From the NCBI RefSeq assembly GCF_003688895.1, contig NZ_REFV01000004.1, positions 186,001-250,000 on the forward strand: a DNA stretch of 64,000 nt. The letters run 5' to 3'. The notes under the pieces were generated by a model that did not search any database, had not been told where the DNA came from, and worked only from the letters and a program-made list of their open reading frames with translations. The position numbers and the translations under genes were made by a program. Below are positions 1 through 64,000 of this stretch, in pieces. Within the stretch, counting starts at the first letter, position 1. Each line of letters begins with the position of its first letter. This DNA is from Dokdonia sinensis. Lineage in GTDB: Bacteria; Bacteroidota; Bacteroidia; Flavobacteriales; Flavobacteriaceae.

Positions 1-1142
1 AAGATTCAAAAATTGCTGATTCTTCTATTATCGTAGGAGCAAATAGAATTGACGAATATCTGCCACTTCTCCAAAATAAAAAAGTAGGAATCGTCACAAA
101 CCAGAGCGGACTTATTTTCAAATCCTATCCTCACAACAAGGAAAATGCTACTCATATTGTAGACTCCCTTATTGCACGTGATATTGAGGTTATAAAGATT
201 TTCTCGCCAGAACACGGTTTTCGCGGTGACGGAGATGCGGGTGAAAAAATAAAAGATGGAAAAGACCCGAAGACAGGACTTCCCATCATCTCCCTGCACG
301 GAAAAAACAGAAAACCGAGCCAAGAGCAACTGGATGGATTAGACATCATCGTTTTTGATATTCAAGATGTGGGCGTTCGGTTTTATACTTACATTTCTAC
401 ACTCACCCACGTAATGGAAGCGACAGCAGAAAAAGGAGTTCCCGTCATTGTGCTCGATAGACCAAACCCAAATGCCCATTATATAGATGGTCCTACTTTA
501 CAAAAGCAACATTCTAGTTTCCTAGGAATGCACGAGATCCCGCTCGTTTACGGGATGACGATAGGAGAATATGCCCGTATGGTAAATGGTGAAGGCTGGC
601 TCAAAGACAAGATGCAATGCGAGCTTACCGTAATCCCGCTTGAGAACTGGAGCTATCAATCTAAATATTCACTCCCCACGAGACCTTCCCCGAATCTTCC
701 GAATGATAAATCTATAAACTTGTATCCCAGTCTCGGCTTTTTTGAAGGAACGACTATAAATGCTGGTCGCGGTACCGAAATGCAATTTCAAGTTTTTGGT
801 TCACCACATTTACCTAAAGAATATTATCCGTTTACGTATACGCCAGAGCCTAATTTTGGCTCTAAAGACCCCAAAGAAAAAGGAAACCTTTGCTACGGTT
901 TAGACCTAAGAAATGAACCGTACCTAAAACGTGTCAACCTAGAATGGCTGGTAGAAGCCTACAACGCAAGCAATGACAAAGTAAACTTCTTTAAAACAGA
1001 CGGTTTTACCCTACATGCAGGAACAACCGAATTAGAAAAACAAATTAAGGAAGGATACACTTTTAGAGAAATTAGAAAAGGCTGGTTTAAAGATATTGAG
1101 AGCTTTAAGAAAACAAGAGCAAAGTATCTTATATATGAATAA
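1..1142 (+). CDS. NamZ-type exo-beta-N-acetylmuramidase (DUF1343 family), 5' end cut by window
   Basis: The reading frame is open from base 3 to the stop at 1142, so the gene starts before the window; the ATG at 369 is internal. Visible family landmarks in order are GIVTNQSG, FSPEHGFRGDGDAGE, SLHGKNRKPS, DIQDVGVRFYTYIST, VLDRPNP and MTIGEYARM. These are the hallmarks of the DUF1343/YbbC/NamZ family, whose characterised members release MurNAc from the non-reducing end of peptidoglycan fragments. The role inferred here is cell-wall recycling or degradation, probably exported, although the signal peptide lies outside the window. The stop overlaps the start of the next gene, so the two are probably co-transcribed. 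The family call is firm; the substrate is inferred. Confidence 0.9.
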   Translation, partial: DSKIADSSIIVGANRIDEYLPLLQNKKVGIVTNQSGLIFKSYPHNKENATHIVDSLIARDIEVIKIFSPEHGFRGDGDAGEKIKDGKDPKTGLPIISLHGKNRKPSQEQLDGLDIIVFDIQDVGVRFYTYISTLTHVMEATAEKGVPVIVLDRPNPNAHYIDGPTLQKQHSSFLGMHEIPLVYGMTIGEYARMVNGEGWLKDKMQCELTVIPLENWSYQSKYSLPTRPSPNLPNDKSINLYPSLGFFEGTTINAGRGTEMQFQVFGSPHLPKEYYPFTYTPEPNFGSKDPKEKGNLCYGLDLRNEPYLKRVNLEWLVEAYNASNDKVNFFKTDGFTLHAGTTELEKQIKEGYTFREIRKGWFKDIESFKKTRAKYLIYE

Positions 1143-1818
1143 GGAGCAGAAAGAAGATTTTTACCGCCGATTATCAGCTTTATTCTCTAAATATGAATCC
1201 ATACTTACAAGTCCAGAACAACTCGAAATACTGAAAAAGGGTTTTGCATTTTCTGATATAGATTATAACGCAGATGTACTGATTATGGGGATGAACCCCT
1301 CACTGCGCACGAATTTCCTTTCTGAAGATGGTTATTCCTATGACTACCCATTGCAATCTCAAGATATGTACTTTAAGAAATTCTATAAATTATTAGAGCC
1401 ATATTCTGAACATAAAATATCCTACACAGACCTATTTTACCAAAAACACTCAGAACAAGTAAAACTCAAATATTTCTTAAAAGACAAAAACGGAAGAGAA
1501 TTTCTACAAGAACAACTCGAGCTCACCAAAGCACAAATCATTAAAACACAACCCAAACTTATATTACTATTCAACAAGCAGGGTGCAGATTTCTTTAGAA
1601 CGCCTTGGCTTCCCGTACAAATCGAAAGCGTAGAGAACACTCCTATTCCAGAACTAAAAAGCATAAATTTTTACGCTTCCGACGGAAGCTCAATATGTAA
1701 GCTTCTAGCCTATTTTTCGACCTATTTAGGGTATCGTACCTCAAAGAAAGCACTTGAAAAAGTGCATCGAGAAATTCCTGAAATCTTTAAGTATCTTAGC
1801 AATTACATTCAAAATTGA
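1135..1818 (+). CDS. Uracil-DNA-glycosylase-fold-like protein, function unproven
   Basis: A 227-aa product if translation starts at ATG 1135, which overlaps the upstream stop by 8 bases; an ATG at 1096 lies deep inside the upstream gene and is less likely. Around residues 45-55 the segment ADVLIMGMNPS looks like motif 1 of MUG/UDG-superfamily enzymes, and PKLILLFNKQGADFF later resembles the central strand of that fold. I cannot identify a convincing second catalytic motif, so enzyme activity is not claimed. No signal peptide or membrane segment is visible. It could act in DNA repair or be a diverged relative with another role. Confidence 0.55.
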   Translation: MNKEQKEDFYRRLSALFSKYESILTSPEQLEILKKGFAFSDIDYNADVLIMGMNPSLRTNFLSEDGYSYDYPLQSQDMYFKKFYKLLEPYSEHKISYTDLFYQKHSEQVKLKYFLKDKNGREFLQEQLELTKAQIIKTQPKLILLFNKQGADFFRTPWLPVQIESVENTPIPELKSINFYASDGSSICKLLAYFSTYLGYRTSKKALEKVHREIPEIFKYLSNYIQN

Positions 1819-1826
1819 CTTTTTTG

Positions 1827-1842
1827 CGCTTTCGCGAAAGCG
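1827..1842. repeat. 16-bp palindrome copy 1 (intergenic)
   Basis: Perfect CGCTTTCGCGAAAGCG just after the UDG-like gene. It is one of 15 copies of the 14-bp core in the window. There is no T-run beside it and no room for a loop, so it is unlikely to be a terminator. Confidence 0.95.
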
Positions 1843-1886
1843 TAAACACCCTAAAATCCATAAATTCACGTTATCCATAAAAAACT

Positions 1887-3296
1887 ATGACAATGAATAT
1901 AAAAGCCCTACTAATCCTACTACTCTCTGTTCTTACCTTTTCTTCTTGTACAACAGATATAGATGATGAAATAAGAATCTCTTCTGCTACAGAAATTTCG
2001 GACTTCGTATATCGTGGCTTAAACTTTTGGTCACTTTATAAAGGAGATGTGCCAGCACTTGCAAACGACGCGTTTGCATCTGACGGTGAGCGCAGAGAAT
2101 TCCTAGAACAGTTTGCAACTCCTGAAGATGCCTTTGAAGCGTTAAAATCTCAAAGAGACCGTTTCAGCATATTGAGGTCAGATTATATTGAACTTGAAAA
2201 TGCTCTTGCTGGAATTCGAACCTCGACAGGGATGCGATTTTCTATTGTAGAAGACCCAAATAGTAATAATCTTTTTGGCGTTGTACGTTATGTAATTAAT
2301 AATAGTCCGGCAGCTACTGCTGGAGTAGAGCGTGGTATGCTTTTTACTGCTGTAGATGGTGTAGCTCTTACAGACAACTCCGACCTAAATGCAATTTTTG
2401 GAGCAGACGCATATACTATAAACCTTGCAGATTACGACGGTACGAATTTTACTTTAAATGGCAATGATATTCCACTAACTCAAGCACAACTTAACATCAA
2501 CCCTGTACATAAAGTCTCTGTGACTGAGGTGCAAGGAAAAACAATAGGTTACCTGCATTACACAGGTTTTACAAATGAATTTGATACACAGCTTAACGAA
2601 GCTTTTGGAACATTTAAGGCTTCGGGTGTGACAGATTTGATTTTGGACTTACGTTATAATGGTGGTGGTTCTATAGAAACGGCAAATGACCTATGTACGA
2701 TGATTACAGGGCAGTTTGAAGGTCAGGAATTCATAACCCAGGAGTACAATGAGGATCGTAATCCAGACAACGAGTTTACACGTCGCTTTAATAATAATTT
2801 AGGTAGTGGCAATGATGGTCCCGCAATCAATAGCCTAAACCTTAATGAGGTTCAAGTTATAACCACGGGCAACACAGCATCGGCCAGCGAACTTATCCTG
2901 AGCGGTCTCCGCCCATATATCTCGATTAATCAAATAGGAACCACGACCGAAGGAAAATTTGAAGGTTCATTCTTGCTATATGATGCCCCAGCTCCTAACT
3001 TTAGACGCTCAGATGCGAACCTAGGACATCGTTACGTAATGCTACCTCTCGTCTTAAAATCCATAAACGCCGATGGGTTTACCGATTACTTTAACGGCAT
3101 TGCACCCAACACAGAAATTTCAGAAAACGCCTTTAACTTGGGCGTTCTGGGAGAAACCAGTGATCCATTAACGCAAGCGGCTTATGATGCTATTTTGGGA
3201 AGAAGAAGCTCCATTGATTTAGACTTCCCGCGATTAAACTCGGCTTATGAAAGCGATGAGAATGACCTGCTTTACCAACGTATGATTGTGGATTAG
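1887..3296 (+). CDS. S41-family C-terminal-processing-type peptidase, lipoprotein
   Basis: 469 aa with a lipoprotein signal (hydrophobic stretch, then FSSC with Cys21). A PDZ-like segment lies at about residues 120-175 (NSPAATAGVERGMLF...VDGVALT). The S41 catalytic region has DLRYNGGGSIETA and GNTASASELILSGLRP, carrying the SASE-type nucleophile motif, followed by TTEGKFEGS supplying the likely lysine. This family cleaves proteins near their C termini in the periplasm or at the outer membrane. The gene stands alone, 68 bases after the previous stop, and is followed by a strong shared hairpin. Its substrate cannot be read from sequence. Confidence 0.9.
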   Translation: MTMNIKALLILLLSVLTFSSCTTDIDDEIRISSATEISDFVYRGLNFWSLYKGDVPALANDAFASDGERREFLEQFATPEDAFEALKSQRDRFSILRSDYIELENALAGIRTSTGMRFSIVEDPNSNNLFGVVRYVINNSPAATAGVERGMLFTAVDGVALTDNSDLNAIFGADAYTINLADYDGTNFTLNGNDIPLTQAQLNINPVHKVSVTEVQGKTIGYLHYTGFTNEFDTQLNEAFGTFKASGVTDLILDLRYNGGGSIETANDLCTMITGQFEGQEFITQEYNEDRNPDNEFTRRFNNNLGSGNDGPAINSLNLNEVQVITTGNTASASELILSGLRPYISINQIGTTTEGKFEGSFLLYDAPAPNFRRSDANLGHRYVMLPLVLKSINADGFTDYFNGIAPNTEISENAFNLGVLGETSDPLTQAAYDAILGRRSSIDLDFPRLNSAYESDENDLLYQRMIVD

Positions 3297-3387
3297 TAAT
3301 GCATATACCGCTACCGAAAGGAATTTGGTATAAATTTCTGCAAATCTCGTGCTGAGCGAAGTCGAAGTAGCGAAAACACAATAAAAT

Positions 3388-3420
3388 AAAATCGCCTGAG
3401 TGCTATACTCAGGCGATTTT
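3388..3420. terminator. Bidirectional intrinsic terminator
   Basis: A 13-bp perfect stem (AAAATCGCCTGAG / CTCAGGCGATTTT) with a 7-base loop and A/T tracts on both sides. It sits between the convergent S41 peptidase and the BtuG-like gene and can serve both strands. Confidence 0.85.
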
Positions 3421-3455
3421 TGAATTTAGTAGGATACAATACTCTTTACTCCAAA

Positions 3456-4841
3456 CTACTCATTTAAATACACATTCCCAGGTATAATCCCCACTTCTAA
3501 AGTTGCATCCAGATTCCCTGTGGCTAGATCATACACCTCTACCGTTCCATTACTTGCAAAGTCTCCTGCATTACAACCGTATAGCTTATCACCTATTACG
3601 TTCATATTATAGAAAAAAGATGAAGTAAATAGTGGACTAGGAGGTGTTGACGGATTGACGGTATTTTGAGAAAAAACGGTTCCATCTAGAAAATAAATGA
3701 GATTATCACCATCTGTATTGAGATAGTTAGGGTGTTGTGTCGTTTGAAAGTCCATTTGCATTTCAACAGTATTAGTCACCGTATTAACACGAGCTAATGA
3801 CCCAGCAGTTTCGTTACCTGTAAATGCAGGACTTCCTCCGGACAGTACCCAAAGATCATCGCCTACAAGTTGAAGCCCATTAGGAACATCGCCTACAGTT
3901 ATTTCAGAAATAACTCCATTCGTCATAGGGTCAATTACCGAAACAATATTGTTTACTCCAAATCCTCCTTTATGAGCAACGTATAAACTTGTTCCATTGT
4001 ACACTATAAGTTCTGGTCCTTCACCTACTGGAATGGTTGTCGTCACCGTATTTGTATTAAGATCTATAATAGCGATAAAATCATCTGTAGCTACAGATGG
4101 GTCACCCCAGTTTGTAACATATCCCACTCCTCCTATAGATGTCAAATAGCGTGGATTATTCAATCCTGCTTCTATTCGACCAGTTTCTTGGAAAGAAAAA
4201 CGGTTTACAACGGTAATACGATTTGCATTGTTTGCAATGACATAAGCTTGGTCACCATTAAAACCTATGGATTGTACAATATTACCGAGGTTATCATTAT
4301 TTACATCTTGGTAAATATCATTTTCAATGGTTTGTAAATCTGCACTAGCAAAACTTACAGTACCAAATCCACCCTGAAAAGGCCCTTCATTAGAAATTAA
4401 AAGTCCATTTGCAAACGGGAACGTATCATTATCTATGATTGTTACTGTAGCACTTACTTGATTTTCTGGAGAGAGTGCGACATTCTCACGTGATTTTAAA
4501 GTAACCGTAAATGTTTCATCGCCTTCGACCATATCATCCTCGTTAATAAAAAAAGAAATGGTTGCTTCGCTAGCACCTGCAGGTAATGTCACAGAGTTCG
4601 GATCACCCACACCAAAATCTACAAGACCTGCAGTTCCAGTTATTTCAAAAGTAATTTGCTCAAGAACATCAGCAACAGGAGCGGTAATAGTAAAGTTTAC
4701 AGTACCGTCGCCTTCCAGAACGGATTCACGATCGGCAGTAATAGTATATCCACTTTCAGATATCGTATCATCATCGTTCTCACACGAAATTGCAAAGACC
4801 GAAAACACGGCTAGTAAAAATAAAATCTTGAAGTTTTTCAT
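3456..4841 (-). CDS. BtuG-like surface B12-binding lipoprotein with Calx-beta domain
   Basis: 461 aa. The signal peptide ends in AISC (Cys20), followed by acidic residues ENDDD, which resembles the Bacteroidetes lipoprotein export signal for surface display. Residues of about 30-140 form a Calx-beta-like domain (VLEGDGTVNFTIT, FINEDDMVEGDETFTVTL, VTIIDND). The remainder has beta-propeller repeats of YncE/YVTN type (RYLTSIGGVGYVTNWG, IAIIDLNTNTVTTTIPVGEGP, VSVIDPMTNGVISEITVGDVPNG). In Bacteroides, BtuG is a surface beta-propeller that captures cobalamin and lids BtuB. Here the gene lies 3 bases downstream of a BtuB-like receptor under a cobalamin riboswitch, so the same job is inferred. The Calx-beta module is an addition that I do not know from the studied BtuG. 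Confidence 0.75.
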   Translation of the reverse strand: MKNFKILFLLAVFSVFAISCENDDDTISESGYTITADRESVLEGDGTVNFTITAPVADVLEQITFEITGTAGLVDFGVGDPNSVTLPAGASEATISFFINEDDMVEGDETFTVTLKSRENVALSPENQVSATVTIIDNDTFPFANGLLISNEGPFQGGFGTVSFASADLQTIENDIYQDVNNDNLGNIVQSIGFNGDQAYVIANNANRITVVNRFSFQETGRIEAGLNNPRYLTSIGGVGYVTNWGDPSVATDDFIAIIDLNTNTVTTTIPVGEGPELIVYNGTSLYVAHKGGFGVNNIVSVIDPMTNGVISEITVGDVPNGLQLVGDDLWVLSGGSPAFTGNETAGSLARVNTVTNTVEMQMDFQTTQHPNYLNTDGDNLIYFLDGTVFSQNTVNPSTPPSPLFTSSFFYNMNVIGDKLYGCNAGDFASNGTVEVYDLATGNLDATLEVGIIPGNVYLNE

Positions 4842-4844
4842 AAT

Positions 4845-6728
4845 TTAAAAAGAATAGGTGGTTTGAATTAAAAAATTGCGACCTGGATTAGGTCTAAAGG
4901 CTACCGTTTGGTAGTTTTTGTTAAATATATTTTTCGCTTGAAGCGAAAGCGCAACCTGATGCGCCTGTTTATCTAATAATTTAAAATCGAGGTTAAAATT
5001 GGATACAGCATACCCGCTCAAGGTTTGCTTATTATCGGTAGTGATAAAGACCTCATCATTGTACAAAAACTGATATCCCGCCGAAAGAAAACGCCAGTCA
5101 TAACCCACTCCGCCCACAACTTTATGTACAGGCACATAAATGAGTTGGGTTTCCTTTTCCACATCTGTAGCTTTCGTATAGCCGTACTGTCCAGAAATTG
5201 AGGCTGTATGCTCTCCAAAAGTGTGTGCGTAATTTGCTGTAACTTCAGCACCATAATTTTGTACTTCATTTACATTAACGGGCATAAAAACTCCTGAATT
5301 GTTGGGTTGCCAGTTTATCTGGTTATCAGACTGGATGTAATAGGTTGTAATGTGTCCCTGCAAGTTTTTTAATGTAAACTCGTGCCCCATTTCAGCTTGA
5401 TAGCTGGATTCAGGCATTAAATCTGGATTTCCCATAGCGCCAGCGCCGTTCCAGAATAGGTCATTAAAAGTGGGCACTCTGTAATTACGAGAAGCATTGA
5501 CGGATAGTTTGTACCCTAATGCGCCACTCGAATCGCGTGGTAAAAAAGCGTAACCTGCATTTACTCCAAAAAGAATAGGACTATCAAAATCTGGTGTAGT
5601 CTCTTGTCTTATCTGAATTCCATAATCCAACTTTTTAGTCACCTGATGTTGCCAAAGCCCGACCACTGCAAAGGTATTTCTTGTGCTCTCAACAATATTG
5701 GAACCCTCACCGTTTACCGACGTATAGTCTACAATCGTTTTAAGGCGTTTGTTTTTCCCAAAACGGTAGGTAAAATCATAGTTTGCCGTGTAGCGTATCG
5801 CCTTCCCAGAGGAAAAATTGTCACGATTGTCACTGTCTGTATAAAAACGATATTGCTCATAAATATGCGCGAGTCGTAGCTTTGAGTCAAAGTTCTTGCT
5901 CAACACATCCCATTCTCCCAGCGTCCTAGTATTTCTATCTTGATATCCTGCGGTTGAAACGGCGGTGAGCGTTCCAGAGAATTCGCGGTCGCCTAAATAT
6001 GAGTTGTGATAGACCTTTATAAGTTGTTTCTTATCGCCCAAATCTGGCAGTACAAACCCAAAGTTTGCATTGAGGTTTACGGTTTCAAAAGCTCCATTCT
6101 CATTTACGCTATCCGTGTCTAAATACTCAAAATCATTTTCTGATTCAAAATAGTCCACAGCAACATCTGCATAAAACTTTTCGGTACTATATCTCGTTTT
6201 TAAATTGCCGAATGGCGTATTAAAACTCCCGTATCCTAATGTGACATCATTCTCAAATCTATTTGAAAAACTGATGTCATTATTGAGGTGTACACTCCCA
6301 CCTATCGCTCCGCTCCCGTAAGGAATGCTTCCACCACCACTGCGCACAGTGATATTGTCGTAGTTTCTGGAGGAAATGGTATTAAAATCCGTTTGACCTA
6401 ATAATTGAGAATTAATGTTGATACCGTTCCAGACCACCGCTGTTTGCTGTGCAGATGTCCCTCTAAATGACGGTGATGAAACACCACCTATTCCATTTTC
6501 TCTAAAGTAAATGAGGGAGTTATTGCGCAACACATCTGTAAGAGCCGTCTTTTGCAAGCGTATCACAGAGTCTTGAAGCGTTTCCACCCGTAAGCCCTGC
6601 GAGAAATCACGCAGTTTTACATCGCTCACAATCACCTCTGGCAACACTTGAAGCGAGTCCAGTTGCGCATACAGTGATGAAGTAATGCTACCCATCAAAC
6701 ATAAAAATGCTATAAAATATCTCATCAT
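4845..6728 (-). CDS. btuB: TonB-dependent outer-membrane cobalamin receptor
   Basis: 627 aa with an N-terminal signal peptide ending near YAQ. A plug domain follows (DVLRNNSLIYFRENGIGGVSSPSFRG, QLLGQTDFNTI, RSGGGSIPYGSGAIGGSVHL), then a 22-strand-type barrel ending in aromatic QTTYSF, the usual outer-membrane C-terminal signature. The length matches BtuB rather than the long SusC group. It is transcribed from behind a cobalamin riboswitch and followed by a BtuG-like lipoprotein, which supports vitamin B12 (or cobinamide) as ligand. Energy would come from TonB/ExbBD encoded elsewhere. Confidence 0.88.
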   Translation of the reverse strand: MMRYFIAFLCLMGSITSSLYAQLDSLQVLPEVIVSDVKLRDFSQGLRVETLQDSVIRLQKTALTDVLRNNSLIYFRENGIGGVSSPSFRGTSAQQTAVVWNGININSQLLGQTDFNTISSRNYDNITVRSGGGSIPYGSGAIGGSVHLNNDISFSNRFENDVTLGYGSFNTPFGNLKTRYSTEKFYADVAVDYFESENDFEYLDTDSVNENGAFETVNLNANFGFVLPDLGDKKQLIKVYHNSYLGDREFSGTLTAVSTAGYQDRNTRTLGEWDVLSKNFDSKLRLAHIYEQYRFYTDSDNRDNFSSGKAIRYTANYDFTYRFGKNKRLKTIVDYTSVNGEGSNIVESTRNTFAVVGLWQHQVTKKLDYGIQIRQETTPDFDSPILFGVNAGYAFLPRDSSGALGYKLSVNASRNYRVPTFNDLFWNGAGAMGNPDLMPESSYQAEMGHEFTLKNLQGHITTYYIQSDNQINWQPNNSGVFMPVNVNEVQNYGAEVTANYAHTFGEHTASISGQYGYTKATDVEKETQLIYVPVHKVVGGVGYDWRFLSAGYQFLYNDEVFITTDNKQTLSGYAVSNFNLDFKLLDKQAHQVALSLQAKNIFNKNYQTVAFRPNPGRNFLIQTTYSF

Positions 6729-6771
6729 TCAGCCATCTTTTACCCGAAGACAGTGATTGTTTGTTAAGAAT

Positions 6772-6950
6772 TAAGGCAGGTCTCCTGACTTGCTTCGCGT
6801 TGCGCCTTCCCACCCTAACACCTTAGGACAGTGGCTTGTAGTTGCAACGCTTTCTGATTGCTCAGACACAGCTTACAGTTGCGGGAACAGCTCTCGACTT
6901 GAACGAGATTCCCTTTTAATCGGCGCTGGGGTGTTCCGGCTACCGAACCA
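6772..6950 (-). promoter_or_regulatory. Cobalamin riboswitch
   Basis: Read on the minus strand, the segment carries the conserved cobalamin-riboswitch landmarks in order: a GGTTCGG...CCGGAAC stem at the 5' end, GGGAATCTCGTTCAAG, GAGCTGTTCCCGCAACTGTAA, AAGCCACTG, GGGAAGGCG, and the B12 box GTCAGGAGACCTGCC close to the 3' end. It ends about 45 bases before btuB. Binding of adenosylcobalamin in this class usually lowers expression, so btuB and the btuG-like gene should be repressed when B12 is plentiful. Confidence 0.93.
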
Positions 6951-6960
6951 AAATTCGACG

Positions 6961-6968
6961 CAAAGATA
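6961..6968 (-). promoter_or_regulatory. Bacteroidetes -7 element for the riboswitch/btuB transcript
   Basis: On the minus strand this reads TATCTTTG, a match to the Bacteroidetes -7 consensus TAnnTTTG, placed so that transcription would begin just before the riboswitch. No clear TTG -33 element is visible at the expected distance. Confidence 0.5.
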
Positions 6969-7273
6969 GCTGTTTCTTTTATCCTTTTGAGTGTGGAATG
7001 AAATAATGGTACTTTTGGAGGTGAAATCAAAAACGAAATCGAAGTCGAAAAAAGACGTAGGACTTGATGGCTGGCGCCATCTGACGTAGGACGTAGGACA
7101 AAAAAAGCACAATCTGTGGTTGAGTAGTCCGCCTTTTCGGCGGATTGTATCGAAACTACCGCAATGAAAACGAAAAACGAAATCGAGAACGAAATCGATA
7201 GAAAAATTTAAGGTGGTTGAGTGATTTTAAACGAAGCGACAGCGCAGTTTAAAATTGTATCGAAACTACCGCG
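6969..7273. other. Intergenic region with duplicated leader segment
   Basis: Apart from the riboswitch promoter, the region holds an 18-bp direct repeat TTGTATCGAAACTACCGC at 7146-7163 and 7255-7272. Each copy is followed directly by ATGAAA and a similar AACGAAAATC-like lysine/glutamate-coding run. The first copy opens a 15-codon reading frame (7164-7211); the second is the true start of the BtuF-like gene. A simple GAAATCG-type sequence also fills 7020-7050. No other gene is visible. Confidence 0.6.
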
Positions 7274-8464
7274 ATGAAATCGAAAACGAAAACGAAAATC
7301 AAAACCATACCCTTGAAAAACACCCTCTTCATCATCAGCCTATTCATTCTGTTTTCTTGCAAACAGCAAACACGAGTCGAAACGTCCAAAACGGCTTTAG
7401 TTTCATCTCCTACAATCACTCAGGCGCAAGGTTTCAGCATTGCAGACAATGGGGATTACAAGACGATACGCGTGACGGGAGCTTTTCCTGAGCAAGAACG
7501 ACCATACACTTATATTGTGATGGATAGTTCGCTTTCGCGAAAGCGGAAACAAGAAATAAAAAAGTTTTCTGCGTCAGCGCATATTGAAGTTCCTGTTTCT
7601 AGTATTGTAGTAACGTCTACTACGCATATTCCTTCATTAGAAATGCTGGGTGTGATAAATGCGCTGGTTGGGTTTCCGAATCACGACTACATATCCAGCC
7701 AAAAAACGCGTGACCGCATTAAGGCGGGAGCTATCAAAGAATTGGGACAAAATGAATCCATAAATACCGAAGTTACGATAGACCTAAATCCAGATGTTGT
7801 GGTAAGTTTTGGCGTAGAAGGTGAAAATAAAGCGATGGAATCTATTGCTAGATCAGGAATTCCGGTGCTTTACAATGGCGATTGGGTAGAGCAAAACCCG
7901 CTAGGGAAGGCGGAGTGGATCAAGTTTTTTGGAGTGCTTTTCGGTAAAGAAATAGTGGCCGATTCCATTTTTGCGGAAATAGAAAGAGACTATATAGAAA
8001 CTAAAAAGCTGGCGCAAGGCGTACAGAAAAAACCCACGGTGATGAGCGGTGCGATGTTTAAAGACGTGTGGTATCTCCCGCACGGAAACAGCTGGCCCGC
8101 CAAAATGATAGCCGATGCCGGTGGTAACTATTTATGGAAGGACACCGAGGGTACTGGAAGCATCTCCCTAAGCATCGAATCTGTACTGGAAAAAGCACAG
8201 ACGGCAGATTTCTGGGTGGCTCCCGCACAGTATGCTAGCTATTCCAAACTGGAAAAAGACAATCCTGTATATGCCAAATTTGAGGCTTTCCAGAACCGAA
8301 AAGCCTACACCTTTGCCACAAAAAAGGGAGAAACCGGCGGATTATTGTACTACGAACTTGCTCCAAATCGACCAGATTTAGTACTCAAAGACCTTGTACA
8401 TTTCTTGCACCCCAACCTTCTACCCGATTACGAACCTCAGTTTTTTACGCCTCTTGGAGAGTAG
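7274..8464 (+). CDS. btuF: Cobalamin ABC transporter substrate-binding lipoprotein (BtuF-like)
   Basis: 396 aa with a charged N terminus, then a hydrophobic stretch ending FSCKQQ (lipobox Cys29). The body is a class III periplasmic binding protein: SSIVVTSTTHIPSLEMLGVINALVGFP, then IDLNPDVVVSFG, a helix, and a second lobe with WYLPHGNSWPAKMIADAGGNYLW. It is followed directly by a FecCD-type permease and ATPase. The neighbouring riboswitch-controlled btuB points to cobalamin, although such proteins can also carry iron-siderophores. The start at 7274 is preceded by the duplicated leader. A palindrome copy at 7530 encodes LSRKR in a surface-type segment. Confidence 0.8.
   Translation: MKSKTKTKIKTIPLKNTLFIISLFILFSCKQQTRVETSKTALVSSPTITQAQGFSIADNGDYKTIRVTGAFPEQERPYTYIVMDSSLSRKRKQEIKKFSASAHIEVPVSSIVVTSTTHIPSLEMLGVINALVGFPNHDYISSQKTRDRIKAGAIKELGQNESINTEVTIDLNPDVVVSFGVEGENKAMESIARSGIPVLYNGDWVEQNPLGKAEWIKFFGVLFGKEIVADSIFAEIERDYIETKKLAQGVQKKPTVMSGAMFKDVWYLPHGNSWPAKMIADAGGNYLWKDTEGTGSISLSIESVLEKAQTADFWVAPAQYASYSKLEKDNPVYAKFEAFQNRKAYTFATKKGETGGLLYYELAPNRPDLVLKDLVHFLHPNLLPDYEPQFFTPLGE
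7530..7545. repeat. 16-bp palindrome copy 2 (in btuF-like gene)
   Basis: Perfect CGCTTTCGCGAAAGCG inside the BtuF-like gene, read in the frame giving LSRKR. Confidence 0.95.
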
Positions 8465-9482
8465 CAGGTCATATCGCACAACGTTTCTTGTCCTTATCGT
8501 AGGATTAGTGGTTTGCTTTCTGGCAAATCTCAGTTTAGGGTCTGTTGCTATTCCTATAAAAGATGTTTTTGCCAGCCTCACAGGAGGAGAAGTTTCAAAA
8601 TCCTCGTGGGAATTCATCATCTCCGACTATAGATTACCCAAAGCAATTACGGCCATCATCACCGGTGCTGGACTTGCAGTTTCTGGATTGCTTATGCAAA
8701 CGCTTTTTCGCAATCCGCTGGCGGGGCCATTTGTGCTCGGAATTAGTAGTGGAGCAAGTTTTGGGGTCGCGCTGTATATTTTGGGCGGGACGGCCTTGGG
8801 AATATCGGCGGGAGTGCTCGGTGGAAAATGGGGATTGATTGCTTCGGCGAGTTTGGGGAGTTTTGGGGTGTTGCTTATTGTCCTTGCCGTGGCAAGTCGC
8901 ATACGTGATACGATGGCGCTTCTTATTATTGGGCTAATGGTAGGAAGCCTTACGAGTGCCGTCGTCAGCATTCTAGCCTATTTTAGTAAAGCCGAAGAAC
9001 TGCAACGCTACGTGTTTTGGAGTTTTGGAAGTCTGGGCGACCTTTCTTGGCAAGGTGTTTCTATATTGACAATTTGTTTTACGGTTGGTATTTTAATCTC
9101 CATATTCTGTTTAAAATCACTCAATGCGTTTCTTCTGGGTGACGCTTACGCGAAAACGCTGGGCATCAAACATTCCCGAGCGCGATTATTAATCATTATT
9201 GCCACGAGTTTACTAGCAGGGAGCATCACCGCGTTTGCAGGGCCTATCGCTTTTGTGGGACTTGCTGTTCCACATTTAGTACGCCAAGTTATTCCTACCT
9301 CAAATCATATTATCTTGTTGCCATCAGTCATTCTAGGCGGTGCAATTTTAATGCTTGTTTGTGATACCATTGCGCAGATTCCGCATAGTGAGTTCACGCT
9401 TCCCATAAATGCAATAACTGCGATTGTGGGTGCTCCGGTTGTGATTTGGTTACTGGTACGTAAAAAGAAATTGATGTTTTAA
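8454..9482 (+). CDS. btuC: FecCD/BtuC-type ABC transporter permease
   Basis: About 342 aa with some nine to ten hydrophobic segments and the FecCD-family motif GPIAFVGLAVPHLVRQ near residue 280. The frame is open back to an ATG at 8394, but that would overlap the binding-protein gene by 71 bases. A TTG at 8454 gives the usual N terminus (a short polar tail before FLVLIVGLVV) and an 11-base overlap, so I prefer it. It pairs with the ATPase downstream to move cobalamin across the inner membrane. Confidence 0.85.
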   Translation: MESSRSYRTTFLVLIVGLVVCFLANLSLGSVAIPIKDVFASLTGGEVSKSSWEFIISDYRLPKAITAIITGAGLAVSGLLMQTLFRNPLAGPFVLGISSGASFGVALYILGGTALGISAGVLGGKWGLIASASLGSFGVLLIVLAVASRIRDTMALLIIGLMVGSLTSAVVSILAYFSKAEELQRYVFWSFGSLGDLSWQGVSILTICFTVGILISIFCLKSLNAFLLGDAYAKTLGIKHSRARLLIIIATSLLAGSITAFAGPIAFVGLAVPHLVRQVIPTSNHIILLPSVILGGAILMLVCDTIAQIPHSEFTLPINAITAIVGAPVVIWLLVRKKKLMF

Positions 9483-10276
9483 TGAGCAATGAAAAGCAAC
9501 ATAGCGTCCTTTTTACAAATCGATTGAGCGTAGGCTACTCCGGTTCATCATCTGATGTGGTTGTAGCTTCTGACATTTCCATAGAATTGAAAAAAAGCCA
9601 ACTCGTAGGGCTTATCGGTATCAATGGTTCGGGAAAATCTACTTTGCTCCGAACAATTGCCGGATTGCAGGAACCGCTTTCTGGCACTATTGAGATTGCT
9701 GGTAAATCTATTACAAATTATACACCCGATATTCTTGCGCAATCGTTAAGCGTAGTGCTTACTGGACAGGCAATTTCTAAAAACCTGACCGTTCTGGAAC
9801 TGGTGGCGCTGGGGAGACAGCCGTATACGAATTGGCTCGGCACATTAACTGATAATGACAAATCCATTATCAAATACGCCCTTGAAGCCACCGAAACATT
9901 AGAGTTTAAAGACAGAAAATGCTACGAGTTAAGTGACGGCCAATTACAGCGTGTCCTCATTGCGAGAGCACTCGCACAAGACACCCAGCTTATCCTTCTA
10001 GACGAGCCGATGACCCATCTGGATTTACACCACAAAGCTTCTATTTTACAACTCCTAAAATCCATTGCCCACGAGCAAGGTAAAACCGTATTGTTTTCTA
10101 CTCACGATATAGAATACGCGCTACAACTCTGCGATAAGGTTGTTGTGATGCAAGAGGGTCTCGCACGATTTGATACTCCGCAACAATTGATTGAGGACGG
10201 CGTAATAGATGGGTTATTTCCGTCTAAAACTGTTCTTTTTGATAGGGAGTCGATTCGGTTTTCTATTGATAAATAA
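9482..10276 (+). CDS. btuD: ABC transporter ATPase (BtuD-like)
   Basis: 264 aa. Walker A GINGSGKSTLL, Q-loop region, signature LSDGQLQRVLIARAL, Walker B LILLDEPMTHLD and switch histidine FSTHD are all present, so it should be an active ATPase of the FecE/BtuD class. The ATG shares a base with the permease stop (TAATG), indicating translational coupling. It completes the binding protein/permease/ATPase set. Confidence 0.88.
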   Translation: MSNEKQHSVLFTNRLSVGYSGSSSDVVVASDISIELKKSQLVGLIGINGSGKSTLLRTIAGLQEPLSGTIEIAGKSITNYTPDILAQSLSVVLTGQAISKNLTVLELVALGRQPYTNWLGTLTDNDKSIIKYALEATETLEFKDRKCYELSDGQLQRVLIARALAQDTQLILLDEPMTHLDLHHKASILQLLKSIAHEQGKTVLFSTHDIEYALQLCDKVVVMQEGLARFDTPQQLIEDGVIDGLFPSKTVLFDRESIRFSIDK

Positions 10277-10334
10277 GTTTGGAATTTGACTGTGAGGCGC
10301 GGTTAATTTTTATCTTTACTTTTAGAAGTTAATT

Positions 10335-10559
10335 ATGCTTTCAGAACTGCTATATCCGTTTTTCGGTTGGATGTACCTTTGGGTACGTTATCGAGATAGC
10401 GCAAAGATCAAGAATGTTCTCGAAAAAGAATTTGACGGGAGCTATTATGATTGCGGAGCGATTAAGATGCTTCAAGTATTTGGTTATTTATTCATCAGTC
10501 TTTTGATTGTATTTTTAGTTTCTGTAGTCTATTCTACAATTATTAAATCCCTTAGTTAA
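10335..10559 (+). CDS. Small membrane protein, unknown
   Basis: 74 aa, with one hydrophobic segment near the C terminus (FGYLFISLLIVFLVSVVYS) and an aromatic N terminus (YPFFGWMYLWVRY). It lies between the ABC ATPase and rmuC in the same direction, 7 bases before the rmuC start, so co-transcription is likely. No family is recognised. The coding assignment rests on placement and composition. Confidence 0.55.
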   Translation: MLSELLYPFFGWMYLWVRYRDSAKIKNVLEKEFDGSYYDCGAIKMLQVFGYLFISLLIVFLVSVVYSTIIKSLS

Positions 10560-10566
10560 TTCATTT

Positions 10567-11970
10567 ATGTCCGAAACGCTTACCTTTTTCATTATCGCCA
10601 TCATCTGCCTCATTGTAGGCGCTGTGCTGGGTATGTTCATTGCAAATCTGAAAAAGAAAAGTGAGCTGGGCGGGATTACAGAACGGCTCAATCAGGAAGA
10701 AATGAAGGTGGTGGAACTTAGGGACGCTTTCGCGAAAGCGCAACAAGAAACCACGCAACTCCGCTCTGAAAATGCAACGCAAATCGAAAAGTTACGCAGT
10801 CAGTTTGGAGAAGAAATCAATACGGTACGCAAGGAAAAAGACTTCTTCCAAAACGAACTTACCGCACGAAACGTAGCTTTTGAAAATCTCGAAAGTCGGA
10901 TGAACGAGAAGACCGAAGAACTCGAAAAACTACAGGAAAAGTTTACCAAAGATTTTGAGATTGTCGCACAGAAGATACTAGATGACAAGTCAAACAAATT
11001 TACGCTTCAGAACAAGCAGAACCTAGATATCATCCTGAAACCACTACAAGAAAAGATACAGCATTTTGAAAAGCGTGTCGAGGAAACAAACAAGGAAGCG
11101 ATAGATCGAACATCTGCGCTACGTGAGCAAATTAAGGGACTCACGGCACTTAACGAGCAAATGTCTAAGGAGGCAAACAACCTTACTAAAGCCCTTAAAG
11201 GAGACAGCAAGACACAAGGAAACTGGGGCGAACTCGTACTCGAACGTGTGCTTGAAAAATCGGGGCTAGAAAAAGATAGAGAGTACTTCTTGCAACAAAG
11301 TTTTACAAACGAAGATGGAAATCGCGTCTTGCCTGATGTGGTGATTCACCTGCCAGACAACAAGAAAATGATTGTAGACAGTAAAGTGTCCTTACGTGCC
11401 TACGAACGTTATGTAAATGAAGAGGATCCGCACTTGAGAGATGGTCATTTAAAAGAACACGTAAATGCCCTGAAACGTCACGTCGTACAACTGGGCGCCA
11501 AAAATTACCACGATCTCTACCAGATAGAAAGTCCTGACTTTGTCCTGCTTTTTATCCCTATAGAACCTGCCTTTGCCATTGCGATAAATAGTGACAACCA
11601 GCTCTACAATCAGGCGTTTGAGAAGAATATTGTTATCGTTACTCCTTCTACCCTACTTGCAACCTTACGCACCATAGACTCTATGTGGAACAACGAGAAA
11701 CAACAACAAAATGCACTGGAGATTGCCACTCAAGCAGGAAGATTGTATGATCAGTTTGTAAATCTTACAGACGATTTAATTAAAGTGGGGAATCAACTCC
11801 GTACCGTGCAAGGAAGTTATGATGGTACAATGAAGAAACTCACGGGTCAAGGCAATTTGATAAAAAAGGTGGAGAAACTCAAAAAATTAGGAATCAAACA
11901 GAAAAAACACATTAACGAGAAACTTGTAGAAAGAGCCACGGGCGACGATACACTATCTCTAGAAGAATAG
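10567..11970 (+). CDS. rmuC: DNA recombination protein RmuC
   Basis: 467 aa. An N-terminal membrane anchor (LTFFIIAIICLIVGAVLGMFI) is followed by a coiled coil of about residues 30-190 rich in E/K/Q, then the RmuC domain with GNWGELVLERVLEKSGL, LPDVVIHLPDNKKMIVDSKVSL and IVTPSTLLATLRTI. RmuC family proteins are predicted nucleases that limit inversions at short repeats. A palindrome copy at 10725 encodes AFAKA inside the coiled coil, where it fits the helical pattern. The following small gene starts 5 bases after the stop. Confidence 0.92.
   Translation: MSETLTFFIIAIICLIVGAVLGMFIANLKKKSELGGITERLNQEEMKVVELRDAFAKAQQETTQLRSENATQIEKLRSQFGEEINTVRKEKDFFQNELTARNVAFENLESRMNEKTEELEKLQEKFTKDFEIVAQKILDDKSNKFTLQNKQNLDIILKPLQEKIQHFEKRVEETNKEAIDRTSALREQIKGLTALNEQMSKEANNLTKALKGDSKTQGNWGELVLERVLEKSGLEKDREYFLQQSFTNEDGNRVLPDVVIHLPDNKKMIVDSKVSLRAYERYVNEEDPHLRDGHLKEHVNALKRHVVQLGAKNYHDLYQIESPDFVLLFIPIEPAFAIAINSDNQLYNQAFEKNIVIVTPSTLLATLRTIDSMWNNEKQQQNALEIATQAGRLYDQFVNLTDDLIKVGNQLRTVQGSYDGTMKKLTGQGNLIKKVEKLKKLGIKQKKHINEKLVERATGDDTLSLEE
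10725..10740. repeat. 16-bp palindrome copy 3 (in rmuC)
   Basis: Perfect CGCTTTCGCGAAAGCG, read in frame as AFAKA within the RmuC coiled coil. Confidence 0.95.
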
Positions 11971-11974
11971 CCTT

Positions 11975-12343
11975 ATGAAAAAAATTCTCATTACCATCCT
12001 GCTCGTGATTGTAGTTCTGGCAACCATCTGGTACGCATTTATCTATTTTGTTCCCTATAGTGAAGGAACTCGCTCGGGAGAACTTATTAAGGTTTCTAAC
12101 AAAGGCGTGATTTTTAAAACCTGGGAAGGCGAGATAAGTCAGGGGATTAGTGGTGCTCAGATTTTCAGTTTTTCTGTTTTGGACAAGGAGGAGGAAGTCA
12201 TTAAAAAACTACAGGAATACCAAGGTAGTTACGTTAAGCTGGAATATGTAGAACGTTTTGGCACCTTTGCCTTTTGGGGAGATACGAAATATTTTATCAC
12301 AGGAGTTGTAAAAGAAAAATCCCCGCATTTTAGCAGGGATTGA
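11975..12343 (+). CDS. Conserved small membrane-anchored protein
   Basis: 122 aa with one N-terminal transmembrane segment (ILITILLVIVVLATIWYAFIYFV) and a compact soluble part (SEGTRSGELIKVSNKGVIFKTWEGEISQG...). I recall relatives in Flavobacteriia carrying a misleading '6-phosphogluconate dehydrogenase' label; nothing in this short sequence supports that activity (no dinucleotide-binding motif). It follows rmuC by 4 bases. The stop codon lies inside a terminator hairpin (about 12318-12342). Confidence 0.7.
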   Translation: MKKILITILLVIVVLATIWYAFIYFVPYSEGTRSGELIKVSNKGVIFKTWEGEISQGISGAQIFSFSVLDKEEEVIKKLQEYQGSYVKLEYVERFGTFAFWGDTKYFITGVVKEKSPHFSRD

Positions 12344-12350
12344 TGTTTTT
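12318..12350 (+). terminator. Intrinsic terminator after the rmuC operon
   Basis: AATCCC...GGGATT hairpin overlapping the last codons of the small membrane protein, followed by a T-run on the plus strand. Confidence 0.7.
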
Positions 12351-12352
12351 TT

Positions 12353-12389
12353 GCTTTCGCGAAATTTACTCTCAACTTATTTCAAGAGC
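12353..12389. repeat. Composite intergenic repeat, half-palindrome form
   Basis: GCTTTCGCGAAA followed by TTTACTCTCAACTTATTTCAAGAGC. The left half of the palindrome is kept and the right half is replaced by a tail also seen at 25403, 29764 and 36415. It lies between convergent genes. Confidence 0.75.
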
Positions 12390-12401
12390 ATTAAAATCAT
12401 C

Positions 12402-13148
12402 TTATTCTTTTATAATACGCTTACTCGCAATTCCATTCTCTGAGGTGATTTGAAGGATATACATCCCCGCTTCTAAATCCGAAATATCTACAATACTTTC
12501 ATTTGCCGAAAGTTCTTGCGAGCGTATGCTTTGCCCGAGTACTGAAAATATTTCCACTTGCGCCCGTTCTGATGTGTGAACAAATGAGATGTTTACTATG
12601 TCGCTAGCAGGGTTTGGAAATAGTTTTATATTCTGAGCAAATAAAGCATCATCCACACCTAAATTAAATCCGACAACTGTAGACCCGCGATTATTACTTC
12701 CGTGCGCCCCGAAGTTTAAACTTGAAGGGCTCCGTGCCCAAACAAGCATAATACTGGCATCATCTGGGTCAAAAGTGTAATCTGTATCATCGCTTCCCGT
12801 AAGTCCTCTTGTTGCGACTACCGTGCGCTCACCTCCACTAACATCATCCGATACTAAAGTCCAATCCTGGGTATCTGTGGGTGGCGTCGCTCCTACTCCG
12901 GTAAATCTACGATCATTAAATCCTGTGCTGTCATAAGTAACCACATCTCCTCCATTAGTCATAGAGGTGACGCCAAAACCTACACCTAACCAAATATTAT
13001 CTGGACCTATCATCGTAAGTGTTACACCATCATCATCTATATCTAGTTGGGCCGAGTAACCTGCCGAAAAAACAACCTCGCCCGTGGTTACTTGGGCATT
13101 TGATATCCCAAATGTTAGTAGTGCCATTAATAAAGTAATTTTTTTCAT
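12402..13148 (-). CDS. Secreted protein with DOMON-like domain and T9SS sorting tail
   Basis: 248 aa. Signal peptide ending SNAQ, then a DOMON-like beta-sandwich (WLGVGFGVTSMTNGGDVVTYDSTGFNDRRFTGVG...), a fold that often binds heme or sugar. The C-terminal ~75 residues are a type A T9SS sorting domain (LFPNPASDIVNISF...GMYILQITSENGIASKRIIKE), so export through the type IX system is expected. Its ATG overlaps the stop of the ankyrin gene by 4 bases, so the two form an operon. Ligand unknown. Confidence 0.75.
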   Translation of the reverse strand: MKKITLLMALLTFGISNAQVTTGEVVFSAGYSAQLDIDDDGVTLTMIGPDNIWLGVGFGVTSMTNGGDVVTYDSTGFNDRRFTGVGATPPTDTQDWTLVSDDVSGGERTVVATRGLTGSDDTDYTFDPDDASIMLVWARSPSSLNFGAHGSNNRGSTVVGFNLGVDDALFAQNIKLFPNPASDIVNISFVHTSERAQVEIFSVLGQSIRSQELSANESIVDISDLEAGMYILQITSENGIASKRIIKE

Positions 13149-13678
13149 AAGTGTTTTTTTAGAAGGTTAGTAAGCGTTTCATTTTTCATTAAAATAGCAT
13201 AATCCAGCGCGGTATTGCCTCGATTATCCTTAAGCGATGTATCTGCTTTGTAATTGAGCAACAAAGTTGCAATTTCATTTTGCTGGAACATTGTGGCATA
13301 CAAGAGGGCGGTAGTTCCGTTTGCATCTGTCACATTGGGATCTGCACCATATTCCAGTAGCAATTGTACAATTTTTATCGCACCCTTGACCGTCGCTGCC
13401 ATTATTGCACTTCCGTAGTTACTTTCCTCGTTTATTGAAGCGCCGTTTTTAAGTAATTCTTTTGCAACTTCAAAATTAGCGTGATATGCTGCTAAAATGA
13501 GCGGAGAATAACCCTCGGCATTTTTTGTGTTTAAAGTATCAGGATGCTTTGCCAGTAATGTAACGAGCTCATCACTTGTCCCATTTCTGGCAATATCAAA
13601 AACATCTTGTGCTAACGCCTTCTGTAAAAACAGTCCTAATAAAAAAATAATAAAGAAACTTACTTTAGCGCTCTTCAT
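13145..13678 (-). CDS. Exported ankyrin-repeat protein
   Basis: 177 aa with an N-terminal signal (FFIIFLLGLFLQKALAQ) and about four ankyrin repeats (GYSPLILAAYHANFEVAKELLKNGA, YGSAIMAATVKGAIKIVQLLLEYGADP, GTTALLYATMFQQNEIATLLLNYKAD, GNTALDYAILMKNETLTNLLKKHL). The repeats fill nearly the whole mature protein, pointing to a pure binding role in the periplasm. It is translationally coupled to the DOMON/T9SS gene. Confidence 0.85.
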   Translation of the reverse strand: MKSAKVSFFIIFLLGLFLQKALAQDVFDIARNGTSDELVTLLAKHPDTLNTKNAEGYSPLILAAYHANFEVAKELLKNGASINEESNYGSAIMAATVKGAIKIVQLLLEYGADPNVTDANGTTALLYATMFQQNEIATLLLNYKADTSLKDNRGNTALDYAILMKNETLTNLLKKHL

Positions 13679-13770
13679 AAAATGTCATTCGTTTTAAACT
13701 TAAAAGATAAGTCATTTTATCTTTATACGAGGCAAAGCTCTCACATGTGAACACTTTTCTAGACCATATA

Positions 13771-13797
13771 CGAAAAAACGTCCTCTAAAGGACGTTC
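13771..13797 (-). terminator. Intrinsic terminator after the mini T9SS gene
   Basis: On the minus strand, an AACGTCC...GGACGTT hairpin followed by six Ts, just downstream of the 110-aa gene's stop. Confidence 0.8.
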
Positions 13798-13821
13798 AGT
13801 AATTTAAACTATTTGTAATAT

Positions 13822-14154
13822 TTATTGTTTAATCAATCGTTCGGTAATGGTTCTATCACCTTGATAAAAGGCAACAATATAGACTCCAGTCGGTAGTTTG
13901 TCTATAGGAATATCGGTCTCGACTTTTGAAAGCGGTGCCGAAAACACCTCGTCTCCTAGGATATTAAAAATGGATAGCTTTACCAGTTCACCAGACCTAT
14001 TGGTCACTTTTACAGCATCCTTTGATGGATTTGGATAAAACGAAAGTTCATTTTCTGAGAGAACATCTGTATTACTTTCAGAAGCCATTTCTTGACCAGA
14101 GGCAAATTGTATTGTGGTTACAAATAGTAGAAAACAAAGTAGTTTTTTAATCAT
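13822..14154 (-). CDS. Mini-protein: signal peptide plus T9SS sorting domain
   Basis: 110 aa. After a signal peptide (LLCFLLFVTTIQFASGQ) and about 18 polar residues, the rest is a type A T9SS sorting domain (SFYPNPSKDAVKVTN...VKLSIFNILGDEVF...LPTGVYIVAFYQGDRTITERLIKQ). No passenger domain is present. It may be an orphan tail left after loss of a passenger, or a small secreted protein in its own right. It has its own terminator and is separated from its neighbours. Confidence 0.75.
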   Translation of the reverse strand: MIKKLLCFLLFVTTIQFASGQEMASESNTDVLSENELSFYPNPSKDAVKVTNRSGELVKLSIFNILGDEVFSAPLSKVETDIPIDKLPTGVYIVAFYQGDRTITERLIKQ

Positions 14155-14241
14155 CGCTTTGGGGTGTCGCGGTTAATATACTAGCAATGTAAATGAAATT
14201 ATTTAACAATTTTCAATTTGAAAGAATAATCTTACATAAAA

Positions 14242-14269
14242 AATGCACTTTGTCGCCAAAGTGCATTTA
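14242..14269 (-). terminator. Intrinsic terminator after carB
   Basis: AAATGCACTTTG / CAAAGTGCATTT stem of about 12 bp with a short loop, followed on the minus strand by a T-run; it lies about 55 bases beyond the carB stop. Confidence 0.8.
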
Positions 14270-14293
14270 AATGAATGTATTATTTAATCTTTT

Positions 14294-14307
14294 GCTTTCG
14301 CGAAAGC
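14294..14307. repeat. 14-bp palindrome copy 4 (intergenic, beside carB)
   Basis: Perfect GCTTTCGCGAAAGC between the carB stop and its terminator hairpin; the right flank continues GTACTCAAACTTAG, similar to the composite repeat tail. Confidence 0.95.
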
Positions 14308-14324
14308 GTACTCAAACTTAGTAT

Positions 14325-17177
14325 CTACTTACTCAGGTACATTTTACGTCTTGCATAAAGATCATAAAAAGCATCATCACGCAAATTATCGATAAAGAGT
14401 ATACTCTCCCCCGTACTCTTCATTTCTGGTCCAAGTTTCTTATTTACATTATGGAATTTGTTAAAAGAGAACACAGGTTGCTTAATCGCATATCCTTCTA
14501 ATTGTGGGTTAAAGGTGAAGTCTTTAACCTTTTTCTCTCCTAGCATAACCTTAGTCGCATAGTTTACATATGGCTCTTTATATGCCTTTGCAATAAAAGG
14601 AACCGTGCGGGAGGCTCTCGGGTTTGCCTCGATGATATATACCTTGTCATCTTTTATAGCAAACTGAATATTTATAAGACCTACGGTTTCAAGCGCGAGT
14701 GCTATCTTCTTGGTGTGATCTTTTATTTGTTCTAAAACAAGATCCCCCAAATTAAACGGTGGTAATGTTGCGTTTGAGTCTCCAGAATGAATGCCACAAG
14801 GCTCAATATGCTCCATAATACCGATGATGTAAACATCCTCTCCATCACAGATAGCATCTGCCTCAGCCTCTATCGCTCCATCGAGATAATGATCTAAAAG
14901 TAATTTATTGTTTGGGATCTTGCGCAATAAATCTACCACGTGCTCCTCTAGTTCTTTGTCATTAATTACAATTTTCATTCCCTGTCCTCCTAATACATAA
15001 GAGGGTCTTACAAGAATGGGGTAATCTAGTTTTTGTGCTACTGCAAGAGCCTGATCTGCAGTTTCGGCAACGTCAAACTCTGGATAGGGGATGTCTAGCT
15101 TTTTTAGCAATGAAGAGAAGCTTCCGCGATCTTCGGCAAGATCTAGTGCTTGGAAACTCGTTCCTAAAATCTTAATACCATAGCGATCAAGCTTTTCGGC
15201 TAGTTTTAGAGCGGTCTGTCCTCCTAACTGAACGATTACACCTTCTGGCTTTTCGTGCTGGATGATATCGTAAATATGTTCCCAGAAAACAGGCTCAAAA
15301 TATAGCTTGTCTGCCGTATCAAAATCGGTCGATACGGTTTCTGGATTACAGTTAATCATTATAGTCTCATAACCACACTCTGCTGCCGCAAGAACACCGT
15401 GTACACAGCAATAATCAAACTCGATTCCCTGACCTATTCGATTTGGGCCCGAGCCTAAAACAATTATCTTCTTTTTATCAGATACGATGCTTTCATTATC
15501 TGCATACTTCTCACCGTCTGCCGTTTCCATCTCGTTCTCAAAAGTGGAGTAGAAATAAGGTGTCTGAGCCACAAACTCTGCCGCACAAGTGTCGACAAGC
15601 TTGTACACTCGCTTTATTTTTTGCTCTTCGCGCTTCTTATAAACCTCGCTCTCCAGACATTTGAGCATATGTGCAATCTGACGATCTGCAAATCCTCTTT
15701 GCTTAGCCTCTAGCATTAATTCGCGAGGTAAAGAATCTATATTATATGTAGAGATTTCCTTCTCCATCGCATACAGTTCCTCGTATTGTTTAAGGAACCA
15801 CATATCGATTTTAGTAATTTCATGTATACGACTCAACGGAATTCCCATTTGTATAGCATCATATATCACAAATACACGGTCCCAGCTAGCATATGTTAGC
15901 TTCTCGATAATCTGGTCGTAATCTTTGTAACCTTTACCATCTGCCCCTAACCCGTTTCTTTTAATTTCTAAGGATTGCGTGGCTTTATGAAGTGCTTCTT
16001 GAAAAGATCTTCCGATTCCCATTACCTCTCCTACAGATTTCATTTGCAATCCTAGCGTACGGTCACTTCCCTCAAATTTATCAAAATTCCATCGTGGTAT
16101 TTTTACAATCACATAATCCAGTGTAGGCTCAAAAAGCGCAGAAGTAGATTTTGTGATCTGGTTATCCAGTTCATCCAGGTTATACCCTATGGCTAGTTTA
16201 GTTGCAATTTTTGCAATAGGATACCCCGTTGCTTTAGAAGCCAGTGCAGAAGAACGTGATACACGTGGATTAATTTCGATTGCAATGATTTCTTCTTCAT
16301 TATCAGGATTTACGGCAAACTGTACATTACATCCACCAGCAAAATCTCCGATGCTGCGCATCATATGGATAGCCATATCTCGCATCTTTTGGTATGTAAC
16401 ATCAGATAATGTCATTGCGGGTGCTACGGTTATTGAATCTCCAGTATGAATTCCCATAGGATCCATATTTTCAATAGCGCATATAATAACTACATTATCA
16501 TTACTATCCCTTAAGAGCTCGAGCTCATATTCTTTCCAGCCTATGAGCGCTTTATCTATCATTACCTCGTGCACAGGTGACGTCTCCAGACCTCTGGATA
16601 ATAATTCGTCAAAATCTTTTTCTTCAAATACAAAAGAAGCACCAGCTCCTCCCAAAGTAAAAGATGAGCGTATTACAAGCGGAAATCCAAATTCTTGAGC
16701 AATCTCTTTTCCTTTCAAAAAAGAATTAGCACTAGATTGCGGTGCCATAGGTATTCCTATCTCTCGCATCAAAGTCTTAAATTGGTCTCTATCTTCAGTA
16801 ATATTTATTGCAGCAATGTCAACACCAATGAGTTCAACCCCAAAATCTTTCCAAATACCTTTCTCATCTGCCTCAATACATAAGTTTAATGCAGTCTGAC
16901 CACCCATGGTAGGAAGTACAGCATCAATATTAGGATGCTTTTTCAGAATCTGTACTATGGACTTTGTATTTAAAGGCAACAAGTAAACGTGATCTGCCAT
17001 AGACGGATCCGTCATAATCGTAGCCGGATTTGAATTGATAAGAATGGTTTCAATTCCATCTTCTGTTAGTGAGCGCAAAGATTGTGAACCTGCATAATCA
17101 AACTCGCAAGCTTGACCGATAACGATAGGGCCAGACCCTATAAGAAGTATGGATTTTAAGTCTTTGTTTTTAGGCAT
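14325..17177 (-). CDS. carB: Carbamoyl-phosphate synthase large subunit, without MGS domain
   Basis: 950 aa, with two homologous halves, each carrying an ATP-grasp unit (SGPIVIGQACEFDYAGSQ and GSGPNRIGQGIEFDY; NPRVSRSSALASKATGYPIA and NPRASRTVPFIAKAY). It makes carbamoyl phosphate from bicarbonate, ATP and glutamine-derived ammonia, with CarA, for pyrimidines and arginine. The E. coli enzyme is 1073 aa; here the protein stops about 25 residues after GPEMKSTGES, so the C-terminal methylglyoxal-synthase-like allosteric domain is absent. The stop is clean with a terminator behind it, so this looks natural rather than truncated. No carA is seen in the window. Confidence 0.97.
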   Translation of the reverse strand: MPKNKDLKSILLIGSGPIVIGQACEFDYAGSQSLRSLTEDGIETILINSNPATIMTDPSMADHVYLLPLNTKSIVQILKKHPNIDAVLPTMGGQTALNLCIEADEKGIWKDFGVELIGVDIAAINITEDRDQFKTLMREIGIPMAPQSSANSFLKGKEIAQEFGFPLVIRSSFTLGGAGASFVFEEKDFDELLSRGLETSPVHEVMIDKALIGWKEYELELLRDSNDNVVIICAIENMDPMGIHTGDSITVAPAMTLSDVTYQKMRDMAIHMMRSIGDFAGGCNVQFAVNPDNEEEIIAIEINPRVSRSSALASKATGYPIAKIATKLAIGYNLDELDNQITKSTSALFEPTLDYVIVKIPRWNFDKFEGSDRTLGLQMKSVGEVMGIGRSFQEALHKATQSLEIKRNGLGADGKGYKDYDQIIEKLTYASWDRVFVIYDAIQMGIPLSRIHEITKIDMWFLKQYEELYAMEKEISTYNIDSLPRELMLEAKQRGFADRQIAHMLKCLESEVYKKREEQKIKRVYKLVDTCAAEFVAQTPYFYSTFENEMETADGEKYADNESIVSDKKKIIVLGSGPNRIGQGIEFDYCCVHGVLAAAECGYETIMINCNPETVSTDFDTADKLYFEPVFWEHIYDIIQHEKPEGVIVQLGGQTALKLAEKLDRYGIKILGTSFQALDLAEDRGSFSSLLKKLDIPYPEFDVAETADQALAVAQKLDYPILVRPSYVLGGQGMKIVINDKELEEHVVDLLRKIPNNKLLLDHYLDGAIEAEADAICDGEDVYIIGIMEHIEPCGIHSGDSNATLPPFNLGDLVLEQIKDHTKKIALALETVGLINIQFAIKDDKVYIIEANPRASRTVPFIAKAYKEPYVNYATKVMLGEKKVKDFTFNPQLEGYAIKQPVFSFNKFHNVNKKLGPEMKSTGESILFIDNLRDDAFYDLYARRKMYLSK

Positions 17178-17226
17178 TTCGAAAAAGTATTATGAGGAAT
17201 GTAAATTTATGAACTGACAGGGTATA

Positions 17227-17260
17227 AAAAAAGGTGTTACTTAGTAAAAAGCAACACCTG
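17227..17260 (-). terminator. Intrinsic terminator after rpmH
   Basis: GGTGTTAC / GCAACACC hairpin followed by a run of Ts on the minus strand, between rpmH and carB. Confidence 0.75.
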
Positions 17261-17283
17261 ATATGAACACCTTTAGGATGTCA

Positions 17284-17445
17284 TTATTTTTTATGTCTGA
17301 GTTCAGAAGATACACTGATTTTCTTTCTTCCCTTAGCACGACGACGTGCAAGAACCTTACGACCATTTGCACTAGCCATACGCTCTCTGAATCCGTGCTT
17401 GTTTCTTCTTTTTCTTTTTGACGGTTGAAACGTTCTTTTGCTCAT
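17284..17445 (-). CDS. rpmH: 50S ribosomal protein L34
   Basis: A 53-aa reading frame on the minus strand, beginning [19 protein letters not shown], then [22 protein letters not shown] and a short tail [11 protein letters not shown]. This is the invariant L34 pattern of a very basic protein of the large subunit. It has its own promoter (17516-17545) and its own terminator. Confidence 0.97.
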
Positions 17446-17515
17446 TTTGTATCTTCTTTTTGACGTTGTTACGTCTACAAATTAATTCTTTCTTTATCGC
17501 TTTAAAAGCCGGGTG

Positions 17516-17545
17516 CAAATATACAACAAGTTTTCACTTCTCCAA
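17516..17545 (-). promoter_or_regulatory. Bacteroidetes-type promoter of rpmH
   Basis: On the minus strand, TTG at the -33 position and TATATTTG at the -7 position are separated by exactly 19 bases, matching the Bacteroidetes primary-sigma consensus TTG-N19-TAnnTTTG. Transcription would start about 65 bases before rpmH. Confidence 0.8.
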
Positions 17546-17610
17546 CAGCAAAATTTAAAAAAATTCACATCCTTTTTACTACCTTTGAAGTCTCAAATAA
17601 AAAATGAAAA

Positions 17611-18498
17611 ATGACCAAGAAATTAACACTTCTCATAGCTCTGTTTACTATAACGTTAACCACGTTTGCCCAAGTAAATCTTAGATATGATGTAAATATA
17701 GGTGATGAATTTACAATAGCGCAACGAGCCACTCAAACTATAACTCAAGATATTCCAGGTATGAAGCAGGTCATAGAAAATGACCTAAGAGGAACTATGT
17801 CATTTAAGGTACAAGATGTGAAAAAAGATACAATTGTATTTAACATGAATTTTAAAACATTTGCTATTAAGATGTCATCACCCCAGCACGGTGTAATGAT
17901 GAACGTAGATACTTCGATAGAAGATGATGCCAGCTCAGAACATTTAATGTTTAAAGGTATGCTCAATCAGCCCATTATTATAAAAATGCTTAGAACAGGT
18001 AAAATTGCTCAAGTATTAAACGGTGAAGCTGTTATAGAAGGTATGATAGATGGTCTTGGAGTAGATGATGAATCGATGCGCGAGCAGATGTATGAGCAAT
18101 TGTCAAAGGAATGGAGCGGCGATGCCCTTGCAAAAAGTTTTGAGCAAATGACTTATAATTACCCTAATAAGACAGTTAAGGTTGGTGATACTTGGAAAAA
18201 TAATTTTAAAGGAGATGGCAAAATAAATGCAGATAACACCTGGAAATTAGACCAGATTAATACAGATACTGCAGTAATATCTGGACAAGCTCTGATTACA
18301 ATGGATCTCACAAATCCTCAAATCGAAATGATTTTAAAAGGAACACAACAAACAGCAATTCTATCTACAATAAAGTCTGGTTTCCCAAAGTCGATTGAGG
18401 TAATAAGCACAGCTTCTGGCGACGCAACGACTCCCGCGATGCCTGGATCGGTAATTCCAACAAGGTTAGAATCAAAAACTACATACACACTACAATAA
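17611..18498 (+). CDS. Exported protein of unknown function (DUF6263-like)
   Basis: 295 aa with a signal peptide (LTLLIALFTITLTTFAQ). The mature part starts VNLRYDVNIGDEFTIAQRATQTITQ and has alternating beta-rich segments, including a later VGDTWKNN. It resembles the DUF6263 group of periplasmic proteins, by recollection only. The next gene starts 2 bases after its stop, so the pair is probably co-transcribed. No enzymatic motif is visible. Confidence 0.7.
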   Translation: MTKKLTLLIALFTITLTTFAQVNLRYDVNIGDEFTIAQRATQTITQDIPGMKQVIENDLRGTMSFKVQDVKKDTIVFNMNFKTFAIKMSSPQHGVMMNVDTSIEDDASSEHLMFKGMLNQPIIIKMLRTGKIAQVLNGEAVIEGMIDGLGVDDESMREQMYEQLSKEWSGDALAKSFEQMTYNYPNKTVKVGDTWKNNFKGDGKINADNTWKLDQINTDTAVISGQALITMDLTNPQIEMILKGTQQTAILSTIKSGFPKSIEVISTASGDATTPAMPGSVIPTRLESKTTYTLQ

Positions 18499-18499
18499 T

Positions 18500-19069
18500 A
18501 TGTTCAATAAAAATATTAAAATAGTACTTGCTGCAGCCTGTATCGGTATTGCCGTTTGGCAGTTTATGGAGAATGAGATAGGCAATGGGATAATGCTCAT
18601 ATTACTTGCAGCAATCTTTGTCCTCCTTTATTTTAAAAATGAAGTTATTATACTTGCTTTCTTAAGGCTGCGTAAGCAAGATTTTGAAGGAGCTCAAAAA
18701 TGGCTTTCCAAAATTAGAAACCCTGAAGGTGCTCTTACCAAGAAACAATTAGGGTACTACAATTACCTTCAAGGTCTTATGGTGTCTCAAACAAACATGA
18801 CCCAAGCAGAAAAGTATTTTAAAAAGGCTATAGGGCTCGGTTTGTCTATGAGTTCTGACCTTGCGATGGCAAAACTTAATCTCGCAGGAATAGCGATGAC
18901 AAAAAATCGTAAAAGAGAAGCGCAAATATTACTGAAGGAAGCCAAAGGCCACGACAAACACAATATGCTTGCCGAACAAATAAAAATGATGGAGCAGAAT
19001 ATGAAACGTGCAGGAAACCAACCCAAGCAACAATACGGCGGTGGTAGAGGACGTGGCGGCAGAAGATAA
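18500..19069 (+). CDS. Membrane protein with TPR-like region and Gly/Arg tail
   Basis: 189 aa. Two hydrophobic segments at the N terminus (IVLAAACIGIAVWQFM and IMLILLAAIFVLLYF) are followed by a helical region with TPR-like spacing (YYNYLQGLMVSQTNMTQAEKYFKKAIGLGL...LNLAGIAMTKNRKREAQILLKEAK). It ends in a disordered tail QQYGGGRGRGGRR. The Gly/Arg tail is the kind that binds RNA or acidic surfaces, but no role is claimed. A large hairpin follows. Confidence 0.7.
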   Translation: MFNKNIKIVLAAACIGIAVWQFMENEIGNGIMLILLAAIFVLLYFKNEVIILAFLRLRKQDFEGAQKWLSKIRNPEGALTKKQLGYYNYLQGLMVSQTNMTQAEKYFKKAIGLGLSMSSDLAMAKLNLAGIAMTKNRKREAQILLKEAKGHDKHNMLAEQIKMMEQNMKRAGNQPKQQYGGGRGRGGRR

Positions 19070-19081
19070 TTTTTTGTAGCA

Positions 19082-19097
19082 CGCTTTCGCGAAAGCG
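19082..19097. repeat. 16-bp palindrome copy 5 (intergenic)
   Basis: Perfect CGCTTTCGCGAAAGCG, 12 bases after the stop of the Gly/Arg-tailed gene. Confidence 0.95.
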
Positions 19098-19118
19098 GAC
19101 TTCCCATATTCATCAAAC

Positions 19119-19170
19119 AAGGCGCATTTTCTGTCAAAAGAGCAATTGTTCTACACAGAAAGTGCGCCTT
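19119..19170 (+). terminator. Long nested hairpin, probable terminator
   Basis: AAGGCGCATTTTCTGT pairs with ACAGAAAGTGCGCCTT (16 bp with one G-T type mismatch), enclosing a loop that itself contains AGAGCAATTGTTCT. A short T-run follows. It is much larger than the other terminators in the window. Confidence 0.6.
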
Positions 19171-19267
19171 TTGTGCGCCTCGACCCAATTTATTTCCCCT
19201 TGAACGAAAAAATTTTAACATATCCTCAACCTACCCTATGTTTGTAAGGTCTATAAACGATAATTGT

Positions 19268-19963
19268 ATGGGGAAACAATTACTTTTAGCTTTGCTTTTT
19301 ATTGCCACACTCGTATCCGGACAATCTAACCAGATTTTCTTTTCGGAGTCGCTAGACGCCCATCTACCAAAATACATTCAAGATGCAGAGGTGGCCATTA
19401 GGAATAAACAGCAAGACCGTATAAAAGTTCTTTTTCAAGAACTGGTAGACGATGCGCTTATAGGAACCTACATGAATGATTTCAGCGCAAAGAACCTAAA
19501 CAAGAATGAAAAGAGCTTTTCAGACTTTGAAAAACCCGTAGTACTTCTTACTTATTCTGCGTGGTGCATACCAAGTAAAGGTGAGCTTCCCGCTCTTAAC
19601 GATCTCGCCAAACAATATAAGAAGGAGATAGACATTGTTGTCTTATTCTGGGATGACCACAAGACTGTACGCAAAGCCACGCGAGACTATCACAGAAATA
19701 TTAATGTACTTTATGTAGACGAAAAAGATAATAGTGGAACGCACATTATTAAAAATTTGAAGCATTCTCTGGGTCTTCCACTAGTCTTTACACTTAACTC
19801 CAAAAAAGAAATTATTAATATCCAGCGACGTATTGCAAATAAGATGAGTGTTTCAGATGCTCAGTCCTATGAAGAAAATCACGCGCTGATTAGAGAAAAT
19901 ATTACACAATTACTTTTTCACCAAAGTAAGATAGATGAGACTATCCCGGTAGCATCGTTTTAA
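19268..19963 (+). CDS. Thioredoxin-like exported protein with CxxS motif
   Basis: 231 aa from ATG 19268, which precedes the signal peptide (QLLLALLFIATLVSGQ); an ATG at 19238 would add ten polar residues. The thioredoxin-like centre reads LTYSAWCIPSKGELPALNDLAKQY, with a CIPS site rather than CxxC. The second cysteine is therefore missing, and a disulfide-isomerase or non-redox role is more likely than reduction. A later LPLVFTLNSKKEI corresponds to the cis-Pro region. It converges with and overlaps the next gene by 23 bases. Confidence 0.75.
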   Translation: MGKQLLLALLFIATLVSGQSNQIFFSESLDAHLPKYIQDAEVAIRNKQQDRIKVLFQELVDDALIGTYMNDFSAKNLNKNEKSFSDFEKPVVLLTYSAWCIPSKGELPALNDLAKQYKKEIDIVVLFWDDHKTVRKATRDYHRNINVLYVDEKDNSGTHIIKNLKHSLGLPLVFTLNSKKEIINIQRRIANKMSVSDAQSYEENHALIRENITQLLFHQSKIDETIPVASF

Positions 19964-20333
19964 GTTGGTCTTCAAAAATAATTTTTAGAGCGAGCATAAT
20001 CAACAGAACGGCAAAGATTTTCTTAAGCACTTTCTCATTGATATTTACCGCTAGTTTTGCCCCTAGAAATCCTCCTATCACAAAAAACAGCGCAATCACA
20101 GCCGCATATTTCCAGTTTACGTAGCCCTCTTGATAGTAGGTATAGGCTGCTAGTGCGGTGACAGGCACTGCAAGGACACTTAAGCTCGTTCCCTGTGCTT
20201 CAAACTGGTTAGATCCCAATAAAAGGATCATTAAAGGAACCATAACCACTCCGCCTCCTATTCCCATAACACCACTAAGTAATCCCGCAATGAGACCTAT
20301 GATTATGAGAGAAATTATAATTGTAGTATTCAT
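19941..20333 (-). CDS. Half-size TSUP (TauE/SafE) family membrane protein
   Basis: 130 aa with about four transmembrane segments and the TSUP signature GLLSGVMGIGGGVVMVPLMILLLG. Full-length TSUP transporters are about 250 aa with two such repeats; this has only one, so it may act as a dimer. The family exports sulfite, sulfoacetate or other anions; the substrate is unknown here. It overlaps the convergent thioredoxin-like gene. Confidence 0.8.
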   Translation of the reverse strand: MNTTIIISLIIIGLIAGLLSGVMGIGGGVVMVPLMILLLGSNQFEAQGTSLSVLAVPVTALAAYTYYQEGYVNWKYAAVIALFFVIGGFLGAKLAVNINEKVLKKIFAVLLIMLALKIIFEDQLKTMLPG

Positions 20334-20388
20334 CGTTATCGTTGTTTTGTCCTCTAAAAATAGGCATTAATAAATGGTCGCTAAAAAA

Positions 20389-20423
20389 AATAGGGAACTG
20401 ATTTATAAAAATCAATTCCCTAT
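20389..20423 (-). terminator. Intrinsic terminator after the transglycosylase gene
   Basis: AATAGGGAA...TTCCCTATT stem, with an inner GATTT/AAATC pairing and a run of Ts on the minus strand. Confidence 0.75.
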
Positions 20424-20449
20424 TAAAATGATAGATTTAATAGTGAAAT

Positions 20450-21409
20450 CTAATTACCCATACCATAAACCTCTGGTTTGGGAATCTCTATAAAGTATTG
20501 TTTTCTACTTTTATTATTAAGGTGATCCTCTCTAAGCCAAGGATTGTGAATTTTCAATATCTTATAATTGATCCCGTAACCTTCTGCAAATTTTACAAAA
20601 TCAGTCACAGCAGTATCTACTGATACTTTATAAGTTTCTATGGGCTTATACAAGTCATCATTTGTAAAGTTAAAACCATATTTTTTAGGATTTTTAAGTA
20701 TTTCCTTGAGTGCAATTATTCTAAAAACATAGCGCCCAGTCTCTTCACCTAAAAGCAAATCGTAATAGTCATTTACATTTTGTGCATCCATTCTTCGGGA
20801 TACTCCAGCATTACCTGCATTATATGCTGCAGCCGCTGCGGTCCAACTACCGAAACGTTCTTTTGACTTTTTAAGGTATGTCGCTGCTACGCGTGTGGAC
20901 TTCTCTATATGATAACGTTCATCTACATTATCATTAACCTCCAGCCCATACTCTTTCCCTGTTCCGCTTAAAATTTGCCAGAAACCTGTTGCCCTTGCTG
21001 GCGAAACGGCCTGCGTAAGACCACTCTCTATAACTGCTAAATATTTAAGATCATCTGGCACGCCTTCCTCTTCAAGTATGGATTCTATTAATGGGAAATA
21101 CTTGTTTGCTCTTTTAAACAAAAGTAATGCGTTGGACTGCCAGTACGTGTTTACGAGTAATTCTCTATCCATACGCTCTCTTATGTCCGGATACTGCACA
21201 GGTACCATTTCACCCGCAAAATTTAAACCATCTGGCATAGGTAGCGCATAAACATTATAGTCATTTACCATTTTTGTCGCTTTGTCTAAGCGCTCCCCTC
21301 CTATCTCAACTTTATCTGAGGTGGTAGATGTCACTTGTACAGCATTTATGGTTACTACTGCAATCGCAGCAACCCCAATGATTGCTAGTATATTTTTTAT
21401 CTGTTTCAT
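20450..21409 (-). CDS. Lytic murein transglycosylase, MltD-like SLT domain
   Basis: 319 aa with an N-terminal signal/anchor (NILAIIGVAAIAVVTI). The SLT domain has LKYLAVIESGLTQAVSPARATGFWQILSGTGKEYGL (catalytic Glu in AVIESG) and TAAAAAYNAGNAGVSRRM...DYYDLLLGEETGRYVFRI, the classic GH23 pattern. It cleaves peptidoglycan glycan strands with anhydro-MurNAc formation. No LysM repeats are evident at the C terminus. It is about 20 bases downstream of the hydrolase gene on the same strand. Confidence 0.9.
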   Translation of the reverse strand: MKQIKNILAIIGVAAIAVVTINAVQVTSTTSDKVEIGGERLDKATKMVNDYNVYALPMPDGLNFAGEMVPVQYPDIRERMDRELLVNTYWQSNALLLFKRANKYFPLIESILEEEGVPDDLKYLAVIESGLTQAVSPARATGFWQILSGTGKEYGLEVNDNVDERYHIEKSTRVAATYLKKSKERFGSWTAAAAAYNAGNAGVSRRMDAQNVNDYYDLLLGEETGRYVFRIIALKEILKNPKKYGFNFTNDDLYKPIETYKVSVDTAVTDFVKFAEGYGINYKILKIHNPWLREDHLNNKSRKQYFIEIPKPEVYGMGN

Positions 21410-21429
21410 AGTTTTCGTTTTAAATCAAT

Positions 21430-22083
21430 TTAATCATTTTCAATAAGTTGCAAAAGGTTTTTGTTAAACCATTTTGCCTTTGTTAGAATCATTATGTGTG
21501 TTCCGCCAGGAATTGTAATACAGCTCTCAATATAACGTTTTGGGAAAACAGCATCTGCATCTCCGTGTATATGAATTATACCTTCTGGCGGATTTTCTTG
21601 ATCCCAACATATCATATTTTCGACAGCCCAACGCATATAATGTCTATCATTCATAGATAGGTATTTTTGGTAAAGTGCGACCCGGTGTTTAACGCTTTCT
21701 CCTAAAGCATATTTTGCGAGGGTGTCAATATCTTCAACTAATCTCGTGGGTAGGATTTTATAAAGTTTAAGCTTTCGCGAAAGCTTCATTCTACGCGGTA
21801 ACTCGTGCTTGCTTTTTACACTACTTACTATAATGAGCTTTTGCACCTTAATATGTTTTGCCATCTCTTGAACGATAACTCCTCCAAAACTTACCCCTAA
21901 CAGCACAATGTCACTATGCTTTACAAAAGCTGTCATTCTGAGCGCATAATCTTCAATAGATTCTTTAGAATTAGGAACTATCCATTCTAAACGGTGAACG
22001 GTTACACGATCCTTAGGTAATATAATGTGCTCAAAAATAGATGGGTTTGCCGCCATTCCTGGCATAAGATACATGTGCGTCAT
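21430..22083 (-). CDS. Alpha/beta-hydrolase family protein
   Basis: 217 aa. LLGVSFGGVIVQEMAKHI contains the nucleophile elbow GVSFGG, HIHGDADAVFP fits the acid loop, and PGGTHIMI supplies the catalytic histidine. The beginning, MYLMPGMAANPSIFEHIILP, resembles the oxyanion-strand segment. It is a small cytoplasmic hydrolase of unknown substrate. A palindrome copy (21771) encodes KLSRKL in a basic stretch. Confidence 0.82.
   Translation of the reverse strand: MTHMYLMPGMAANPSIFEHIILPKDRVTVHRLEWIVPNSKESIEDYALRMTAFVKHSDIVLLGVSFGGVIVQEMAKHIKVQKLIIVSSVKSKHELPRRMKLSRKLKLYKILPTRLVEDIDTLAKYALGESVKHRVALYQKYLSMNDRHYMRWAVENMICWDQENPPEGIIHIHGDADAVFPKRYIESCITIPGGTHIMILTKAKWFNKNLLQLIEND
21771..21784. repeat. 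14-bp palindrome copy 6 (in hydrolase gene)
   Basis: Perfect AAGCTTTCGCGAAAGCTT context; the frame gives KLSRKL. The flanking AA/TT extends the symmetry. Confidence 0.95.
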
Positions 22084-22278
22084 ATAACGTTAATGTAAGG
22101 GTTTAACACAATCACAAACCCCTATATCGGGATTTTTTTGTAACTTTGCAACACTTTAATACTAAGAAATCATAATGTTTAATCTTTTTGACAATTTGAT
22201 CTTTACACTCCAAAGCTAAAGAGAGATTTCTTAATCAGTAGTTAATTATACTTTAAATACTAAATACATTTCAAATTT

Positions 22279-22578
22279 ATGGAAGCAATGGCAGCGATTG
22301 AATTGACAGACAATGAATTTTTGAGACAATTTGAAGCCACCTTTGACGGTAAAATGGCAAAGATGGAATACTCCGCTCAAGACAGAAAGATCTTCCTTAC
22401 AAAAATTGTAATGCCCGCGGGCACTGAGGAACATATGAATGATTTTATTATCGCCGTATTTAACGAAGTAAAAGAACGAGAGATCAGCCTTGTTCCTACA
22501 AGTCCGGAAATAGCAAAATTTATGCGCGCAAATCGTAGAAAGTACAAAAGGTTACTTCCCGTAGGAATCAATATTTAA
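22279..22578 (+). CDS. GNAT-like YjdJ-type acetyltransferase domain protein
   Basis: 99 aa, beginning MEAMAAIELTDNEFLRQFEATFDGKMAKMEYSAQDRKIFLTKIVMP. This pattern, with FMRANRRKYKRLLPVGINI at the end, matches small flavobacterial proteins of the single-domain GCN5-related family (PF14542-like) as I recall them. The catalytic activity of this group is poorly defined. A second ATG at 22288 is possible. A 14-codon frame bracketed by a 9-bp inverted repeat (22163-22233) lies in its leader. Confidence 0.65.
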   Translation: MEAMAAIELTDNEFLRQFEATFDGKMAKMEYSAQDRKIFLTKIVMPAGTEEHMNDFIIAVFNEVKEREISLVPTSPEIAKFMRANRRKYKRLLPVGINI

Positions 22579-22600
22579 CCTATCACAATCTTACTAAAAA

Positions 22601-22627
22601 ACAAAACCACCCGTCGGGTGGTTTTGT
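22601..22627 (+). terminator. Intrinsic terminator
   Basis: ACAAAACCACCCG / CGGGTGGTTTTGT stem with a minimal loop, right after the small GNAT-like gene. Confidence 0.85.
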
Positions 22628-22698
22628 TCTTTAAGAGTAACACCTCATCAAATAGTAGGTAACCACAATTCATCCATTTTAATTTATGCTTCTGCAAT

Positions 22699-22838
22699 AA
22701 AAAAGCCCTCAAATCAATGAAGGGCATCTACGCCCTAATAAATTAAGATTTATAGGTCTATCGCAATCGATCTATCAGAGTTGTAGAGATCCTCATCGCG
22801 CTTGATTGCTTTGTTTGCCAGGCGCCATAAAAACGATA
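22699..22838 (-). pseudogene. Decayed duplicate of the 3' end of the DUF4293 gene
   Basis: This segment repeats 22933-23072 with high identity: the hairpin AAAGCCC...GGGC, then TAGATCTATCGCAATCGAT-like bases, then the codons for LANKAIKRDEDL. The intact neighbour encodes the same peptide ALANKAIKRDEDL as its own C terminus. Upstream of the shared part the duplicate diverges, so only the terminal coding piece plus its terminator was copied. It is not expected to make a functional protein. Confidence 0.75.
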
Positions 22839-22992
22839 CGTACAGCTTCATTGTAGAAAACGGAAAATTCACAGGTTTTTCCATAGAAAAAAATGAACAA
22901 ACCTGTGAATAACCACCCAACCTATTGGGATCAAAAAAGCCCCTCAAATAAATGAAGGGCTTCTACGCACTAATAAACTAAGATTTATAGGT

Positions 22993-23403
22993 CTATCGCA
23001 ATCGATCAACAGATTTTACGAGATCCTCATCGCGCTTGATTGCTTTGTTTGCCAAAGCAATAAAAACGATAGAAACAAGCGGAATGATCATCCCAATACC
23101 CTTCTCAAGGACCGCCGTCCCTCCGGATAAGATTTGCGAGTGATATACCAACACACCTAATAAAACAAAGTTCAATAAGATATTGAGACGCCCCAAAACA
23201 AATTGATTCTGCCTCTTTTTATATAGAAATATCGTTATAAATGATAGTAACGCACTACCAGCAAAAAGACCAAGATACAACATATTGTCTTCCGCCCAAA
23301 CTGCTTCTCCGTTTTCGTCTGCAAATAAGCTAAACCCATAAGGTAACCCTAAAGATACTGCTGTAGCGATAAAGAGATAAATAGTCTGAATGCGTTGAAT
23401 CAT
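22993..23403 (-). CDS. DUF4293 family membrane protein
   Basis: 136 aa with four hydrophobic segments: MIQRIQTIYLFIATAVSLGLPYGFSLF, YLGLFAGSALLSFITIFLY, LNILLNFVLLGVLVYHSQIL and IGMIIPLVSIVFIALAN. The start MIQRIQT(I/V)YL is diagnostic of the Bacteroidetes DUF4293 family. The cytoplasmic tail NKAIKRDEDLVKSVDRLR is the piece duplicated downstream. It is transcribed away from rho. Function unknown. Confidence 0.85.
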   Translation of the reverse strand: MIQRIQTIYLFIATAVSLGLPYGFSLFADENGEAVWAEDNMLYLGLFAGSALLSFITIFLYKKRQNQFVLGRLNILLNFVLLGVLVYHSQILSGGTAVLEKGIGMIIPLVSIVFIALANKAIKRDEDLVKSVDRLR

Positions 23404-23606
23404 TTTCTAATAGTCCATTTGATAGAGACAAAAATAGCACTCTTTTATGATTTTGCTTAGAAAACATTAAAAATAAAATTGTATCATTGCAAAGACAACA
23501 CGTAATAAGCTCTCCGCTTGTCACTTAATTGCCACCCTTATTTTATTGATTTCTTCTTTCAATAATTATTACACACAATCATTTATTAATTCACTCTAGC
23601 TACTAG

Positions 23607-25304
23607 ATGTTCGAGATTTCAGATTTAAAAACAAAGAAACTTCCTGAATTACAGGAAATCGCGAAAGGTATGAATGTACCTAAATATCGCACCCTTAAAA
23701 AACTAGACCTAGTTTATAAAATTCTTGATGTACAAGCGGCCAATCCCGCAGTTGTTGCTGCTGTAAAAGCAGAAGCATTAGAAACTCCTGCAAAGTCACC
23801 AGACGATGCAAAATCCCCAGCAAAGGAACGTGCTCCACGACAACGTAAGGAAAGAACGGAGCCTAAAAAGGTCACAGAAAAGAAACAGGAAGACACTTCC
23901 TCTAAAGATGAAAAATCTGTAGAAAAGAAGCCTGTTAAACGTGAACCAAGAAAGTCTAACGACAGTAACCGTCAGGATAAAAATAACGATTCAAAAGGAC
24001 GTCCAGAGCGTAGCAACGATTCTAAGTCCAACAATAATCGTCCAAAACGTGACAACAATAGTCGCGATAACAACAATCGCAATCAAAATAACAACCGCAA
24101 CCAGAACAATTCCAGAAATAACGGAAATAGTAATGGTAATGCGGGCAATAAAGATAATCGCAATCGCTACCGCGAGCCAGATTATGAATTTGATGGCATC
24201 ATTGAGAGTGAGGGTGTATTAGACATCATGCAAGACGGTTATGGATTCTTGAGATCCTCTGACTACAACTACCTTTCCTCTCCAGACGATATTTATGTAT
24301 CACAATCTCAGATCAGACTTTTTGGTCTTAAGACTGGAGACACGGTACTAGGAGTCATACGCCCACCTAAGGAAGGAGAAAAATATTTTCCGCTTATTAA
24401 GGTAAGTAAGATAAATGGTCTTAACCCTAATATTGTGCGTGATCGTGTCTCGTTTGAGCACCTAACACCACTTTTCCCACAAGAAAAATTCAATATTGCA
24501 GACCGCCAGTCCAGCATTTCAACCCGAGTAATGGATATGTTTGCTCCTATTGGAAAAGGGCAACGTGGTATGATCGTATCACAGCCTAAAACAGGTAAAA
24601 CAATGCTTCTTAAAGATGTGGCAAATGCTATTGCGGCAAACCACCCTGAAGTATACCAGATGATTCTTCTTATAGATGAACGTCCAGAGGAAGTGACAGA
24701 TATGCAACGTAATGTAAAAGGAGAAGTTGTTGCTTCGACCTTTGACAAAGAAGCACACGAACACGTAAAAGTGGCAAACATCGTTCTCGAGAAAGCAAAA
24801 CGTCTTGTAGAATGTGGTCACGATGTAGTGATTCTTCTAGATTCTATCACACGCCTTGCAAGAGCCTATAACACCGTACAGCCAGCTTCTGGAAAGATTC
24901 TTTCTGGAGGGGTAGACGCAAATGCACTTCATAAACCTAAACGTTTCTTTGGAGCGGCTCGTAATATCGAAAATGGGGGATCACTTACCATTATCGCTAC
25001 AGCACTTACAGAAACAGGTTCTAAAATGGACGAAGTAATCTTTGAGGAATTCAAGGGAACTGGAAATATGGAATTACAACTGGATCGTAACATCTCGAAC
25101 CGTCGTATCTTCCCGGCCATAGACCTTACCTCATCGTCTACACGTCGTGATGACCTGCTTCACAGCTCAGAAACTTCAAAACGTCTTTGGGTACTACGCA
25201 AGTATCTTGCAGATATGAACCCTGTAGAAGCAATGGAATTTATGAGCGATCGTATTAAGAGTACTCGTAATAACGAAGAATTCTTAATCTCGATGAATAG
25301 CTAG
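23607..25304 (+). CDS. rho: Transcription termination factor Rho with disordered insert
   Basis: 565 aa. The N-terminal Rho helical domain ([37 protein letters not shown]) is followed from about residue 50 to 195 by a low-complexity, highly basic, Asn/Arg/Lys-rich stretch absent from E. coli Rho (419 aa). The RNA-binding cold-shock-like domain ([37 protein letters not shown]) and the ATPase core ([66 protein letters not shown]) are intact. In Bacteroides a similar insert drives Rho phase separation. A terminator follows. Confidence 0.97.
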
Positions 25305-25335
25305 AGAAACTTGAAAATCGAGAAATGATATTATC

Positions 25336-25369
25336 AATTCCCTTAACATTTGTTGAGGGAATTTTTTTT
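25336..25369 (+). terminator. Intrinsic terminator after rho
   Basis: AATTCCCTTAACA / TGTTGAGGGAATT stem of 13 bp (one G-T pair) with eight Ts after it. Confidence 0.88.
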
Positions 25370-25372
25370 CTA

Positions 25373-25434
25373 CGCTTTTTATAAATACGTCTTCAGCGTA
25401 TCGCGAAATTTACTCTGAATTTGTTTCAAGAGCG
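25373..25434. repeat. Composite intergenic repeat, long form
   Basis: CGCTTTTTATAAATACGTC then TTCAGCGTATCGCGAAA then TTTACTCTGAATTTGTTTCAAGAGCG. The first half recurs at 31469 and, diverged, at 29737; the second half recurs at 12359, 29764 and 36415. It lies immediately behind the rho terminator. Confidence 0.8.
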
Positions 25435-25483
25435 GGAATCAAATCCTCAAGAAGTTTGCCTCATAATCTTTATTTTTTCTTAT

Positions 25484-25583
25484 CTATCTTTACGGGGTAT
25501 CAATGATAATAATCCGCTGTTATCCTGAGAATTTTACGGTATATCGATGATGAAAGTTACTATATAACGAGTTACCCACAATT
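25484..25583 (+). repeat. Shared leader, copy 1 (before TPR gene)
   Basis: About 100 bases similar to 26841-26938: a TTTACG(G/A)G(G/A)TATC opening, AATAAT(C/T)C in the middle, then nearly identical TATATCGA(T/C)GAT(G/A)AAAGTTACTATATAACGAGTT and ATTATGAAAA at the start codon. Two unrelated genes share this leader. Confidence 0.75.
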
Positions 25584-26720
25584 ATGAAAAAAATCCTGCT
25601 AGCATTAATAATTTGTCTTTTAAGCTTCAGTAATTATGCTCAAGAAAAGATTACGGCTGAATTAGAAAAAGCTTACGGAGAAGAAAAATATGATTTGATT
25701 ATTTCCGAGCATTCTGAAAAGGCAAGTGAATATCCAGCAAAAGCAATTTATTATGTTGGAATGGCTTACTATATGAAGGCTGACGATAATAATGCACTTA
25801 AACTAATGGATTTGTCAATCACAAAAGACAAAACAGACCCAGACGCTTATTTCATAAAAGGAATGACCTTGAATTATATGGGACAATTCGACAAAGCAAT
25901 TGAATATTTCAATAAAGCAATTGAATTGGATATAAGTAACTCAAATTATTTTAGTGGTTTAGGAGATTCATATATAAGTCAAGAGAAATATAAAAAAGCA
26001 CTTTCTGCTTATATAACAGCTACGGAAAAAAATGAACCAATAGACAGACCTTTTACTATGATTCCACAAATCTATGCGGAACTAAATCACCCTGATAAGG
26101 CTTTAGAAGCCTTTTATAAATCAAAAGAGACTATCTCAAAAGAATCTGATTCATACATAAACGCATTGTACAATATCGGACTTTACGAGTTTCTAAATAA
26201 AGACTATGACAAATCCGAAATTGCTTATAAAGAATTAATTGAGTTAGCACCAACCGACTATAATTCTTACGCTAAACTAATTCAAGTTTATTATGGCAAA
26301 AAAGAGTACGAAAAAGCAAAACCGTTTAAAGAGAAACTTTACAAAGCCTACGAACAAGGAAAATTAACGGATAATCTTAAAAGTATGTTCTGTTTTGACC
26401 AATTCGATTGGAATGACAAGTTAATTCTTGCTTACGAACGATTTGCAGTTAATGAAGGTAAACTCTATTACAAGCATATATTTTACGTTACAAATGAAAA
26501 AGGAGAAACTGAATTTACAATCCAAACGGAAAACTCACCTATTTCAGTTGAACTTGGTTACGAAAAGTACATACTTGGAATGGACAAAAATGGAACACAC
26601 TATACATTCAATTACGGAATTAAAGAAGATTTCGATTATGATTATTTAAAGAAAATGGTTTCAAAAATATTGAACGAAGAAATTAAAGCAACAGCAAGTT
26701 CAAGAAAAGGAAAAAATTAA
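25584..26720 (+). CDS. Exported TPR-repeat protein in a cassette-like unit
   Basis: 378 aa with a signal peptide (LLALIICLLSFSNYAQ) and tandem TPRs at about residues 20-260 (AIYYVGMAYYMKADDNNALKLMDLSI, AYFIKGMTLNYMGQFDKAIEYFNKAIELD, NYFSGLGDSYISQEKYKKALSAYITAT, YNIGLYEFLNKDYDKSEIAYKELIELAP). The C-terminal 100 residues are beta-rich and unrecognised. Codons are more A/T-rich than in neighbours. A 24-bp imperfect inverted repeat brackets the gene (25561-25584 and about 26718-26741), suggesting acquisition as a unit. Confidence 0.8.
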   Translation: MKKILLALIICLLSFSNYAQEKITAELEKAYGEEKYDLIISEHSEKASEYPAKAIYYVGMAYYMKADDNNALKLMDLSITKDKTDPDAYFIKGMTLNYMGQFDKAIEYFNKAIELDISNSNYFSGLGDSYISQEKYKKALSAYITATEKNEPIDRPFTMIPQIYAELNHPDKALEAFYKSKETISKESDSYINALYNIGLYEFLNKDYDKSEIAYKELIELAPTDYNSYAKLIQVYYGKKEYEKAKPFKEKLYKAYEQGKLTDNLKSMFCFDQFDWNDKLILAYERFAVNEGKLYYKHIFYVTNEKGETEFTIQTENSPISVELGYEKYILGMDKNGTHYTFNYGIKEDFDYDYLKKMVSKILNEEIKATASSRKGKN

Positions 26721-26741
26721 CTGTGGGTAACACTTTATAAA
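26718..26741. repeat. Right arm of inverted repeat bracketing the TPR gene
   Basis: TAACTGTGGGTAACACTTTA matches the reverse complement of the left arm at 25561-25584 (TAATTGTGGGTAACTCGTTA), with about five mismatches in 24 bases. A diverged relative, TAACTAATGGCAACACCGGTAA, follows the next gene at about 27439. Confidence 0.65.
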
Positions 26742-26840
26742 ACTGATGCCCAAACAGTAACAAGGTACACCATTCTAACATCAGTAAAAAACAAAAAAGT
26801 CAGAACCAATAAAAATTCTGCCTTTTCTATCGTCTTCTCT

Positions 26841-26938
26841 TTCTTTACGAGATATCGACGACAATAATTCATTATTATTTAGAATGCTTAAGGCTATATC
26901 GACGATAAAAGTTACTATATAACGAGTTGTGGTTAATT
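26841..26938 (+). repeat. Shared leader, copy 2 (before small lipoprotein gene)
   Basis: Second copy of the leader described at 25484-25583. The 35 bases before the start codon are almost identical between the copies. Confidence 0.75.
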
Positions 26939-27415
26939 ATGAAAATATTGCTAAAATTGACATTTGTACTTTTAATTTTGACTTCTTGCAAGTCGAAAAA
27001 GTCATTATTGCCAGACTATTCAAAAAGTGCTTTTGAGCCGATTACGCTAATTAAAAAGCACATTGAAAATTCGGAAAAGGAATTTGACGTGGAAATAAAA
27101 AATAGTCACGGAGGAAATTATGTTGTGAATTCAAAAGTTAACGTTCGACAAGATAGCGTTCGGATTGAAAACGATATTCGGAATAACTTTTACGGAACAA
27201 AATCGGACACAATTCTTACTTTTTTGAAAACTGATTTTATCAAGTTACTCGATACCGAATTGTCTTATGCTAACACTCAAATAAAAATTGCTGGAAATTA
27301 TCAGGATATTAAAATAACTGTTGCGGATTCTACTAATGTATTTTATACTCGTCAAGGATTTGGAATTATGCGAGTTATGGAAAAAGGAATATCCAACACG
27401 AGAAAAGCGGAATAG
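26939..27415 (+). CDS. Small lipoprotein of unknown function in a cassette-like unit
   Basis: 158 aa from ATG 26939 (an upstream start at 26927 adds four residues before a cleaner signal). The lipobox is VLLILTSCKSKKS (Cys near residue 17). No family is recognised; the body is polar with beta-type alternation (NYVVNSKVNVRQDSVRIENDI). Base composition is low in GC like the preceding gene, and it shares that gene's leader and a similar trailer. Confidence 0.7.
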   Translation: MKILLKLTFVLLILTSCKSKKSLLPDYSKSAFEPITLIKKHIENSEKEFDVEIKNSHGGNYVVNSKVNVRQDSVRIENDIRNNFYGTKSDTILTFLKTDFIKLLDTELSYANTQIKIAGNYQDIKITVADSTNVFYTRQGFGIMRVMEKGISNTRKAE

Positions 27416-27501
27416 AAAACGGAACAGAGCGGAAAATAACTAATGGCAACACCGGTAACCGTTGCACAAGCCACTAATTTCTAAAAATATGACCTCAAAT
27501 G

Positions 27502-27522
27502 CGCCCTTTTAAGGGCGTTTTT
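27502..27522 (+). terminator. Intrinsic terminator after the cassette-like pair
   Basis: CGCCCTTTTAAGGGCG perfect 16-bp inverted repeat followed by TTTTT on the plus strand. Confidence 0.75.
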
Positions 27523-27582
27523 GATGATTGTTATATTGCACTCGGCTCAAATTTGAGGAGCTCAGAACAAGGTAGATTGTAC

Positions 27583-27596
27583 GCTTTCGCAAAAGC
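27583..27596. repeat. Degenerate palindrome copy
   Basis: GCTTTCGCAAAAGC, one substitution (G to A) from the perfect 14-mer; intergenic, just downstream of trmD. Confidence 0.7.
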
Positions 27597-27607
27597 AAAA
27601 CAAAAAT

Positions 27608-28285
27608 CTAATCCTCCAATAAGTCAGGCCTACGCTCTTTAGTACGCTCATACGCCTGCTCTTCTCGCCAAGCTTCGATTTTAGGGAAGTTACCGCTAGT
27701 CAAAAGTTCTGGAACTTTCCAGCCCTTATACTCTGCTGGGCGGGTGTAAATGGGCGGCGCAAGTAAACCATCCTGAAAACTATCTGTAAGTGCCGAGGTT
27801 TCATTACCTAGCACGCCAGGGATCAATCGGATAACTGCATCGCACAAAATAAGTGCTCCCAGCTCACCACCGCTTAAAACGTAGTCTCCTACAGAAATTT
27901 CTTTTGTAATAAAATGGTCGCGCACGCGCTGGTCCACTCCTTTATAATGACCGCAGAGAATTATGATGTTTTCTTTGAGCGACATCGTGTTTGCCATCCC
28001 TTGATTTAAGGTCTCGCCATCTGGGGTCATATAAATCACCTCATCGTAATCTCGCTCAGACTTAAGCTGAGTAATGCATTTATCTATAGGTTCAATCATC
28101 ATGACCATCCCTGCACCACCGCCAAACTGATAATCATCTATCGTTTTATAATTATCTGAAGTATAGTCCCTCAAATTATGAAACTGCACGTCTACGAGAC
28201 CTTTGGCAATAGAGCGTTGCATTATGGAAGCTTCAAAAGGGCTTTTTAATAGGTCTGGTACAACGGTGATGATATCTATGCGCAT
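27608..28285 (-). CDS. trmD: tRNA (guanine-N1)-methyltransferase TrmD
   Basis: 225 aa, full length for the family. The trefoil-knot SAM site is visible ([19 protein letters not shown] and [33 protein letters not shown]), and the N terminus [18 protein letters not shown] is typical. It methylates G37 of tRNAs to prevent frameshifting, using SAM. A GNAT gene lies 40 bases upstream on the same strand. Confidence 0.97.
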
Positions 28286-28325
28286 TGCTTAATATTGTGG
28301 GGATGAGTAGGACGATAAACCTAAA

Positions 28326-28808
28326 TTATATATTGGACCAAAAGTAATGTAAATCTGGGTCTTTCTTAAATCCTTCGCGTTCATAAAGCTGTTGCGCTCT
28401 ATTTGTGGTTTCTGTCTGAATGACGATTCCTTTTTGATTGGTTGCTTTGCAAAAGTCTTTGGTAGTATCTATGAGTGACTTTCCTATGCCCTTTCCTCTG
28501 TGGTCGGGATGAATAAATAAATCATTGAGCAACAGCATACGCTCCATACTCACAGATGAAAAAATGGGATAAAGTTGTGTAAAGCCTACTGCCTTTAACG
28601 TTTTATTTTTTGCTTTCCCACCTTCGCTCGAGCTTCGGTCGGCAGGCGCGAAAGCAATATAAATCACACTCTCGGCTAACTCTATACGCTTTTGAATAAA
28701 CTCACGCGCTCCCTCTACATCACTTTCCTGTCTATAAAACTGACGATACCCATCAAAGAGTGGAACAATCAAATCTAAATCTGCTATAGTTGCTTTGCGT
28801 ATTTCCAT
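28326..28808 (-). CDS. GNAT family N-acetyltransferase with 10-residue insertion
   Basis: 160 aa. The acetyl-CoA motif is LLLNDLFIHPDHRGKGIGKSLIDTTKDFC and the C-terminal QLYEREGFKKDPDLHYFW is typical of GNATs. Residues around 60-70 (PADRSSSEGG) come from a 30-bp in-frame insertion that splits a copy of the window-wide palindrome: without it the peptide would read AFAKAKN. The insertion lies between beta strands, so the enzyme may still work. Substrate unknown. Confidence 0.85.
   Translation of the reverse strand: MEIRKATIADLDLIVPLFDGYRQFYRQESDVEGAREFIQKRIELAESVIYIAFAPADRSSSEGGKAKNKTLKAVGFTQLYPIFSSVSMERMLLLNDLFIHPDHRGKGIGKSLIDTTKDFCKATNQKGIVIQTETTNRAQQLYEREGFKKDPDLHYFWSNI
28612..28655. repeat. 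Palindrome copy split by a 30-bp in-frame insertion
   Basis: On the plus strand, GCTTTC (28612-28617) and GCGAAAGC (28648-28655) together rebuild the perfect 14-mer; exactly 30 bases (28618-28647) lie between. The inserted DNA contains GCTCGAGC and is richer in GC than its surroundings. Confidence 0.85.
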
Positions 28809-28811
28809 AAA

Positions 28812-28839
28812 AAAATCTGTATTCGAAAATACAGATTTT
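28812..28839 (-). terminator. Intrinsic terminator
   Basis: AAAATCTGTATT / AATACAGATTTT stem with a 4-base loop and a T-run on the minus strand, after the coiled-coil protein gene. Confidence 0.8.
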
Positions 28840-28866
28840 ATATCCTTTTTTTGAGAAACGTCTTTT

Positions 28867-29478
28867 TTACCCTTTTTGCGCTTTGAGCAACTTATTGCGC
28901 TCGTCTTGCAACTGGCGACCTAGTTTTTGCTCCTTCTCTAATGCCATCTTGCGGTACTCGTCAAAATCTGCCTCAACCTCATCTAGTTTATAACGTGACT
29001 CCTTAGTCACAGCGTTGCTATTTTTAAATTTATAGATGAAAAATAACAATCCTAAAAGTAAAACTCCCACGATACTCCACATCATTGTACTATAGGAACC
29101 TTTACTCATAAGCGTACCAAAGAAATTCATAGAATCCTTCTCTTCATTGATAGCAGTAAGGGTCGCCTCTGTATCGCCTAGGCTTTTAGTAAGCTCACCT
29201 ATTTTTGTCTTTTGGGTAGCAATCTCACCTTTTAAAGAACCTATTTCTTCTTGTAGCCTATCGATGCGCTCTTTCACATTACCTCTAAGGGAAGTGAGTT
29301 TAGATCTTTCGACAACTTCGTAAGACTTTCCATTTGCATTATAATTTCCCGAGCCTTCGATGATTTCATCTATCTGATTTTCGAGAGAAAGTGGTCCATT
29401 ATTTTCCGTCTCTTGTGCCTGTAGCGAGAGTGTAGCAATAGTGCAAATTGCTATGAGGTAGTGTCTAATTGTATTCAT
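28867..29478 (-). CDS. Coiled-coil membrane protein of unknown function
   Basis: 203 aa with a signal peptide (LIAICTIATLSLQAQ), a periplasmic coiled coil (VKERIDRLQEEIGSLKGEIATQKTKIGELTKSL), one transmembrane segment (MMWSIVGVLLLGLLFFIYKF) and a second charged helix on the cytoplasmic side (EVEADFDEYRKMALEKEQKLGRQLQDERNKLL). I recall relatives in databases wrongly named tRNA (guanine-N1)-methyltransferase because they sit beside trmD; no SAM motif is present. It may link periplasmic and cytoplasmic partners. Confidence 0.75.
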   Translation of the reverse strand: MNTIRHYLIAICTIATLSLQAQETENNGPLSLENQIDEIIEGSGNYNANGKSYEVVERSKLTSLRGNVKERIDRLQEEIGSLKGEIATQKTKIGELTKSLGDTEATLTAINEEKDSMNFFGTLMSKGSYSTMMWSIVGVLLLGLLFFIYKFKNSNAVTKESRYKLDEVEADFDEYRKMALEKEQKLGRQLQDERNKLLKAQKG

Positions 29479-29810
29479 AGTTGGGTGTGTTAGTCTGTGT
29501 ACAACGGCGTGTAAAATAGCATATTATTAAGTAGGGCTACAAAAATACGTTTTTTCTCGACATCATAACACTATGCCTAAAACCATAGAAATATTGTAGC
29601 TCTATCTACTATCGCAAAATTCCAAAAATGCTGTAATCATCGCCGTTAACAAACTCATAAAAGAAAACCCACTCGAGTGGAGCAGGCTTTCTAGAATAGG
29701 TGTTTGTAAGCGTAATTGTTATTTTCTGATTTTTATGCTTTTTACTAATACATCCTTAGCGTATCGCAAAAGTTACTCTGAACTCGTTTCAGAGCGAACC
29801 CGCTCGTATC
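29479..29810. other. Intergenic region with composite repeat and inverted repeat
   Basis: 332 bases. It holds a -7-like TATTTTTG on the minus strand at 29540-29547 for the coiled-coil gene, a perfect inverted repeat CCACTCGAGTGG at 29669-29680 with a T-rich minus-strand flank (possible terminator of the GAPDH gene), and the diverged composite repeat at 29737-29796. No gene seen. Confidence 0.6.
29737..29796. repeat. Composite intergenic repeat, diverged long form
   Basis: GCTTTTTACTAATACATCC, TTAGCGTATCGCAAAAG and TTACTCTGAACTCGTTTCAGAGCG align along their whole length with 25374-25434 and differ at roughly a dozen positions. Confidence 0.7.
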
Positions 29811-31256
29811 TTAATAGTACGTAAACCTACGCACCTTAGCAATATATTTTGCCAGTCTTATCACTTGATGGCTGTAACCATATTCATTATCGTACCAAAC
29901 ATAAATTACAGCATTTTTACCATCTGCTCTTACGATTGTGGCATTGCTATCATAAATACTAGGCGCCGAAGATCCTACAATATCACTAGAGACGAGCTCA
30001 TTATCTATGGAATATTTTATTTGCTCAACAAGGTTTCCTTCGAGCGCGTATTTTTTCATAATCGTATTCAATCCTGCGACAGAGGTTTTCTTTTCTAAAT
30101 CTAGATTCAAAATTGCTAATGACCCATTAGGCACTGGTACTCGTATGGCATTTGAGGTAAGTTTTCCTTCAAAGGATGGTAATGCCTTACTTACTGCAGC
30201 ACCCGCACCTGTTTCCGTAATGACCATATTTAAGGCTGCAGCGCGACCACGACGATACTTGTTGTGCATATTGTCTACAAGGTTTTGGTCATTTGTATAG
30301 GCGTGAATCGTCTCGAGATGCCCGCTCTGAACCCCTAAAGAATCATCTATCGCCTTAAGAATAGGTGTTATCGCATTAGTCGTACAAGACGCCGCCGAAA
30401 AAATGTTAACCTCATCTGGGCTATGGTCTAAATGATTTACTCCGTGTACGATATTAGGAATTCCTTTGCCTGGGGCAGTAAGCAATACTTTCTCTACACC
30501 CTTCCCTACTAAATGACGGCTTAGTGCTTCTTTATCTCTAAAAGCTCCCGTATTATCTATGACGAGCGCATTGTCAATACCGTAGGTTGTATAATCTATG
30601 TCTTCTGGTGCGTTTGCACTTATGATTTGAACGGTTGTTCCGTTTATGATAAGAGCCTGCTTCTCTAAATCTACAGCAACTGTTCCTGCAAAATCGCCGT
30701 GAACAGAGTCATTTTTGAGAAGCGAAGCGCGTTTTTCCAGCACCGTCTCTGTAATTGCCCCACGAGTGACTATCGCGCGTAGTCGTAGCTGACTTCCTTT
30801 ACCAGTTTTAGTCATTAACTCTCTAGCTAGCAATCTACCTATACGGCCAAAACCGTACAACACTACATCCTTTGGCGCAATGATACCGTAGTCTTGCGCA
30901 CCCTTAAGCTTTTTAGAAACAAAGCTTGTAGCATTTATACCTTCTGGCTCTAGGTGATACTCATAGGTAAGCTTTCCTATATCGAGCTTTGCTGGTGGCA
31001 TATCCAGCTTTTTAATAGCTTCAGCAATCTCTACGCTATCAAAAATGGATATTGGTTTATTTACAAATGCTCCTGCGTATTCGTGTAGGTCTAGAATCTC
31101 ACTCACATTTCTGTCTATGAGCGCATTTCTAAAAAGCACCAATTCGATGGAGTTGTCATACCATAAATCACTCACAATCTTTATAAAAGCTACTGTTGCT
31201 CTTCGTCTATCGGCTTGGAATGCGAGTTCTTTTTCGTAGGTATCTTGCTTTGACAT
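29811..31256 (-). CDS. gap: Glyceraldehyde-3-phosphate dehydrogenase, long form
   Basis: 481 aa, about 140 longer than standard GAPDH because of an N-terminal helical extension (residues 1 to about 125) before the Rossmann motif YGFGRIGRLLAREL. The catalytic site is SAASCTTNAITPILKAI and the C-terminal NAVIYVWYDNEYGYSHQVIRL is canonical. It interconverts glyceraldehyde-3-phosphate and 1,3-bisphosphoglycerate. The residue after the second Rossmann strand cannot be read with enough certainty to decide NAD or NADP use. The gene stands alone. Confidence 0.92.
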   Translation of the reverse strand: MSKQDTYEKELAFQADRRRATVAFIKIVSDLWYDNSIELVLFRNALIDRNVSEILDLHEYAGAFVNKPISIFDSVEIAEAIKKLDMPPAKLDIGKLTYEYHLEPEGINATSFVSKKLKGAQDYGIIAPKDVVLYGFGRIGRLLARELMTKTGKGSQLRLRAIVTRGAITETVLEKRASLLKNDSVHGDFAGTVAVDLEKQALIINGTTVQIISANAPEDIDYTTYGIDNALVIDNTGAFRDKEALSRHLVGKGVEKVLLTAPGKGIPNIVHGVNHLDHSPDEVNIFSAASCTTNAITPILKAIDDSLGVQSGHLETIHAYTNDQNLVDNMHNKYRRGRAAALNMVITETGAGAAVSKALPSFEGKLTSNAIRVPVPNGSLAILNLDLEKKTSVAGLNTIMKKYALEGNLVEQIKYSIDNELVSSDIVGSSAPSIYDSNATIVRADGKNAVIYVWYDNEYGYSHQVIRLAKYIAKVRRFTYY

Positions 31257-31426
31257 AGTTATTTATCGTTGTTTTTTGAATAATTTATTTTGCTACCCCA
31301 AACAAGTTCAGGCTAAAACTGTAACAAGCTCAACTGAAGTAACAAAAATTTTAGTCGTCTAAATTTTCGGCAAAAGTATTATTTTCTTTGCGTTACGCAA
31401 ACGTTTTCGTAATTTAATTTAGGGCA

Positions 31427-31458
31427 TAAAAAAATCCCCTCAAGTGGATGAGGGGATT
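31427..31458 (-). terminator. Intrinsic terminator after the DegP-like gene
   Basis: AATCCCCTCA / TGAGGGGATT stem with a 6-base loop and a seven-T tract on the minus strand. Confidence 0.85.
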
Positions 31459-31468
31459 GAGCGTATTA

Positions 31469-31511
31469 CGCTTTTTATAAATACGTCTTCAGCGTATCGC
31501 GAAAGCGTACT
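31469..31511. repeat. Composite intergenic repeat, long form with palindrome right arm
   Basis: CGCTTTTTATAAATACGTC and TTCAGCGTATCGCGAAA are identical to the element at 25373, but the continuation is GCGTACTTATAC, the right arm of the 16-bp palindrome, rather than TTTACTCTG. Confidence 0.8.
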
Positions 31512-31530
31512 TATACTATTAAGAAGCTAA

Positions 31531-32958
31531 CTAATCTTCAAAAATAAAACGATTACGTTCTCCATTGATAATAACTACAATACTTATAGGCTCGTTAGGG
31601 TCTCTCGTTTTCATTACTTCCGAAACGTCGTCCACGTTGCTTACTTTGGTCTGATCAATTTCCGCAATGATGGCTCCTACTAGTTGCTGGTAACTAGCGC
31701 GTCTTAAGTCTGGATTAATCAACCTGCTTATGACAACACCTTGGTCTGCTCCAAAACGTTTTAAGTCTGCATCTGTAGCATTTTTAACCTCAACACCTAG
31801 TTTACTAAGCTCATATGTGGGAGATTTAAACAACTTTACGGGTAGTGTAATCTCACGATTGTTACGTAGAACACTTACGTTTACAATATCATCAGGCTGC
31901 TTTGTATTTACATAACCCGTAAGGTCAGAAAACTTACTAATCTTAATGTTATCGATCATTTTTATAACATCTCCTTTCTGTATCCCAGCCTTCTGTGCTC
32001 CAGATTCCAGCTCTACTCCTGCTACGTAAAATCCTTCGGTAGTCCCGAGATCGTATTCTTTATTAAGACGAGGAGTAACTGGTCCTCCTTGAACTCCAAG
32101 TATCCCCTTCTGTACGGAACCATACTCTAATAAATCATTTACAATCTTACGTGTGTTGTTAGATGGAACGGCAAAAGCATATCCTACATAAGATCCTGTT
32201 TTTGACGTGATGGCCGTATTTATCCCGATAAGCTCTCCTTTTGTATTTACTAAGGCTCCTCCACTATTTCCAGGGTTAATAGCTGCATCAGTCTGGATAA
32301 AGGACTGATTATTCATATCATACTCGTTTATATCCCTAGCTTTTGCCGAGATGATTCCTGCAGTAACCGTCGATGTAAGGTTAAAAGGATTTCCTACAGC
32401 GAGCACCCATTCTCCTACCTTGGCCGCGTCACTATCACCAAAGGTGATATAGGGAAAATCCCTGTCGCTCTCAACCTTGAGCAAGGCTATATCTGCCTGT
32501 TCAGCGCGCCCTACGATTTCGGCCTTAAATTTTCTGTTATCATTAAGAACAACCTCGACCTCTGTCGCACCAGCTATTACGTGATTGTTTGTCACGATAT
32601 AGCCGTCTGCACTTATGATGACGCCACTACCTGCTCCTACGATCCCCTGGCCTCTCTCGCCAGTGCCACGCATTGCCTCCATCATATTACGAGGGCGCAC
32701 ATACTCCTGCATATTTTTTACGTGTACTACGCCATTGAGAGTTTTCTCTGCTGCTACCGTAAAGTCTATACCCTCTGCAGCTGCATTATTAGGATTATAA
32801 GAAGCTTGCACAAATGCTGGAGCGGCTATAGGTGTTACCGCTTCAATATGTGTTGTTTCTTCTTTTTCTATAAATAATTTATAAGAACCTAGCGTTATTA
32901 CGCCTGCTAGAATGGCGATTGTAAGTGAACCTGCTAATTTTTTCATCATCAATTTCAT
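31531..32958 (-). CDS. Periplasmic serine protease, DegP/HtrA family
   Basis: 475 aa. An N-terminal anchor or signal (LAGSLTIAILAGVITLGSYKLFI) is followed by a trypsin-like domain with the full triad: His in VTNNHVIAGA, Asp in ADIALLKVE and Ser in NPGNSGGALVNTKGELIG. Two PDZ domains follow (about residues 290-380 and 390-475). It degrades or refolds misfolded envelope proteins. Single gene with its own terminator. Confidence 0.95.
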   Translation of the reverse strand: MKLMMKKLAGSLTIAILAGVITLGSYKLFIEKEETTHIEAVTPIAAPAFVQASYNPNNAAAEGIDFTVAAEKTLNGVVHVKNMQEYVRPRNMMEAMRGTGERGQGIVGAGSGVIISADGYIVTNNHVIAGATEVEVVLNDNRKFKAEIVGRAEQADIALLKVESDRDFPYITFGDSDAAKVGEWVLAVGNPFNLTSTVTAGIISAKARDINEYDMNNQSFIQTDAAINPGNSGGALVNTKGELIGINTAITSKTGSYVGYAFAVPSNNTRKIVNDLLEYGSVQKGILGVQGGPVTPRLNKEYDLGTTEGFYVAGVELESGAQKAGIQKGDVIKMIDNIKISKFSDLTGYVNTKQPDDIVNVSVLRNNREITLPVKLFKSPTYELSKLGVEVKNATDADLKRFGADQGVVISRLINPDLRRASYQQLVGAIIAEIDQTKVSNVDDVSEVMKTRDPNEPISIVVIINGERNRFIFED

Positions 32959-33089
32959 TTAAGTTTTAGGTACATGTTCTAACTCATAAAATTAAAATAA
33001 TCGTATGCGCGTTATTCACATTTAACTGCCTTTTAACAGCACCTGCCATATCCTAATTTCATATTTTTGTCGCTCATCATATATAATTC

Positions 33090-33869
33090 ATGACAATCCC
33101 TTTCTCAAAATATCAAGGAACCGGAAATGACTTTGTCATCATAGATAACCGACAGGAATTATTTGCCAAAAATGATACCAAACTCATTGCGAGGATGTGT
33201 GACCGAAAATTTGGCATAGGAGCAGACGGATTGATACTGCTTGAAAATCATCGAGATACCGATTTCCGAATGGTGTATTATAATGCAGACGGGAATGAAA
33301 GCTCGATGTGTGGTAATGGGGGGAGATGTATTGTTGCTTTCGCGAAAGCGTTATCCCTCATATCCCACTCCACAACTTTTATGGCCATAGATGGCTTGCA
33401 CGAGGCGCAGATTAAGGGCGATATCGTGTATCTAAAAATGCAGGATGTAAATAATATAAAATCTACTGCCGAATACACTTTTCTTGACACCGGCTCCCCG
33501 CACCATATCGAATTGTGTGAAGACGTAAAAAACATAAATGTAAAAGCAGAAGGTGCAGCCATACGATACAGCAGCCTTTATGGAGCGGCGGGAAGTAATG
33601 TAAATTTCGTCACACCGCTTCAAGAGGATACTTTTGCCGTACGGACCTATGAACGCGGTGTGGAAGACGAAACTTTAAGTTGCGGCACAGGAGTAACAGC
33701 TGTGGCGCTTGCGATGCACAAACAAGGAAAGACACATTCTAAAAAAATAGAACTTCAAGTAGAAGGCGGTAAGCTCTATGTGAGCTTTGAACCTTACGAG
33801 GATGGGTACCACAATATTTATCTTATAGGCCCGGCACAACTTGTCTTTAAAGGAACTTGGGAATGTTAA
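33090..33869 (+). CDS. dapF: Diaminopimelate epimerase
   Basis: 259 aa. The two active-site cysteines are present, in NESSMCGNGGRC (Cys74) and LSCGTGVTAVALA (near 217), with FSKYQGTGNDFVIID at the N terminus. It converts LL- to meso-diaminopimelate for lysine and peptidoglycan. A palindrome copy (33336-33349) lies a few bases after the first active-site motif and encodes AFAKA in the conserved helix following RC. First gene of a tight dapF-GNAT-mltG cluster; a -7-like TATTTTTG is at 33062-33069. Confidence 0.96.
   Translation: MTIPFSKYQGTGNDFVIIDNRQELFAKNDTKLIARMCDRKFGIGADGLILLENHRDTDFRMVYYNADGNESSMCGNGGRCIVAFAKALSLISHSTTFMAIDGLHEAQIKGDIVYLKMQDVNNIKSTAEYTFLDTGSPHHIELCEDVKNINVKAEGAAIRYSSLYGAAGSNVNFVTPLQEDTFAVRTYERGVEDETLSCGTGVTAVALAMHKQGKTHSKKIELQVEGGKLYVSFEPYEDGYHNIYLIGPAQLVFKGTWEC
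33336..33349. repeat. 14-bp palindrome copy 7 (in dapF)
   Basis: Perfect GCTTTCGCGAAAGC directly after the active-site segment GNGGRC; frame AFAKA. Confidence 0.95.
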
Positions 33870-34387
33870 CATTGCAAGGCGAACATATAAAGCTCAGAGC
33901 GCTGGAGCCAGAGGACCTCACTCACGTACATCGTATTGAGAATGACGAAAAGCTCTGGCATCTTAGTGAGACCGTTACACCCTACTCCGTACACAGTATT
34001 AAGGAATATGTAGACAACGCCCATCGTGATGTTTACGAGGTGAAACAATTACGCTTAGTAATATGTGATGTAACTACAGATGCCTTTGTAGGATTTATTG
34101 ATTTATTTGATTTTGACCCACTCAACTTGAGAGCTGGAGTAGGTATTGTGATTGAAAGTACTGATGACCGTGGTCAAGGGTACGGAAAAGAAGCGCTTCA
34201 ATTACTATTGAAGTATTGCAAAAAACACCTGCAATTGCACCAACTCTTTGCAAATATAGGTGCAGACAACCCAAGCAGTATAAGGCTCTTTGAGAAACTA
34301 GGATTTGAGCTCATAGGAATTAAAAAAGACTGGAGACGGTCCGGAACAGATTTTATAGACGAATTATTATATCAACATATTTTATAA
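33863..34387 (+). CDS. GNAT family N-acetyltransferase
   Basis: 174 aa from ATG 33863, which overlaps the dapF stop by 7 bases. MLTLQGEHIKLRALEPEDL is the RimJ/RimL-type N terminus, IESTDDRGQGYGKEALQLLLKYC is motif A, and ANIGADNPSSIRLFEKLGFELIG is motif B. It probably acetylates a protein N terminus, an antibiotic or a small amine; which one cannot be told. Coupled to dapF and mltG. Confidence 0.88.
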   Translation: MLTLQGEHIKLRALEPEDLTHVHRIENDEKLWHLSETVTPYSVHSIKEYVDNAHRDVYEVKQLRLVICDVTTDAFVGFIDLFDFDPLNLRAGVGIVIESTDDRGQGYGKEALQLLLKYCKKHLQLHQLFANIGADNPSSIRLFEKLGFELIGIKKDWRRSGTDFIDELLYQHIL

Positions 34388-35431
34388 ATGTATATCAAAC
34401 GTATCATTCTTGCCATCGCGGTTATCGGAGTTCTTGTGGGAGCAATTTTTGCGTATAATGTGTATGATGCCATATTTACAGATAATACGGCATTCAATAA
34501 CGAAGAAGCCCATCTTTATGTAGGTAGCAATACTACCTTTAAAGATGTATTGGAAGATATTGAGCCCTTGTTAAAGGATCCAGAAAGTTTTGTCAAGGTT
34601 GCAGAAAAAAAAGGATATACTGGTAATGTAAAATCTGGTCATTTCATTATAAAAAAAGGAATGAACAATAATGAAATCATTAATTCCATACGCAGTAAAA
34701 ACATACCTGTCAAGGTTGCTTTTAATAATCAAGAACGTATAGAAGATCTTGCGGGGCGTATTGCAAATCAAATTGAAGCAGATAGCCTTTCATTAATTAC
34801 GGCAATGCTCGATACGGAATACCTTTCTGAACGCGGTCTTAATGAAGATACTGCACTCACGATGTATATTCCTAACAGTTATGAAGTCTACTGGAACACA
34901 GATGCGCAAGGCTTTAGAGCAAAAATGGCAAAAGAATATGACCGTTTCTGGACCAATGCTCGAAAAGCAAAAGCAAAAGCACTTAATCTAACTCCCGCCG
35001 AAGTTTATAGCATTGCCTCCATTGTACAAAAAGAAACTGCAAAAAATGATGAACGCCCCAGAGTTGCTGGTGTATATCTGAATAGACTGAGAAAGGGAAT
35101 AAAACTAGATGCAGACCCTACGGTAATCTTTGCCGTAAAAAAGAATGAAAACGATTGGAACAAAGTAATTAAGCGAGTCTTGTATAAAGATTTAGAAACA
35201 GACTCTCCTTACAATACGTATAGAAATGCTGGTGTTCCTCCAGGCCCTATATTTATGCCAGATGTCACGGCTATAGATGCGGTGCTGAATCCTGAGAAAC
35301 ACGATTATTACTATTTTGTGGCAGATGTTGAAAACTTTGGATACCACAAGTTTGCAAAGACACTGTCGCAGCACAATGCAAACAGCGCCGCATATAAACG
35401 CTGGATAAGTGCTCAGGGGATCAATCGTTAA
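34388..35431 (+). CDS. mltG: Endolytic transglycosylase MltG (YceG-like)
   Basis: 347 aa, starting one base after the GNAT stop. A transmembrane anchor (IILAIAVIGVLVGAIFAYNVY), a LysM-like subdomain, then the catalytic region SIASIVQKETAKNDERPRVAGVYLNRLRKGIKLDADPTVIFA with the conserved Glu in QKET, and SPYNTYRNAGVPPGPIFMPDVTAIDAVLNP. It cuts nascent peptidoglycan and sets glycan chain ends. Terminator at 35462-35487. Confidence 0.95.
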   Translation: MYIKRIILAIAVIGVLVGAIFAYNVYDAIFTDNTAFNNEEAHLYVGSNTTFKDVLEDIEPLLKDPESFVKVAEKKGYTGNVKSGHFIIKKGMNNNEIINSIRSKNIPVKVAFNNQERIEDLAGRIANQIEADSLSLITAMLDTEYLSERGLNEDTALTMYIPNSYEVYWNTDAQGFRAKMAKEYDRFWTNARKAKAKALNLTPAEVYSIASIVQKETAKNDERPRVAGVYLNRLRKGIKLDADPTVIFAVKKNENDWNKVIKRVLYKDLETDSPYNTYRNAGVPPGPIFMPDVTAIDAVLNPEKHDYYYFVADVENFGYHKFAKTLSQHNANSAAYKRWISAQGINR

Positions 35432-35461
35432 ACTCCTCTTAATACAACCGTTAACGTTTCA

Positions 35462-35487
35462 AAAATGAGAGCTGTGAGCTCTCATTT
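35462..35487 (+). terminator. Intrinsic terminator after mltG
   Basis: AAAATGAGAGCT / AGCTCTCATTTT stem with a 2-3-base loop and T-rich 3' flank. Confidence 0.85.
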
Positions 35488-35517
35488 TGTTTTATATTAC
35501 GACTAGTTCAATGAGAG

Positions 35518-35629
35518 AGCCTTAGGGCTTTTGATAATGCGAACTATATGTTCTTTAACATACAATGTATATAACCATTAGCCCAAGGGCTTATGACCTC
35601 CATTGAGGACTTTGCCACACGAGGTGGCA
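35518..35629 (+). promoter_or_regulatory. Structured leader with four small hairpins
   Basis: In order: AGCCTTAGGGCT (35518), AGCCCAAGGGCT (35580), CCTCCATTGAGG (35597) and TGCCAC-ACGAG-GTGGCA (35613). The first two are near-copies of each other. They precede the lysozyme-like gene by 30 bases. No known riboswitch class is recognised. Confidence 0.45.
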
Positions 35630-35658
35630 GGTAATTATAATTTAATAATCTCATTAAT

Positions 35659-36294
35659 ATGAAGAGACGTTATATACTACTGTTAGTTTTACTTCCTGTT
35701 GCGTTTATGACGTTTTCAGGTTTCACAATGAATAATAGTAAAACTATAGCCGATTTTTCATTTGAGCCATCATCGTATGATGTGCCTTCAATTGAGGAAG
35801 TAAAAGGTGATTTTCCTGGTGGGCATACCAGCCTAACTTTAGGAAAAACATATTTAGGCTTTAAAGAAGCTCTTGCTTTTAGCGAGTCCAGCGGTAATTA
35901 TTTTGCAGTGAATAGACTGGGGTATAAAGGTAGATACCAGTTTGGAAAATCTGCCCTTAAATGGGTAGGAGTGAAAAATTCAAAGCAATTTATGCAATCG
36001 CCTTTGTTACAAGAAGCTGCATTTGATGCGCTTGTAGCAAAGAACAAGTTTGTCTTACGCAATCACATTGCAACCTACAATGGTAAGACAATAGGTGGCG
36101 TAAAAGTTACCGAAAGTGGACTTATAGCAGCAGCACACCTTTGCGGTGCAGGAAATGTTAAAAAATTCCTTGAGACAAACGGTGAGTACATTTTTGCGGA
36201 CGCAAATAATGTACCCTTAACGAAATATCTGAATCACTTTAAAGATTACGATACTTCAACCGTTCCCGCAAATGCTAATGCAAAAGTTTCATAA
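35659..36294 (+). CDS. Exported lysozyme-like protein, paralogue 1
   Basis: 211 aa with a signal peptide (YILLLVLLPVAFMTFSGFTM). The core LGFKEALAFSESSGNYFAVNRLGYKGRYQFGKSALKWVGV and GGVKVTESGLIAAAHLCGAGNVKKFL looks like a glutamate-dependent muramidase/transglycosylase domain (ESSGNY resembling SLT/phage-lysozyme ESxGxY). About 55% of the core is shared with the gene at 36817. Activity on peptidoglycan is inferred from the motif; a scaffolding role is possible. Confidence 0.75.
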   Translation: MKRRYILLLVLLPVAFMTFSGFTMNNSKTIADFSFEPSSYDVPSIEEVKGDFPGGHTSLTLGKTYLGFKEALAFSESSGNYFAVNRLGYKGRYQFGKSALKWVGVKNSKQFMQSPLLQEAAFDALVAKNKFVLRNHIATYNGKTIGGVKVTESGLIAAAHLCGAGNVKKFLETNGEYIFADANNVPLTKYLNHFKDYDTSTVPANANAKVS

Positions 36295-36362
36295 GATACA
36301 TTCAAGTTTTGTATTGCATTATGTAATAACAAAAAGCAAATGTATTTTGATAGTAATTACCC

Positions 36363-36394
36363 AAAACCCGAGCACAGTCTCGGGTTTTCTTTTT
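36363..36394 (+). terminator. Intrinsic terminator after paralogue 1
   Basis: AAAACCCGAG / CTCGGGTTTT stem with a 6-base loop and a T tract. Confidence 0.85.
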
Positions 36395-36408
36395 TATAAT
36401 ATGTTGAT

Positions 36409-36447
36409 CGCTTTCGCGAAATGTACTCTAAACCTGTTTCAAGAGCG
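36409..36447. repeat. Composite intergenic repeat, half-palindrome form
   Basis: CGCTTTCGCGAAA followed by TGTACTCTAAACCTGTTTCAAGAGCG; the same architecture as 12353-12389. Confidence 0.8.
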
Positions 36448-36718
36448 CAAAACGCAACATTATTCCACCCAATATTTCTTTTCCCACCACTCTATAGCCT
36501 GTTGTTAAATATTTGTTAGCCAGTTCAATTATATGGAAATCCCCATCTAATTTTGCATAAAATAGATTGTTAGTGAGGTGTGAGGTGATGCATATAGTGG
36601 CAAGGTCATTCGGCAAAAATGTAAATTGAAGTAGATCTGTATATCAAGAAGATTGCAAGTGCAACAATTACAGTTAGTTGCGTAGTTTGACAGCTTATTG
36701 AGCTTGTGAACGAAAATA

Positions 36719-36749
36719 TTTGCTAGATTCAATTAAAGTTGTACCTTTG
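36719..36749 (+). promoter_or_regulatory. Bacteroidetes-type promoter of lysozyme-like paralogue 2
   Basis: TTTG at 36719-36722, a 19-base spacer, and TACCTTTG at 36742-36749: full agreement with the Bacteroidetes consensus. It leaves a leader of about 60 bases containing the inverted repeat GGTTAATTTTAAGCAACC. Confidence 0.8.
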
Positions 36750-36816
36750 CACGCCGAAATAGACAGCACCCGAAGAGGTTAATTTTAAGCAACCTTGGCA
36801 GTCGAAAATCGTTTAT

Positions 36817-37473
36817 ATGATACGAAACCTGGTTAAATTCACCGTGCTTCCATTTATGATAGCACTTATTGCACTAGGAAATAGATCTGAGAAAAAGGAA
36901 ATTAATTTCTCTGATTATTCAACTGAAGGATTAAACCTTCAGTACACTGTTCCTACTCAGGAAGAGTTAAACCCATTACCTATCGTTACACTTGCTGCAC
37001 CTATTCCATTTGCTGGCAACTTATTTGTAGGTTTTAAAGAAGCACTAGCTTTTAAAGAATCTCAGGGAGACTATTTTGTCGTAAACCAATTCGGATATAT
37101 GGGAAAATACCAGTTTGGAAGTTCTACCCTTGACCTTCTTGGTGTAAAAAACAAAAAATCATTTTTGAAAAATCCGTTGTTACAGGAGAAAGCCTTTGTA
37201 GCAAATGCTTCTCGTAATAAATGGGTTCTAAGAAAAGATATTAAACGATTTAAAGGAAAATGGATAGGCGGTGTAAAAGTGACCGAATCTGGCATCCTTG
37301 CTGCTGCGCACCTTGCAGGACCAGGAAGCGTAAAGAAATTTTTGCGCTCTGGCGGCGAAAACGGATTTAGCGACGCGTTTGGTACATCTATTCGCAGTTA
37401 TATGAAGCGTTTTTCTGGGTATGATGTTTCTTTTATTAAAGCTAATAAAAAAGCGAGAGTGGCTCACAAATAA
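36817..37473 (+). CDS. Exported lysozyme-like protein, paralogue 2
   Basis: 218 aa with an N-terminal hydrophobic segment (FTVLPFMIALIALGN). The core VGFKEALAFKESQGDYFVVNQFGYMGKYQFGSSTLDLLGVKNKKSFLKNPLLQEKAF...IGGVKVTESGILAAAHLAGPGSVKKFL aligns with paralogue 1 without gaps; ESQGDY carries the putative catalytic Glu. The tail is basic (KANKKARVAHK). It has its own promoter, so the two paralogues are transcribed separately. Confidence 0.75.
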   Translation: MIRNLVKFTVLPFMIALIALGNRSEKKEINFSDYSTEGLNLQYTVPTQEELNPLPIVTLAAPIPFAGNLFVGFKEALAFKESQGDYFVVNQFGYMGKYQFGSSTLDLLGVKNKKSFLKNPLLQEKAFVANASRNKWVLRKDIKRFKGKWIGGVKVTESGILAAAHLAGPGSVKKFLRSGGENGFSDAFGTSIRSYMKRFSGYDVSFIKANKKARVAHK

Positions 37474-37485
37474 GCCGTCGATTTT

Positions 37486-37531
37486 AAAACTAAAAAGCCG
37501 CTAGATTTAGTTCTAGCGGCTTTTTAGTTTT
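37486..37531. terminator. Bidirectional intrinsic terminator
   Basis: A 20-bp stem (AAAACTAAAAAGCCGCTAGA pairs with its complement at 37512-37531) between the convergent lysozyme-like gene and fabH, with A and T tracts on both sides. Confidence 0.9.
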
Positions 37532-37544
37532 AGATTAGTCTATG

Positions 37545-38552
37545 CTACCATTTAATAATAGAACTCGCCCAAGTAAATCCGCTTCCAAAAGCAGCAAGCA
37601 CAACCGTATCTCCTTCTTTTATTTTTCCTTCTTCCCAAGCCTCAGTAAGGGCAATAGGAATAGACGCCGCCGTGGTATTTCCGTAGCGTTGGATGTTATT
37701 ATATACTTTGTCATCTGCCAACTTGAACTTCTTTTGTACAAATTGAGAAATACGAAGATTTGCCTGATGCGGTATCAACATATCTATATTTTCTGGAGTG
37801 AGGTTATTTTTTGCAAGCCCTTCCATAATTACTTCAGAAAATCGTACTACTGCGTTTTTAAACACAAACTGACCATTCATATAAGGATAGTAAGGAATAT
37901 CCTCTTGCGGATTTTTCTCAATAATTTCAGGAACCCATTGCTCCGTGCTCGGGCCCTTTAGAGATAACTCAAGCGCATGCGCTCCTTCACTATGTAAATG
38001 GGAGGATAAGACACCCTTTGCACTATCTTCTTCTCTTGTGAGCACCGCTGCACCTGCACCATCTCCAAATATTACCGAAACAGAACGACCTCTAGTGGTA
38101 AAATCTAATCCGCCACTATGATTTTCGGACCCGATAACAAGAATATTTCTATACATTCCAGATTTTATAAACTGGTCTGCGGTTGCCAGTGCATATATAA
38201 ATCCAGAGCATTGATTACGCACATCCAACGCGGGAACGGTATCCATCTCCATAATATGTTGTACTTGGACACCACAGCCTGGAAAATAATAATCTGGGCT
38301 GAGCGTAGCAAAAACAATCATATCTATGTCTTTATTAGTTAATCCTGCTCTCTCTATAGCAATAGCAGCTGCTTTTGCTCCCATTCTTGCAGTAGAATTA
38401 CCATCCCCTTTTTTAATATGCCTACGCTCCTTAATACCTGTACGCTCCTGTATCCAAGCGTCGTTGGTATCCATAAGTTTGGATAGATCATCATTAGTCA
38501 CTACATTTTCAGGAACATATTTGCCTAAACCGGCGATACGAGAATTATACAT
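37545..38552 (-). CDS. fabH: 3-oxoacyl-ACP synthase III
   Basis: 335 aa. Active-site Cys in DVRNQCSGFIYALATAD, His in LIPHQANLRISQ and Asn in YGNTTAASIPIAL form the FabH triad; GAGAAVLT is the glycine loop region. It condenses acetyl-CoA (or another primer) with malonyl-ACP to start fatty-acid synthesis; branched primers are possible in this phylum. It is a stand-alone gene, not in the plsX-rpmF cluster, so it may be a second copy. A 30-bp perfect palindrome lies 131 bases upstream. Confidence 0.92.
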   Translation of the reverse strand: MYNSRIAGLGKYVPENVVTNDDLSKLMDTNDAWIQERTGIKERRHIKKGDGNSTARMGAKAAAIAIERAGLTNKDIDMIVFATLSPDYYFPGCGVQVQHIMEMDTVPALDVRNQCSGFIYALATADQFIKSGMYRNILVIGSENHSGGLDFTTRGRSVSVIFGDGAGAAVLTREEDSAKGVLSSHLHSEGAHALELSLKGPSTEQWVPEIIEKNPQEDIPYYPYMNGQFVFKNAVVRFSEVIMEGLAKNNLTPENIDMLIPHQANLRISQFVQKKFKLADDKVYNNIQRYGNTTAASIPIALTEAWEEGKIKEGDTVVLAAFGSGFTWASSIIKW

Positions 38553-38683
38553 ATATAGGTGTGTTTAAAGTTGTATTTGAGTTTGCCATTTGATTTAAAA
38601 ACACATCGATCGTGTGGAGAGGCGTCTCTCAAATACATCCCGTAAATATAAAGTATTACATAATCTTGCAAAAGCACCTAGAA

Positions 38684-38713
38684 ATACTTTACTATGCTAG
38701 CATAGTAAAGTAT
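38684..38713. promoter_or_regulatory. 30-bp perfect spacer-less palindrome upstream of fabH
   Basis: Each arm is ATACTTTACTATGCT and its exact complement, centred on GCTAGC, with no loop. This fits a dimeric regulator's operator better than a terminator. It lies in the gap between folP and fabH, both on the minus strand. Confidence 0.6.
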
Positions 38714-38835
38714 GCTATTAAATCTCACTTAAAATAGTTTGCACAAATCCTTTAAGAAAGAGATGTCATTTTCTAAAAGGATCTATTGTATACAAGTCGC
38801 AATCCTGGAAACATTTGTTAATCAAAGACCATAAT

Positions 38836-39657
38836 CTAAGACAGGGCTTCGTACAACATTACACACTCTACCGCCTCCCTCACATCATGTACTCTTAAAA
38901 TTTTAGCGCCTTTTTGCAATGCAACCATATTTAGCGCTGTTGTTCCGTTGAGTGCATCTTTCGAGGTTACATTTAGGGTTTTATAAATCATTGACTTTCT
39001 TGAGAGACCAGCCAATACAGGGACATCAAGCATTTGTAAATGATTGAGCTGAGCTAATAATTCAAAGTTTTGTTCTGTGTTTTTGGCAAAACCAAAACCA
39101 GGATCTATGATGACATCATTTATTTTATGAGACCGAGCAACCGCAATACGCTCGCTGAAATATTGAATCACCTCCTTAGTCACATCCTTGTAATGCGTTA
39201 GCGTTTTCATAGTTTGAGGTGTTCCACGCATATGCATCATTATGTAGGGAACACGCAACTCCCCTACCGTTTGCACCATCTCGTCATCTAGATTTCCTGC
39301 GCTTATATCATTTACGATAGATGCACCTTCGTTAATAGCAGTTTTTGCAACTCTAGCCCTGAAGGTGTCTATGCTCAGCAGAATCTCTGGAAAATTTTCA
39401 ACCAATTTTTGAACAACGGGAATTAGGCGATTTAGTTCTTCGCTTTCTGAGATATGAACTGCTCCAGGTCTTGAACTGTATGAACCCACGTCTATAAACG
39501 TTGCTCCTTCTTTGAGCATTTTTTCCACTTGACTGAGCGCATCGTCCATCTTTTCATAGCTCCCACCGTCGTAAAAAGAATCTGGGGTAAGGTTCAGGAT
39601 ACCCATCACCTTGGGAGTATCTAAGTCTATTAAAGTTCCTTTGCAGTTTATGGTCAT
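38836..39657 (-). CDS. folP: Dihydropteroate synthase
   Basis: 273 aa. GILNLTPDSFYDGGSY is the N-terminal signature, FIDVGSYSSRPGA the second, LLSIDTFRARVAKTA and DVIIDPGFGFAKNTEQNFELL the pterin-binding core. It joins 6-hydroxymethyl-dihydropterin diphosphate and p-aminobenzoate, the step blocked by sulfonamides. It is divergent from the DUF1599 gene, with a palindrome copy in the intervening space. Confidence 0.96.
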   Translation of the reverse strand: MTINCKGTLIDLDTPKVMGILNLTPDSFYDGGSYEKMDDALSQVEKMLKEGATFIDVGSYSSRPGAVHISESEELNRLIPVVQKLVENFPEILLSIDTFRARVAKTAINEGASIVNDISAGNLDDEMVQTVGELRVPYIMMHMRGTPQTMKTLTHYKDVTKEVIQYFSERIAVARSHKINDVIIDPGFGFAKNTEQNFELLAQLNHLQMLDVPVLAGLSRKSMIYKTLNVTSKDALNGTTALNMVALQKGAKILRVHDVREAVECVMLYEALS

Positions 39658-39725
39658 TTGGAAATTTTGATGATTGTCCTTCGGCTGTTTTGGTCTACTT
39701 TGTAGGTTCTTAATGGGTTTGAGTA

Positions 39726-39741
39726 CGCTTTCGCGAAAGCG
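39726..39741. repeat. 16-bp palindrome copy 8 (intergenic)
   Basis: Perfect CGCTTTCGCGAAAGCG between divergent folP and the DUF1599 gene; the flanks extend to GTA on the left and TAA on the right. Confidence 0.95.
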
Positions 39742-39826
39742 TAACCCATCACACTCAACAAACTTCTCAAGGCATTTTTTACTTTGCCTATTTTAAGCGA
39801 AATTTACAACAAATCCACAGAATTCT

Positions 39827-40366
39827 ATGAAAGACACGGAGGCGCAATACGATGCAGTAATCGCAACTTGTAGAACATTGTTTACCAACAAAATGAAAGA
39901 TTATGGTAGCGCGTGGCGCATCTTGAGGCTTCCAAGCCTTACGGACCAAATCTTTATTAAAGCACAGCGCATACGTGGATTACAGCAAAATGCAGAACGA
40001 AAAGTAGATGAAGGCGAAGTTTCTGAATTTATAGGTATCATAAATTATAGTGCGATGGCACTCGTACAATTAGAAAAAGGAGTTGTCGAGCAACCTGACT
40101 TAAACCTTGAGCAAGCGATTAAAGCTTACGATGAAAAGATTGCCCAAACCAAAGCGTTAATGCTAGCAAAAAATCACGACTACGGCGAGGCCTGGCGTGA
40201 GATGCGAGTTTCTTCTCTCACAGATTTAATCTTGCAAAAACTGCTTCGTGTAAAGCAAATTGAAGATAATGAAGGAAAAACGCTGGTGTCAGAAGGAATA
40301 GATGCAAACTATCAGGATATGATAAATTACGCCGTTTTTGCTCTAATATTACTGGAAGAAGTTTAA
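39827..40366 (+). CDS. DUF1599 (nucleotide-modification-associated) protein
   Basis: 179 aa consisting of two homologous halves: MKDYGSAWRILRLPSLTDQIFIKAQRIRGLQ and KNHDYGEAWREMRVSSLTDLILQKLLRVKQIED, each ending with FIGIINYSAMALVQLE or YQDMINYAVFALILLE. This is the DUF1599 pattern. The family is placed among nucleotide-modification-associated domains by genomic context, without a proven reaction. It starts a plus-strand cluster leading to tpiA. Confidence 0.85.
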   Translation: MKDTEAQYDAVIATCRTLFTNKMKDYGSAWRILRLPSLTDQIFIKAQRIRGLQQNAERKVDEGEVSEFIGIINYSAMALVQLEKGVVEQPDLNLEQAIKAYDEKIAQTKALMLAKNHDYGEAWREMRVSSLTDLILQKLLRVKQIEDNEGKTLVSEGIDANYQDMINYAVFALILLEEV

Positions 40367-40395
40367 TTAAATGATACCGCATAGCGGTAGTACTT

Positions 40396-42126
40396 ATGAA
40401 AATACTCGTAACCATTGCTCGCATTTTTGTGGGTGTCCTTTTTATTTTTAGCGGTTTTATAAAACTGAATGACCCTGTGGGTTTTGGCTACAAGTTGCAG
40501 GAATATTTTAGTCCAGAAGTTCTCAATCTCGAATTTTTATCGCCCTATGCCCTTCTTATGGCCATTATCCTTGTGGTAGTCGAAGTTTTGCTGGGTGTTG
40601 CCCTACTCATAGGATATGCCAAAAAAATTACGCTCTGGCTATTGCTAGCGATGATTGCATTTTTCACCTTTCTCACCTTCTACTCTGCTTATTTTAATAA
40701 AGTTACGGACTGCGGATGTTTTGGTGATGCTATTCCGCTCGTGCCTTGGGAGTCATTTATCAAGGATGTGATTTTGCTCATTCTTATTATCTTCTTAATG
40801 CTTTTCCAAAAGCATATTACCCCTCTTTTTAGTAAGACGGCGCGTAGTATTATTGTTTTCGTTGCATTTTTTGCCTCAATGATCTTTGGCTATTATGTGT
40901 TAATGCACTTGCCTTGGCTCGATTTTAGAGCCTATAAAGTTGGAAATAACATCGCCGAGGGAATGAAAATTCCTGAAGGTGCTCCAGAAGCCATTTTTGA
41001 ATATGACTGGAAGTTTAATATAGATGGGGAAGAACAAATCATTACAACAACTGGCGGTTATCCACAGGTAGAAGGCAAATTTATAGGGTATGAAACCCGC
41101 CTGGTTCAAGAAGGTTACGAGCCACCTGTACACGACTTTACGATAGAAAAAAACGGTCAAGATTACACGACCAAATTTCTAGAAATGGAAAACCTTATCG
41201 TCATCGTAGCCTACAACATAGACAAAACAGAGACCGAGGGTTACGGTAACATTAAGCGGGCGGTAGAGCGCGCGATGAAAGCTGGTTACACCGTGATAGG
41301 AATGACGAGTAGCGGTGAGGATGTTTATAACGCTTTCGCGAAAGCGTACGAACTCCCATTTGACTTCTACTTTACAGATGAGACGGTTCTTAAAACCATT
41401 ATTCGCTCCAATCCAGGAATTGTAAGTCTGAATAAAGGAACCATCATCCAAAAGCTACACTACAACGACGCCGAAGATTTAGAACTTAAAGAACTACCTA
41501 CTGCAAATCCTAAATTAGACGTTGATCTCAAATTTACCTTAGACAGTATCGCCGTGCTCGACCAGCGATATCGTAAGTTAATGCAAACAAACGACGAGGC
41601 CGAACGAGCAGAAATGGGAAAGCAAATGGGCTTACAACCCGAGGATTACACCGGTAATCTCTGGGAGCGTCAGATTGCTATAGACACAATGAGCCTCAAA
41701 ATGGTAAAGCGCATTATAGCAAAGCACGGCTATCCAGGTAAGACTCTTGTAGGCGAACCGACGAATACCTCTGCTTGGTATGTAATACAGCACAATCCAG
41801 AAGAAATTCCAACATATTTACCGCTTATGCAAGAGGCTGGAAAAAACGGCGAACTACCGTTTACGCTAGTTGCAATGATGGAAGACCGCTATCTTATGAA
41901 TGAGGGCAAACCCCAAAAATATGGCACACAAGGAATGACATATGGCGGTAGTCCATCGTTTATTTGGCCCATTGAGAATCCGGAAGAAGTAAATGAAAGG
42001 CGCGCCGAAGCAGGTTTTAACCAAACCATTGAGGAATATGCTTCTGATTTATTTGGAGAGGATTTTAATTTTGAGAACATCTCTCTACAAGAAGCCGAAC
42101 AGCGTCGCATCGCGTCTACAAAATAA
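40396..42126 (+). CDS. DoxX-family membrane protein with thioredoxin-like extension
   Basis: 576 aa. The N-terminal about 170 residues have four to five membrane segments with the DoxX motif IFVGVLFIFSGFIKLNDPVGFGYKLQEYF. The C-terminal 400 residues are soluble, with a middle section (NLIVIVAYNIDKTETEGYGNIKRAVERAMKAGYTVIGMTSSGEDVYNAFAKAYELPFDFYFTDETVLKTIIRSNPG) built like a peroxiredoxin/thioredoxin fold but without a CxxC. The palindrome at 41331 encodes NAFAKAY in that fold. Four bases precede the ABC permease start region. Role unknown, possibly a quinone-linked redox membrane process. Confidence 0.82.
   Translation: MKILVTIARIFVGVLFIFSGFIKLNDPVGFGYKLQEYFSPEVLNLEFLSPYALLMAIILVVVEVLLGVALLIGYAKKITLWLLLAMIAFFTFLTFYSAYFNKVTDCGCFGDAIPLVPWESFIKDVILLILIIFLMLFQKHITPLFSKTARSIIVFVAFFASMIFGYYVLMHLPWLDFRAYKVGNNIAEGMKIPEGAPEAIFEYDWKFNIDGEEQIITTTGGYPQVEGKFIGYETRLVQEGYEPPVHDFTIEKNGQDYTTKFLEMENLIVIVAYNIDKTETEGYGNIKRAVERAMKAGYTVIGMTSSGEDVYNAFAKAYELPFDFYFTDETVLKTIIRSNPGIVSLNKGTIIQKLHYNDAEDLELKELPTANPKLDVDLKFTLDSIAVLDQRYRKLMQTNDEAERAEMGKQMGLQPEDYTGNLWERQIAIDTMSLKMVKRIIAKHGYPGKTLVGEPTNTSAWYVIQHNPEEIPTYLPLMQEAGKNGELPFTLVAMMEDRYLMNEGKPQKYGTQGMTYGGSPSFIWPIENPEEVNERRAEAGFNQTIEEYASDLFGEDFNFENISLQEAEQRRIASTK
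41331..41346. repeat. 16-bp palindrome copy 9 (in DoxX-family gene)
   Basis: Perfect CGCTTTCGCGAAAGCG; frame AFAKA. Confidence 0.95.
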
Positions 42127-42129
42127 TTT

Positions 42130-43206
42130 ATGGCAGGTTATCTATTAAAGAAATTAGGGTATGCGCTGTTAACATTGTTTGGCGTGGTGACCGTTATTTT
42201 TTTATTACTCAATGCCTTACCAGACGACCCAGCAAAGATGATGCTGGATCAAAATCAAAATGAGGAAACGCTAGCTAAAGTTCGCAAGAAATATGGTTTT
42301 GACCAACCACTTACGACTCAATACCTCTATTACCTGAACGACCTCTCCCCTATCTCTTTTCATAAGACTAATGAAAGTCATTACACGTTTCTAGCTGACA
42401 ATAAATATAAAGAAGCGCAACTTTTTACCCTAGGAAAATGGACAACGGTTTTAAAACGTCCTTACCTAAGAGAAAGCTTTCAAAAAACTGGTAAACCTGT
42501 CTCAGAAGTGATTGCAGAAACCCTGCCCAACACCGTTGTTCTGGCTGTAAGCGCTATTACCATTGCGATTATAATAGGAATTATTTTGGGGATTGTCTCT
42601 GCGCAAATGCGGGATACTTGGGTAGATAGATTGATACAAGTGGTGAGCACGTTTGGGATGAGTGTCCCTAGTTTTTTTAGTGCCATTATTTTTGCTTGGC
42701 TTTTTGGGTATGTGTTACATGAGTACACAAATCTCAATATGACAGGAAGTTTGTATGCTATGGATGATTTTGGCGAAGGAGTGACCATCCAATGGAAAAA
42801 TCTGATTCTGCCTGCTTTTGTCCTCGGAATACGACCGCTAGCGGTGGTAATACAGCTGATGCGCAATTCGCTTCTTGAAGTTTATAATCAAGAATACATC
42901 CGTACTGCGAGAGCAAAAGGACTATCCTCCATACAGATTATAAAAAAACACGCTTTAAAAAACGCTTTAAATCCTGTTGTTACCGCGGTCTCGGGATGGT
43001 TTGCCTCGATGCTTGCGGGAGCCGTTTTTGTAGAATATATTTTTGGGTGGAACGGTTTAGGAAAAGAAATAGTAGATGCACTTAATACCAAAGACCTCCC
43101 TATCATTACTGGAGCGGTGCTTATAATCGCAACCCTTTTTATCTTGATTAATATTCTGGTAGATGTCATTTACGGCTGGTTAGATCCAAAAGTTAGAATG
43201 AATTGA
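42130..43206 (+). CDS. ABC transporter permease, DppB/OppB type
   Basis: 358 aa with six membrane segments. YGFDQPLTTQYLYYL is the N-terminal family signature, and the EAA loop is EYIRTARAKGLSSIQIIKKHALKNALNPVVT. EYIFGWNGLGKEIVDALNTKDLPIITG is characteristic of peptide/nickel permeases. A long periplasmic insertion (residues about 65-130) sets it off from E. coli DppB. The partner permease, ATPases and binding protein are not adjacent. It starts 4 bases after the DoxX stop. Confidence 0.92.
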   Translation: MAGYLLKKLGYALLTLFGVVTVIFLLLNALPDDPAKMMLDQNQNEETLAKVRKKYGFDQPLTTQYLYYLNDLSPISFHKTNESHYTFLADNKYKEAQLFTLGKWTTVLKRPYLRESFQKTGKPVSEVIAETLPNTVVLAVSAITIAIIIGIILGIVSAQMRDTWVDRLIQVVSTFGMSVPSFFSAIIFAWLFGYVLHEYTNLNMTGSLYAMDDFGEGVTIQWKNLILPAFVLGIRPLAVVIQLMRNSLLEVYNQEYIRTARAKGLSSIQIIKKHALKNALNPVVTAVSGWFASMLAGAVFVEYIFGWNGLGKEIVDALNTKDLPIITGAVLIIATLFILINILVDVIYGWLDPKVRMN

Positions 43207-43316
43207 TTAACTTAAACTTAAGCTCGTTTCTAAAAAATTGAATGAAACACCATCTACTCCAATAACAAAACTAAATAATTCAATACACTTACCTTTGTGG
43301 TACAAAATAGAACATT

Positions 43317-44066
43317 ATGAGAAAAAATATAGTAGCCGGAAACTGGAAAATGAACAAGGATCTCCCAGAAACTATTGCGCTGGCAGAGGAACTTAAAAAA
43401 CAAGAAAATACAGGAACGGCAGAGGTTATCGTGGCTCCTACGTATGTTAGTTTGTATGCGGCTTATGAACGCTTTCGCGAAAGCGGAATTACCGTCGCCG
43501 CCCAAAATATGCACCAAGCTACAAGTGGTGCTTATACTGGGGAAATAAGCGCAGGGATGCTTAAAAGCGTAGGTGTAGAAACGGTCATTTTAGGCCACAG
43601 CGAGCGCCGTGCCTATTTTGCCGAAGGCGATGAACTCCTTGCCAAAAAAGTAGACACAGCTCTCGAAAATGAAATGCGCGTAATTTTCTGTTTCGGAGAA
43701 GAACTAGAAGAACGAAAAGGAGAAAAACACTTTGACGTTGTGGAAAGCCAACTCAAAAACGCCCTTTTTCATCTCCCAGCAGATGCCTGGAAACATATTG
43801 TTCTTGCTTATGAACCTGTATGGGCCATCGGAACTGGTGAAACCGCATCTCCTGAGCAAGCGCAAGATATGCACGCATTCATTAGAAAGACTGTTGCAAC
43901 AAAATATAACGAAACCGTTGCCGATGATGTAGCCATACTCTACGGTGGCTCAGTAAAGCCTAATAATGCAAAAGAAATTTTCTCAAAGCCAGATGTAGAT
44001 GGTGGACTCATAGGCGGTGCTTCACTTAATGCAGAAGACTTCTTTGCAATCGTAAATGCGTTTTAA
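43317..44066 (+). CDS. tpiA: Triosephosphate isomerase
   Basis: 249 aa. N terminus RKNIVAGNWKMNKDL (Asn, Lys of the active site), ILGHSERRAYF with the catalytic His, AYEPVWAIGTG with the catalytic Glu, and ILYGGSVKPNNA for phosphate binding. It interconverts dihydroxyacetone phosphate and glyceraldehyde-3-phosphate. A palindrome copy (43470-43485) encodes ERFRESG on a surface helix. A TACCTTTG -7-like motif lies at 43290-43297. Confidence 0.97.
   Translation: MRKNIVAGNWKMNKDLPETIALAEELKKQENTGTAEVIVAPTYVSLYAAYERFRESGITVAAQNMHQATSGAYTGEISAGMLKSVGVETVILGHSERRAYFAEGDELLAKKVDTALENEMRVIFCFGEELEERKGEKHFDVVESQLKNALFHLPADAWKHIVLAYEPVWAIGTGETASPEQAQDMHAFIRKTVATKYNETVADDVAILYGGSVKPNNAKEIFSKPDVDGGLIGGASLNAEDFFAIVNAF
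43470..43485. repeat. 16-bp palindrome copy 10 (in tpiA)
   Basis: Perfect CGCTTTCGCGAAAGCG; frame RFRES. Confidence 0.95.
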
Positions 44067-44119
44067 ATAAGTTTTGGCTTTTGGCTTTTGGCTTTTGATA
44101 AACGAAACTAACAAACAAG

Positions 44120-44147
44120 AAAGAGCGACACATTGTGGCTCTTTTTT
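44120..44147 (+). terminator. Intrinsic terminator after tpiA
   Basis: AAGAGC...GCTCTT hairpin followed by seven Ts; a triple TTTTGGC tandem repeat (44071-44097) precedes it. Confidence 0.7.
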
Positions 44148-44192
44148 TATGGGTTTCAATTTTCAGTATCTTTAATGTATAAAATAACTGCT

Positions 44193-44711
44193 ATGAAAAT
44201 TTTACTCGGTTTTACATCCCTTATATTCCTATTTACATCTTGCGGAACACAACAAACGATTACTGCTCAAAATACAGACGGTTCAGTTACACTATTTGAT
44301 AATGGTGCTAGCCACGTTATCATTGCGCCAAATGGCAATGTAGGCATCGGGCAAAAAAATCCGCAGGATAAGCTGGAGGTCAATGGGCAGATACACGCAA
44401 AGTCTGTAAAAGTAGATTTAAAGGAGTGGGCAGATTTTGTTTTTGAAGATGGTTATGATTTGACTCCATTGCCCGAGCTTGAGCAATTTATTAAAACGAA
44501 CGGCCACTTACCTGACGTACCTTCGGCGGGCGAGGTTGCAAAGGATGGGATTGAACTCGGTGCGATGAATAGATTGCTACTTCAAAAAATTGAGGAACTC
44601 ACACTGCACCTCATTCAAAAGGAAAAAGACATAGACTCGCTTTCGGCTAATTATTATAATCTTTTAAAGCGCGTAAAAGTTCTAGAAACTAAGACCCCTA
44701 AAGAAGACTAA
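44193..44711 (+). CDS. Lipoprotein with tail-fibre-like repeat and coiled coil
   Basis: 172 aa from ATG 44193; the lipobox is IFLFTSCGTQQ. NGNVGIGQKNPQDKLEVNGQIHAKSVKV is the beta-repeat found at the base of trimeric fibres and S74-type chaperone tails, and the C terminus is a coiled coil (MNRLLLQKIEELTLHLIQKEKDIDSL). Such domains are frequent in flavobacterial surface proteins. The stop and the next ATG share a base. Confidence 0.78.
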   Translation: MKILLGFTSLIFLFTSCGTQQTITAQNTDGSVTLFDNGASHVIIAPNGNVGIGQKNPQDKLEVNGQIHAKSVKVDLKEWADFVFEDGYDLTPLPELEQFIKTNGHLPDVPSAGEVAKDGIELGAMNRLLLQKIEELTLHLIQKEKDIDSLSANYYNLLKRVKVLETKTPKED

Positions 44712-46336
44712 TGCGGTATTCTCTTGTAATTGCTCTTGTTGTTTCCTTTTTCGCGAAAGCGTTATTATCATCGTTATATGCACAAGATGACAGGTTTTAC
44801 ATACGCGCCGTTACTGATGATATTGAGATTCCAACCTCAGCAAGTGATTCTGTGGTGAGCTACGAAGGAACCGATACCCGATTGCAAAAGCTGTTTAACA
44901 AGCACAATGTAAAAGTCTTTAGACGAGGCTTCAAATTTGCTGAGAGAGACAAACTAAAACGCACCTTTTTTGGGATTGCGACAACGCAAGAATTTCAAAG
45001 TGACTTATTAAAACTGACTGATCTTTTTGAATTTGGCGAAAGCTTTACTGCCCAAAGTCTCAAGATTTATGAACCCAACGATTATGGACAAACCAGCGTC
45101 ACTGGGCAAGGGCTAGGTGCAAATGCATTCCTGGATTATTACGATTTTATAGATGTACCAAAAGCGTGGTACTACACCACGGGTAGTCCAGATATTATCG
45201 TTGGTATTTCTGATGCTATTGTAGACCCAGACGATCCAGAGTTTGCCGGCAAAACAAAACAGATTACAAAAAGTAGTTATTCCCACGGACACGGGATGAG
45301 CGTAGGAGCCACAGCGGTGGCAAATGGCGATAATGGGATAGGAATTCCAGGTGTATGTTACGATTGTAGCGTCGTAACTGCAAATTACGGTAGCTTTAAA
45401 GAGCTCAAACCACTTGTCACGCTGGCAAATGCGGGAGCAAGAGTCATTAACTGTAGCTGGGGAAGCACCCGATACTATGATACTGCACAAGAGGTTATCT
45501 ATGAACTTGCGGCAAAAGGTGTTGTGGTGGTCTCGCTACCTCACAATAAATCGTATAATAAAACCAAAGGGAAAATGATACACTATCCCGGCGGTTATGA
45601 TAAGGTCATAAATGTAGGCTCCATACAGCATCGTAATCCTGATGCGTTAGAGTCTGTAAAGATAGAAGAGCGCAATGGTAAATATTACTTTGCAAACGTG
45701 GCAAACTATCTGGGTGCTCACGGTGGTTTTAAGGATAATGACCTGACTAAGGAAATGAAGTTTTATGAAATTTCTATAAATAACCTAGACTCCACGGTAG
45801 ATATTATGGCGCCTGGAACCTTTATATTCAGATACGGGCGTTACGCAGAAAATAAGCGCGAGGCTCTATATAATCTATCACCAGCTACATCCCCTTCGGC
45901 GCCTCTGGTTACGGGGACTATCGGCTTGATGTTATCCCTTAATCCCTGCCTTTCGGTAGACGAGGTGGATAGTATTATAAAACTAACTTCCACAAATATT
46001 GACTCTATTTATGTAAATAAACCTTACTATGGTAAATACGGAGCAGGTACTTTAAACACGGGACGTGCGGTCAAGATGGTACACAATATGCTGGAGTTTT
46101 CTGAGTATGCAACGATCCAGAATCAAGATTTTGCTAGATGGGATTTAACGATGGATGCGCCTTATAAAGTAAAATTGCGAGAAGTCCGCTTTCGCGAAAG
46201 CGTAAACCTCAACATTACCGCTCGCGAGGAAATTAAGATCGAAGAAGAAACTGTACTTTTGCCCTCCGAAAATGGAAGTATCTTTTTAGGTATTGATCCG
46301 AAAGCCAGATACGACTGTAAAAATTTCTCACAATGA
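44711..46336 (+). CDS. Exported subtilisin-like serine protease (S8)
   Basis: 541 aa with a signal peptide (LVIALVVSFFAKALLSSLYAQ). The triad is Asp in VGISDAIVD, His in SSYSHGHGMSVGATAVA and Ser in ATSPSAPLVTGTIGLM. The frame-coupled start (TAATG) links it to the lipoprotein, and its own end overlaps prmA by 4 bases. There is a half-palindrome in the signal peptide (44750) and a perfect copy near the C terminus (46187, VRFRESV). No T9SS tail is visible. Confidence 0.9.
   Translation: MRYSLVIALVVSFFAKALLSSLYAQDDRFYIRAVTDDIEIPTSASDSVVSYEGTDTRLQKLFNKHNVKVFRRGFKFAERDKLKRTFFGIATTQEFQSDLLKLTDLFEFGESFTAQSLKIYEPNDYGQTSVTGQGLGANAFLDYYDFIDVPKAWYYTTGSPDIIVGISDAIVDPDDPEFAGKTKQITKSSYSHGHGMSVGATAVANGDNGIGIPGVCYDCSVVTANYGSFKELKPLVTLANAGARVINCSWGSTRYYDTAQEVIYELAAKGVVVVSLPHNKSYNKTKGKMIHYPGGYDKVINVGSIQHRNPDALESVKIEERNGKYYFANVANYLGAHGGFKDNDLTKEMKFYEISINNLDSTVDIMAPGTFIFRYGRYAENKREALYNLSPATSPSAPLVTGTIGLMLSLNPCLSVDEVDSIIKLTSTNIDSIYVNKPYYGKYGAGTLNTGRAVKMVHNMLEFSEYATIQNQDFARWDLTMDAPYKVKLREVRFRESVNLNITAREEIKIEEETVLLPSENGSIFLGIDPKARYDCKNFSQ
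46187..46202. repeat. 16-bp palindrome copy 11 (in S8 protease gene)
   Basis: Perfect CGCTTTCGCGAAAGCG; frame RFRES. Confidence 0.95.
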
Positions 46337-47199
46337 CCCCGATTTATCTAGAATATACCTTTGAAGTAACGCCAAAAGACCCTGGAGCAGATATCCTTAT
46401 TGCACAACTTGGAGAGGCTGGATTTGAAAGTTTTGTAGAAAATGAAACTGGTGTTGTTGCCTATATCCAAAAGCACGAGGCGTTTCCAGATGCTGACGAG
46501 ATTGAAGATTATTCGACAATTTTATCTGTGGTTGACTTGATGGAATCTAAGCTTTTTAAAGTGAGTTATACCGCTATTGAAATTGAACAAGTAAACTGGA
46601 ATGAGGAATGGGAAAAGCATTTTGAGCCCATCGAAGTAGATGGGAGATGTGCGGTGCGAGCGCCCTTTCACGACAAAACCGATGTGGAATATGATATCGT
46701 GATAGAGCCTAAAATGTCCTTTGGCACAGGCCATCACGAGACCACACATATGATGATTAAGCATTTGCTTAAAATGGATGTTACTAATAAAAAAACACTG
46801 GATATGGGTTCTGGAACAGGTGTTCTCGCTATCCTCGCCGAAATGCTCGGAGCACACCCCATAGACGCTATAGACATAGACAACTGGTGCTACCTGAACG
46901 CTGTCGAAAATGCCGAACGTAACGGGATGAAACACATCACGGCTCTTGAAGGTGATGCAAGCTTGCTTAAAGGAAAAAAATACGACCTCATCATCGCAAA
47001 CATAAACCGAAACATCTTGTTACAAGATATCCCGACCTACGCAAACTGTCTCACGAACAATGGTGTCTTGCTACTAAGCGGATTTTACACAGAGGATATT
47101 CCGCTCATTTCAGAAAAGTGCAATGAGCATAGTCTTTATTTTATTTCCAATTTTGAACGCAATAATTGGGTCGCTTGTAAGTTTGAAAAACGTAACTAA
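46333..47199 (+). CDS. prmA: Ribosomal protein L11 methyltransferase
   Basis: 288 aa. SAM motif I LDMGSGTGVLAILAEMLG, acidic loop DAIDIDNWCYLNAVENAERNG, and YDLIIANINRNILLQDIPTYA, the PrmA signature; SFGTGHHETTHMMI is the substrate-loop motif. It trimethylates ribosomal protein L11. ATGA overlap with the protease; clpS follows 33 bases later. Confidence 0.96.
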   Translation: MTPIYLEYTFEVTPKDPGADILIAQLGEAGFESFVENETGVVAYIQKHEAFPDADEIEDYSTILSVVDLMESKLFKVSYTAIEIEQVNWNEEWEKHFEPIEVDGRCAVRAPFHDKTDVEYDIVIEPKMSFGTGHHETTHMMIKHLLKMDVTNKKTLDMGSGTGVLAILAEMLGAHPIDAIDIDNWCYLNAVENAERNGMKHITALEGDASLLKGKKYDLIIANINRNILLQDIPTYANCLTNNGVLLLSGFYTEDIPLISEKCNEHSLYFISNFERNNWVACKFEKRN

Positions 47200-47232
47200 T
47201 TTTATTATTTTAGTACTGTTATGAAGTTGAAT

Positions 47233-47508
47233 ATGTCTACGAAAGAAAAATACCAAGAGGATTTAGACGTCCTGACAGAGGATACGCCTAAACACGAGAT
47301 TATACTCTATAATGATGACGTAAACACCTTTGACCACGTTATAAACACACTTGTCTATGCCTGTGATCACGAGGAAGAACAAGCACATCAATGTGCTTTA
47401 CTTGTTCACTATAAAGGGAAATGTTCTGTAAAAAGTGGTGAGTATGACGATTTAAAGCCTCGCTGTTCTAAGTTGTTACAGGCTGGGTTGAGTGCGGAGA
47501 TAGTGTAG
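47233..47508 (+). CDS. clpS: ATP-dependent Clp protease adaptor ClpS
   Basis: 91 aa from ATG 47233 (an in-frame ATG at 47221 would add four residues). HEIILYNDDVNTFDHVINTLVYACDHEEEQAHQCALLVHYKGKCSVKSG is the ClpS fold with the N-degron pocket. It hands N-end-rule substrates to ClpAP-type unfoldases. Next to prmA, a common flavobacterial pairing. Confidence 0.94.
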   Translation: MSTKEKYQEDLDVLTEDTPKHEIILYNDDVNTFDHVINTLVYACDHEEEQAHQCALLVHYKGKCSVKSGEYDDLKPRCSKLLQAGLSAEIV

Positions 47509-47521
47509 ATGATTTATTATT

Positions 47522-47824
47522 ATGACGAAATTTTTAAAAATCAGTATACTGTTATTGAGTATAACCTTAGCATCTTGCGGCGCATCTAGGAATATAGATA
47601 ATAGCAAGAGAGATGGTAGTTCCTTTGAGAAAGCGATTCTTGTCAAGAGTATTTCAGAGGAATACGACTATGTAAGATCAAACTGTTCTGGATGTCAATT
47701 GAAAGGGCAAGCACTTGTCTTTGACAAGAAAAAGCCCTATGATATTCTCACCGCTACTACACCTGATGGTAAAGAAAAACAGTACTATTTTGATATTTCA
47801 AAATTTTATGGGAAAGGGTTCTAA
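47522..47824 (+). CDS. Small lipoprotein, unknown
   Basis: 100 aa with a lipobox (LLLSITLASCGAS, Cys near 19). The mature part has NCSGCQLKGQALVFDKKKPYDILTATTPDGKEKQYYFDISKFYGKGF, with a CSGC pair that could form a disulfide. It follows clpS by 13 bases. No family recognised. Confidence 0.65.
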   Translation: MTKFLKISILLLSITLASCGASRNIDNSKRDGSSFEKAILVKSISEEYDYVRSNCSGCQLKGQALVFDKKKPYDILTATTPDGKEKQYYFDISKFYGKGF

Positions 47825-47874
47825 ATATTATTTGTTTAGAAACACGACTTGTCATAACATTTCCCAAAAATAAA

Positions 47875-47905
47875 TTGCCCTTCCCTACTCCTTTGCTTAT
47901 TTTTG
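47875..47905 (+). promoter_or_regulatory. Bacteroidetes-type promoter of sucC
   Basis: TTG at 47875-47877 and TATTTTTG at 47898-47905 separated by 20 bases; leader of about 25 bases to the sucC start. Confidence 0.7.
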
Positions 47906-47936
47906 TGTTGCATTTTTAAGCATTAAAAATTCAACT

Positions 47937-49130
47937 ATGAACTTACACGAATATCAAGGAAAGGAAATATTAAATAGTTTTGGCGTGCGCATACAGCGCG
48001 GTCTTGTGGCAAGTACTCCAGAGGAGGCAGTAAACGCCGCAAAAAAACTTACCGAAGAGACAGGAACCGGATGGCACGTCATTAAAGCGCAAGTACACGC
48101 CGGTGGCCGTGGAAAAGGTGGCGGAGTAAAACTTGCAAAAAACCTTGATGAAGTAAAAACTATAGCTGGAAAAATCATCGGGATGAATCTGGTAACCCCT
48201 CAAACAAGTGCCGAAGGTAAAAAAGTTCACCAAGTACTCATCGCCGAGGACGTATATTACCCTGGAGATAATGAGCCAGAAGAATATTATATGTCTGTGC
48301 TCCTTAACCGTGCGACAGGTCGCAATATGATTATGTATTCTACCGAGGGCGGTATGGATATCGAGACCGTGGCAGAGGAAACACCGCATCTTATCTTTCA
48401 CGAAGAGATCGATCCTGCCGTTGGACTTCAAGGCTTTCAAGCACGTCGCATTGCCTTTAACTTAGGGTTGAGCGGTACCGCATTTAAAGAAATGACAAAG
48501 TTTGTATTTGCGCTTTACAAAGCCTACACAAATTCTGATAGCTCACTTTTTGAAATCAATCCTGTGTTGAAAACGAGTGACGATAAGATTATGGCCGTAG
48601 ATGCTAAGGTATCTCTGGACGACAATGCACTTTTCCGTCATAAGGATTACGCTGCGATGCGTGATAAGCGTGAGGAAAACCCAGTAGAAGTTGAAGCTGG
48701 TGAGAAGGGATTAAACTACGTAGACCTAGACGGAAACGTAGGATGTATGGTAAACGGTGCTGGACTTGCAATGGCAACAATGGATCTGATTAAGCAAGCT
48801 GGTGGAGAACCTGCAAACTTCTTAGATGTAGGAGGAACTGCAGATGCAGAGCGTGTAGAGGCTGCCTTTAATTTGATACTAAAAGACCCTGCTGTAAAGG
48901 CAATCTTGGTAAACATATTTGGAGGTATTGTGCGTTGTGATCGTGTAGCACAGGGAATTGTAGATGCTTACAAGAATATGGGGACGATAGATGTGCCTAT
49001 TATCGTACGCCTTCAAGGAACCAATGCAGACATCGCAAAAGAATTAATTGATAATTCTGGGCTAGATGTACAAAGTGCAATCGAGTTTCAAGAGGCTGCA
49101 GATAAAGTGCAAGCCGTGCTGAACAAATAA
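47937..49130 (+). CDS. sucC: Succinyl-CoA ligase (ADP-forming) beta subunit
   Basis: 397 aa, full length. MNLHEYQGKEILNSFGV, the ATP-grasp segment KAQVHAGGRGKGGGVKLAKN, LFEINPVLKT and the CoA-ligase motif ILVNIFGGIVRCDRVAQGIV are all canonical. With the SucD subunit, not in the window, it makes succinate, ATP and CoA in the TCA cycle. It has its own promoter and a terminator. Confidence 0.97.
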   Translation: MNLHEYQGKEILNSFGVRIQRGLVASTPEEAVNAAKKLTEETGTGWHVIKAQVHAGGRGKGGGVKLAKNLDEVKTIAGKIIGMNLVTPQTSAEGKKVHQVLIAEDVYYPGDNEPEEYYMSVLLNRATGRNMIMYSTEGGMDIETVAEETPHLIFHEEIDPAVGLQGFQARRIAFNLGLSGTAFKEMTKFVFALYKAYTNSDSSLFEINPVLKTSDDKIMAVDAKVSLDDNALFRHKDYAAMRDKREENPVEVEAGEKGLNYVDLDGNVGCMVNGAGLAMATMDLIKQAGGEPANFLDVGGTADAERVEAAFNLILKDPAVKAILVNIFGGIVRCDRVAQGIVDAYKNMGTIDVPIIVRLQGTNADIAKELIDNSGLDVQSAIEFQEAADKVQAVLNK

Positions 49131-49567
49131 AATTTATAAACACTATATCTTTTAATCCCGTTTTCTACTAAGAAAGCGGGATTTTTATTGGACTATACTT
49201 CTATAAAAAAAACCATCTAAATAAATTTAGATGGTCCTTTTTCAGTTAAGTAGGTTTTTAATATCGTCGTTTGGAGCTTCGATACTAAAGGTTATTAATC
49301 AAATCAACTTATGAATTGGGGTTCACAATAATGATGATGTAAATATAATGCGGATAATCTTATAAAACAAACAAATTGTGTATTTCATCATACTAAATAT
49401 GTATTTCGTCGACGTTTTTAATATCATTTACAACTTAAACAACTCAAATACAGCAACTTGATCATAAATGTTAAATTTTAATATAATTTCTCTACACAAT
49501 TCATTATTGAGCCTAAATTAAATTTTTACAAGATTAAACCTTAAGTCCTATCTTTAGTCAAAAGCTT
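49131..49567. other. Intergenic region before the ECF sigma gene
   Basis: 437 bases. The first 105 hold two terminator hairpins; the rest is very A/T-rich with no gene, repeat or palindrome copy that I can see. An autoregulated promoter of the sigma operon would lie at its right end. Confidence 0.6.
49154..49187 (+). terminator. Intrinsic terminator after sucC
   Basis: AATCCCGTTTTCT / AGAAAGCGGGATT stem with a 4-base loop and T tract. A second A/T-rich hairpin ACCATCTAAA / TTTAGATGGT follows at 49212-49235. Confidence 0.85.
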
Positions 49568-50116
49568 GTGATAGAGACCGAAATATCAGAACAACGTCTT
49601 ATATCTCTTCTTAAGGAAGGAGATACTGGCGCGTTTTCTACTCTGGTAAAACAATTTCAGGAGCGTTTATATTGGCACATTCGGAATATCGTAAAGAATC
49701 ACGATGACACGGATGACGTGCTACAAAACGTCTTTATTAAAGTATATCGCAATATAGACAAGTTTAAGGGAGACAGTAAATTATACACTTGGCTCTATCG
49801 TATTGCTAGTAATGAGGCTATCACTTTTATCAATAAACGAGCAAAACAGCAATCCATCACTTCAGAAGAATTGCAGATAAGGACTATAAATAATCTAGAA
49901 AGTGATGTTTATTTTGAAGGTACCGAAATTCAGCTTAAACTGCAGCGTGCTATTGCCACGCTACCATCTAAACAACAGCAGGTGTTCCAAATGAAGTATT
50001 TTGAAGATATTACTTATGAAACGATGAGCGAAATTTTAGAAACCTCTGTTGGAGCACTTAAGAGTTCCTATCATATTGCGACTAAAAAAATTACAGAACA
50101 TTTAAAGAATAATTAA
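49568..50116 (+). CDS. RNA polymerase ECF sigma factor
   Basis: 182 aa beginning at GTG 49568. Region 2 is LVKQFQERLYWHIRNIVKNHDDTDDVLQNVFIKVYRNIDKFKGDSKLYTWLYRIASNEAI and region 4 is RAIATLPSKQQQVFQMKYFEDITYETMSEILETSVGALKSSYHIATKKI, with no extra domain. It would direct RNA polymerase to an envelope-stress or similar regulon. First gene of a three-gene operon with a putative anti-sigma and a Spy-like sensor. Confidence 0.93.
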   Translation: MIETEISEQRLISLLKEGDTGAFSTLVKQFQERLYWHIRNIVKNHDDTDDVLQNVFIKVYRNIDKFKGDSKLYTWLYRIASNEAITFINKRAKQQSITSEELQIRTINNLESDVYFEGTEIQLKLQRAIATLPSKQQQVFQMKYFEDITYETMSEILETSVGALKSSYHIATKKITEHLKNN

Positions 50117-50140
50117 ACCTTGCGGACATTTTAATGTCAT

Positions 50141-50677
50141 ATGATTATGAAACCTAAAGATTTACATAACGACAAACCTAACTTTAAGTTACCAGATGGC
50201 TATTTTAATAGTTTTGCTGAGGAACTGAGTGCTCAGATTGCTCTAGAAAAAGTATTGGGCGGAAAGGCGAAGTTAGGTTTTGATATCCCAGAGGGTTATT
50301 TTGAAAGTTTTGAAGGTAGAATGAGTACGCTTTCGCGAAAGCGCATACTTAATAATAACACAGAAAACACCAAGGTCATTAAACTTAACTCAAAAAAATG
50401 GCTCTGGACCGCTGCTAGTATCGCCGCAATAGCATTAGTTATTATCAGTGTTTTCCCTTGGTCAACTGCTGAATCACCTACATTTGATTCATTAGAAATT
50501 GCCGAAATTGAAGCTTATGTGGAAGACCGAGACATTGCATTTTCAGATTATGAGTTAGGAGATATGCTTACTGATGATGCCTTTGAAAGTCTAGAAAGCA
50601 CAGCATACATAGAGGATGCAGCGCTTGTAGAATATTTAGAAAATAACTTAGAAGATGGTTCCATCTTTATAGAATAA
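50141..50677 (+). CDS. Putative anti-sigma/regulatory membrane protein
   Basis: 178 aa with one transmembrane segment at about residues 87-106 (WLWTAASIAAIALVIISVF). The cytoplasmic part has two copies of a motif: FKLPDGYFNSFAEEL and FDIPEGYFESFEGRM; the external part is strongly acidic. The topology and its position right after an ECF sigma gene suggest an anti-sigma factor, though no zinc motif is visible. The palindrome at 50328 encodes TLSRKRI just before the membrane segment. Confidence 0.7.
   Translation: MIMKPKDLHNDKPNFKLPDGYFNSFAEELSAQIALEKVLGGKAKLGFDIPEGYFESFEGRMSTLSRKRILNNNTENTKVIKLNSKKWLWTAASIAAIALVIISVFPWSTAESPTFDSLEIAEIEAYVEDRDIAFSDYELGDMLTDDAFESLESTAYIEDAALVEYLENNLEDGSIFIE
50328..50343. 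repeat. 16-bp palindrome copy 12 (in putative anti-sigma gene)
   Basis: Perfect CGCTTTCGCGAAAGCG; frame LSRKR. The left flank GTA and right flank CATAC partly extend the symmetry. Confidence 0.95.
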
Positions 50678-50682
50678 AAATT

Positions 50683-51132
50683 ATGAAATTAAAAATGCTC
50701 ATACTTGCTGTTTTTATTACAGCATCACTAGCGGCTCAAGAGGATCGTAAGGAGAAGATTAAGGCACTTAAGGTAGCTCACATCAGTCAAGAACTGGAAC
50801 TTACTCCTAAACAAGCTCAAGAGTTTTGGCCCATTTATAACGTATACGAGGCCAAAATGGATAAAATACGCGATACAGAACGTACAATGATGCGATCATT
50901 AAAAGAAGATTGGGAGCAACTCTCAGAAACACAGGCCAAAGATGCGTTGCGCACCATTCTCAAGGCTGATCAAGACAAGAACAGTGCGAGGGAAACACTT
51001 ATAACGCAACTTAAGAACACGCTTTCTTCTAAAAAGACCCTTGTTCTTTTAAAAGCTGAAGAAGATTTTAAACGCAAGCTTATTAAGCAATTAAGGGGTG
51101 ACAGAAAAGGCTCAAGACCAGACCGCAATTAA
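50683..51132 (+). CDS. Spy/CpxP-like periplasmic sensor of the ECF operon
   Basis: 149 aa with a signal peptide (LKMLILAVFITASLAAQ). The mature protein is all-helical and highly charged: ISQELELTPKQAQEFWPIYNVYEAKMDKI resembles the LTxxQ repeat of Spy/CnrX-type proteins. It starts 6 bases after the anti-sigma stop. It probably senses misfolded protein or metal in the periplasm and signals through its neighbour. Its 3' end overlaps a convergent gene by 4 bases. Confidence 0.78.
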   Translation: MKLKMLILAVFITASLAAQEDRKEKIKALKVAHISQELELTPKQAQEFWPIYNVYEAKMDKIRDTERTMMRSLKEDWEQLSETQAKDALRTILKADQDKNSARETLITQLKNTLSSKKTLVLLKAEEDFKRKLIKQLRGDRKGSRPDRN

Positions 51133-52241
51133 CGAAAAGTCAATCGTGCAAAAGTGTTTCTGCCACCAGCGTAGGCTACAGAGTCATTTAAAAAGCGGAA
51201 GCTCAAGAAAGATTCTTTGGACAATTCCTGCCAGCTCTCACCGGCATCCTTAGAGTATGATATTCCCGTAAACCCTAAGGCAACAAGTTCCTTTCCATCA
51301 CTATTAGGTACGTACTGAACACAACTTTTATATCCGTGATTTGTTCCGCTCGCAATAGTTTCCCAAGTCTTTCCTCCATCTGAGGTAACCGCTATGTTAT
51401 TTGTATTTGCATCTGGCTCTGTATAGTCTCCGCCATAGATAATCCCGCTCTCCCTATCGTAAAAGTCTAGAGAATATGCGCCTTTTGTCGGAGCTCCCTG
51501 TACAATAGGCGTATCGTAAACTTCCCAAGTTTTTCCTCTATCGGAGGAGTAAAAAACTCTTGACTTTATTCCACCAGAGGCTATCCACGTGTGATTTCCT
51601 ATTGTTTTTATGTTTGTATCGCTAGCCGCAAAAGCAGCTTCTCCTTCAACAATTTCAGGTAAATCTGAACAAGGGACTTTGAACCACGACTTTCCTCCAT
51701 CTCTAGTGATTATAACTGATAGGCAGTTCTCTGTTGGGTCGCCCATTGCAATCCCTTCGTCGTCATTCCAAAAGGTCATTGCGTCGTAAAAGGCCTTCTC
51801 GTGGTCTTCTTTATAAATAAGTTCAATTTCCCCAGACTTCTTTGTAATTCGGTATAATAAAGCTGGACTTTCGATACTTAGGATAAAAAAATATTCTTTG
51901 GTGCTCGCAATAGATCTAAATGCTAATAGCTTTCCTTCATAATTTACAACTCCAGTTCGATCCTCGTTAAAAATTGAAGGAAGTACATCTCCCTTTTTAG
52001 TTTTGAGGTGGCTCTCTATTGGAAAATAGCCGTAATGCCCATTACTTCCTGCGTACATCACCCCGTTATAAGAAACATCTACTGCCCTTATGCTTGAGGA
52101 ATCTTTTCGCAATACTTCGATGTCCACTTTAGTAAAATTGTGAGCACGTTCAACCAATACGTTATTATTAACATTAGTTTGTACGTTTTTGCAACCGCCT
52201 AAAAAAGTTCCAAAAACTACCAAATAGTAGAGATATCTCAT
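51129..52241 (-). CDS. Ycf48/BNR-repeat lipoprotein
   Basis: 370 aa with a lipobox (VVFGTFLGGCKN). Asp-box (BNR) repeats are seen: VIITRDGGKSWFKV, FYSSDRGKTWEVYDT, AVTSDGGKTWETIASG and SYSKDAGESWQELS, pointing to a beta-propeller. The family includes sialidase-like and Ycf48-like proteins; no sialidase catalytic residues are evident, so a binding role or an unknown hydrolase is equally possible. Confidence 0.8.
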   Translation of the reverse strand: MRYLYYLVVFGTFLGGCKNVQTNVNNNVLVERAHNFTKVDIEVLRKDSSSIRAVDVSYNGVMYAGSNGHYGYFPIESHLKTKKGDVLPSIFNEDRTGVVNYEGKLLAFRSIASTKEYFFILSIESPALLYRITKKSGEIELIYKEDHEKAFYDAMTFWNDDEGIAMGDPTENCLSVIITRDGGKSWFKVPCSDLPEIVEGEAAFAASDTNIKTIGNHTWIASGGIKSRVFYSSDRGKTWEVYDTPIVQGAPTKGAYSLDFYDRESGIIYGGDYTEPDANTNNIAVTSDGGKTWETIASGTNHGYKSCVQYVPNSDGKELVALGFTGISYSKDAGESWQELSKESFLSFRFLNDSVAYAGGRNTFARLTFR

Positions 52242-52309
52242 CTTTAAATTTTGCTTAAAAATAGCACTATTCCCTTTAGAAGCAATACCTTTGCGCCATA
52301 TTTGAGATT

Positions 52310-53536
52310 ATGAGATTGTATAGGAATTTGGTCTTTGCTTCAGTAGATGCGTTGAATGAAATATTTAACGAAGAAAAGCAGGCCGATAAAGTTTTAAAAG
52401 GAACGCTTAAGAGGGATAAACGCTGGGGTGCACGTGATCGCGGTTTTATCGCAGAAACCGTTTATGACATTGTACGATGGAAACGCCTTTATGCAGAAAT
52501 TGCAGATGTTAAAGCTCCGTACAGCCGTCAAGATCTCTTTAGAATATTTGCTGTTTGGGCAACCCTACGCGGTATTGAAATACCAGCAGATTGGAAACAG
52601 TTTGAGCCTATCCCGACCAGACGAATCAAAGGAAAATTTGACGAGCTTTCTAAGATTAGAAAATTTCGCGAAAGCATACCAGATTGGTTAGATGAATTAG
52701 GTGAGAAGGCACTAGGAAAGCAATGGGATAAAGAACTTGCAGCACTTAACCAGCAAGCTCCTGTTGTTCTGAGAGCAAATGCATTGCGCACCACTCCGAA
52801 AGATTTAAGAAATAATCTTGCAGATTTAGAAATAGACACGACTCTAGTAGATGGGCATCCAGATGCCGTACAACTGGTAGAACGTAAGAATGTTTTTACC
52901 ACTCCTATTTTTAAAGAAGGCCACTTTGAAGTGCAAGATGCCTCTTCTCAAAAAGTAGCACATTTTCTAGATGTAAAGCCAGGAATGCGCGTGGTAGACA
53001 CCTGCGCAGGTGCTGGAGGAAAAACATTGCATCTTGCTGCCTTGATGGAAAATAAAGGGCAGATTATCGCCTTGGATATTTACGAGGGTAAACTAAAAGA
53101 ACTAAAACGTCGTGCAAAACGCGCCAGAGCACATAACATCGAGCCTCGTGTTATAGACAGTACAAAGGTTTTCAAGAAACTTTATGGCACCGCAGACCGT
53201 GTCCTTATAGATGCTCCTTGCTCTGGTCTTGGGACTATAAAGCGTAGTCCAGATATAAAGTGGAAGCTAGAAGAATCTTTTCTAGAAAAAGTAATGCGAC
53301 GTCAGGCACAATTATTGGAGTCATACAGCAAGATTTTAAAACCTGGCGGAAAAATGGTATACGCTACTTGCTCGATACTTCCTCGGGAAAACCAAGAGCA
53401 AGTAAGAAATTTCTTAGCAACTCCAGAAGGTGCAGATTTTACACTAGTAAAAGACGAAAAAGTAAGCCCTGCAAAATCTGGCTATGATGGATTTTATATG
53501 GCGTTACTTGAAAAGAAAAAAGAAGAGAAAAAATAA
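52310..53536 (+). CDS. RsmB/RsmF-type rRNA (cytosine-C5) methyltransferase
   Basis: 408 aa. SAM motif I MRVVDTCAGAGGKTLHLAALMENKGQIIALDI, motif IV with catalytic Cys in VLIDAPCSGLGTIKRSPDIKWK, and the second Cys in MVYATCSILPRENQ. The N-terminal about 120 residues lack a clear NusB-like domain, so RsmB versus RsmF is not settled. It methylates cytosine in 16S rRNA. A half-palindrome at 52664 (KFRES) is present. Confidence 0.88.
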   Translation: MRLYRNLVFASVDALNEIFNEEKQADKVLKGTLKRDKRWGARDRGFIAETVYDIVRWKRLYAEIADVKAPYSRQDLFRIFAVWATLRGIEIPADWKQFEPIPTRRIKGKFDELSKIRKFRESIPDWLDELGEKALGKQWDKELAALNQQAPVVLRANALRTTPKDLRNNLADLEIDTTLVDGHPDAVQLVERKNVFTTPIFKEGHFEVQDASSQKVAHFLDVKPGMRVVDTCAGAGGKTLHLAALMENKGQIIALDIYEGKLKELKRRAKRARAHNIEPRVIDSTKVFKKLYGTADRVLIDAPCSGLGTIKRSPDIKWKLEESFLEKVMRRQAQLLESYSKILKPGGKMVYATCSILPRENQEQVRNFLATPEGADFTLVKDEKVSPAKSGYDGFYMALLEKKKEEKK

Positions 53537-53562
53537 AAATCCTTGAAAAAGGAAAGTAGCTT

Positions 53563-54600
53563 ATGAAAACGAAAATTACCCTATTACTTTTACTCATCGG
53601 GCTCACCAGTATTGCACAGCAATCTTACTATGATGATGTCGATATTACTTTAGAAGGTCAGTCACTTTACAACGAACTTCAAGATAAAGTTTCCTCTGGT
53701 CTCAACGCAAACTATACATACGGCGACTTTAGGGATACTCTTAAAATTACAGATGCAAATCCAGACGACAGCTCTGAGGTATTGCTCATCTATGGTTTTA
53801 ATGATAATGATGGTGACTGTACGACAGACCTCACAAGAGACAATGATAACTTTGGTGGAAATGCTTGCGAGTATAACCGTGAACACACCTTCCCGAGAAG
53901 TCTTTCTGATCCTCCTATGGGTAGTGCGAGTAATGGTTCTAATGGAATTGTGGCAGACCCGCACAACCTGCGACCTAGTGACGTACAACGCAACGGGAAT
54001 AGAGGTTCTAAGAAATTTGCAGACGGATCAGGAAATTCTGGAGATGTCGGCAGTGGTAACTGGTATCCTGGCGACGCCTGGAAAGGAGATGCAGCTAGAA
54101 TCGTGATGTTTATGTATTTACGCTATGGAGAGCGGTGCTTACCCGAATTTGTAGGTGTAGGTGCCACACAAGGAAGTACGGAAATGCTCCAACTATTCTT
54201 AGAATGGAATGCAGAAGATCCAGTTTCTGAGGTAGAAATGCAGCGCAATCCACAGCTGGAGACTGAGTACGGAAGTCGCAATCCTTTTATAGATAACCCT
54301 GCGCTTGCTACAAGGATTTGGGGAGGTGTTCAGGCTGAGGACCTTTGGGGAACCTTTAGTGTGACAGATGAGAATGCCATCTCTTTTAGTCTTTATCCTA
54401 ATCCGGCTAGACATCTAACAACGATATCAAGCGCAACACCATTTAAGAACATCACTGTTTTTGATATCACTGGAAAGAAAGTGTATGAGTCCACTTTTGC
54501 AAAAGCACAATTAAATAACTCTATCCCAGTGCGCAATCTTGCAAAGGGAATGTACCTCGTGCAGGTTGAGAAGACAGTACAGAAATTAATAGTAAGATAG
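53563..54600 (+). CDS. Secreted endonuclease I with T9SS sorting domain
   Basis: 345 aa with a signal peptide (ITLLLLLIGLTSIAQQ). The nuclease region has NDNDGDCTTDLTRDNDNFGG, CEYNREHTFPRSL (His-metal site), VADPHNLRPSDVQRNGNRGSKKF and AARIVMFMYLRYGERC, as in the EndA/Vibrio endonuclease I family. The C-terminal about 80 residues are a type A T9SS sorting domain (FSLYPNPARHLTTIS...GMYLVQVEKTVQKLIVR). Released nuclease for DNA scavenging or biofilm DNA is the likely role. A degenerate palindrome (TFAKAQ) is in the sorting tail. Confidence 0.92.
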   Translation: MKTKITLLLLLIGLTSIAQQSYYDDVDITLEGQSLYNELQDKVSSGLNANYTYGDFRDTLKITDANPDDSSEVLLIYGFNDNDGDCTTDLTRDNDNFGGNACEYNREHTFPRSLSDPPMGSASNGSNGIVADPHNLRPSDVQRNGNRGSKKFADGSGNSGDVGSGNWYPGDAWKGDAARIVMFMYLRYGERCLPEFVGVGATQGSTEMLQLFLEWNAEDPVSEVEMQRNPQLETEYGSRNPFIDNPALATRIWGGVQAEDLWGTFSVTDENAISFSLYPNPARHLTTISSATPFKNITVFDITGKKVYESTFAKAQLNNSIPVRNLAKGMYLVQVEKTVQKLIVR

Positions 54601-54625
54601 GTCTGAAAACCTGTTGACAATATCA

Positions 54626-54657
54626 AAAAGCGCGCTTCATACAGCGTGCTTTTTTCG
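54626..54657 (+). terminator. Intrinsic terminator after the nuclease gene
   Basis: AAGCGCGCT / AGCGTGCTT stem (one G-T pair) with six Ts. It lies before the real purL start, which argues against a purL start at 54614. Confidence 0.85.
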
Positions 54658-54706
54658 TATAAAACGTTTAAATTTGTGCTTTGTCACACGCTACAAAACA
54701 CAACGA

Positions 54707-57700
54707 ATGATCCACTTCTTTGGCAACCCTAACAGCACTGTTTATGCGGTGCAAGCAACTCAAGAATTTAATCAAGAAGATACCGCAAAGCTTGTATGGC
54801 TTTTCGGCAACTCTCAAAAAATAGAAGCGTCTCATATTGACGCTTTTTTTATTGGCCCTCGTGCTGCGATGATCACTCCGTGGAGTACAAATGCAGTGGA
54901 GATTACTCAAAATATGGGCATTTCGGGTATTGTGAGGATTGAAGAGTTTTCCGCTTTCGCGAAAGCGGACTCAGCAGCACTACAAACAAACACGCAACCT
55001 TTTCCGTCCATAGAGGGCACACCGACAGTCGTCACCGAAAGCAAGCCATCGTACGACCCTATGATTTCTCAAGAATATAGGACATTAAATCAAGATATAT
55101 TTAAAATAGATGTGACTCCCGATCCTATTCTTCCTATTTCAGATATTGCGGCATACAACGAGCAAGAGGGGTTATCGCTTAGTGATGAGGAAGTAGAATA
55201 CCTTGAAGGTGTAGCAACAAAAATAGGACGACCACTTACAGATTCTGAAGTTTTCGGCTTTAGCCAGGTGAACTCAGAGCACTGTCGTCATAAAATTTTT
55301 AATGGAACATTTGTTATAGACGGTGAGGAAATGCCTTCTTCTCTATTTAAGCTCATTAAAGAAACTTCAAAGGTTCATCCTAATACAATTGTCTCTGCCT
55401 ATAAAGATAATGTTGCTTTTGTAGAAGGTCCAAGAGTAACTCAATTTGCTCCAAATACGGCCGATAAACCAGATTTTTACACAGAAAAAGATTTTGATAG
55501 TGTTATCTCCCTCAAAGCCGAAACTCATAATTTCCCGACAACAGTAGAGCCCTTTAATGGTGCTGCGACAGGATCTGGAGGAGAAATACGTGACCGTCTA
55601 GCCGGAGGGAAAGGTTCTTTACCTCTTGCAGGAACGGCAGTTTACATGACACCCTTCTCAAGACTAGAAGGAGATCGCCCTTGGGAAAAGAATATGGAGG
55701 AGCGCAAGTGGCTGTACCAAAACCCGATTGACTTACTTATAAAAGCTTCAAATGGCGCTTCAGATTTTGGAAACAAGTTTGGACAACCTTTAATTGCAGG
55801 CTCTGTCCTCACCTTTGAACACCAAGAAGATGGCCGAAGATTAGGGTACGACAAAGTGATTATGCAAGCTGGAGGTATTGGATACGGGAAACGTGATCAA
55901 GCGATAAAAGATGTACCACAAGAAGGAAATAAAATTGTCATCCTCGGTGGAGAAAATTACCGCATCGGGATGGGAGGTGCCGCTGTTTCCAGTGCAGATA
56001 CTGGCGCTTTTGATTCTGGAATAGAGTTAAATGCTGTACAACGTTCCAACCCAGAAATGCAAAAACGTGCGGCAAATGCCATACGCGGGATGGTAGAAAG
56101 TGATATAAATTCTATCGTTTCTATACACGATCACGGCGCTGGAGGTCACCTCAACTGCCTTTCTGAACTTGTAGAAGACACTGGCGGACTTATAGACTTA
56201 GATAAATTACCTGTGGGCGACCCAACCCTTTCTGCCAAAGAAATTATAGGAAACGAGTCCCAAGAACGTATGGGGCTTGTGATAGGCAAACAGGATATTG
56301 ACACCCTAAAACGCATTGCAGACCGTGAACGCTCTCCTATGTATACCGTAGGGGACGTTACTAACGATCATCGATTTACATTTAAGAGCAAATCCACTGG
56401 CAGAAGTCCTATGAATCTTGCCCTAGAGGATATGTTTGGCAGTTCGCCTAAAACGGTGATGACAGACAAGACCGTAGTTAGAACCTATAAAAATCCTGAT
56501 TATCAATTAGAAAACTTTCACGATTACCTAGAACAAGTGTTACAACTTGAAGCGGTGGCCTGTAAAGACTGGCTTACGAATAAAGTAGACCGTTGTGTAG
56601 GTGGTCGCGTGGCAAAGCAACAATGTGCCGGACCACTGCAATTACCTCTTAATAATGTAGGTGTAATGGCACTCGATTTTAAAAGTGCCGAAGGTATTGC
56701 AACGTCTATAGGCCATTCGCCTGTGAGCGGTCTTATTGACCCTGTGGCGGGAAGTAAGAACAGTATTGCAGAGGCACTTACAAATATCGTTTGGGCACCG
56801 CTCAAGGATAATTTAAAATCGGTTAGTCTTTCGGCAAACTGGATGTGGCCTTGTAAAAATGAAGGAGAAGATGCTCGTTTGTATAAAGCGGTTGAGGCAA
56901 TTTCTCAAATGGCAATCAACCTAGGCATTAACGTTCCTACGGGGAAAGATAGCCTCTCCATGAAACAAAAATATCCAGATGGCGACATTATCGCACCTGG
57001 AACGGTAGTTATTTCGGCGGCTGGAAGTTGTAATGATATTAATAAGGTCGTAGAACCTGTTTTACAAAAAGACGGCGGAGCCATTTACTACATTAATATG
57101 TCTGGTGATACACACAAACTAGGAGGTTCTAGTTTTGCACAAGTATGTAAAACGATAGGAAATGAAGCGCCTACGGTGGTGGATGATGTCGCTTTCGCGA
57201 AAGCGTTTAACACCTTACAAAACCTTATTAAGGATAATAAAATACAAGCGGGACACGACGTTGCGAGTGGTGGATTAATCACAACACTCCTAGAACTTTG
57301 CTTTGCAGATGTTGATTTGGGAGCAAAACTAGATTTTACCGCACTTGGAGAAAAAGATATCATAAAATTACTATTTGCCGAAAATGCAGGAGTTGTTTTC
57401 CAGGCAGATGCTTCAGTCGAGAAAGTATTTACTGATAATAGTGTTGCATTCACCAAAATTGGAACAGTAACTGAAACGGCAGAACTCGTGATAGAAAGTA
57501 ATGGCGTTGAAATAGGATTAAATATCGCCTCACTGCGCGATACTTGGTTTAAGACCTCATATTTATTAGATGATAGGCAAACTGCAAATAGCCTTGCAAA
57601 AGACCGATTTGACAATTATAAGGAGCAACCTTTACATTATAATTTTCCAGCTAATTTTACAGGAAAACGACCTACGGTAGACCCGGCAAAACCTAGACCA

Positions 57701-58444
57701 AAAGCAGCCATACTCCGCGAGAAGGGAAGTAACTCTGAGCGCGAAATGGCAAATGCGATGTACATAGCTGGTTTTGACGTGAAGGATGTTCATATGACGG
57801 ATCTTATAGAAGGGCGTGAGAATTTAGAAGACATTCAATTTTTGGGCGCTGTAGGAGGCTTTTCTAATAGTGATGTTTTAGGCTCTGCAAAGGGCTGGGC
57901 AGGAGCCATAAAGTATAATGATAAGGCAAATAAGGCGATAAAGAATTTCTTTGCCCGTGAGGATACACTTTCTGTTGGAATTTGTAATGGTGCCCAGTTG
58001 TTTTTAGAGCTGGATCTCATAAATCCGGAACATAAAAATCTAGCAAAATTAAAACATAACAGGAGCCAAAAACACGAGAGTAACTTTACCTCTGTATCAA
58101 TACAAAAGAACAATAGTATCATGCTGTCATCTCTGGAAGGAACAACGCTGGGCGTTTGGATCTCACATGGTGAAGGTCGTTTTAACCTACCGATGGCGCA
58201 AGAAGATTATGACATTGTTGCCACATATGGATATGATGGATATCCAGCAAATCCCAACGGCTCAGATTACAATACCGCAATGATTTGTGACCCAACGGGT
58301 AGACACCTTGCAACGATGCCACACATAGAGCGCTCTATTTTTCCCTGGAATTGGGCTCATTATCCAGCAGGAGCCTCTGATGAAGTAAGTCCGTGGGTAG
58401 AGGCGTTTGTAAATGCACGGATTTGGGTAGAAAAAAACAGCTAA
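54707..58444 (+). CDS. purL: Phosphoribosylformylglycinamidine synthase
   Basis: 1245 aa, the large single-chain form. Start chosen at ATG 54707 because a terminator (54626) interrupts the upstream open frame. An N-terminal PurS-like part is followed by two PurM-like halves (FSQVNSEHCRHKIFNG, AETHNFPTTVEPFNGAATGSGGEIRDR, VSIHDHGAGGHLNCLSELVEDTGG) and a C-terminal class I glutaminase with Cys in VGICNGAQLFLELDL. It converts FGAR, ATP and glutamine to FGAM in purine synthesis. It contains two palindrome copies (54952 SAFAKAD; 57190 VAFAKAF). Confidence 0.97.
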   Translation: MIHFFGNPNSTVYAVQATQEFNQEDTAKLVWLFGNSQKIEASHIDAFFIGPRAAMITPWSTNAVEITQNMGISGIVRIEEFSAFAKADSAALQTNTQPFPSIEGTPTVVTESKPSYDPMISQEYRTLNQDIFKIDVTPDPILPISDIAAYNEQEGLSLSDEEVEYLEGVATKIGRPLTDSEVFGFSQVNSEHCRHKIFNGTFVIDGEEMPSSLFKLIKETSKVHPNTIVSAYKDNVAFVEGPRVTQFAPNTADKPDFYTEKDFDSVISLKAETHNFPTTVEPFNGAATGSGGEIRDRLAGGKGSLPLAGTAVYMTPFSRLEGDRPWEKNMEERKWLYQNPIDLLIKASNGASDFGNKFGQPLIAGSVLTFEHQEDGRRLGYDKVIMQAGGIGYGKRDQAIKDVPQEGNKIVILGGENYRIGMGGAAVSSADTGAFDSGIELNAVQRSNPEMQKRAANAIRGMVESDINSIVSIHDHGAGGHLNCLSELVEDTGGLIDLDKLPVGDPTLSAKEIIGNESQERMGLVIGKQDIDTLKRIADRERSPMYTVGDVTNDHRFTFKSKSTGRSPMNLALEDMFGSSPKTVMTDKTVVRTYKNPDYQLENFHDYLEQVLQLEAVACKDWLTNKVDRCVGGRVAKQQCAGPLQLPLNNVGVMALDFKSAEGIATSIGHSPVSGLIDPVAGSKNSIAEALTNIVWAPLKDNLKSVSLSANWMWPCKNEGEDARLYKAVEAISQMAINLGINVPTGKDSLSMKQKYPDGDIIAPGTVVISAAGSCNDINKVVEPVLQKDGGAIYYINMSGDTHKLGGSSFAQVCKTIGNEAPTVVDDVAFAKAFNTLQNLIKDNKIQAGHDVASGGLITTLLELCFADVDLGAKLDFTALGEKDIIKLLFAENAGVVFQADASVEKVFTDNSVAFTKIGTVTETAELVIESNGVEIGLNIASLRDTWFKTSYLLDDRQTANSLAKDRFDNYKEQPLHYNFPANFTGKRPTVDPAKPRPKAAILREKGSNSEREMANAMYIAGFDVKDVHMTDLIEGRENLEDIQFLGAVGGFSNSDVLGSAKGWAGAIKYNDKANKAIKNFFAREDTLSVGICNGAQLFLELDLINPEHKNLAKLKHNRSQKHESNFTSVSIQKNNSIMLSSLEGTTLGVWISHGEGRFNLPMAQEDYDIVATYGYDGYPANPNGSDYNTAMICDPTGRHLATMPHIERSIFPWNWAHYPAGASDEVSPWVEAFVNARIWVEKNS
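54952..54967. repeat. 16-bp palindrome copy 13 (in purL, N-terminal)
   Basis: Perfect CGCTTTCGCGAAAGCG; frame AFAKA, in a linker of the PurS-like part. Confidence 0.95.
57190..57205. repeat. 16-bp palindrome copy 14 (in purL, second half)
   Basis: Perfect CGCTTTCGCGAAAGCG; frame AFAKA, in a helix before the second PurM-like C-terminal half. Confidence 0.95.
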
Positions 58445-58468
58445 TTGAGTAATTAGAAAACAATACAA

Positions 58469-58503
58469 AAACCGGTATTCGCAATATGAATATCGGTTTT
58501 TTT
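58469..58503 (+). terminator. Intrinsic terminator after purL
   Basis: AAACCGGTATTC / GAATATCGGTTT stem (one mismatch-type G-T pair) and a long T tract. Confidence 0.85.
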
Positions 58504-58527
58504 AATAGCTCAAATATTTAAAAATTT

Positions 58528-58935
58528 ATGGAAGCACTCACACTAACAACCCCAGCCCTACTCTTCTCGGCAATTTCTTTGATAATGCTGGCTTACACCA
58601 ATAGATTTCTTGCTTATGCTGCATTGATTCGTAGCCTGAGCGAAAAGTTCAAAGTGGAACAAAATGATATACTAGAATATCAAATCCAAAACCTTAGAAA
58701 GCGTTTATATCTTACAAGATCTATGCAAATATTTGGAATTGTGAGTTTGTTGCTTTGCGTCCTAACAATGTTCTTAATTTATGTAGGGCAACAAGGTATT
58801 GCTGTTTGGGCTTTTGGAGCGGGGCTAATCTGTCTTATTATTTCACTCGGATTACTGATTCGTGAAATCCAGATTTCGGTAGAGGCGCTTGAGGTGCATC
58901 TGGGCGATATGGAAAATCTTTCTAAAAAAGAGTAA
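58528..58935 (+). CDS. DUF2721 family membrane protein
   Basis: 135 aa with membrane segments at about 8-25 and 70-115 (FGIVSLLLCVLTMFLIYVG and AVWAFGAGLICLIISLGLLIREI). TPALLFSAISLIMLAYTNRFLAYAALIRSL matches the DUF2721 N terminus. Function unknown. It is convergent with the DUF3140-like gene. Confidence 0.82.
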   Translation: MEALTLTTPALLFSAISLIMLAYTNRFLAYAALIRSLSEKFKVEQNDILEYQIQNLRKRLYLTRSMQIFGIVSLLLCVLTMFLIYVGQQGIAVWAFGAGLICLIISLGLLIREIQISVEALEVHLGDMENLSKKE

Positions 58936-58941
58936 GATTTT

Positions 58942-59271
58942 CTATTTCATCGGGTCGTGTCCCCAATTTTTAAGACTGTACCTCCAGTCTGATTCTTTGA
59001 TATCTCCATCTGGTTTTTGAGCCTTGTGACGTTTTATATACCCTACAACCTTATTCATATGCTCATAATTGGTATCTGTTAAATCATCTTTTTTCTTGCG
59101 TTTAATCTTGATGATTTTTTTTCCGCTTTTATGACCTATAGCTTCTCCATCACCACTATCCTGACCTACATTTTTTGACTTATCTGTTTCTAACCAATCT
59201 TCGAGCGCACTTGGCGTCATATTAACTAGGTCGTAGAATTCGTCGTAAATTTCTTCATTTGTTTTTGACAT
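58942..59271 (-). CDS. DUF3140 family protein
   Basis: 109 aa, soluble. It begins MSKTNEEIYDEFYDLVNMTPSALEDWLETDKSKNVG and ends YIKRHKAQKPDGDIKESDWRYSLKNWGHDPMK, the pattern of the small DUF3140 family. The middle is very basic (KSGKKIIKIKRKKK). DNA binding is conceivable but unproven. Confidence 0.82.
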   Translation of the reverse strand: MSKTNEEIYDEFYDLVNMTPSALEDWLETDKSKNVGQDSGDGEAIGHKSGKKIIKIKRKKKDDLTDTNYEHMNKVVGYIKRHKAQKPDGDIKESDWRYSLKNWGHDPMK

Positions 59272-59590
59272 AACTCAAATTTTTATAAAGTTCTGGATTT
59301 TATGCCCTCCTGAGCGTTAGGGAAAATAAAAATTGATGTTAAATACTCTAAAAACACATAGTTATCTTGAGCTTAGTCTCGGCAATAACTCTTTTTACAA
59401 AAGCAGACTAGATAAATCTATTTTTTTTGAAACATAGCATTAATGAGCATTATCGTTAGATCGACAGAATATTATCTTTGTGATTAGTTGTACATTTACT
59501 ACCCATTTCAAGTAGGAAAATCACTACTTAAAATGTTATATAGTTACAATTTGTTACCAAAATTCTTATTCCCCACAAATCTTAGACTTC
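59272..59590. other. Intergenic region upstream of the carboxypeptidase gene
   Basis: 319 A/T-rich bases. A -7-like TATCTTTG at 59473-59480 without a clear -33 could give a leader of about 105 bases. No gene, palindrome copy or strong hairpin is seen. Confidence 0.5.
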
Positions 59591-61972
59591 ATGAAACACT
59601 TTTTATTTTTAATAATCCTTGCATTTACAACGGTTAGCGTTGCTCAAATGGAAAGAGAAACTTATCAACGTGCAAAAATTTCGTTTAATGAAGATATAGA
59701 TTTAAGTCGCCTTGATGCCTTAGGTATTGCTACTGATCATGGGATTAGAAAGAAAGACCACTACCTCATAGCAGAATTTTCAAAAAATGATTTAGAACTA
59801 ATTCGTAGCAATGGCTTCCAGGTGGATGTTTTGGTTGCAGATGCTAGAGCGTTATTTTTAGAGCAAAATCGAACAAACAAAAGCACTTACAAACGTTCAA
59901 GTTGTGATGGAGACTTAGGTAATGACTACCCGACTCCAGCAAACTTTAATCAAGGTTCTATGGGGGGATACCTTACATATCAGGAAGTTCTGGATGAGCT
60001 CGATGACATGAGAGCATTGTATCCAGAACTTATTTCTGAACCGTCTGACATAAATGATTTTGTAACCGAAGGGCAACCCAATGATGCTGTGACACCATCC
60101 ATAGGTGGTAATGGTATAAAATGGGTGCGTATAAGTGATAATGCAGACACCGATGAGAATGAACCAGAGATTCTATACACTTCAATTCATCACGCTAGAG
60201 AACCCATGTCATTGATGCAAAACATATACTATATGTGGTATTTGTTAGAAAACTATGATACCGACGAAGAGATAAAAAGTATTGTAGATAATACGGAACT
60301 ATACTTTGTACCAATAGTTAATCCTGATGGCTATTTACATAATGAGTTTACTAATCCTAATGGAGGAGGATTCTGGCGTAAAAATCGTAAAAATGGAAAT
60401 GGAGTAGATAATAATAGAAATTACGATTACTTTATAAACGGAGATTCCGATAACGGTGTTTGGGGCGGAAGTGGCTCTTCTGGCAACCCATCATCAGATA
60501 TTTACAGAGGCCCAAGCCCAATTTCAGAAGTAGAAAATCAAGCTATAAAATGGTTGCTGGAGCAACATAACTTTGTGATTGCACTTAACAGTCATACCTC
60601 TGGCGAATTGTTATATTATCCATTTGCATACAATGGTCAGGCAACACCAGACGAGGCCATTTTTGTAGATATGGCAGCAGAACTCACCTCAAGAAATGAT
60701 TATTTTGAATTAAGAGATTGTTGTTTCTCCGGAGATAGTGATGATTTTATGTATGGTACTGTGGGCACTCACAATCCCATATTTGCATTTACTCCAGAAA
60801 TAGGAACTTCCTTCTGGCCACCAGCAGGTAATATTGATCCCGTTTGTAAGGAAATGATGTATCAAAATATAACGGCTGCTCGAATGGCAAACAACTACGG
60901 TCGTTTACACGAGACAGCAGCTTTGTTTACTGGTGATGAAACGAGCGCGATTGCAAGTTTTGAAATTAAAAACTTCAGCGTTAGTGGTGATGGTAATTTT
61001 ACGGTCTCTCTCAACCCTATCACGGAAAATATTACAAATTCTGGGACTCCCGTAAATTTTAATAATCTTGAGCTTCTCGCAATAGAAACTGGAATTATCA
61101 CCTATGAGATTGACCCTGCTACTACTTATGGTGATCCCGTTGTATATGAACTCATAATAAATAACGGTTTATATGACACCGCGCTGCGAGTAGAAAAAAT
61201 ATACGGATCAGCAAATCAAGTATTTACAGATGAAGGTGATAGCGTGTCGGTAAATTTTGACACAGATTCTTGGGGCACTACAAGCTCATTTTTCGTCTCT
61301 CCTTCAAGTTCTATTACAGATTCACCTAATAGGAATTACAGAAACAATGAAAATAATACTATTGAGCTTAAGGAGCCTATCGAGTTAACGGACGCAATCA
61401 GCGCCTCGGTAAGTTTTCAAGCACGATGGGATATTGAGGCAAACTTTGATTACGTCCAATTTCAGATTTCTACAGACGGTGGAAATAACTGGGAAGCACA
61501 ATGTGGGGAATTTACCTCGACGGGTGCAACTGCTCAAGACGAAGGACAACCTTTATACGATGGTGTTCAGAATGACTGGATTCGAGAGCAAATTGATCTT
61601 AGCGCTTACCTAGATAATACCATCCTAGCACGTTTTCAGCTAGTGACGGATGGCGGAAATACAGCAGACGGATTCTATTTTGACGATTTAGAGTTTACGG
61701 TTCTTAAGGATGAAGAATTGAGTGTTGATGATACCGCTTTCGCGAAAGCGTTCTCAACATACCCTAATCCTGTTTCCAATGCATTTAATATTGTAACATC
61801 ATTAAATGACTATACAATGACAATGTACAATTTGCAGGGACAACGCATTAAAACAATATCAAACTTGAGCGGTAACCAAACCATAGATTACAGCATTTAC
61901 GCCAGCGGAATGTATTTTGTACAGCTCAAGTCCCAAGGAAGAGTGACAACCGTTAAAGTCATAAAAAAATAA
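59591..61972 (+). CDS. Secreted M14 zinc carboxypeptidase with T9SS sorting domain
   Basis: 793 aa. Signal peptide (LFLIILAFTTVSVAQ), a propeptide-like region, then the M14 domain: zinc ligands in IHHAREPMSLMQNIYYMWYLLEN and ALNSHTSGELLYYPF, substrate site in VPIVNPDGYLHN and RKNRKNGNGVDNNRNYDY, and catalytic Glu in FAFTPEIGTSF. A beta-sandwich (MAM/immune-inhibitor-like, NNWEAQ...GFYFDDLEF) follows, then a type A T9SS sorting tail (FSTYPNPVSNAFNIV...GMYFVQLKSQGRVTTVKVIKK). It removes C-terminal amino acids from extracellular peptides. The palindrome at 61735 sits at the junction before the sorting tail. Confidence 0.93.
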   Translation: MKHFLFLIILAFTTVSVAQMERETYQRAKISFNEDIDLSRLDALGIATDHGIRKKDHYLIAEFSKNDLELIRSNGFQVDVLVADARALFLEQNRTNKSTYKRSSCDGDLGNDYPTPANFNQGSMGGYLTYQEVLDELDDMRALYPELISEPSDINDFVTEGQPNDAVTPSIGGNGIKWVRISDNADTDENEPEILYTSIHHAREPMSLMQNIYYMWYLLENYDTDEEIKSIVDNTELYFVPIVNPDGYLHNEFTNPNGGGFWRKNRKNGNGVDNNRNYDYFINGDSDNGVWGGSGSSGNPSSDIYRGPSPISEVENQAIKWLLEQHNFVIALNSHTSGELLYYPFAYNGQATPDEAIFVDMAAELTSRNDYFELRDCCFSGDSDDFMYGTVGTHNPIFAFTPEIGTSFWPPAGNIDPVCKEMMYQNITAARMANNYGRLHETAALFTGDETSAIASFEIKNFSVSGDGNFTVSLNPITENITNSGTPVNFNNLELLAIETGIITYEIDPATTYGDPVVYELIINNGLYDTALRVEKIYGSANQVFTDEGDSVSVNFDTDSWGTTSSFFVSPSSSITDSPNRNYRNNENNTIELKEPIELTDAISASVSFQARWDIEANFDYVQFQISTDGGNNWEAQCGEFTSTGATAQDEGQPLYDGVQNDWIREQIDLSAYLDNTILARFQLVTDGGNTADGFYFDDLEFTVLKDEELSVDDTAFAKAFSTYPNPVSNAFNIVTSLNDYTMTMYNLQGQRIKTISNLSGNQTIDYSIYASGMYFVQLKSQGRVTTVKVIKK
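61735..61750. repeat. 16-bp palindrome copy 15 (in M14 peptidase gene)
   Basis: Perfect CGCTTTCGCGAAAGCG; frame AFAKA, in the linker directly before the YPNP of the sorting domain. Confidence 0.95.
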
Positions 61973-61996
61973 ATTTAGAACAAAATTGAAATTACG

Positions 61997-62027
61997 AAAA
62001 AGCCTTTCAATTATGAGAGGCTTTTTT
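61997..62027 (+). terminator. Intrinsic terminator after the carboxypeptidase gene
   Basis: AAAAAGCCT(T)TC / GAGAGGCTTTTT stem with a short loop and T tract. Confidence 0.82.
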
Positions 62028-62137
62028 ATTGATAATCAACGTACTAAGAAATTCGTAATTTATTTGGAACTCATTTTATGAATTCGGCAACAAAAGACGC
62101 CTTTTTTTATTATTTTGCATACTCAATATAGCAACAT

Positions 62138-63913
62138 ATGGAAATTACGAGACTCTTTGACTTCCCTTATTATCAACTTGAAAAGAAGAACCTGCCTGAC
62201 GCCCTTAATATTAAGAAAGATGGAAAGTGGATCAGTACCTCAACTCAAGAATATATAGATAAAGCAAATGCCCTGAGTCGTGGGTTACTACGATTAGGCG
62301 TTAAGGCAAACGATAAGATTGCCATAATCTCTATGAACAACCGTACAGAATGGAATATCTGTGATATAGGGATTTTACAACTTGGAGCTCAGAATGTTCC
62401 TATTTACCCTACAATTTCTCAAGAGGACTATGCTTATGTACTCAATCACTCTGAGTCTAAGTATTGCTTTGTTTCCTGTACGGAGGTCAGAGATAAAGTA
62501 ATGGCGATAAAAGACCAAGTTCCATCATTAGTTGAGGTCTATTCCTTTGACACTTTAGACAATTGTAAAAACTGGTCTGAAGTTTTAGAACTTGGAGCAG
62601 ATAAAAGCAATCAAGAGGAAGTAGAGCAACATATGGCTGCTGTTAAAACCGAGGATCTTGCAACGCTTATTTATACGTCTGGAACTACAGGAAGACCTAA
62701 AGGAGTGATGCTCTCTCACAAAAATATCGTGAGTAACGCGCTCGCAAGTTCAGAAAGACTTCCTATACCTCCAGATAATGTGCGGGCCCTTAGCTTTTTA
62801 CCAGTATGCCACATATATGAGCGTATGTTAATGTATTTGTACCAATATAGGTGCGTTTCTATATATTTTGCAGAATCGCTCGAGACAATAAGTGATAACC
62901 TTAAAGAAGTAAAGCCTATAGTAATGACTGCTGTACCACGTTTGCTTGAGAAAGTATACGATAAGATTATTGCAAAAGGAGCAGATCTTACTGGTGTCAA
63001 GAAAAAACTATTCTTCTGGGCAGTAGATTTAGGCCTAGAATACCAACCTTATGGTCAAAACGGCTGGTGGTACGAAAAGAAACTAGCGCTTGCGCGAAAG
63101 TTAATCTTCTCAAAGTGGAAAGAAGGGCTAGGTGGAAACCTACAACTTATCGCCTCAGGAAGTGCAGCCTTACAGCCCAGACTTGCTAGAATTTTTAACG
63201 CAGCAGAAATGGGAATTATGGAAGGCTACGGTCTTACAGAAACTTCTCCAGTATGTTCCGTAAATGATATGCGTGATGGTGGCTTTAGAGTAGGTACAGT
63301 AGGAAAATTGCTTCCTGGTGTAGAGGTTAAGATTGCAGAAGATGGTGAGATTCTCGTAAAAGGTCCCAATGTAATGATGGGCTATTACAAGGACCAAGAA
63401 AAGACTGATGAAGTTATAAAAAACGGATATTTCCATACCGGTGACATAGGTAACATAGACGAAGATGGCTTCCTTAAAATTACAGATCGTAAGAAGGAAA
63501 TGTTCAAAACATCTGGAGGAAAATATGTAGCTCCACAGTTATTAGAAAACAGGCTTAAACAATCTACATTTATAGAACAGATAATGGTTATAGGTGATGG
63601 AGAAAAAATGCCTGCCGCACTTGTGCAACCTAATTTTGAATACCTCGAAAATTGGGCTAAGAAAAAGGATATTACCTATGCTAATCACGAAGAACTGATT
63701 GTAAACGAACGTGTCCTAAAACGCTATCAAAAAGAAATAGACGAGGCTAACGAAAGCTTTGCTAAATGGGAAAAGGTAAAAGTATTCCGTCTAACGAAAG
63801 ATGCCTGGAGTGTAGAGTCTGGACACCTTACCCCGACAATGAAATTAAAAAGAAAGGTGATACGGGAGATTTATAAAGACCTATACATTGATATTTACGG
63901 AAATAAACTATAA
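62138..63913 (+). CDS. Long-chain acyl-CoA synthetase (AMP-forming)
   Basis: 591 aa. The AMP-binding P-loop LIYTSGTTGRPKGVMLSHKN, the A5 region MEGYGLTETSPVCSVN, HTGDIGNIDEDGFLKITDRKKEMFKTSGGKYVAP and the C-terminal Lys region (TPTMKLKRKVI) mark an active member of the FadD15-type branch. It activates fatty acids with CoA for lipid synthesis or oxidation. The chain length is not determined by sequence. Terminator follows. Confidence 0.94.
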   Translation: MEITRLFDFPYYQLEKKNLPDALNIKKDGKWISTSTQEYIDKANALSRGLLRLGVKANDKIAIISMNNRTEWNICDIGILQLGAQNVPIYPTISQEDYAYVLNHSESKYCFVSCTEVRDKVMAIKDQVPSLVEVYSFDTLDNCKNWSEVLELGADKSNQEEVEQHMAAVKTEDLATLIYTSGTTGRPKGVMLSHKNIVSNALASSERLPIPPDNVRALSFLPVCHIYERMLMYLYQYRCVSIYFAESLETISDNLKEVKPIVMTAVPRLLEKVYDKIIAKGADLTGVKKKLFFWAVDLGLEYQPYGQNGWWYEKKLALARKLIFSKWKEGLGGNLQLIASGSAALQPRLARIFNAAEMGIMEGYGLTETSPVCSVNDMRDGGFRVGTVGKLLPGVEVKIAEDGEILVKGPNVMMGYYKDQEKTDEVIKNGYFHTGDIGNIDEDGFLKITDRKKEMFKTSGGKYVAPQLLENRLKQSTFIEQIMVIGDGEKMPAALVQPNFEYLENWAKKKDITYANHEELIVNERVLKRYQKEIDEANESFAKWEKVKVFRLTKDAWSVESGHLTPTMKLKRKVIREIYKDLYIDIYGNKL

Positions 63914-63937
63914 TTGAATATCTAATATCTAAAAAGA

Positions 63938-63974
63938 GGCTGTCTGAAAACTATTCGGACAGTCTTTTTTTATT
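63938..63974 (+). terminator. Intrinsic terminator after the acyl-CoA synthetase gene
   Basis: GGCTGTCTGAA / TTCGGACAGTCT stem with a T tract of seven. Confidence 0.85.
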
Positions 63975-64000
63975 AAGGGCTATTTCTATTATTCAATCGT

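Follow-up and report, generated by a model that had tools for sequence, protein, structure and literature searches.

A two-armed palindrome iterated through the genomes of three flavobacterial genera: a possible DNA-uptake or self-DNA signal

Chi sites known so far measure 5-8 nt and are not palindromic; that of E. coli occurs about once per 4-5 kb, and G/T-rich, C-poor DNA with a period of three is favoured by RecA. The parS and Noc-binding sites are palindromic protein sites with TTTC...GAAA half-sites, present in tens of copies, and the usual methyltransferase site is shorter than 14-16 bp. Uptake sequences, as described in PMC1939737, are evenly spaced, with 65% of the H. influenzae copies lying in ORFs and more sites in non-coding DNA than expected; they show weaker conserved regions past the core and a sharp fall from perfect to one-mismatch copies, and they are not palindromes. 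For HIP1, extensions occur in 12 cyanobacterial genomes and are all palindromic, according to PMC4390886.

Number, range and spacing of the palindrome

The window, that is, the whole 64-kb stretch of Dokdonia sinensis DNA that was analysed, holds GCTTTCGCGAAAGC (14 bp, a perfect dyad) 15 times, and no copy appeared in 100 dinucleotide shuffles of it. The initial annotation had placed 15 copies, 12 of them extended to the 16-bp form CGCTTTCGCGAAAGCG, with 11 in genes and four between genes, and a recount recovered every position as well as its tally of reading frames (AFAKA 6, LSRK 3, RFRES 2). Intergenic copies lie at 1828-1841, 14294-14307, 19083-19096 and 39727-39740, none of the sites being assigned to a strand. 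Frame AFAKA is used at 10726-10739 (gene 10567-11970), 33336-33349 (gene 33090-33869), 41332-41345 (gene 40396-42126), 61736-61749 (gene 59591-61972) and twice in purL (54953-54966 and 57191-57204), frame LSRK at 7531-7544 (gene 7274-8464), 21771-21784 (gene 21430-22083, minus strand) and 50329-50342 (gene 50141-50677), and frame RFRES at 43471-43484 (gene 43317-44066) and 46188-46201 (gene 44711-46336). The 16-mer is found at all of them except 14294, 21771 and 33336. Eleven of the 14 gaps between copies measure 2-6 kb, as had been claimed, and the longest gap contains a one-mismatch copy, GCTTTCGCAAAAGC (27583-27596), which on the other strand reads as C>T at core position 6, the most frequent single change.

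Counting over the whole 3.65 Mb genome gave 857 copies, whereas the reversed pattern used as a control gave none. The number near Markov expectation that the initial annotation had named as fatal to its proposal was thus not obtained, and its core claim of a real, highly iterated palindrome was borne out. A palindrome that is selected or driven is supported. The 17 other genomes of the genus carry 369-905 copies each. Among 397 genomes of the family, hundreds of copies were found in only six, which represent three genera; 74 had between 1 and 19 copies and 317 had none. No other palindromic 10-mer occurred more than three times per locus in the 80 loci scanned.

Spacing over 100 consecutive copies was more even than random placement (coefficient of variation 0.65 vs 0.99; none of 5000 simulations as even), in line with the regularity first noticed in the window. 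Even spacing is also expected from any drive or selection with a diminishing return near an existing site. ORFs held 120 of 189 sites, and the remaining 69 fell in non-ORF DNA, which makes up 11.6% of the DNA. Around the complete chromosome of G016, one of the genomes of the genus, 16 stretches contained 2-7 copies per 20 kb; no ori-ter gradient of copies was visible by eye, the position of the origin not having been located.

A single clade for the three motif-rich genera was rejected on PurL and ParB (p-AU 0.007), a result made unsure by long branches; orthologous sites shared between them argue for common ancestry. A loss lineage (g164, comprising G204 and G388) had been suspected from PurL codons and was not supported by a scan of 240 kb of G204, where no copy was found at up to two mismatches and 16 at three, about the rate in other flavobacteria. 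In several other genera, e.g. G029, G138, G147 and G396, the few copies are bunched together, the G029 cluster lying in a low-GC stretch with metal-efflux genes; in G409 and G410 the few copies are dispersed. Clustered copies of this kind are as expected of DNA moved out of motif-bearing hosts, and on either reading of its role the motif could be used as a natural tracer.

Architecture and conservation of the sites

The site exceeds the palindrome. Over some 20 bp to either side of it, C is avoided 5' and G is avoided 3', on both strands, and in averaged profiles this avoidance reaches about 22 bp per side, a rule that describes the mean over sites and not each of them. The partial TAC/GTA extension of the symmetry reported initially is indeed present, but it understated the flanks. 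The whole footprint can be illustrated by 57169-57226, i.e. the core at 57191 with a 22-bp arm per side, the arm length being taken from the averaged profiles. Weak arms were found in all three genera and were weakest in G250; they are alike in composition, not in sequence. On either strand the 5' arm is rich in G and T, and the arms show a weak periodicity of three. This period may partly reflect codon phase, most genic sites being in one frame, and it is weaker yet present outside genes. At genic sites C is nearly equally scarce on both sides (0.072 and 0.092), which argues that the site acts on DNA and not on mRNA. A role as a hairpin or in transcripts was rejected, given little or no left-right covariation of the site halves and no clear effect of gene orientation, as was a role as terminator, since sites show no excess in gaps between convergent genes (0.73 per kb, against 1.04 in tandem and 0.50 in divergent gaps).

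Perfect copies outnumbered one-mismatch copies about sevenfold (278 vs 40), and C>T at one particular cytosine of the core, seen in 10 of the 40, was the commonest single change. Outside full sites, the half-site GCGAAAGC occurred 28 times for 7.4 expected. After masking of copies with up to three mismatches its excess vanished (4 vs 5.9 expected), CGAAAGCG remaining at 14 vs 7.8 expected. Loss of the half-site excess on masking near-complete copies indicates that the dyad matters, as it would for a symmetric reader of double-stranded DNA. The inner TCGCGA was not enriched outside sites (66 vs 72.7 expected).

Conservation of individual sites is mostly all-or-none across deep divergence, and some sites are common to different genera. 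Of 18 genomes from the three genera, 15 have an identical PurL site at 57191 (codon 828, counted from 0), which all three genera share and which none of the 44 other genomes has. The motif there stands in place of codons, and none of 62 aligned rows, 44 of them relatives without the motif, shows a gap in either direction; origin by substitution was thus seen at the one site where it could be resolved cleanly. The other PurL site, at 54953, is common to 10 of 14 genomes of the genus and falls in a length-variable loop absent from most relatives. The proposal that copies replace residues rather than add them therefore holds for the former, the latter being ambiguous; the recent insertions named as counter-evidence did not appear.

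Phage contigs and candidate functions

Six phage contigs carry 3-5 copies each, at 33-78% of the own-genome density. Their flanks resemble the chromosomal ones, with a C content in the arms of 0.082 vs about 0.18, and one of them, G064, encodes an integrase and a primase. Three of the six (G061, G065 and G066) are close relatives and G063 has a part in common with them; a site present in G061 has decayed in G065 and G066. Known systems were used as controls, in three Pasteurellaceae phages and four coliphages. H. influenzae phages HP1 and HP2 contained 17 USS each (0.2 expected in each) and Mannheimia phage PHL101 six copies of ACAAGCGGT (0.2 expected), while E. coli phages P2, Mu, 186 and HK97 contained 0, 0, 0 and 4 Chi sites for 1.1-1.5 expected, HK97 being above chance. 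One cyanophage genome lacked HIP1, as did the 20 kb examined of a second. On this small set, the controls appear to lean toward a drive like that of uptake sequences.

We tentatively favour, with somewhat less than even confidence, a genome-wide recognition site for a putative, probably dimeric, double-stranded DNA-binding protein of this lineage, with a self-DNA or DNA-uptake signal as the likeliest use of the site. The fuller proposal, a palindromic two-armed signal of this kind in Bacteroidota that would mark chromosomal, phage and mobile-island DNA in three genera for a putative dimeric reader, is advanced more cautiously still. The site would consist of the core CGCTTTCGCGAAAGCG and two arms of about 20 bp. 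Fragments with it would be preferentially taken up or recombined, and it would spread through point substitution and be kept by drive together with selection, until density settled at one site per about 4 kb. Mobile islands in these hosts would carry it too, as would the phages, which presumably infect them. No reader gene emerged among the families examined (ParB, AddB, RecC, PF00145 and PF01555), and we know of no uptake-sequence receptor family for Bacteroidota. The genus genome G016 has dprA, a gene whose presence is no specific sign of competence. A crude pattern search confined to stretches of sequence revealed no comEC. One paper reports natural competence in Riemerella, placed there in the same family, and none in Flavobacterium johnsoniae under the conditions of that paper.

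Another possible explanation, which we consider rather unlikely, is a site for organisation or segregation of the chromosome, where a lineage-specific dimeric nucleoid protein, bound every 4 kb in a TetR-, Noc- or MatP-like manner, shapes, tethers or protects the nucleoid. The length of the dyad, its wide arms, evenly spaced and conserved sites and the coverage all around the G016 chromosome would suit such a protein; a segregation mark, however, suggests an ori-ter gradient, and phage contigs with similar arms are not an obvious prediction. Nor is the ParB family the apparent reader. All 30 genomes examined have a single chromosomal ParB of about 300 aa, and extra, longer ParBs occur only in G011, G015, G029 and G204, so that no extra copy is shared. 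ParB_N scores were lower in most motif-bearing genomes, but ParB was rejected as reader because no alignment column set the bearing genomes apart from the others, save a single I/V position when the threshold was loosened. Among the roles listed in the initial annotation, segregation read by ParB is thus disfavoured and an uptake or self-DNA signal best fits the phage controls.

Less probable again is a bidirectional Chi-like site. In that case the palindrome would halt AddAB, or some other end-resecting nuclease, arriving from either direction, and each strand would offer RecA its G/T-rich 5' arm for loading. The density near one per 4 kb and the G/T-rich, C-poor arms with their weak period of three agree with it, as do the AddB-like proteins (about 900 aa) present in all 20 genomes tested, a second, AddA-like match in 17 of the 20 (both names being assigned from size and nuclease domain) and the lack of RecC in 30 of 30 genomes, which also eliminates RecC as reader. 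However, AddB has no residue that is invariant in seven bearing genomes yet absent in five others, and the true labels ranked 642nd of 792 permutations; this missing signature speaks against AddB as reader. The size and asymmetry of known Chi sites, the disappearance of the half-site excess on masking and the lack of Chi in three of four coliphages also tell against this explanation.

A HIP1-type origin, following the model of Elhai for cyanobacteria in which sites are created and maintained by a DNA methyltransferase together with biased mismatch repair, is improbable. There is a superficial likeness, a GC-containing palindrome spread through genes, the initial annotation having noted the resemblance to HIP1, and the prevalence of C>T at one core cytosine is what m5C deamination would give. 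However, of the two methyltransferase families examined, neither is common to the motif-bearing genomes, C5 enzymes (PF00145) being absent in 10 of 17 and PF01555 (N4/N6) enzymes above the cut-off in 15 of 17, so that a matching orphan methyltransferase does not accompany the motif within these two families; the inner hexamer is not enriched by itself, and 14-16 bp is long for a methyltransferase site. Lastly, an inserting mobile palindrome of the REP/MITE or RPE type, for which the PurL 54953 loop missing in most relatives might speak, is largely refuted by the gapless codon replacement at PurL 57191, sites common to several genera, the sevenfold excess of perfect copies and arms that share composition but not sequence.

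Comparison with known systems

If the uptake or self-DNA signal is correct, sequence-specific DNA uptake would extend beyond Pasteurellaceae and Neisseriaceae to another phylum, and gene exchange among flavobacteria would gain a clean, testable substrate. Should the motif turn out to serve the nucleoid or repair, its density and symmetry would be unusual for a site of that kind. Like parS and Noc-binding sites it is palindromic with TTTC...GAAA half-sites, but these are spaced differently, 857 copies stand against tens, and ParB is essentially unchanged, with no ParB-family reader of matching specificity. With Chi (GCTGGTGG) and other Chi sites it shares a similar density and G/T-rich surroundings; unlike them, it is long and palindromic, which makes strand bias impossible, and AddB bears no matching signature. 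HIP1 (GCGATCGC) is likewise a highly iterated palindrome containing GC, but the present motif matches neither that sequence nor a listed alternative HIP, is about twice as long, has wide arms and a non-enriched inner hexamer, and its genomes share no C5 or PF01555 methyltransferase. Differences from the USS of Pasteurellaceae and the DUS of Neisseriaceae are its symmetry, a core of 14-16 bp instead of a shorter, non-palindromic one of about 9-12 bp, arms on both sides, a lower density and a Bacteroidota host. As with USS and DUS, many hundreds of evenly spaced copies (857; coefficient of variation as above) lie in genes and in excess outside them, weak conserved regions extend beyond the core and numbers drop steeply with mismatches; as with USS, phages carry the host-type sequence, in that case three Pasteurellaceae phages. 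Given its perfect 14-bp dyad, the motif is not classed as a member of USS/DUS, only as possibly working like one.

Abundance, sharpness and spacing of the palindrome

All 15 copies of the 14-bp palindrome that the initial annotation had reported in the window were recovered at their positions, and none was found in shuffled sequence. As described there, 12 of the 15 were the longer 16-mer, 11 were genic (encoding AFAKA six times, LSRK three times and RFRES twice) and four intergenic. Allowing up to two mismatches gave 22 matches in the window, seven of them imperfect, against a chance expectation of 0.18 in all. The whole genome held 857 copies, versus 0 for the reversed pattern used as a control. 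Such counts were not near the Markov expectation: five third-order Markov simulations (464 kb) yielded neither a perfect nor a one-mismatch copy.

The even spacing previously noted was borne out: the coefficient of variation was 0.65 for 100 own copies, and for 67 copies in the compared genome G016 it was 0.62, against 0.99 for random placement; gaps below 1 kb made up 2-3% in these sets versus 21-25% expected. The complete G016 chromosome displayed 2-7 copies per 20 kb across 16 stretches, with no gradient visible by eye along them. Among 189 sites, split by a simple ORF caller, 120 lay within ORFs (frames 70/33/17) and 69 outside, the latter in 11.6% of the DNA.

The motif was also sharp. 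In 1.18 Mb of stretches from the genus, a partly orthologous set whose copies are not independent, 278 perfect copies were found versus 40 with one mismatch; 34 of these 40 differed at the outer two positions (24) or by C to T at the sixth base (10), and the third and fourth core bases were invariant among them. Half-sites were in excess outside full sites, an excess that nearly vanished after masking of all copies having three mismatches or fewer (GCGAAAGC, 4 versus 5.9 expected; TTTCGCG, 26 versus 24.0; CGAAAGCG, 14 versus 7.8). A blurrier motif was observed in G250, from a third genus (20 perfect and nine one-mismatch copies in 160 kb, L366-L373; GC 45.7%; weaker arms), perhaps a weakening system.

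Flanking arms and conservation of the sites

When 105 own sites were averaged and folded on the dyad, position -1 was C in 89%, -3 was T in 75% and -2 was A in 53%. The partial flank preference of the initial annotation thus held at -3 to -1, but its extent had been understated, since C was avoided as far as -22: from -4 to -22 its frequency was 0.01-0.15, versus about 0.17 beyond, with G and T raised and a mirror image on the opposite side of the core. The same pattern was present at the 69 sites outside genes, in the reading frames tested, in G016 (84 sites) and in a second motif-bearing genus, g11 (55 sites), and was weaker in G250 (20 sites). Genera differed at -2 (mainly A in the window's genus, C or T in g11), -10 was T in 82% of g11 sites, and left and right arms hardly covaried. 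The arms are largely part of the site, because C/G avoidance was stronger at sites (0.07-0.09) than at homologous positions lacking one (0.109 for 44 within the genus, 0.213 for 14 between genera, 0.131 for 890 in non-bearing genomes); sites may nonetheless also prefer C-poor places.

Among aligned pairs, which are not independent of each other, the core was perfect in 334 of 451 within the genus (43 had one or two mismatches, 74 four or more) and in 46 of 62 between bearing genera, the latter from few distinct loci, chiefly PurL. None of 1508 pairs against non-bearing genomes was perfect or one mismatch away, and 12 had two mismatches. The site at PurL codon 828 occurred in 11/14 genomes of the genus, 3/3 of g11, 1/1 of g210 (the genus of G250) and 0/44 others, without a gap either way in 62 rows, in line with the proposal that the motif replaces residues rather than adding them; the three genus genomes lacking it had quite different codons there. 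That proposal was clean at this codon only: the second PurL site (54953), restricted to the genus and present in 10/14 of its genomes, lies in a loop of varying length. A phylogeny of PurL and ParB rejected the bearing genomes as one clade (p-AU 0.007), which may reflect long-branch trouble or ancient presence followed by losses.

Distribution among genomes and phages

The motif was found in 20 genomes of a first sample of 59 that included the window genome: every one of the 18 from the genus, with 369-905 copies apiece, plus G027 (578) and G029 (six). In a family sample of 397 genomes, evenly drawn from a larger group, 317 had no copy, 74 had 1-19 and six had hundreds, namely G000 and G011 of the window's genus, G027 (578), G301 (664) and G453 (609) of g11, and G250 (408) of g210. 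Eighty loci from relatives (1.79 Mb, a set from which the records nearest the window were possibly excluded) held none. Relatives with a name were for the most part Flavobacteriaceae. The six copies of G029 shared a single contig, four stretches of which had a GC of 0.38-0.40, whereas two stretches from a different contig were near 0.445; this low-GC DNA is probably an import. One stretch of low GC with two of the copies, L285 (G029:C18:80001-100000), encodes proteins recognised by eye from their sequences as heavy-metal efflux pumps and as a P-type ATPase, and likely came from a motif-bearing relative. Pairs of copies exactly 933 bp apart were observed in four other genera (G138, G161, G274, G147), as if one mobile element had spread out of a motif-bearing host. 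The two species of genus g96 exceeded most other non-bearing genera (16 copies in G136, 19 in G346), perhaps through islands or as a remnant; 80 kb of G136 contained no copy.

Among viral contigs, at least 120 stretches had the motif. From the 80 stretches listed, twenty records were viewed whole: six had 3-5 copies (G059, G061, G063-G066), two had two (G060, G062) and 12 had one, the last matching chance for so large a collection. Arm C in the six multi-copy contigs was 0.082 pooled, versus about 0.18, and least marked in G059 (0.118 versus 0.172). G061, G065 and G066 were related and G063 shared part; most of their sites were common to them (76-97% identity), and in G065 and G066 one site of G061 had decayed. 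G064 encodes an integrase-type recombinase and a primase. Motif-bearing bacteria are the inferred hosts of these phages.

Candidate readers and comparison with known systems

The motif has the features of a site that a symmetric protein would read on double-stranded DNA, with a benefit that would saturate where another site is near. Our tentative preference, the most likely of the readings considered, is that it serves as an uptake or self-DNA signal. A nucleoid site ranks next. A bidirectional Chi-like site follows; RecC was absent from 30/30 genomes, AddB-like proteins were present in 20/20 and an AddA-like match in 17/20, and no AddB residue tracked the motif across 12 genomes. AddB was 46-53% identical among G000, G016, G013 and G017 (L453-L456), versus 83-87% identity to the window's protein for PurL of the last three, so its evolution in the genus appears unusually fast. 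The single chromosomal ParB per genome was essentially unchanged and was rejected as a reader. A methylation site, by analogy with HIP1 as first suggested, comes after these: the C5 methyltransferase family occurred in 7/17 bearing versus 7/13 other genomes, PF01555 exceeded the cut-off in 2/17 bearing genomes, and TCGCGA was not enriched outside sites. The dprA gene of G016 (L293:5727-6845) itself encodes AFAKA, the peptide of the main frame.

The 14-mer was not mentioned in the open-licence literature, where TTTCGCGAAA occurs and, to judge by the papers listed, longer forms do not. Nor was any report of highly iterated palindromes in flavobacteria found there, titles on such palindromes being mostly cyanobacterial and papers on Dokdonia and palindromes holding nothing apt by title or abstract opening; we thus found no earlier open-licence report of the motif or of iterated palindromes in this group. 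Another palindrome, CCAATATTGG, occurred three times, more than 300 bp apart, per ~21-24 kb in three other flavobacteria (L010, L012, L072), by chance or as another iterated motif.

Phages of known systems served as controls. The uptake sequence (USS) occurred 17 times in each of the H. influenzae phages HP1 and HP2, and in Mannheimia phage PHL101 ACAAGCGGT, taken as the Mannheimia type, occurred six times and AAGTGCGGT not at all (0.2 expected for each). Among coliphages, Chi was absent from P2, Mu and 186 and occurred four times in HK97 (1.1-1.5 expected at the Chi density assumed). HIP1 was absent from Anabaena phage A-4L and from 20 kb of Microcystis phage LMM01, a weak comparison because both phages are lytic. 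ACAAGCGGT is the sequence reported for A. pleuropneumoniae (PMC1939737). Short k-mers (to ~10 bp) have been counted as possible uptake sequences in Riemerella and Flavobacterium johnsoniae (PMC7965970). The uptake or self-DNA reading is favoured because the properties of uptake sequences match and the phage controls agree; those sequences share the features of the motif (PMC1939737), except that the motif is symmetric and uptake sequences are not.
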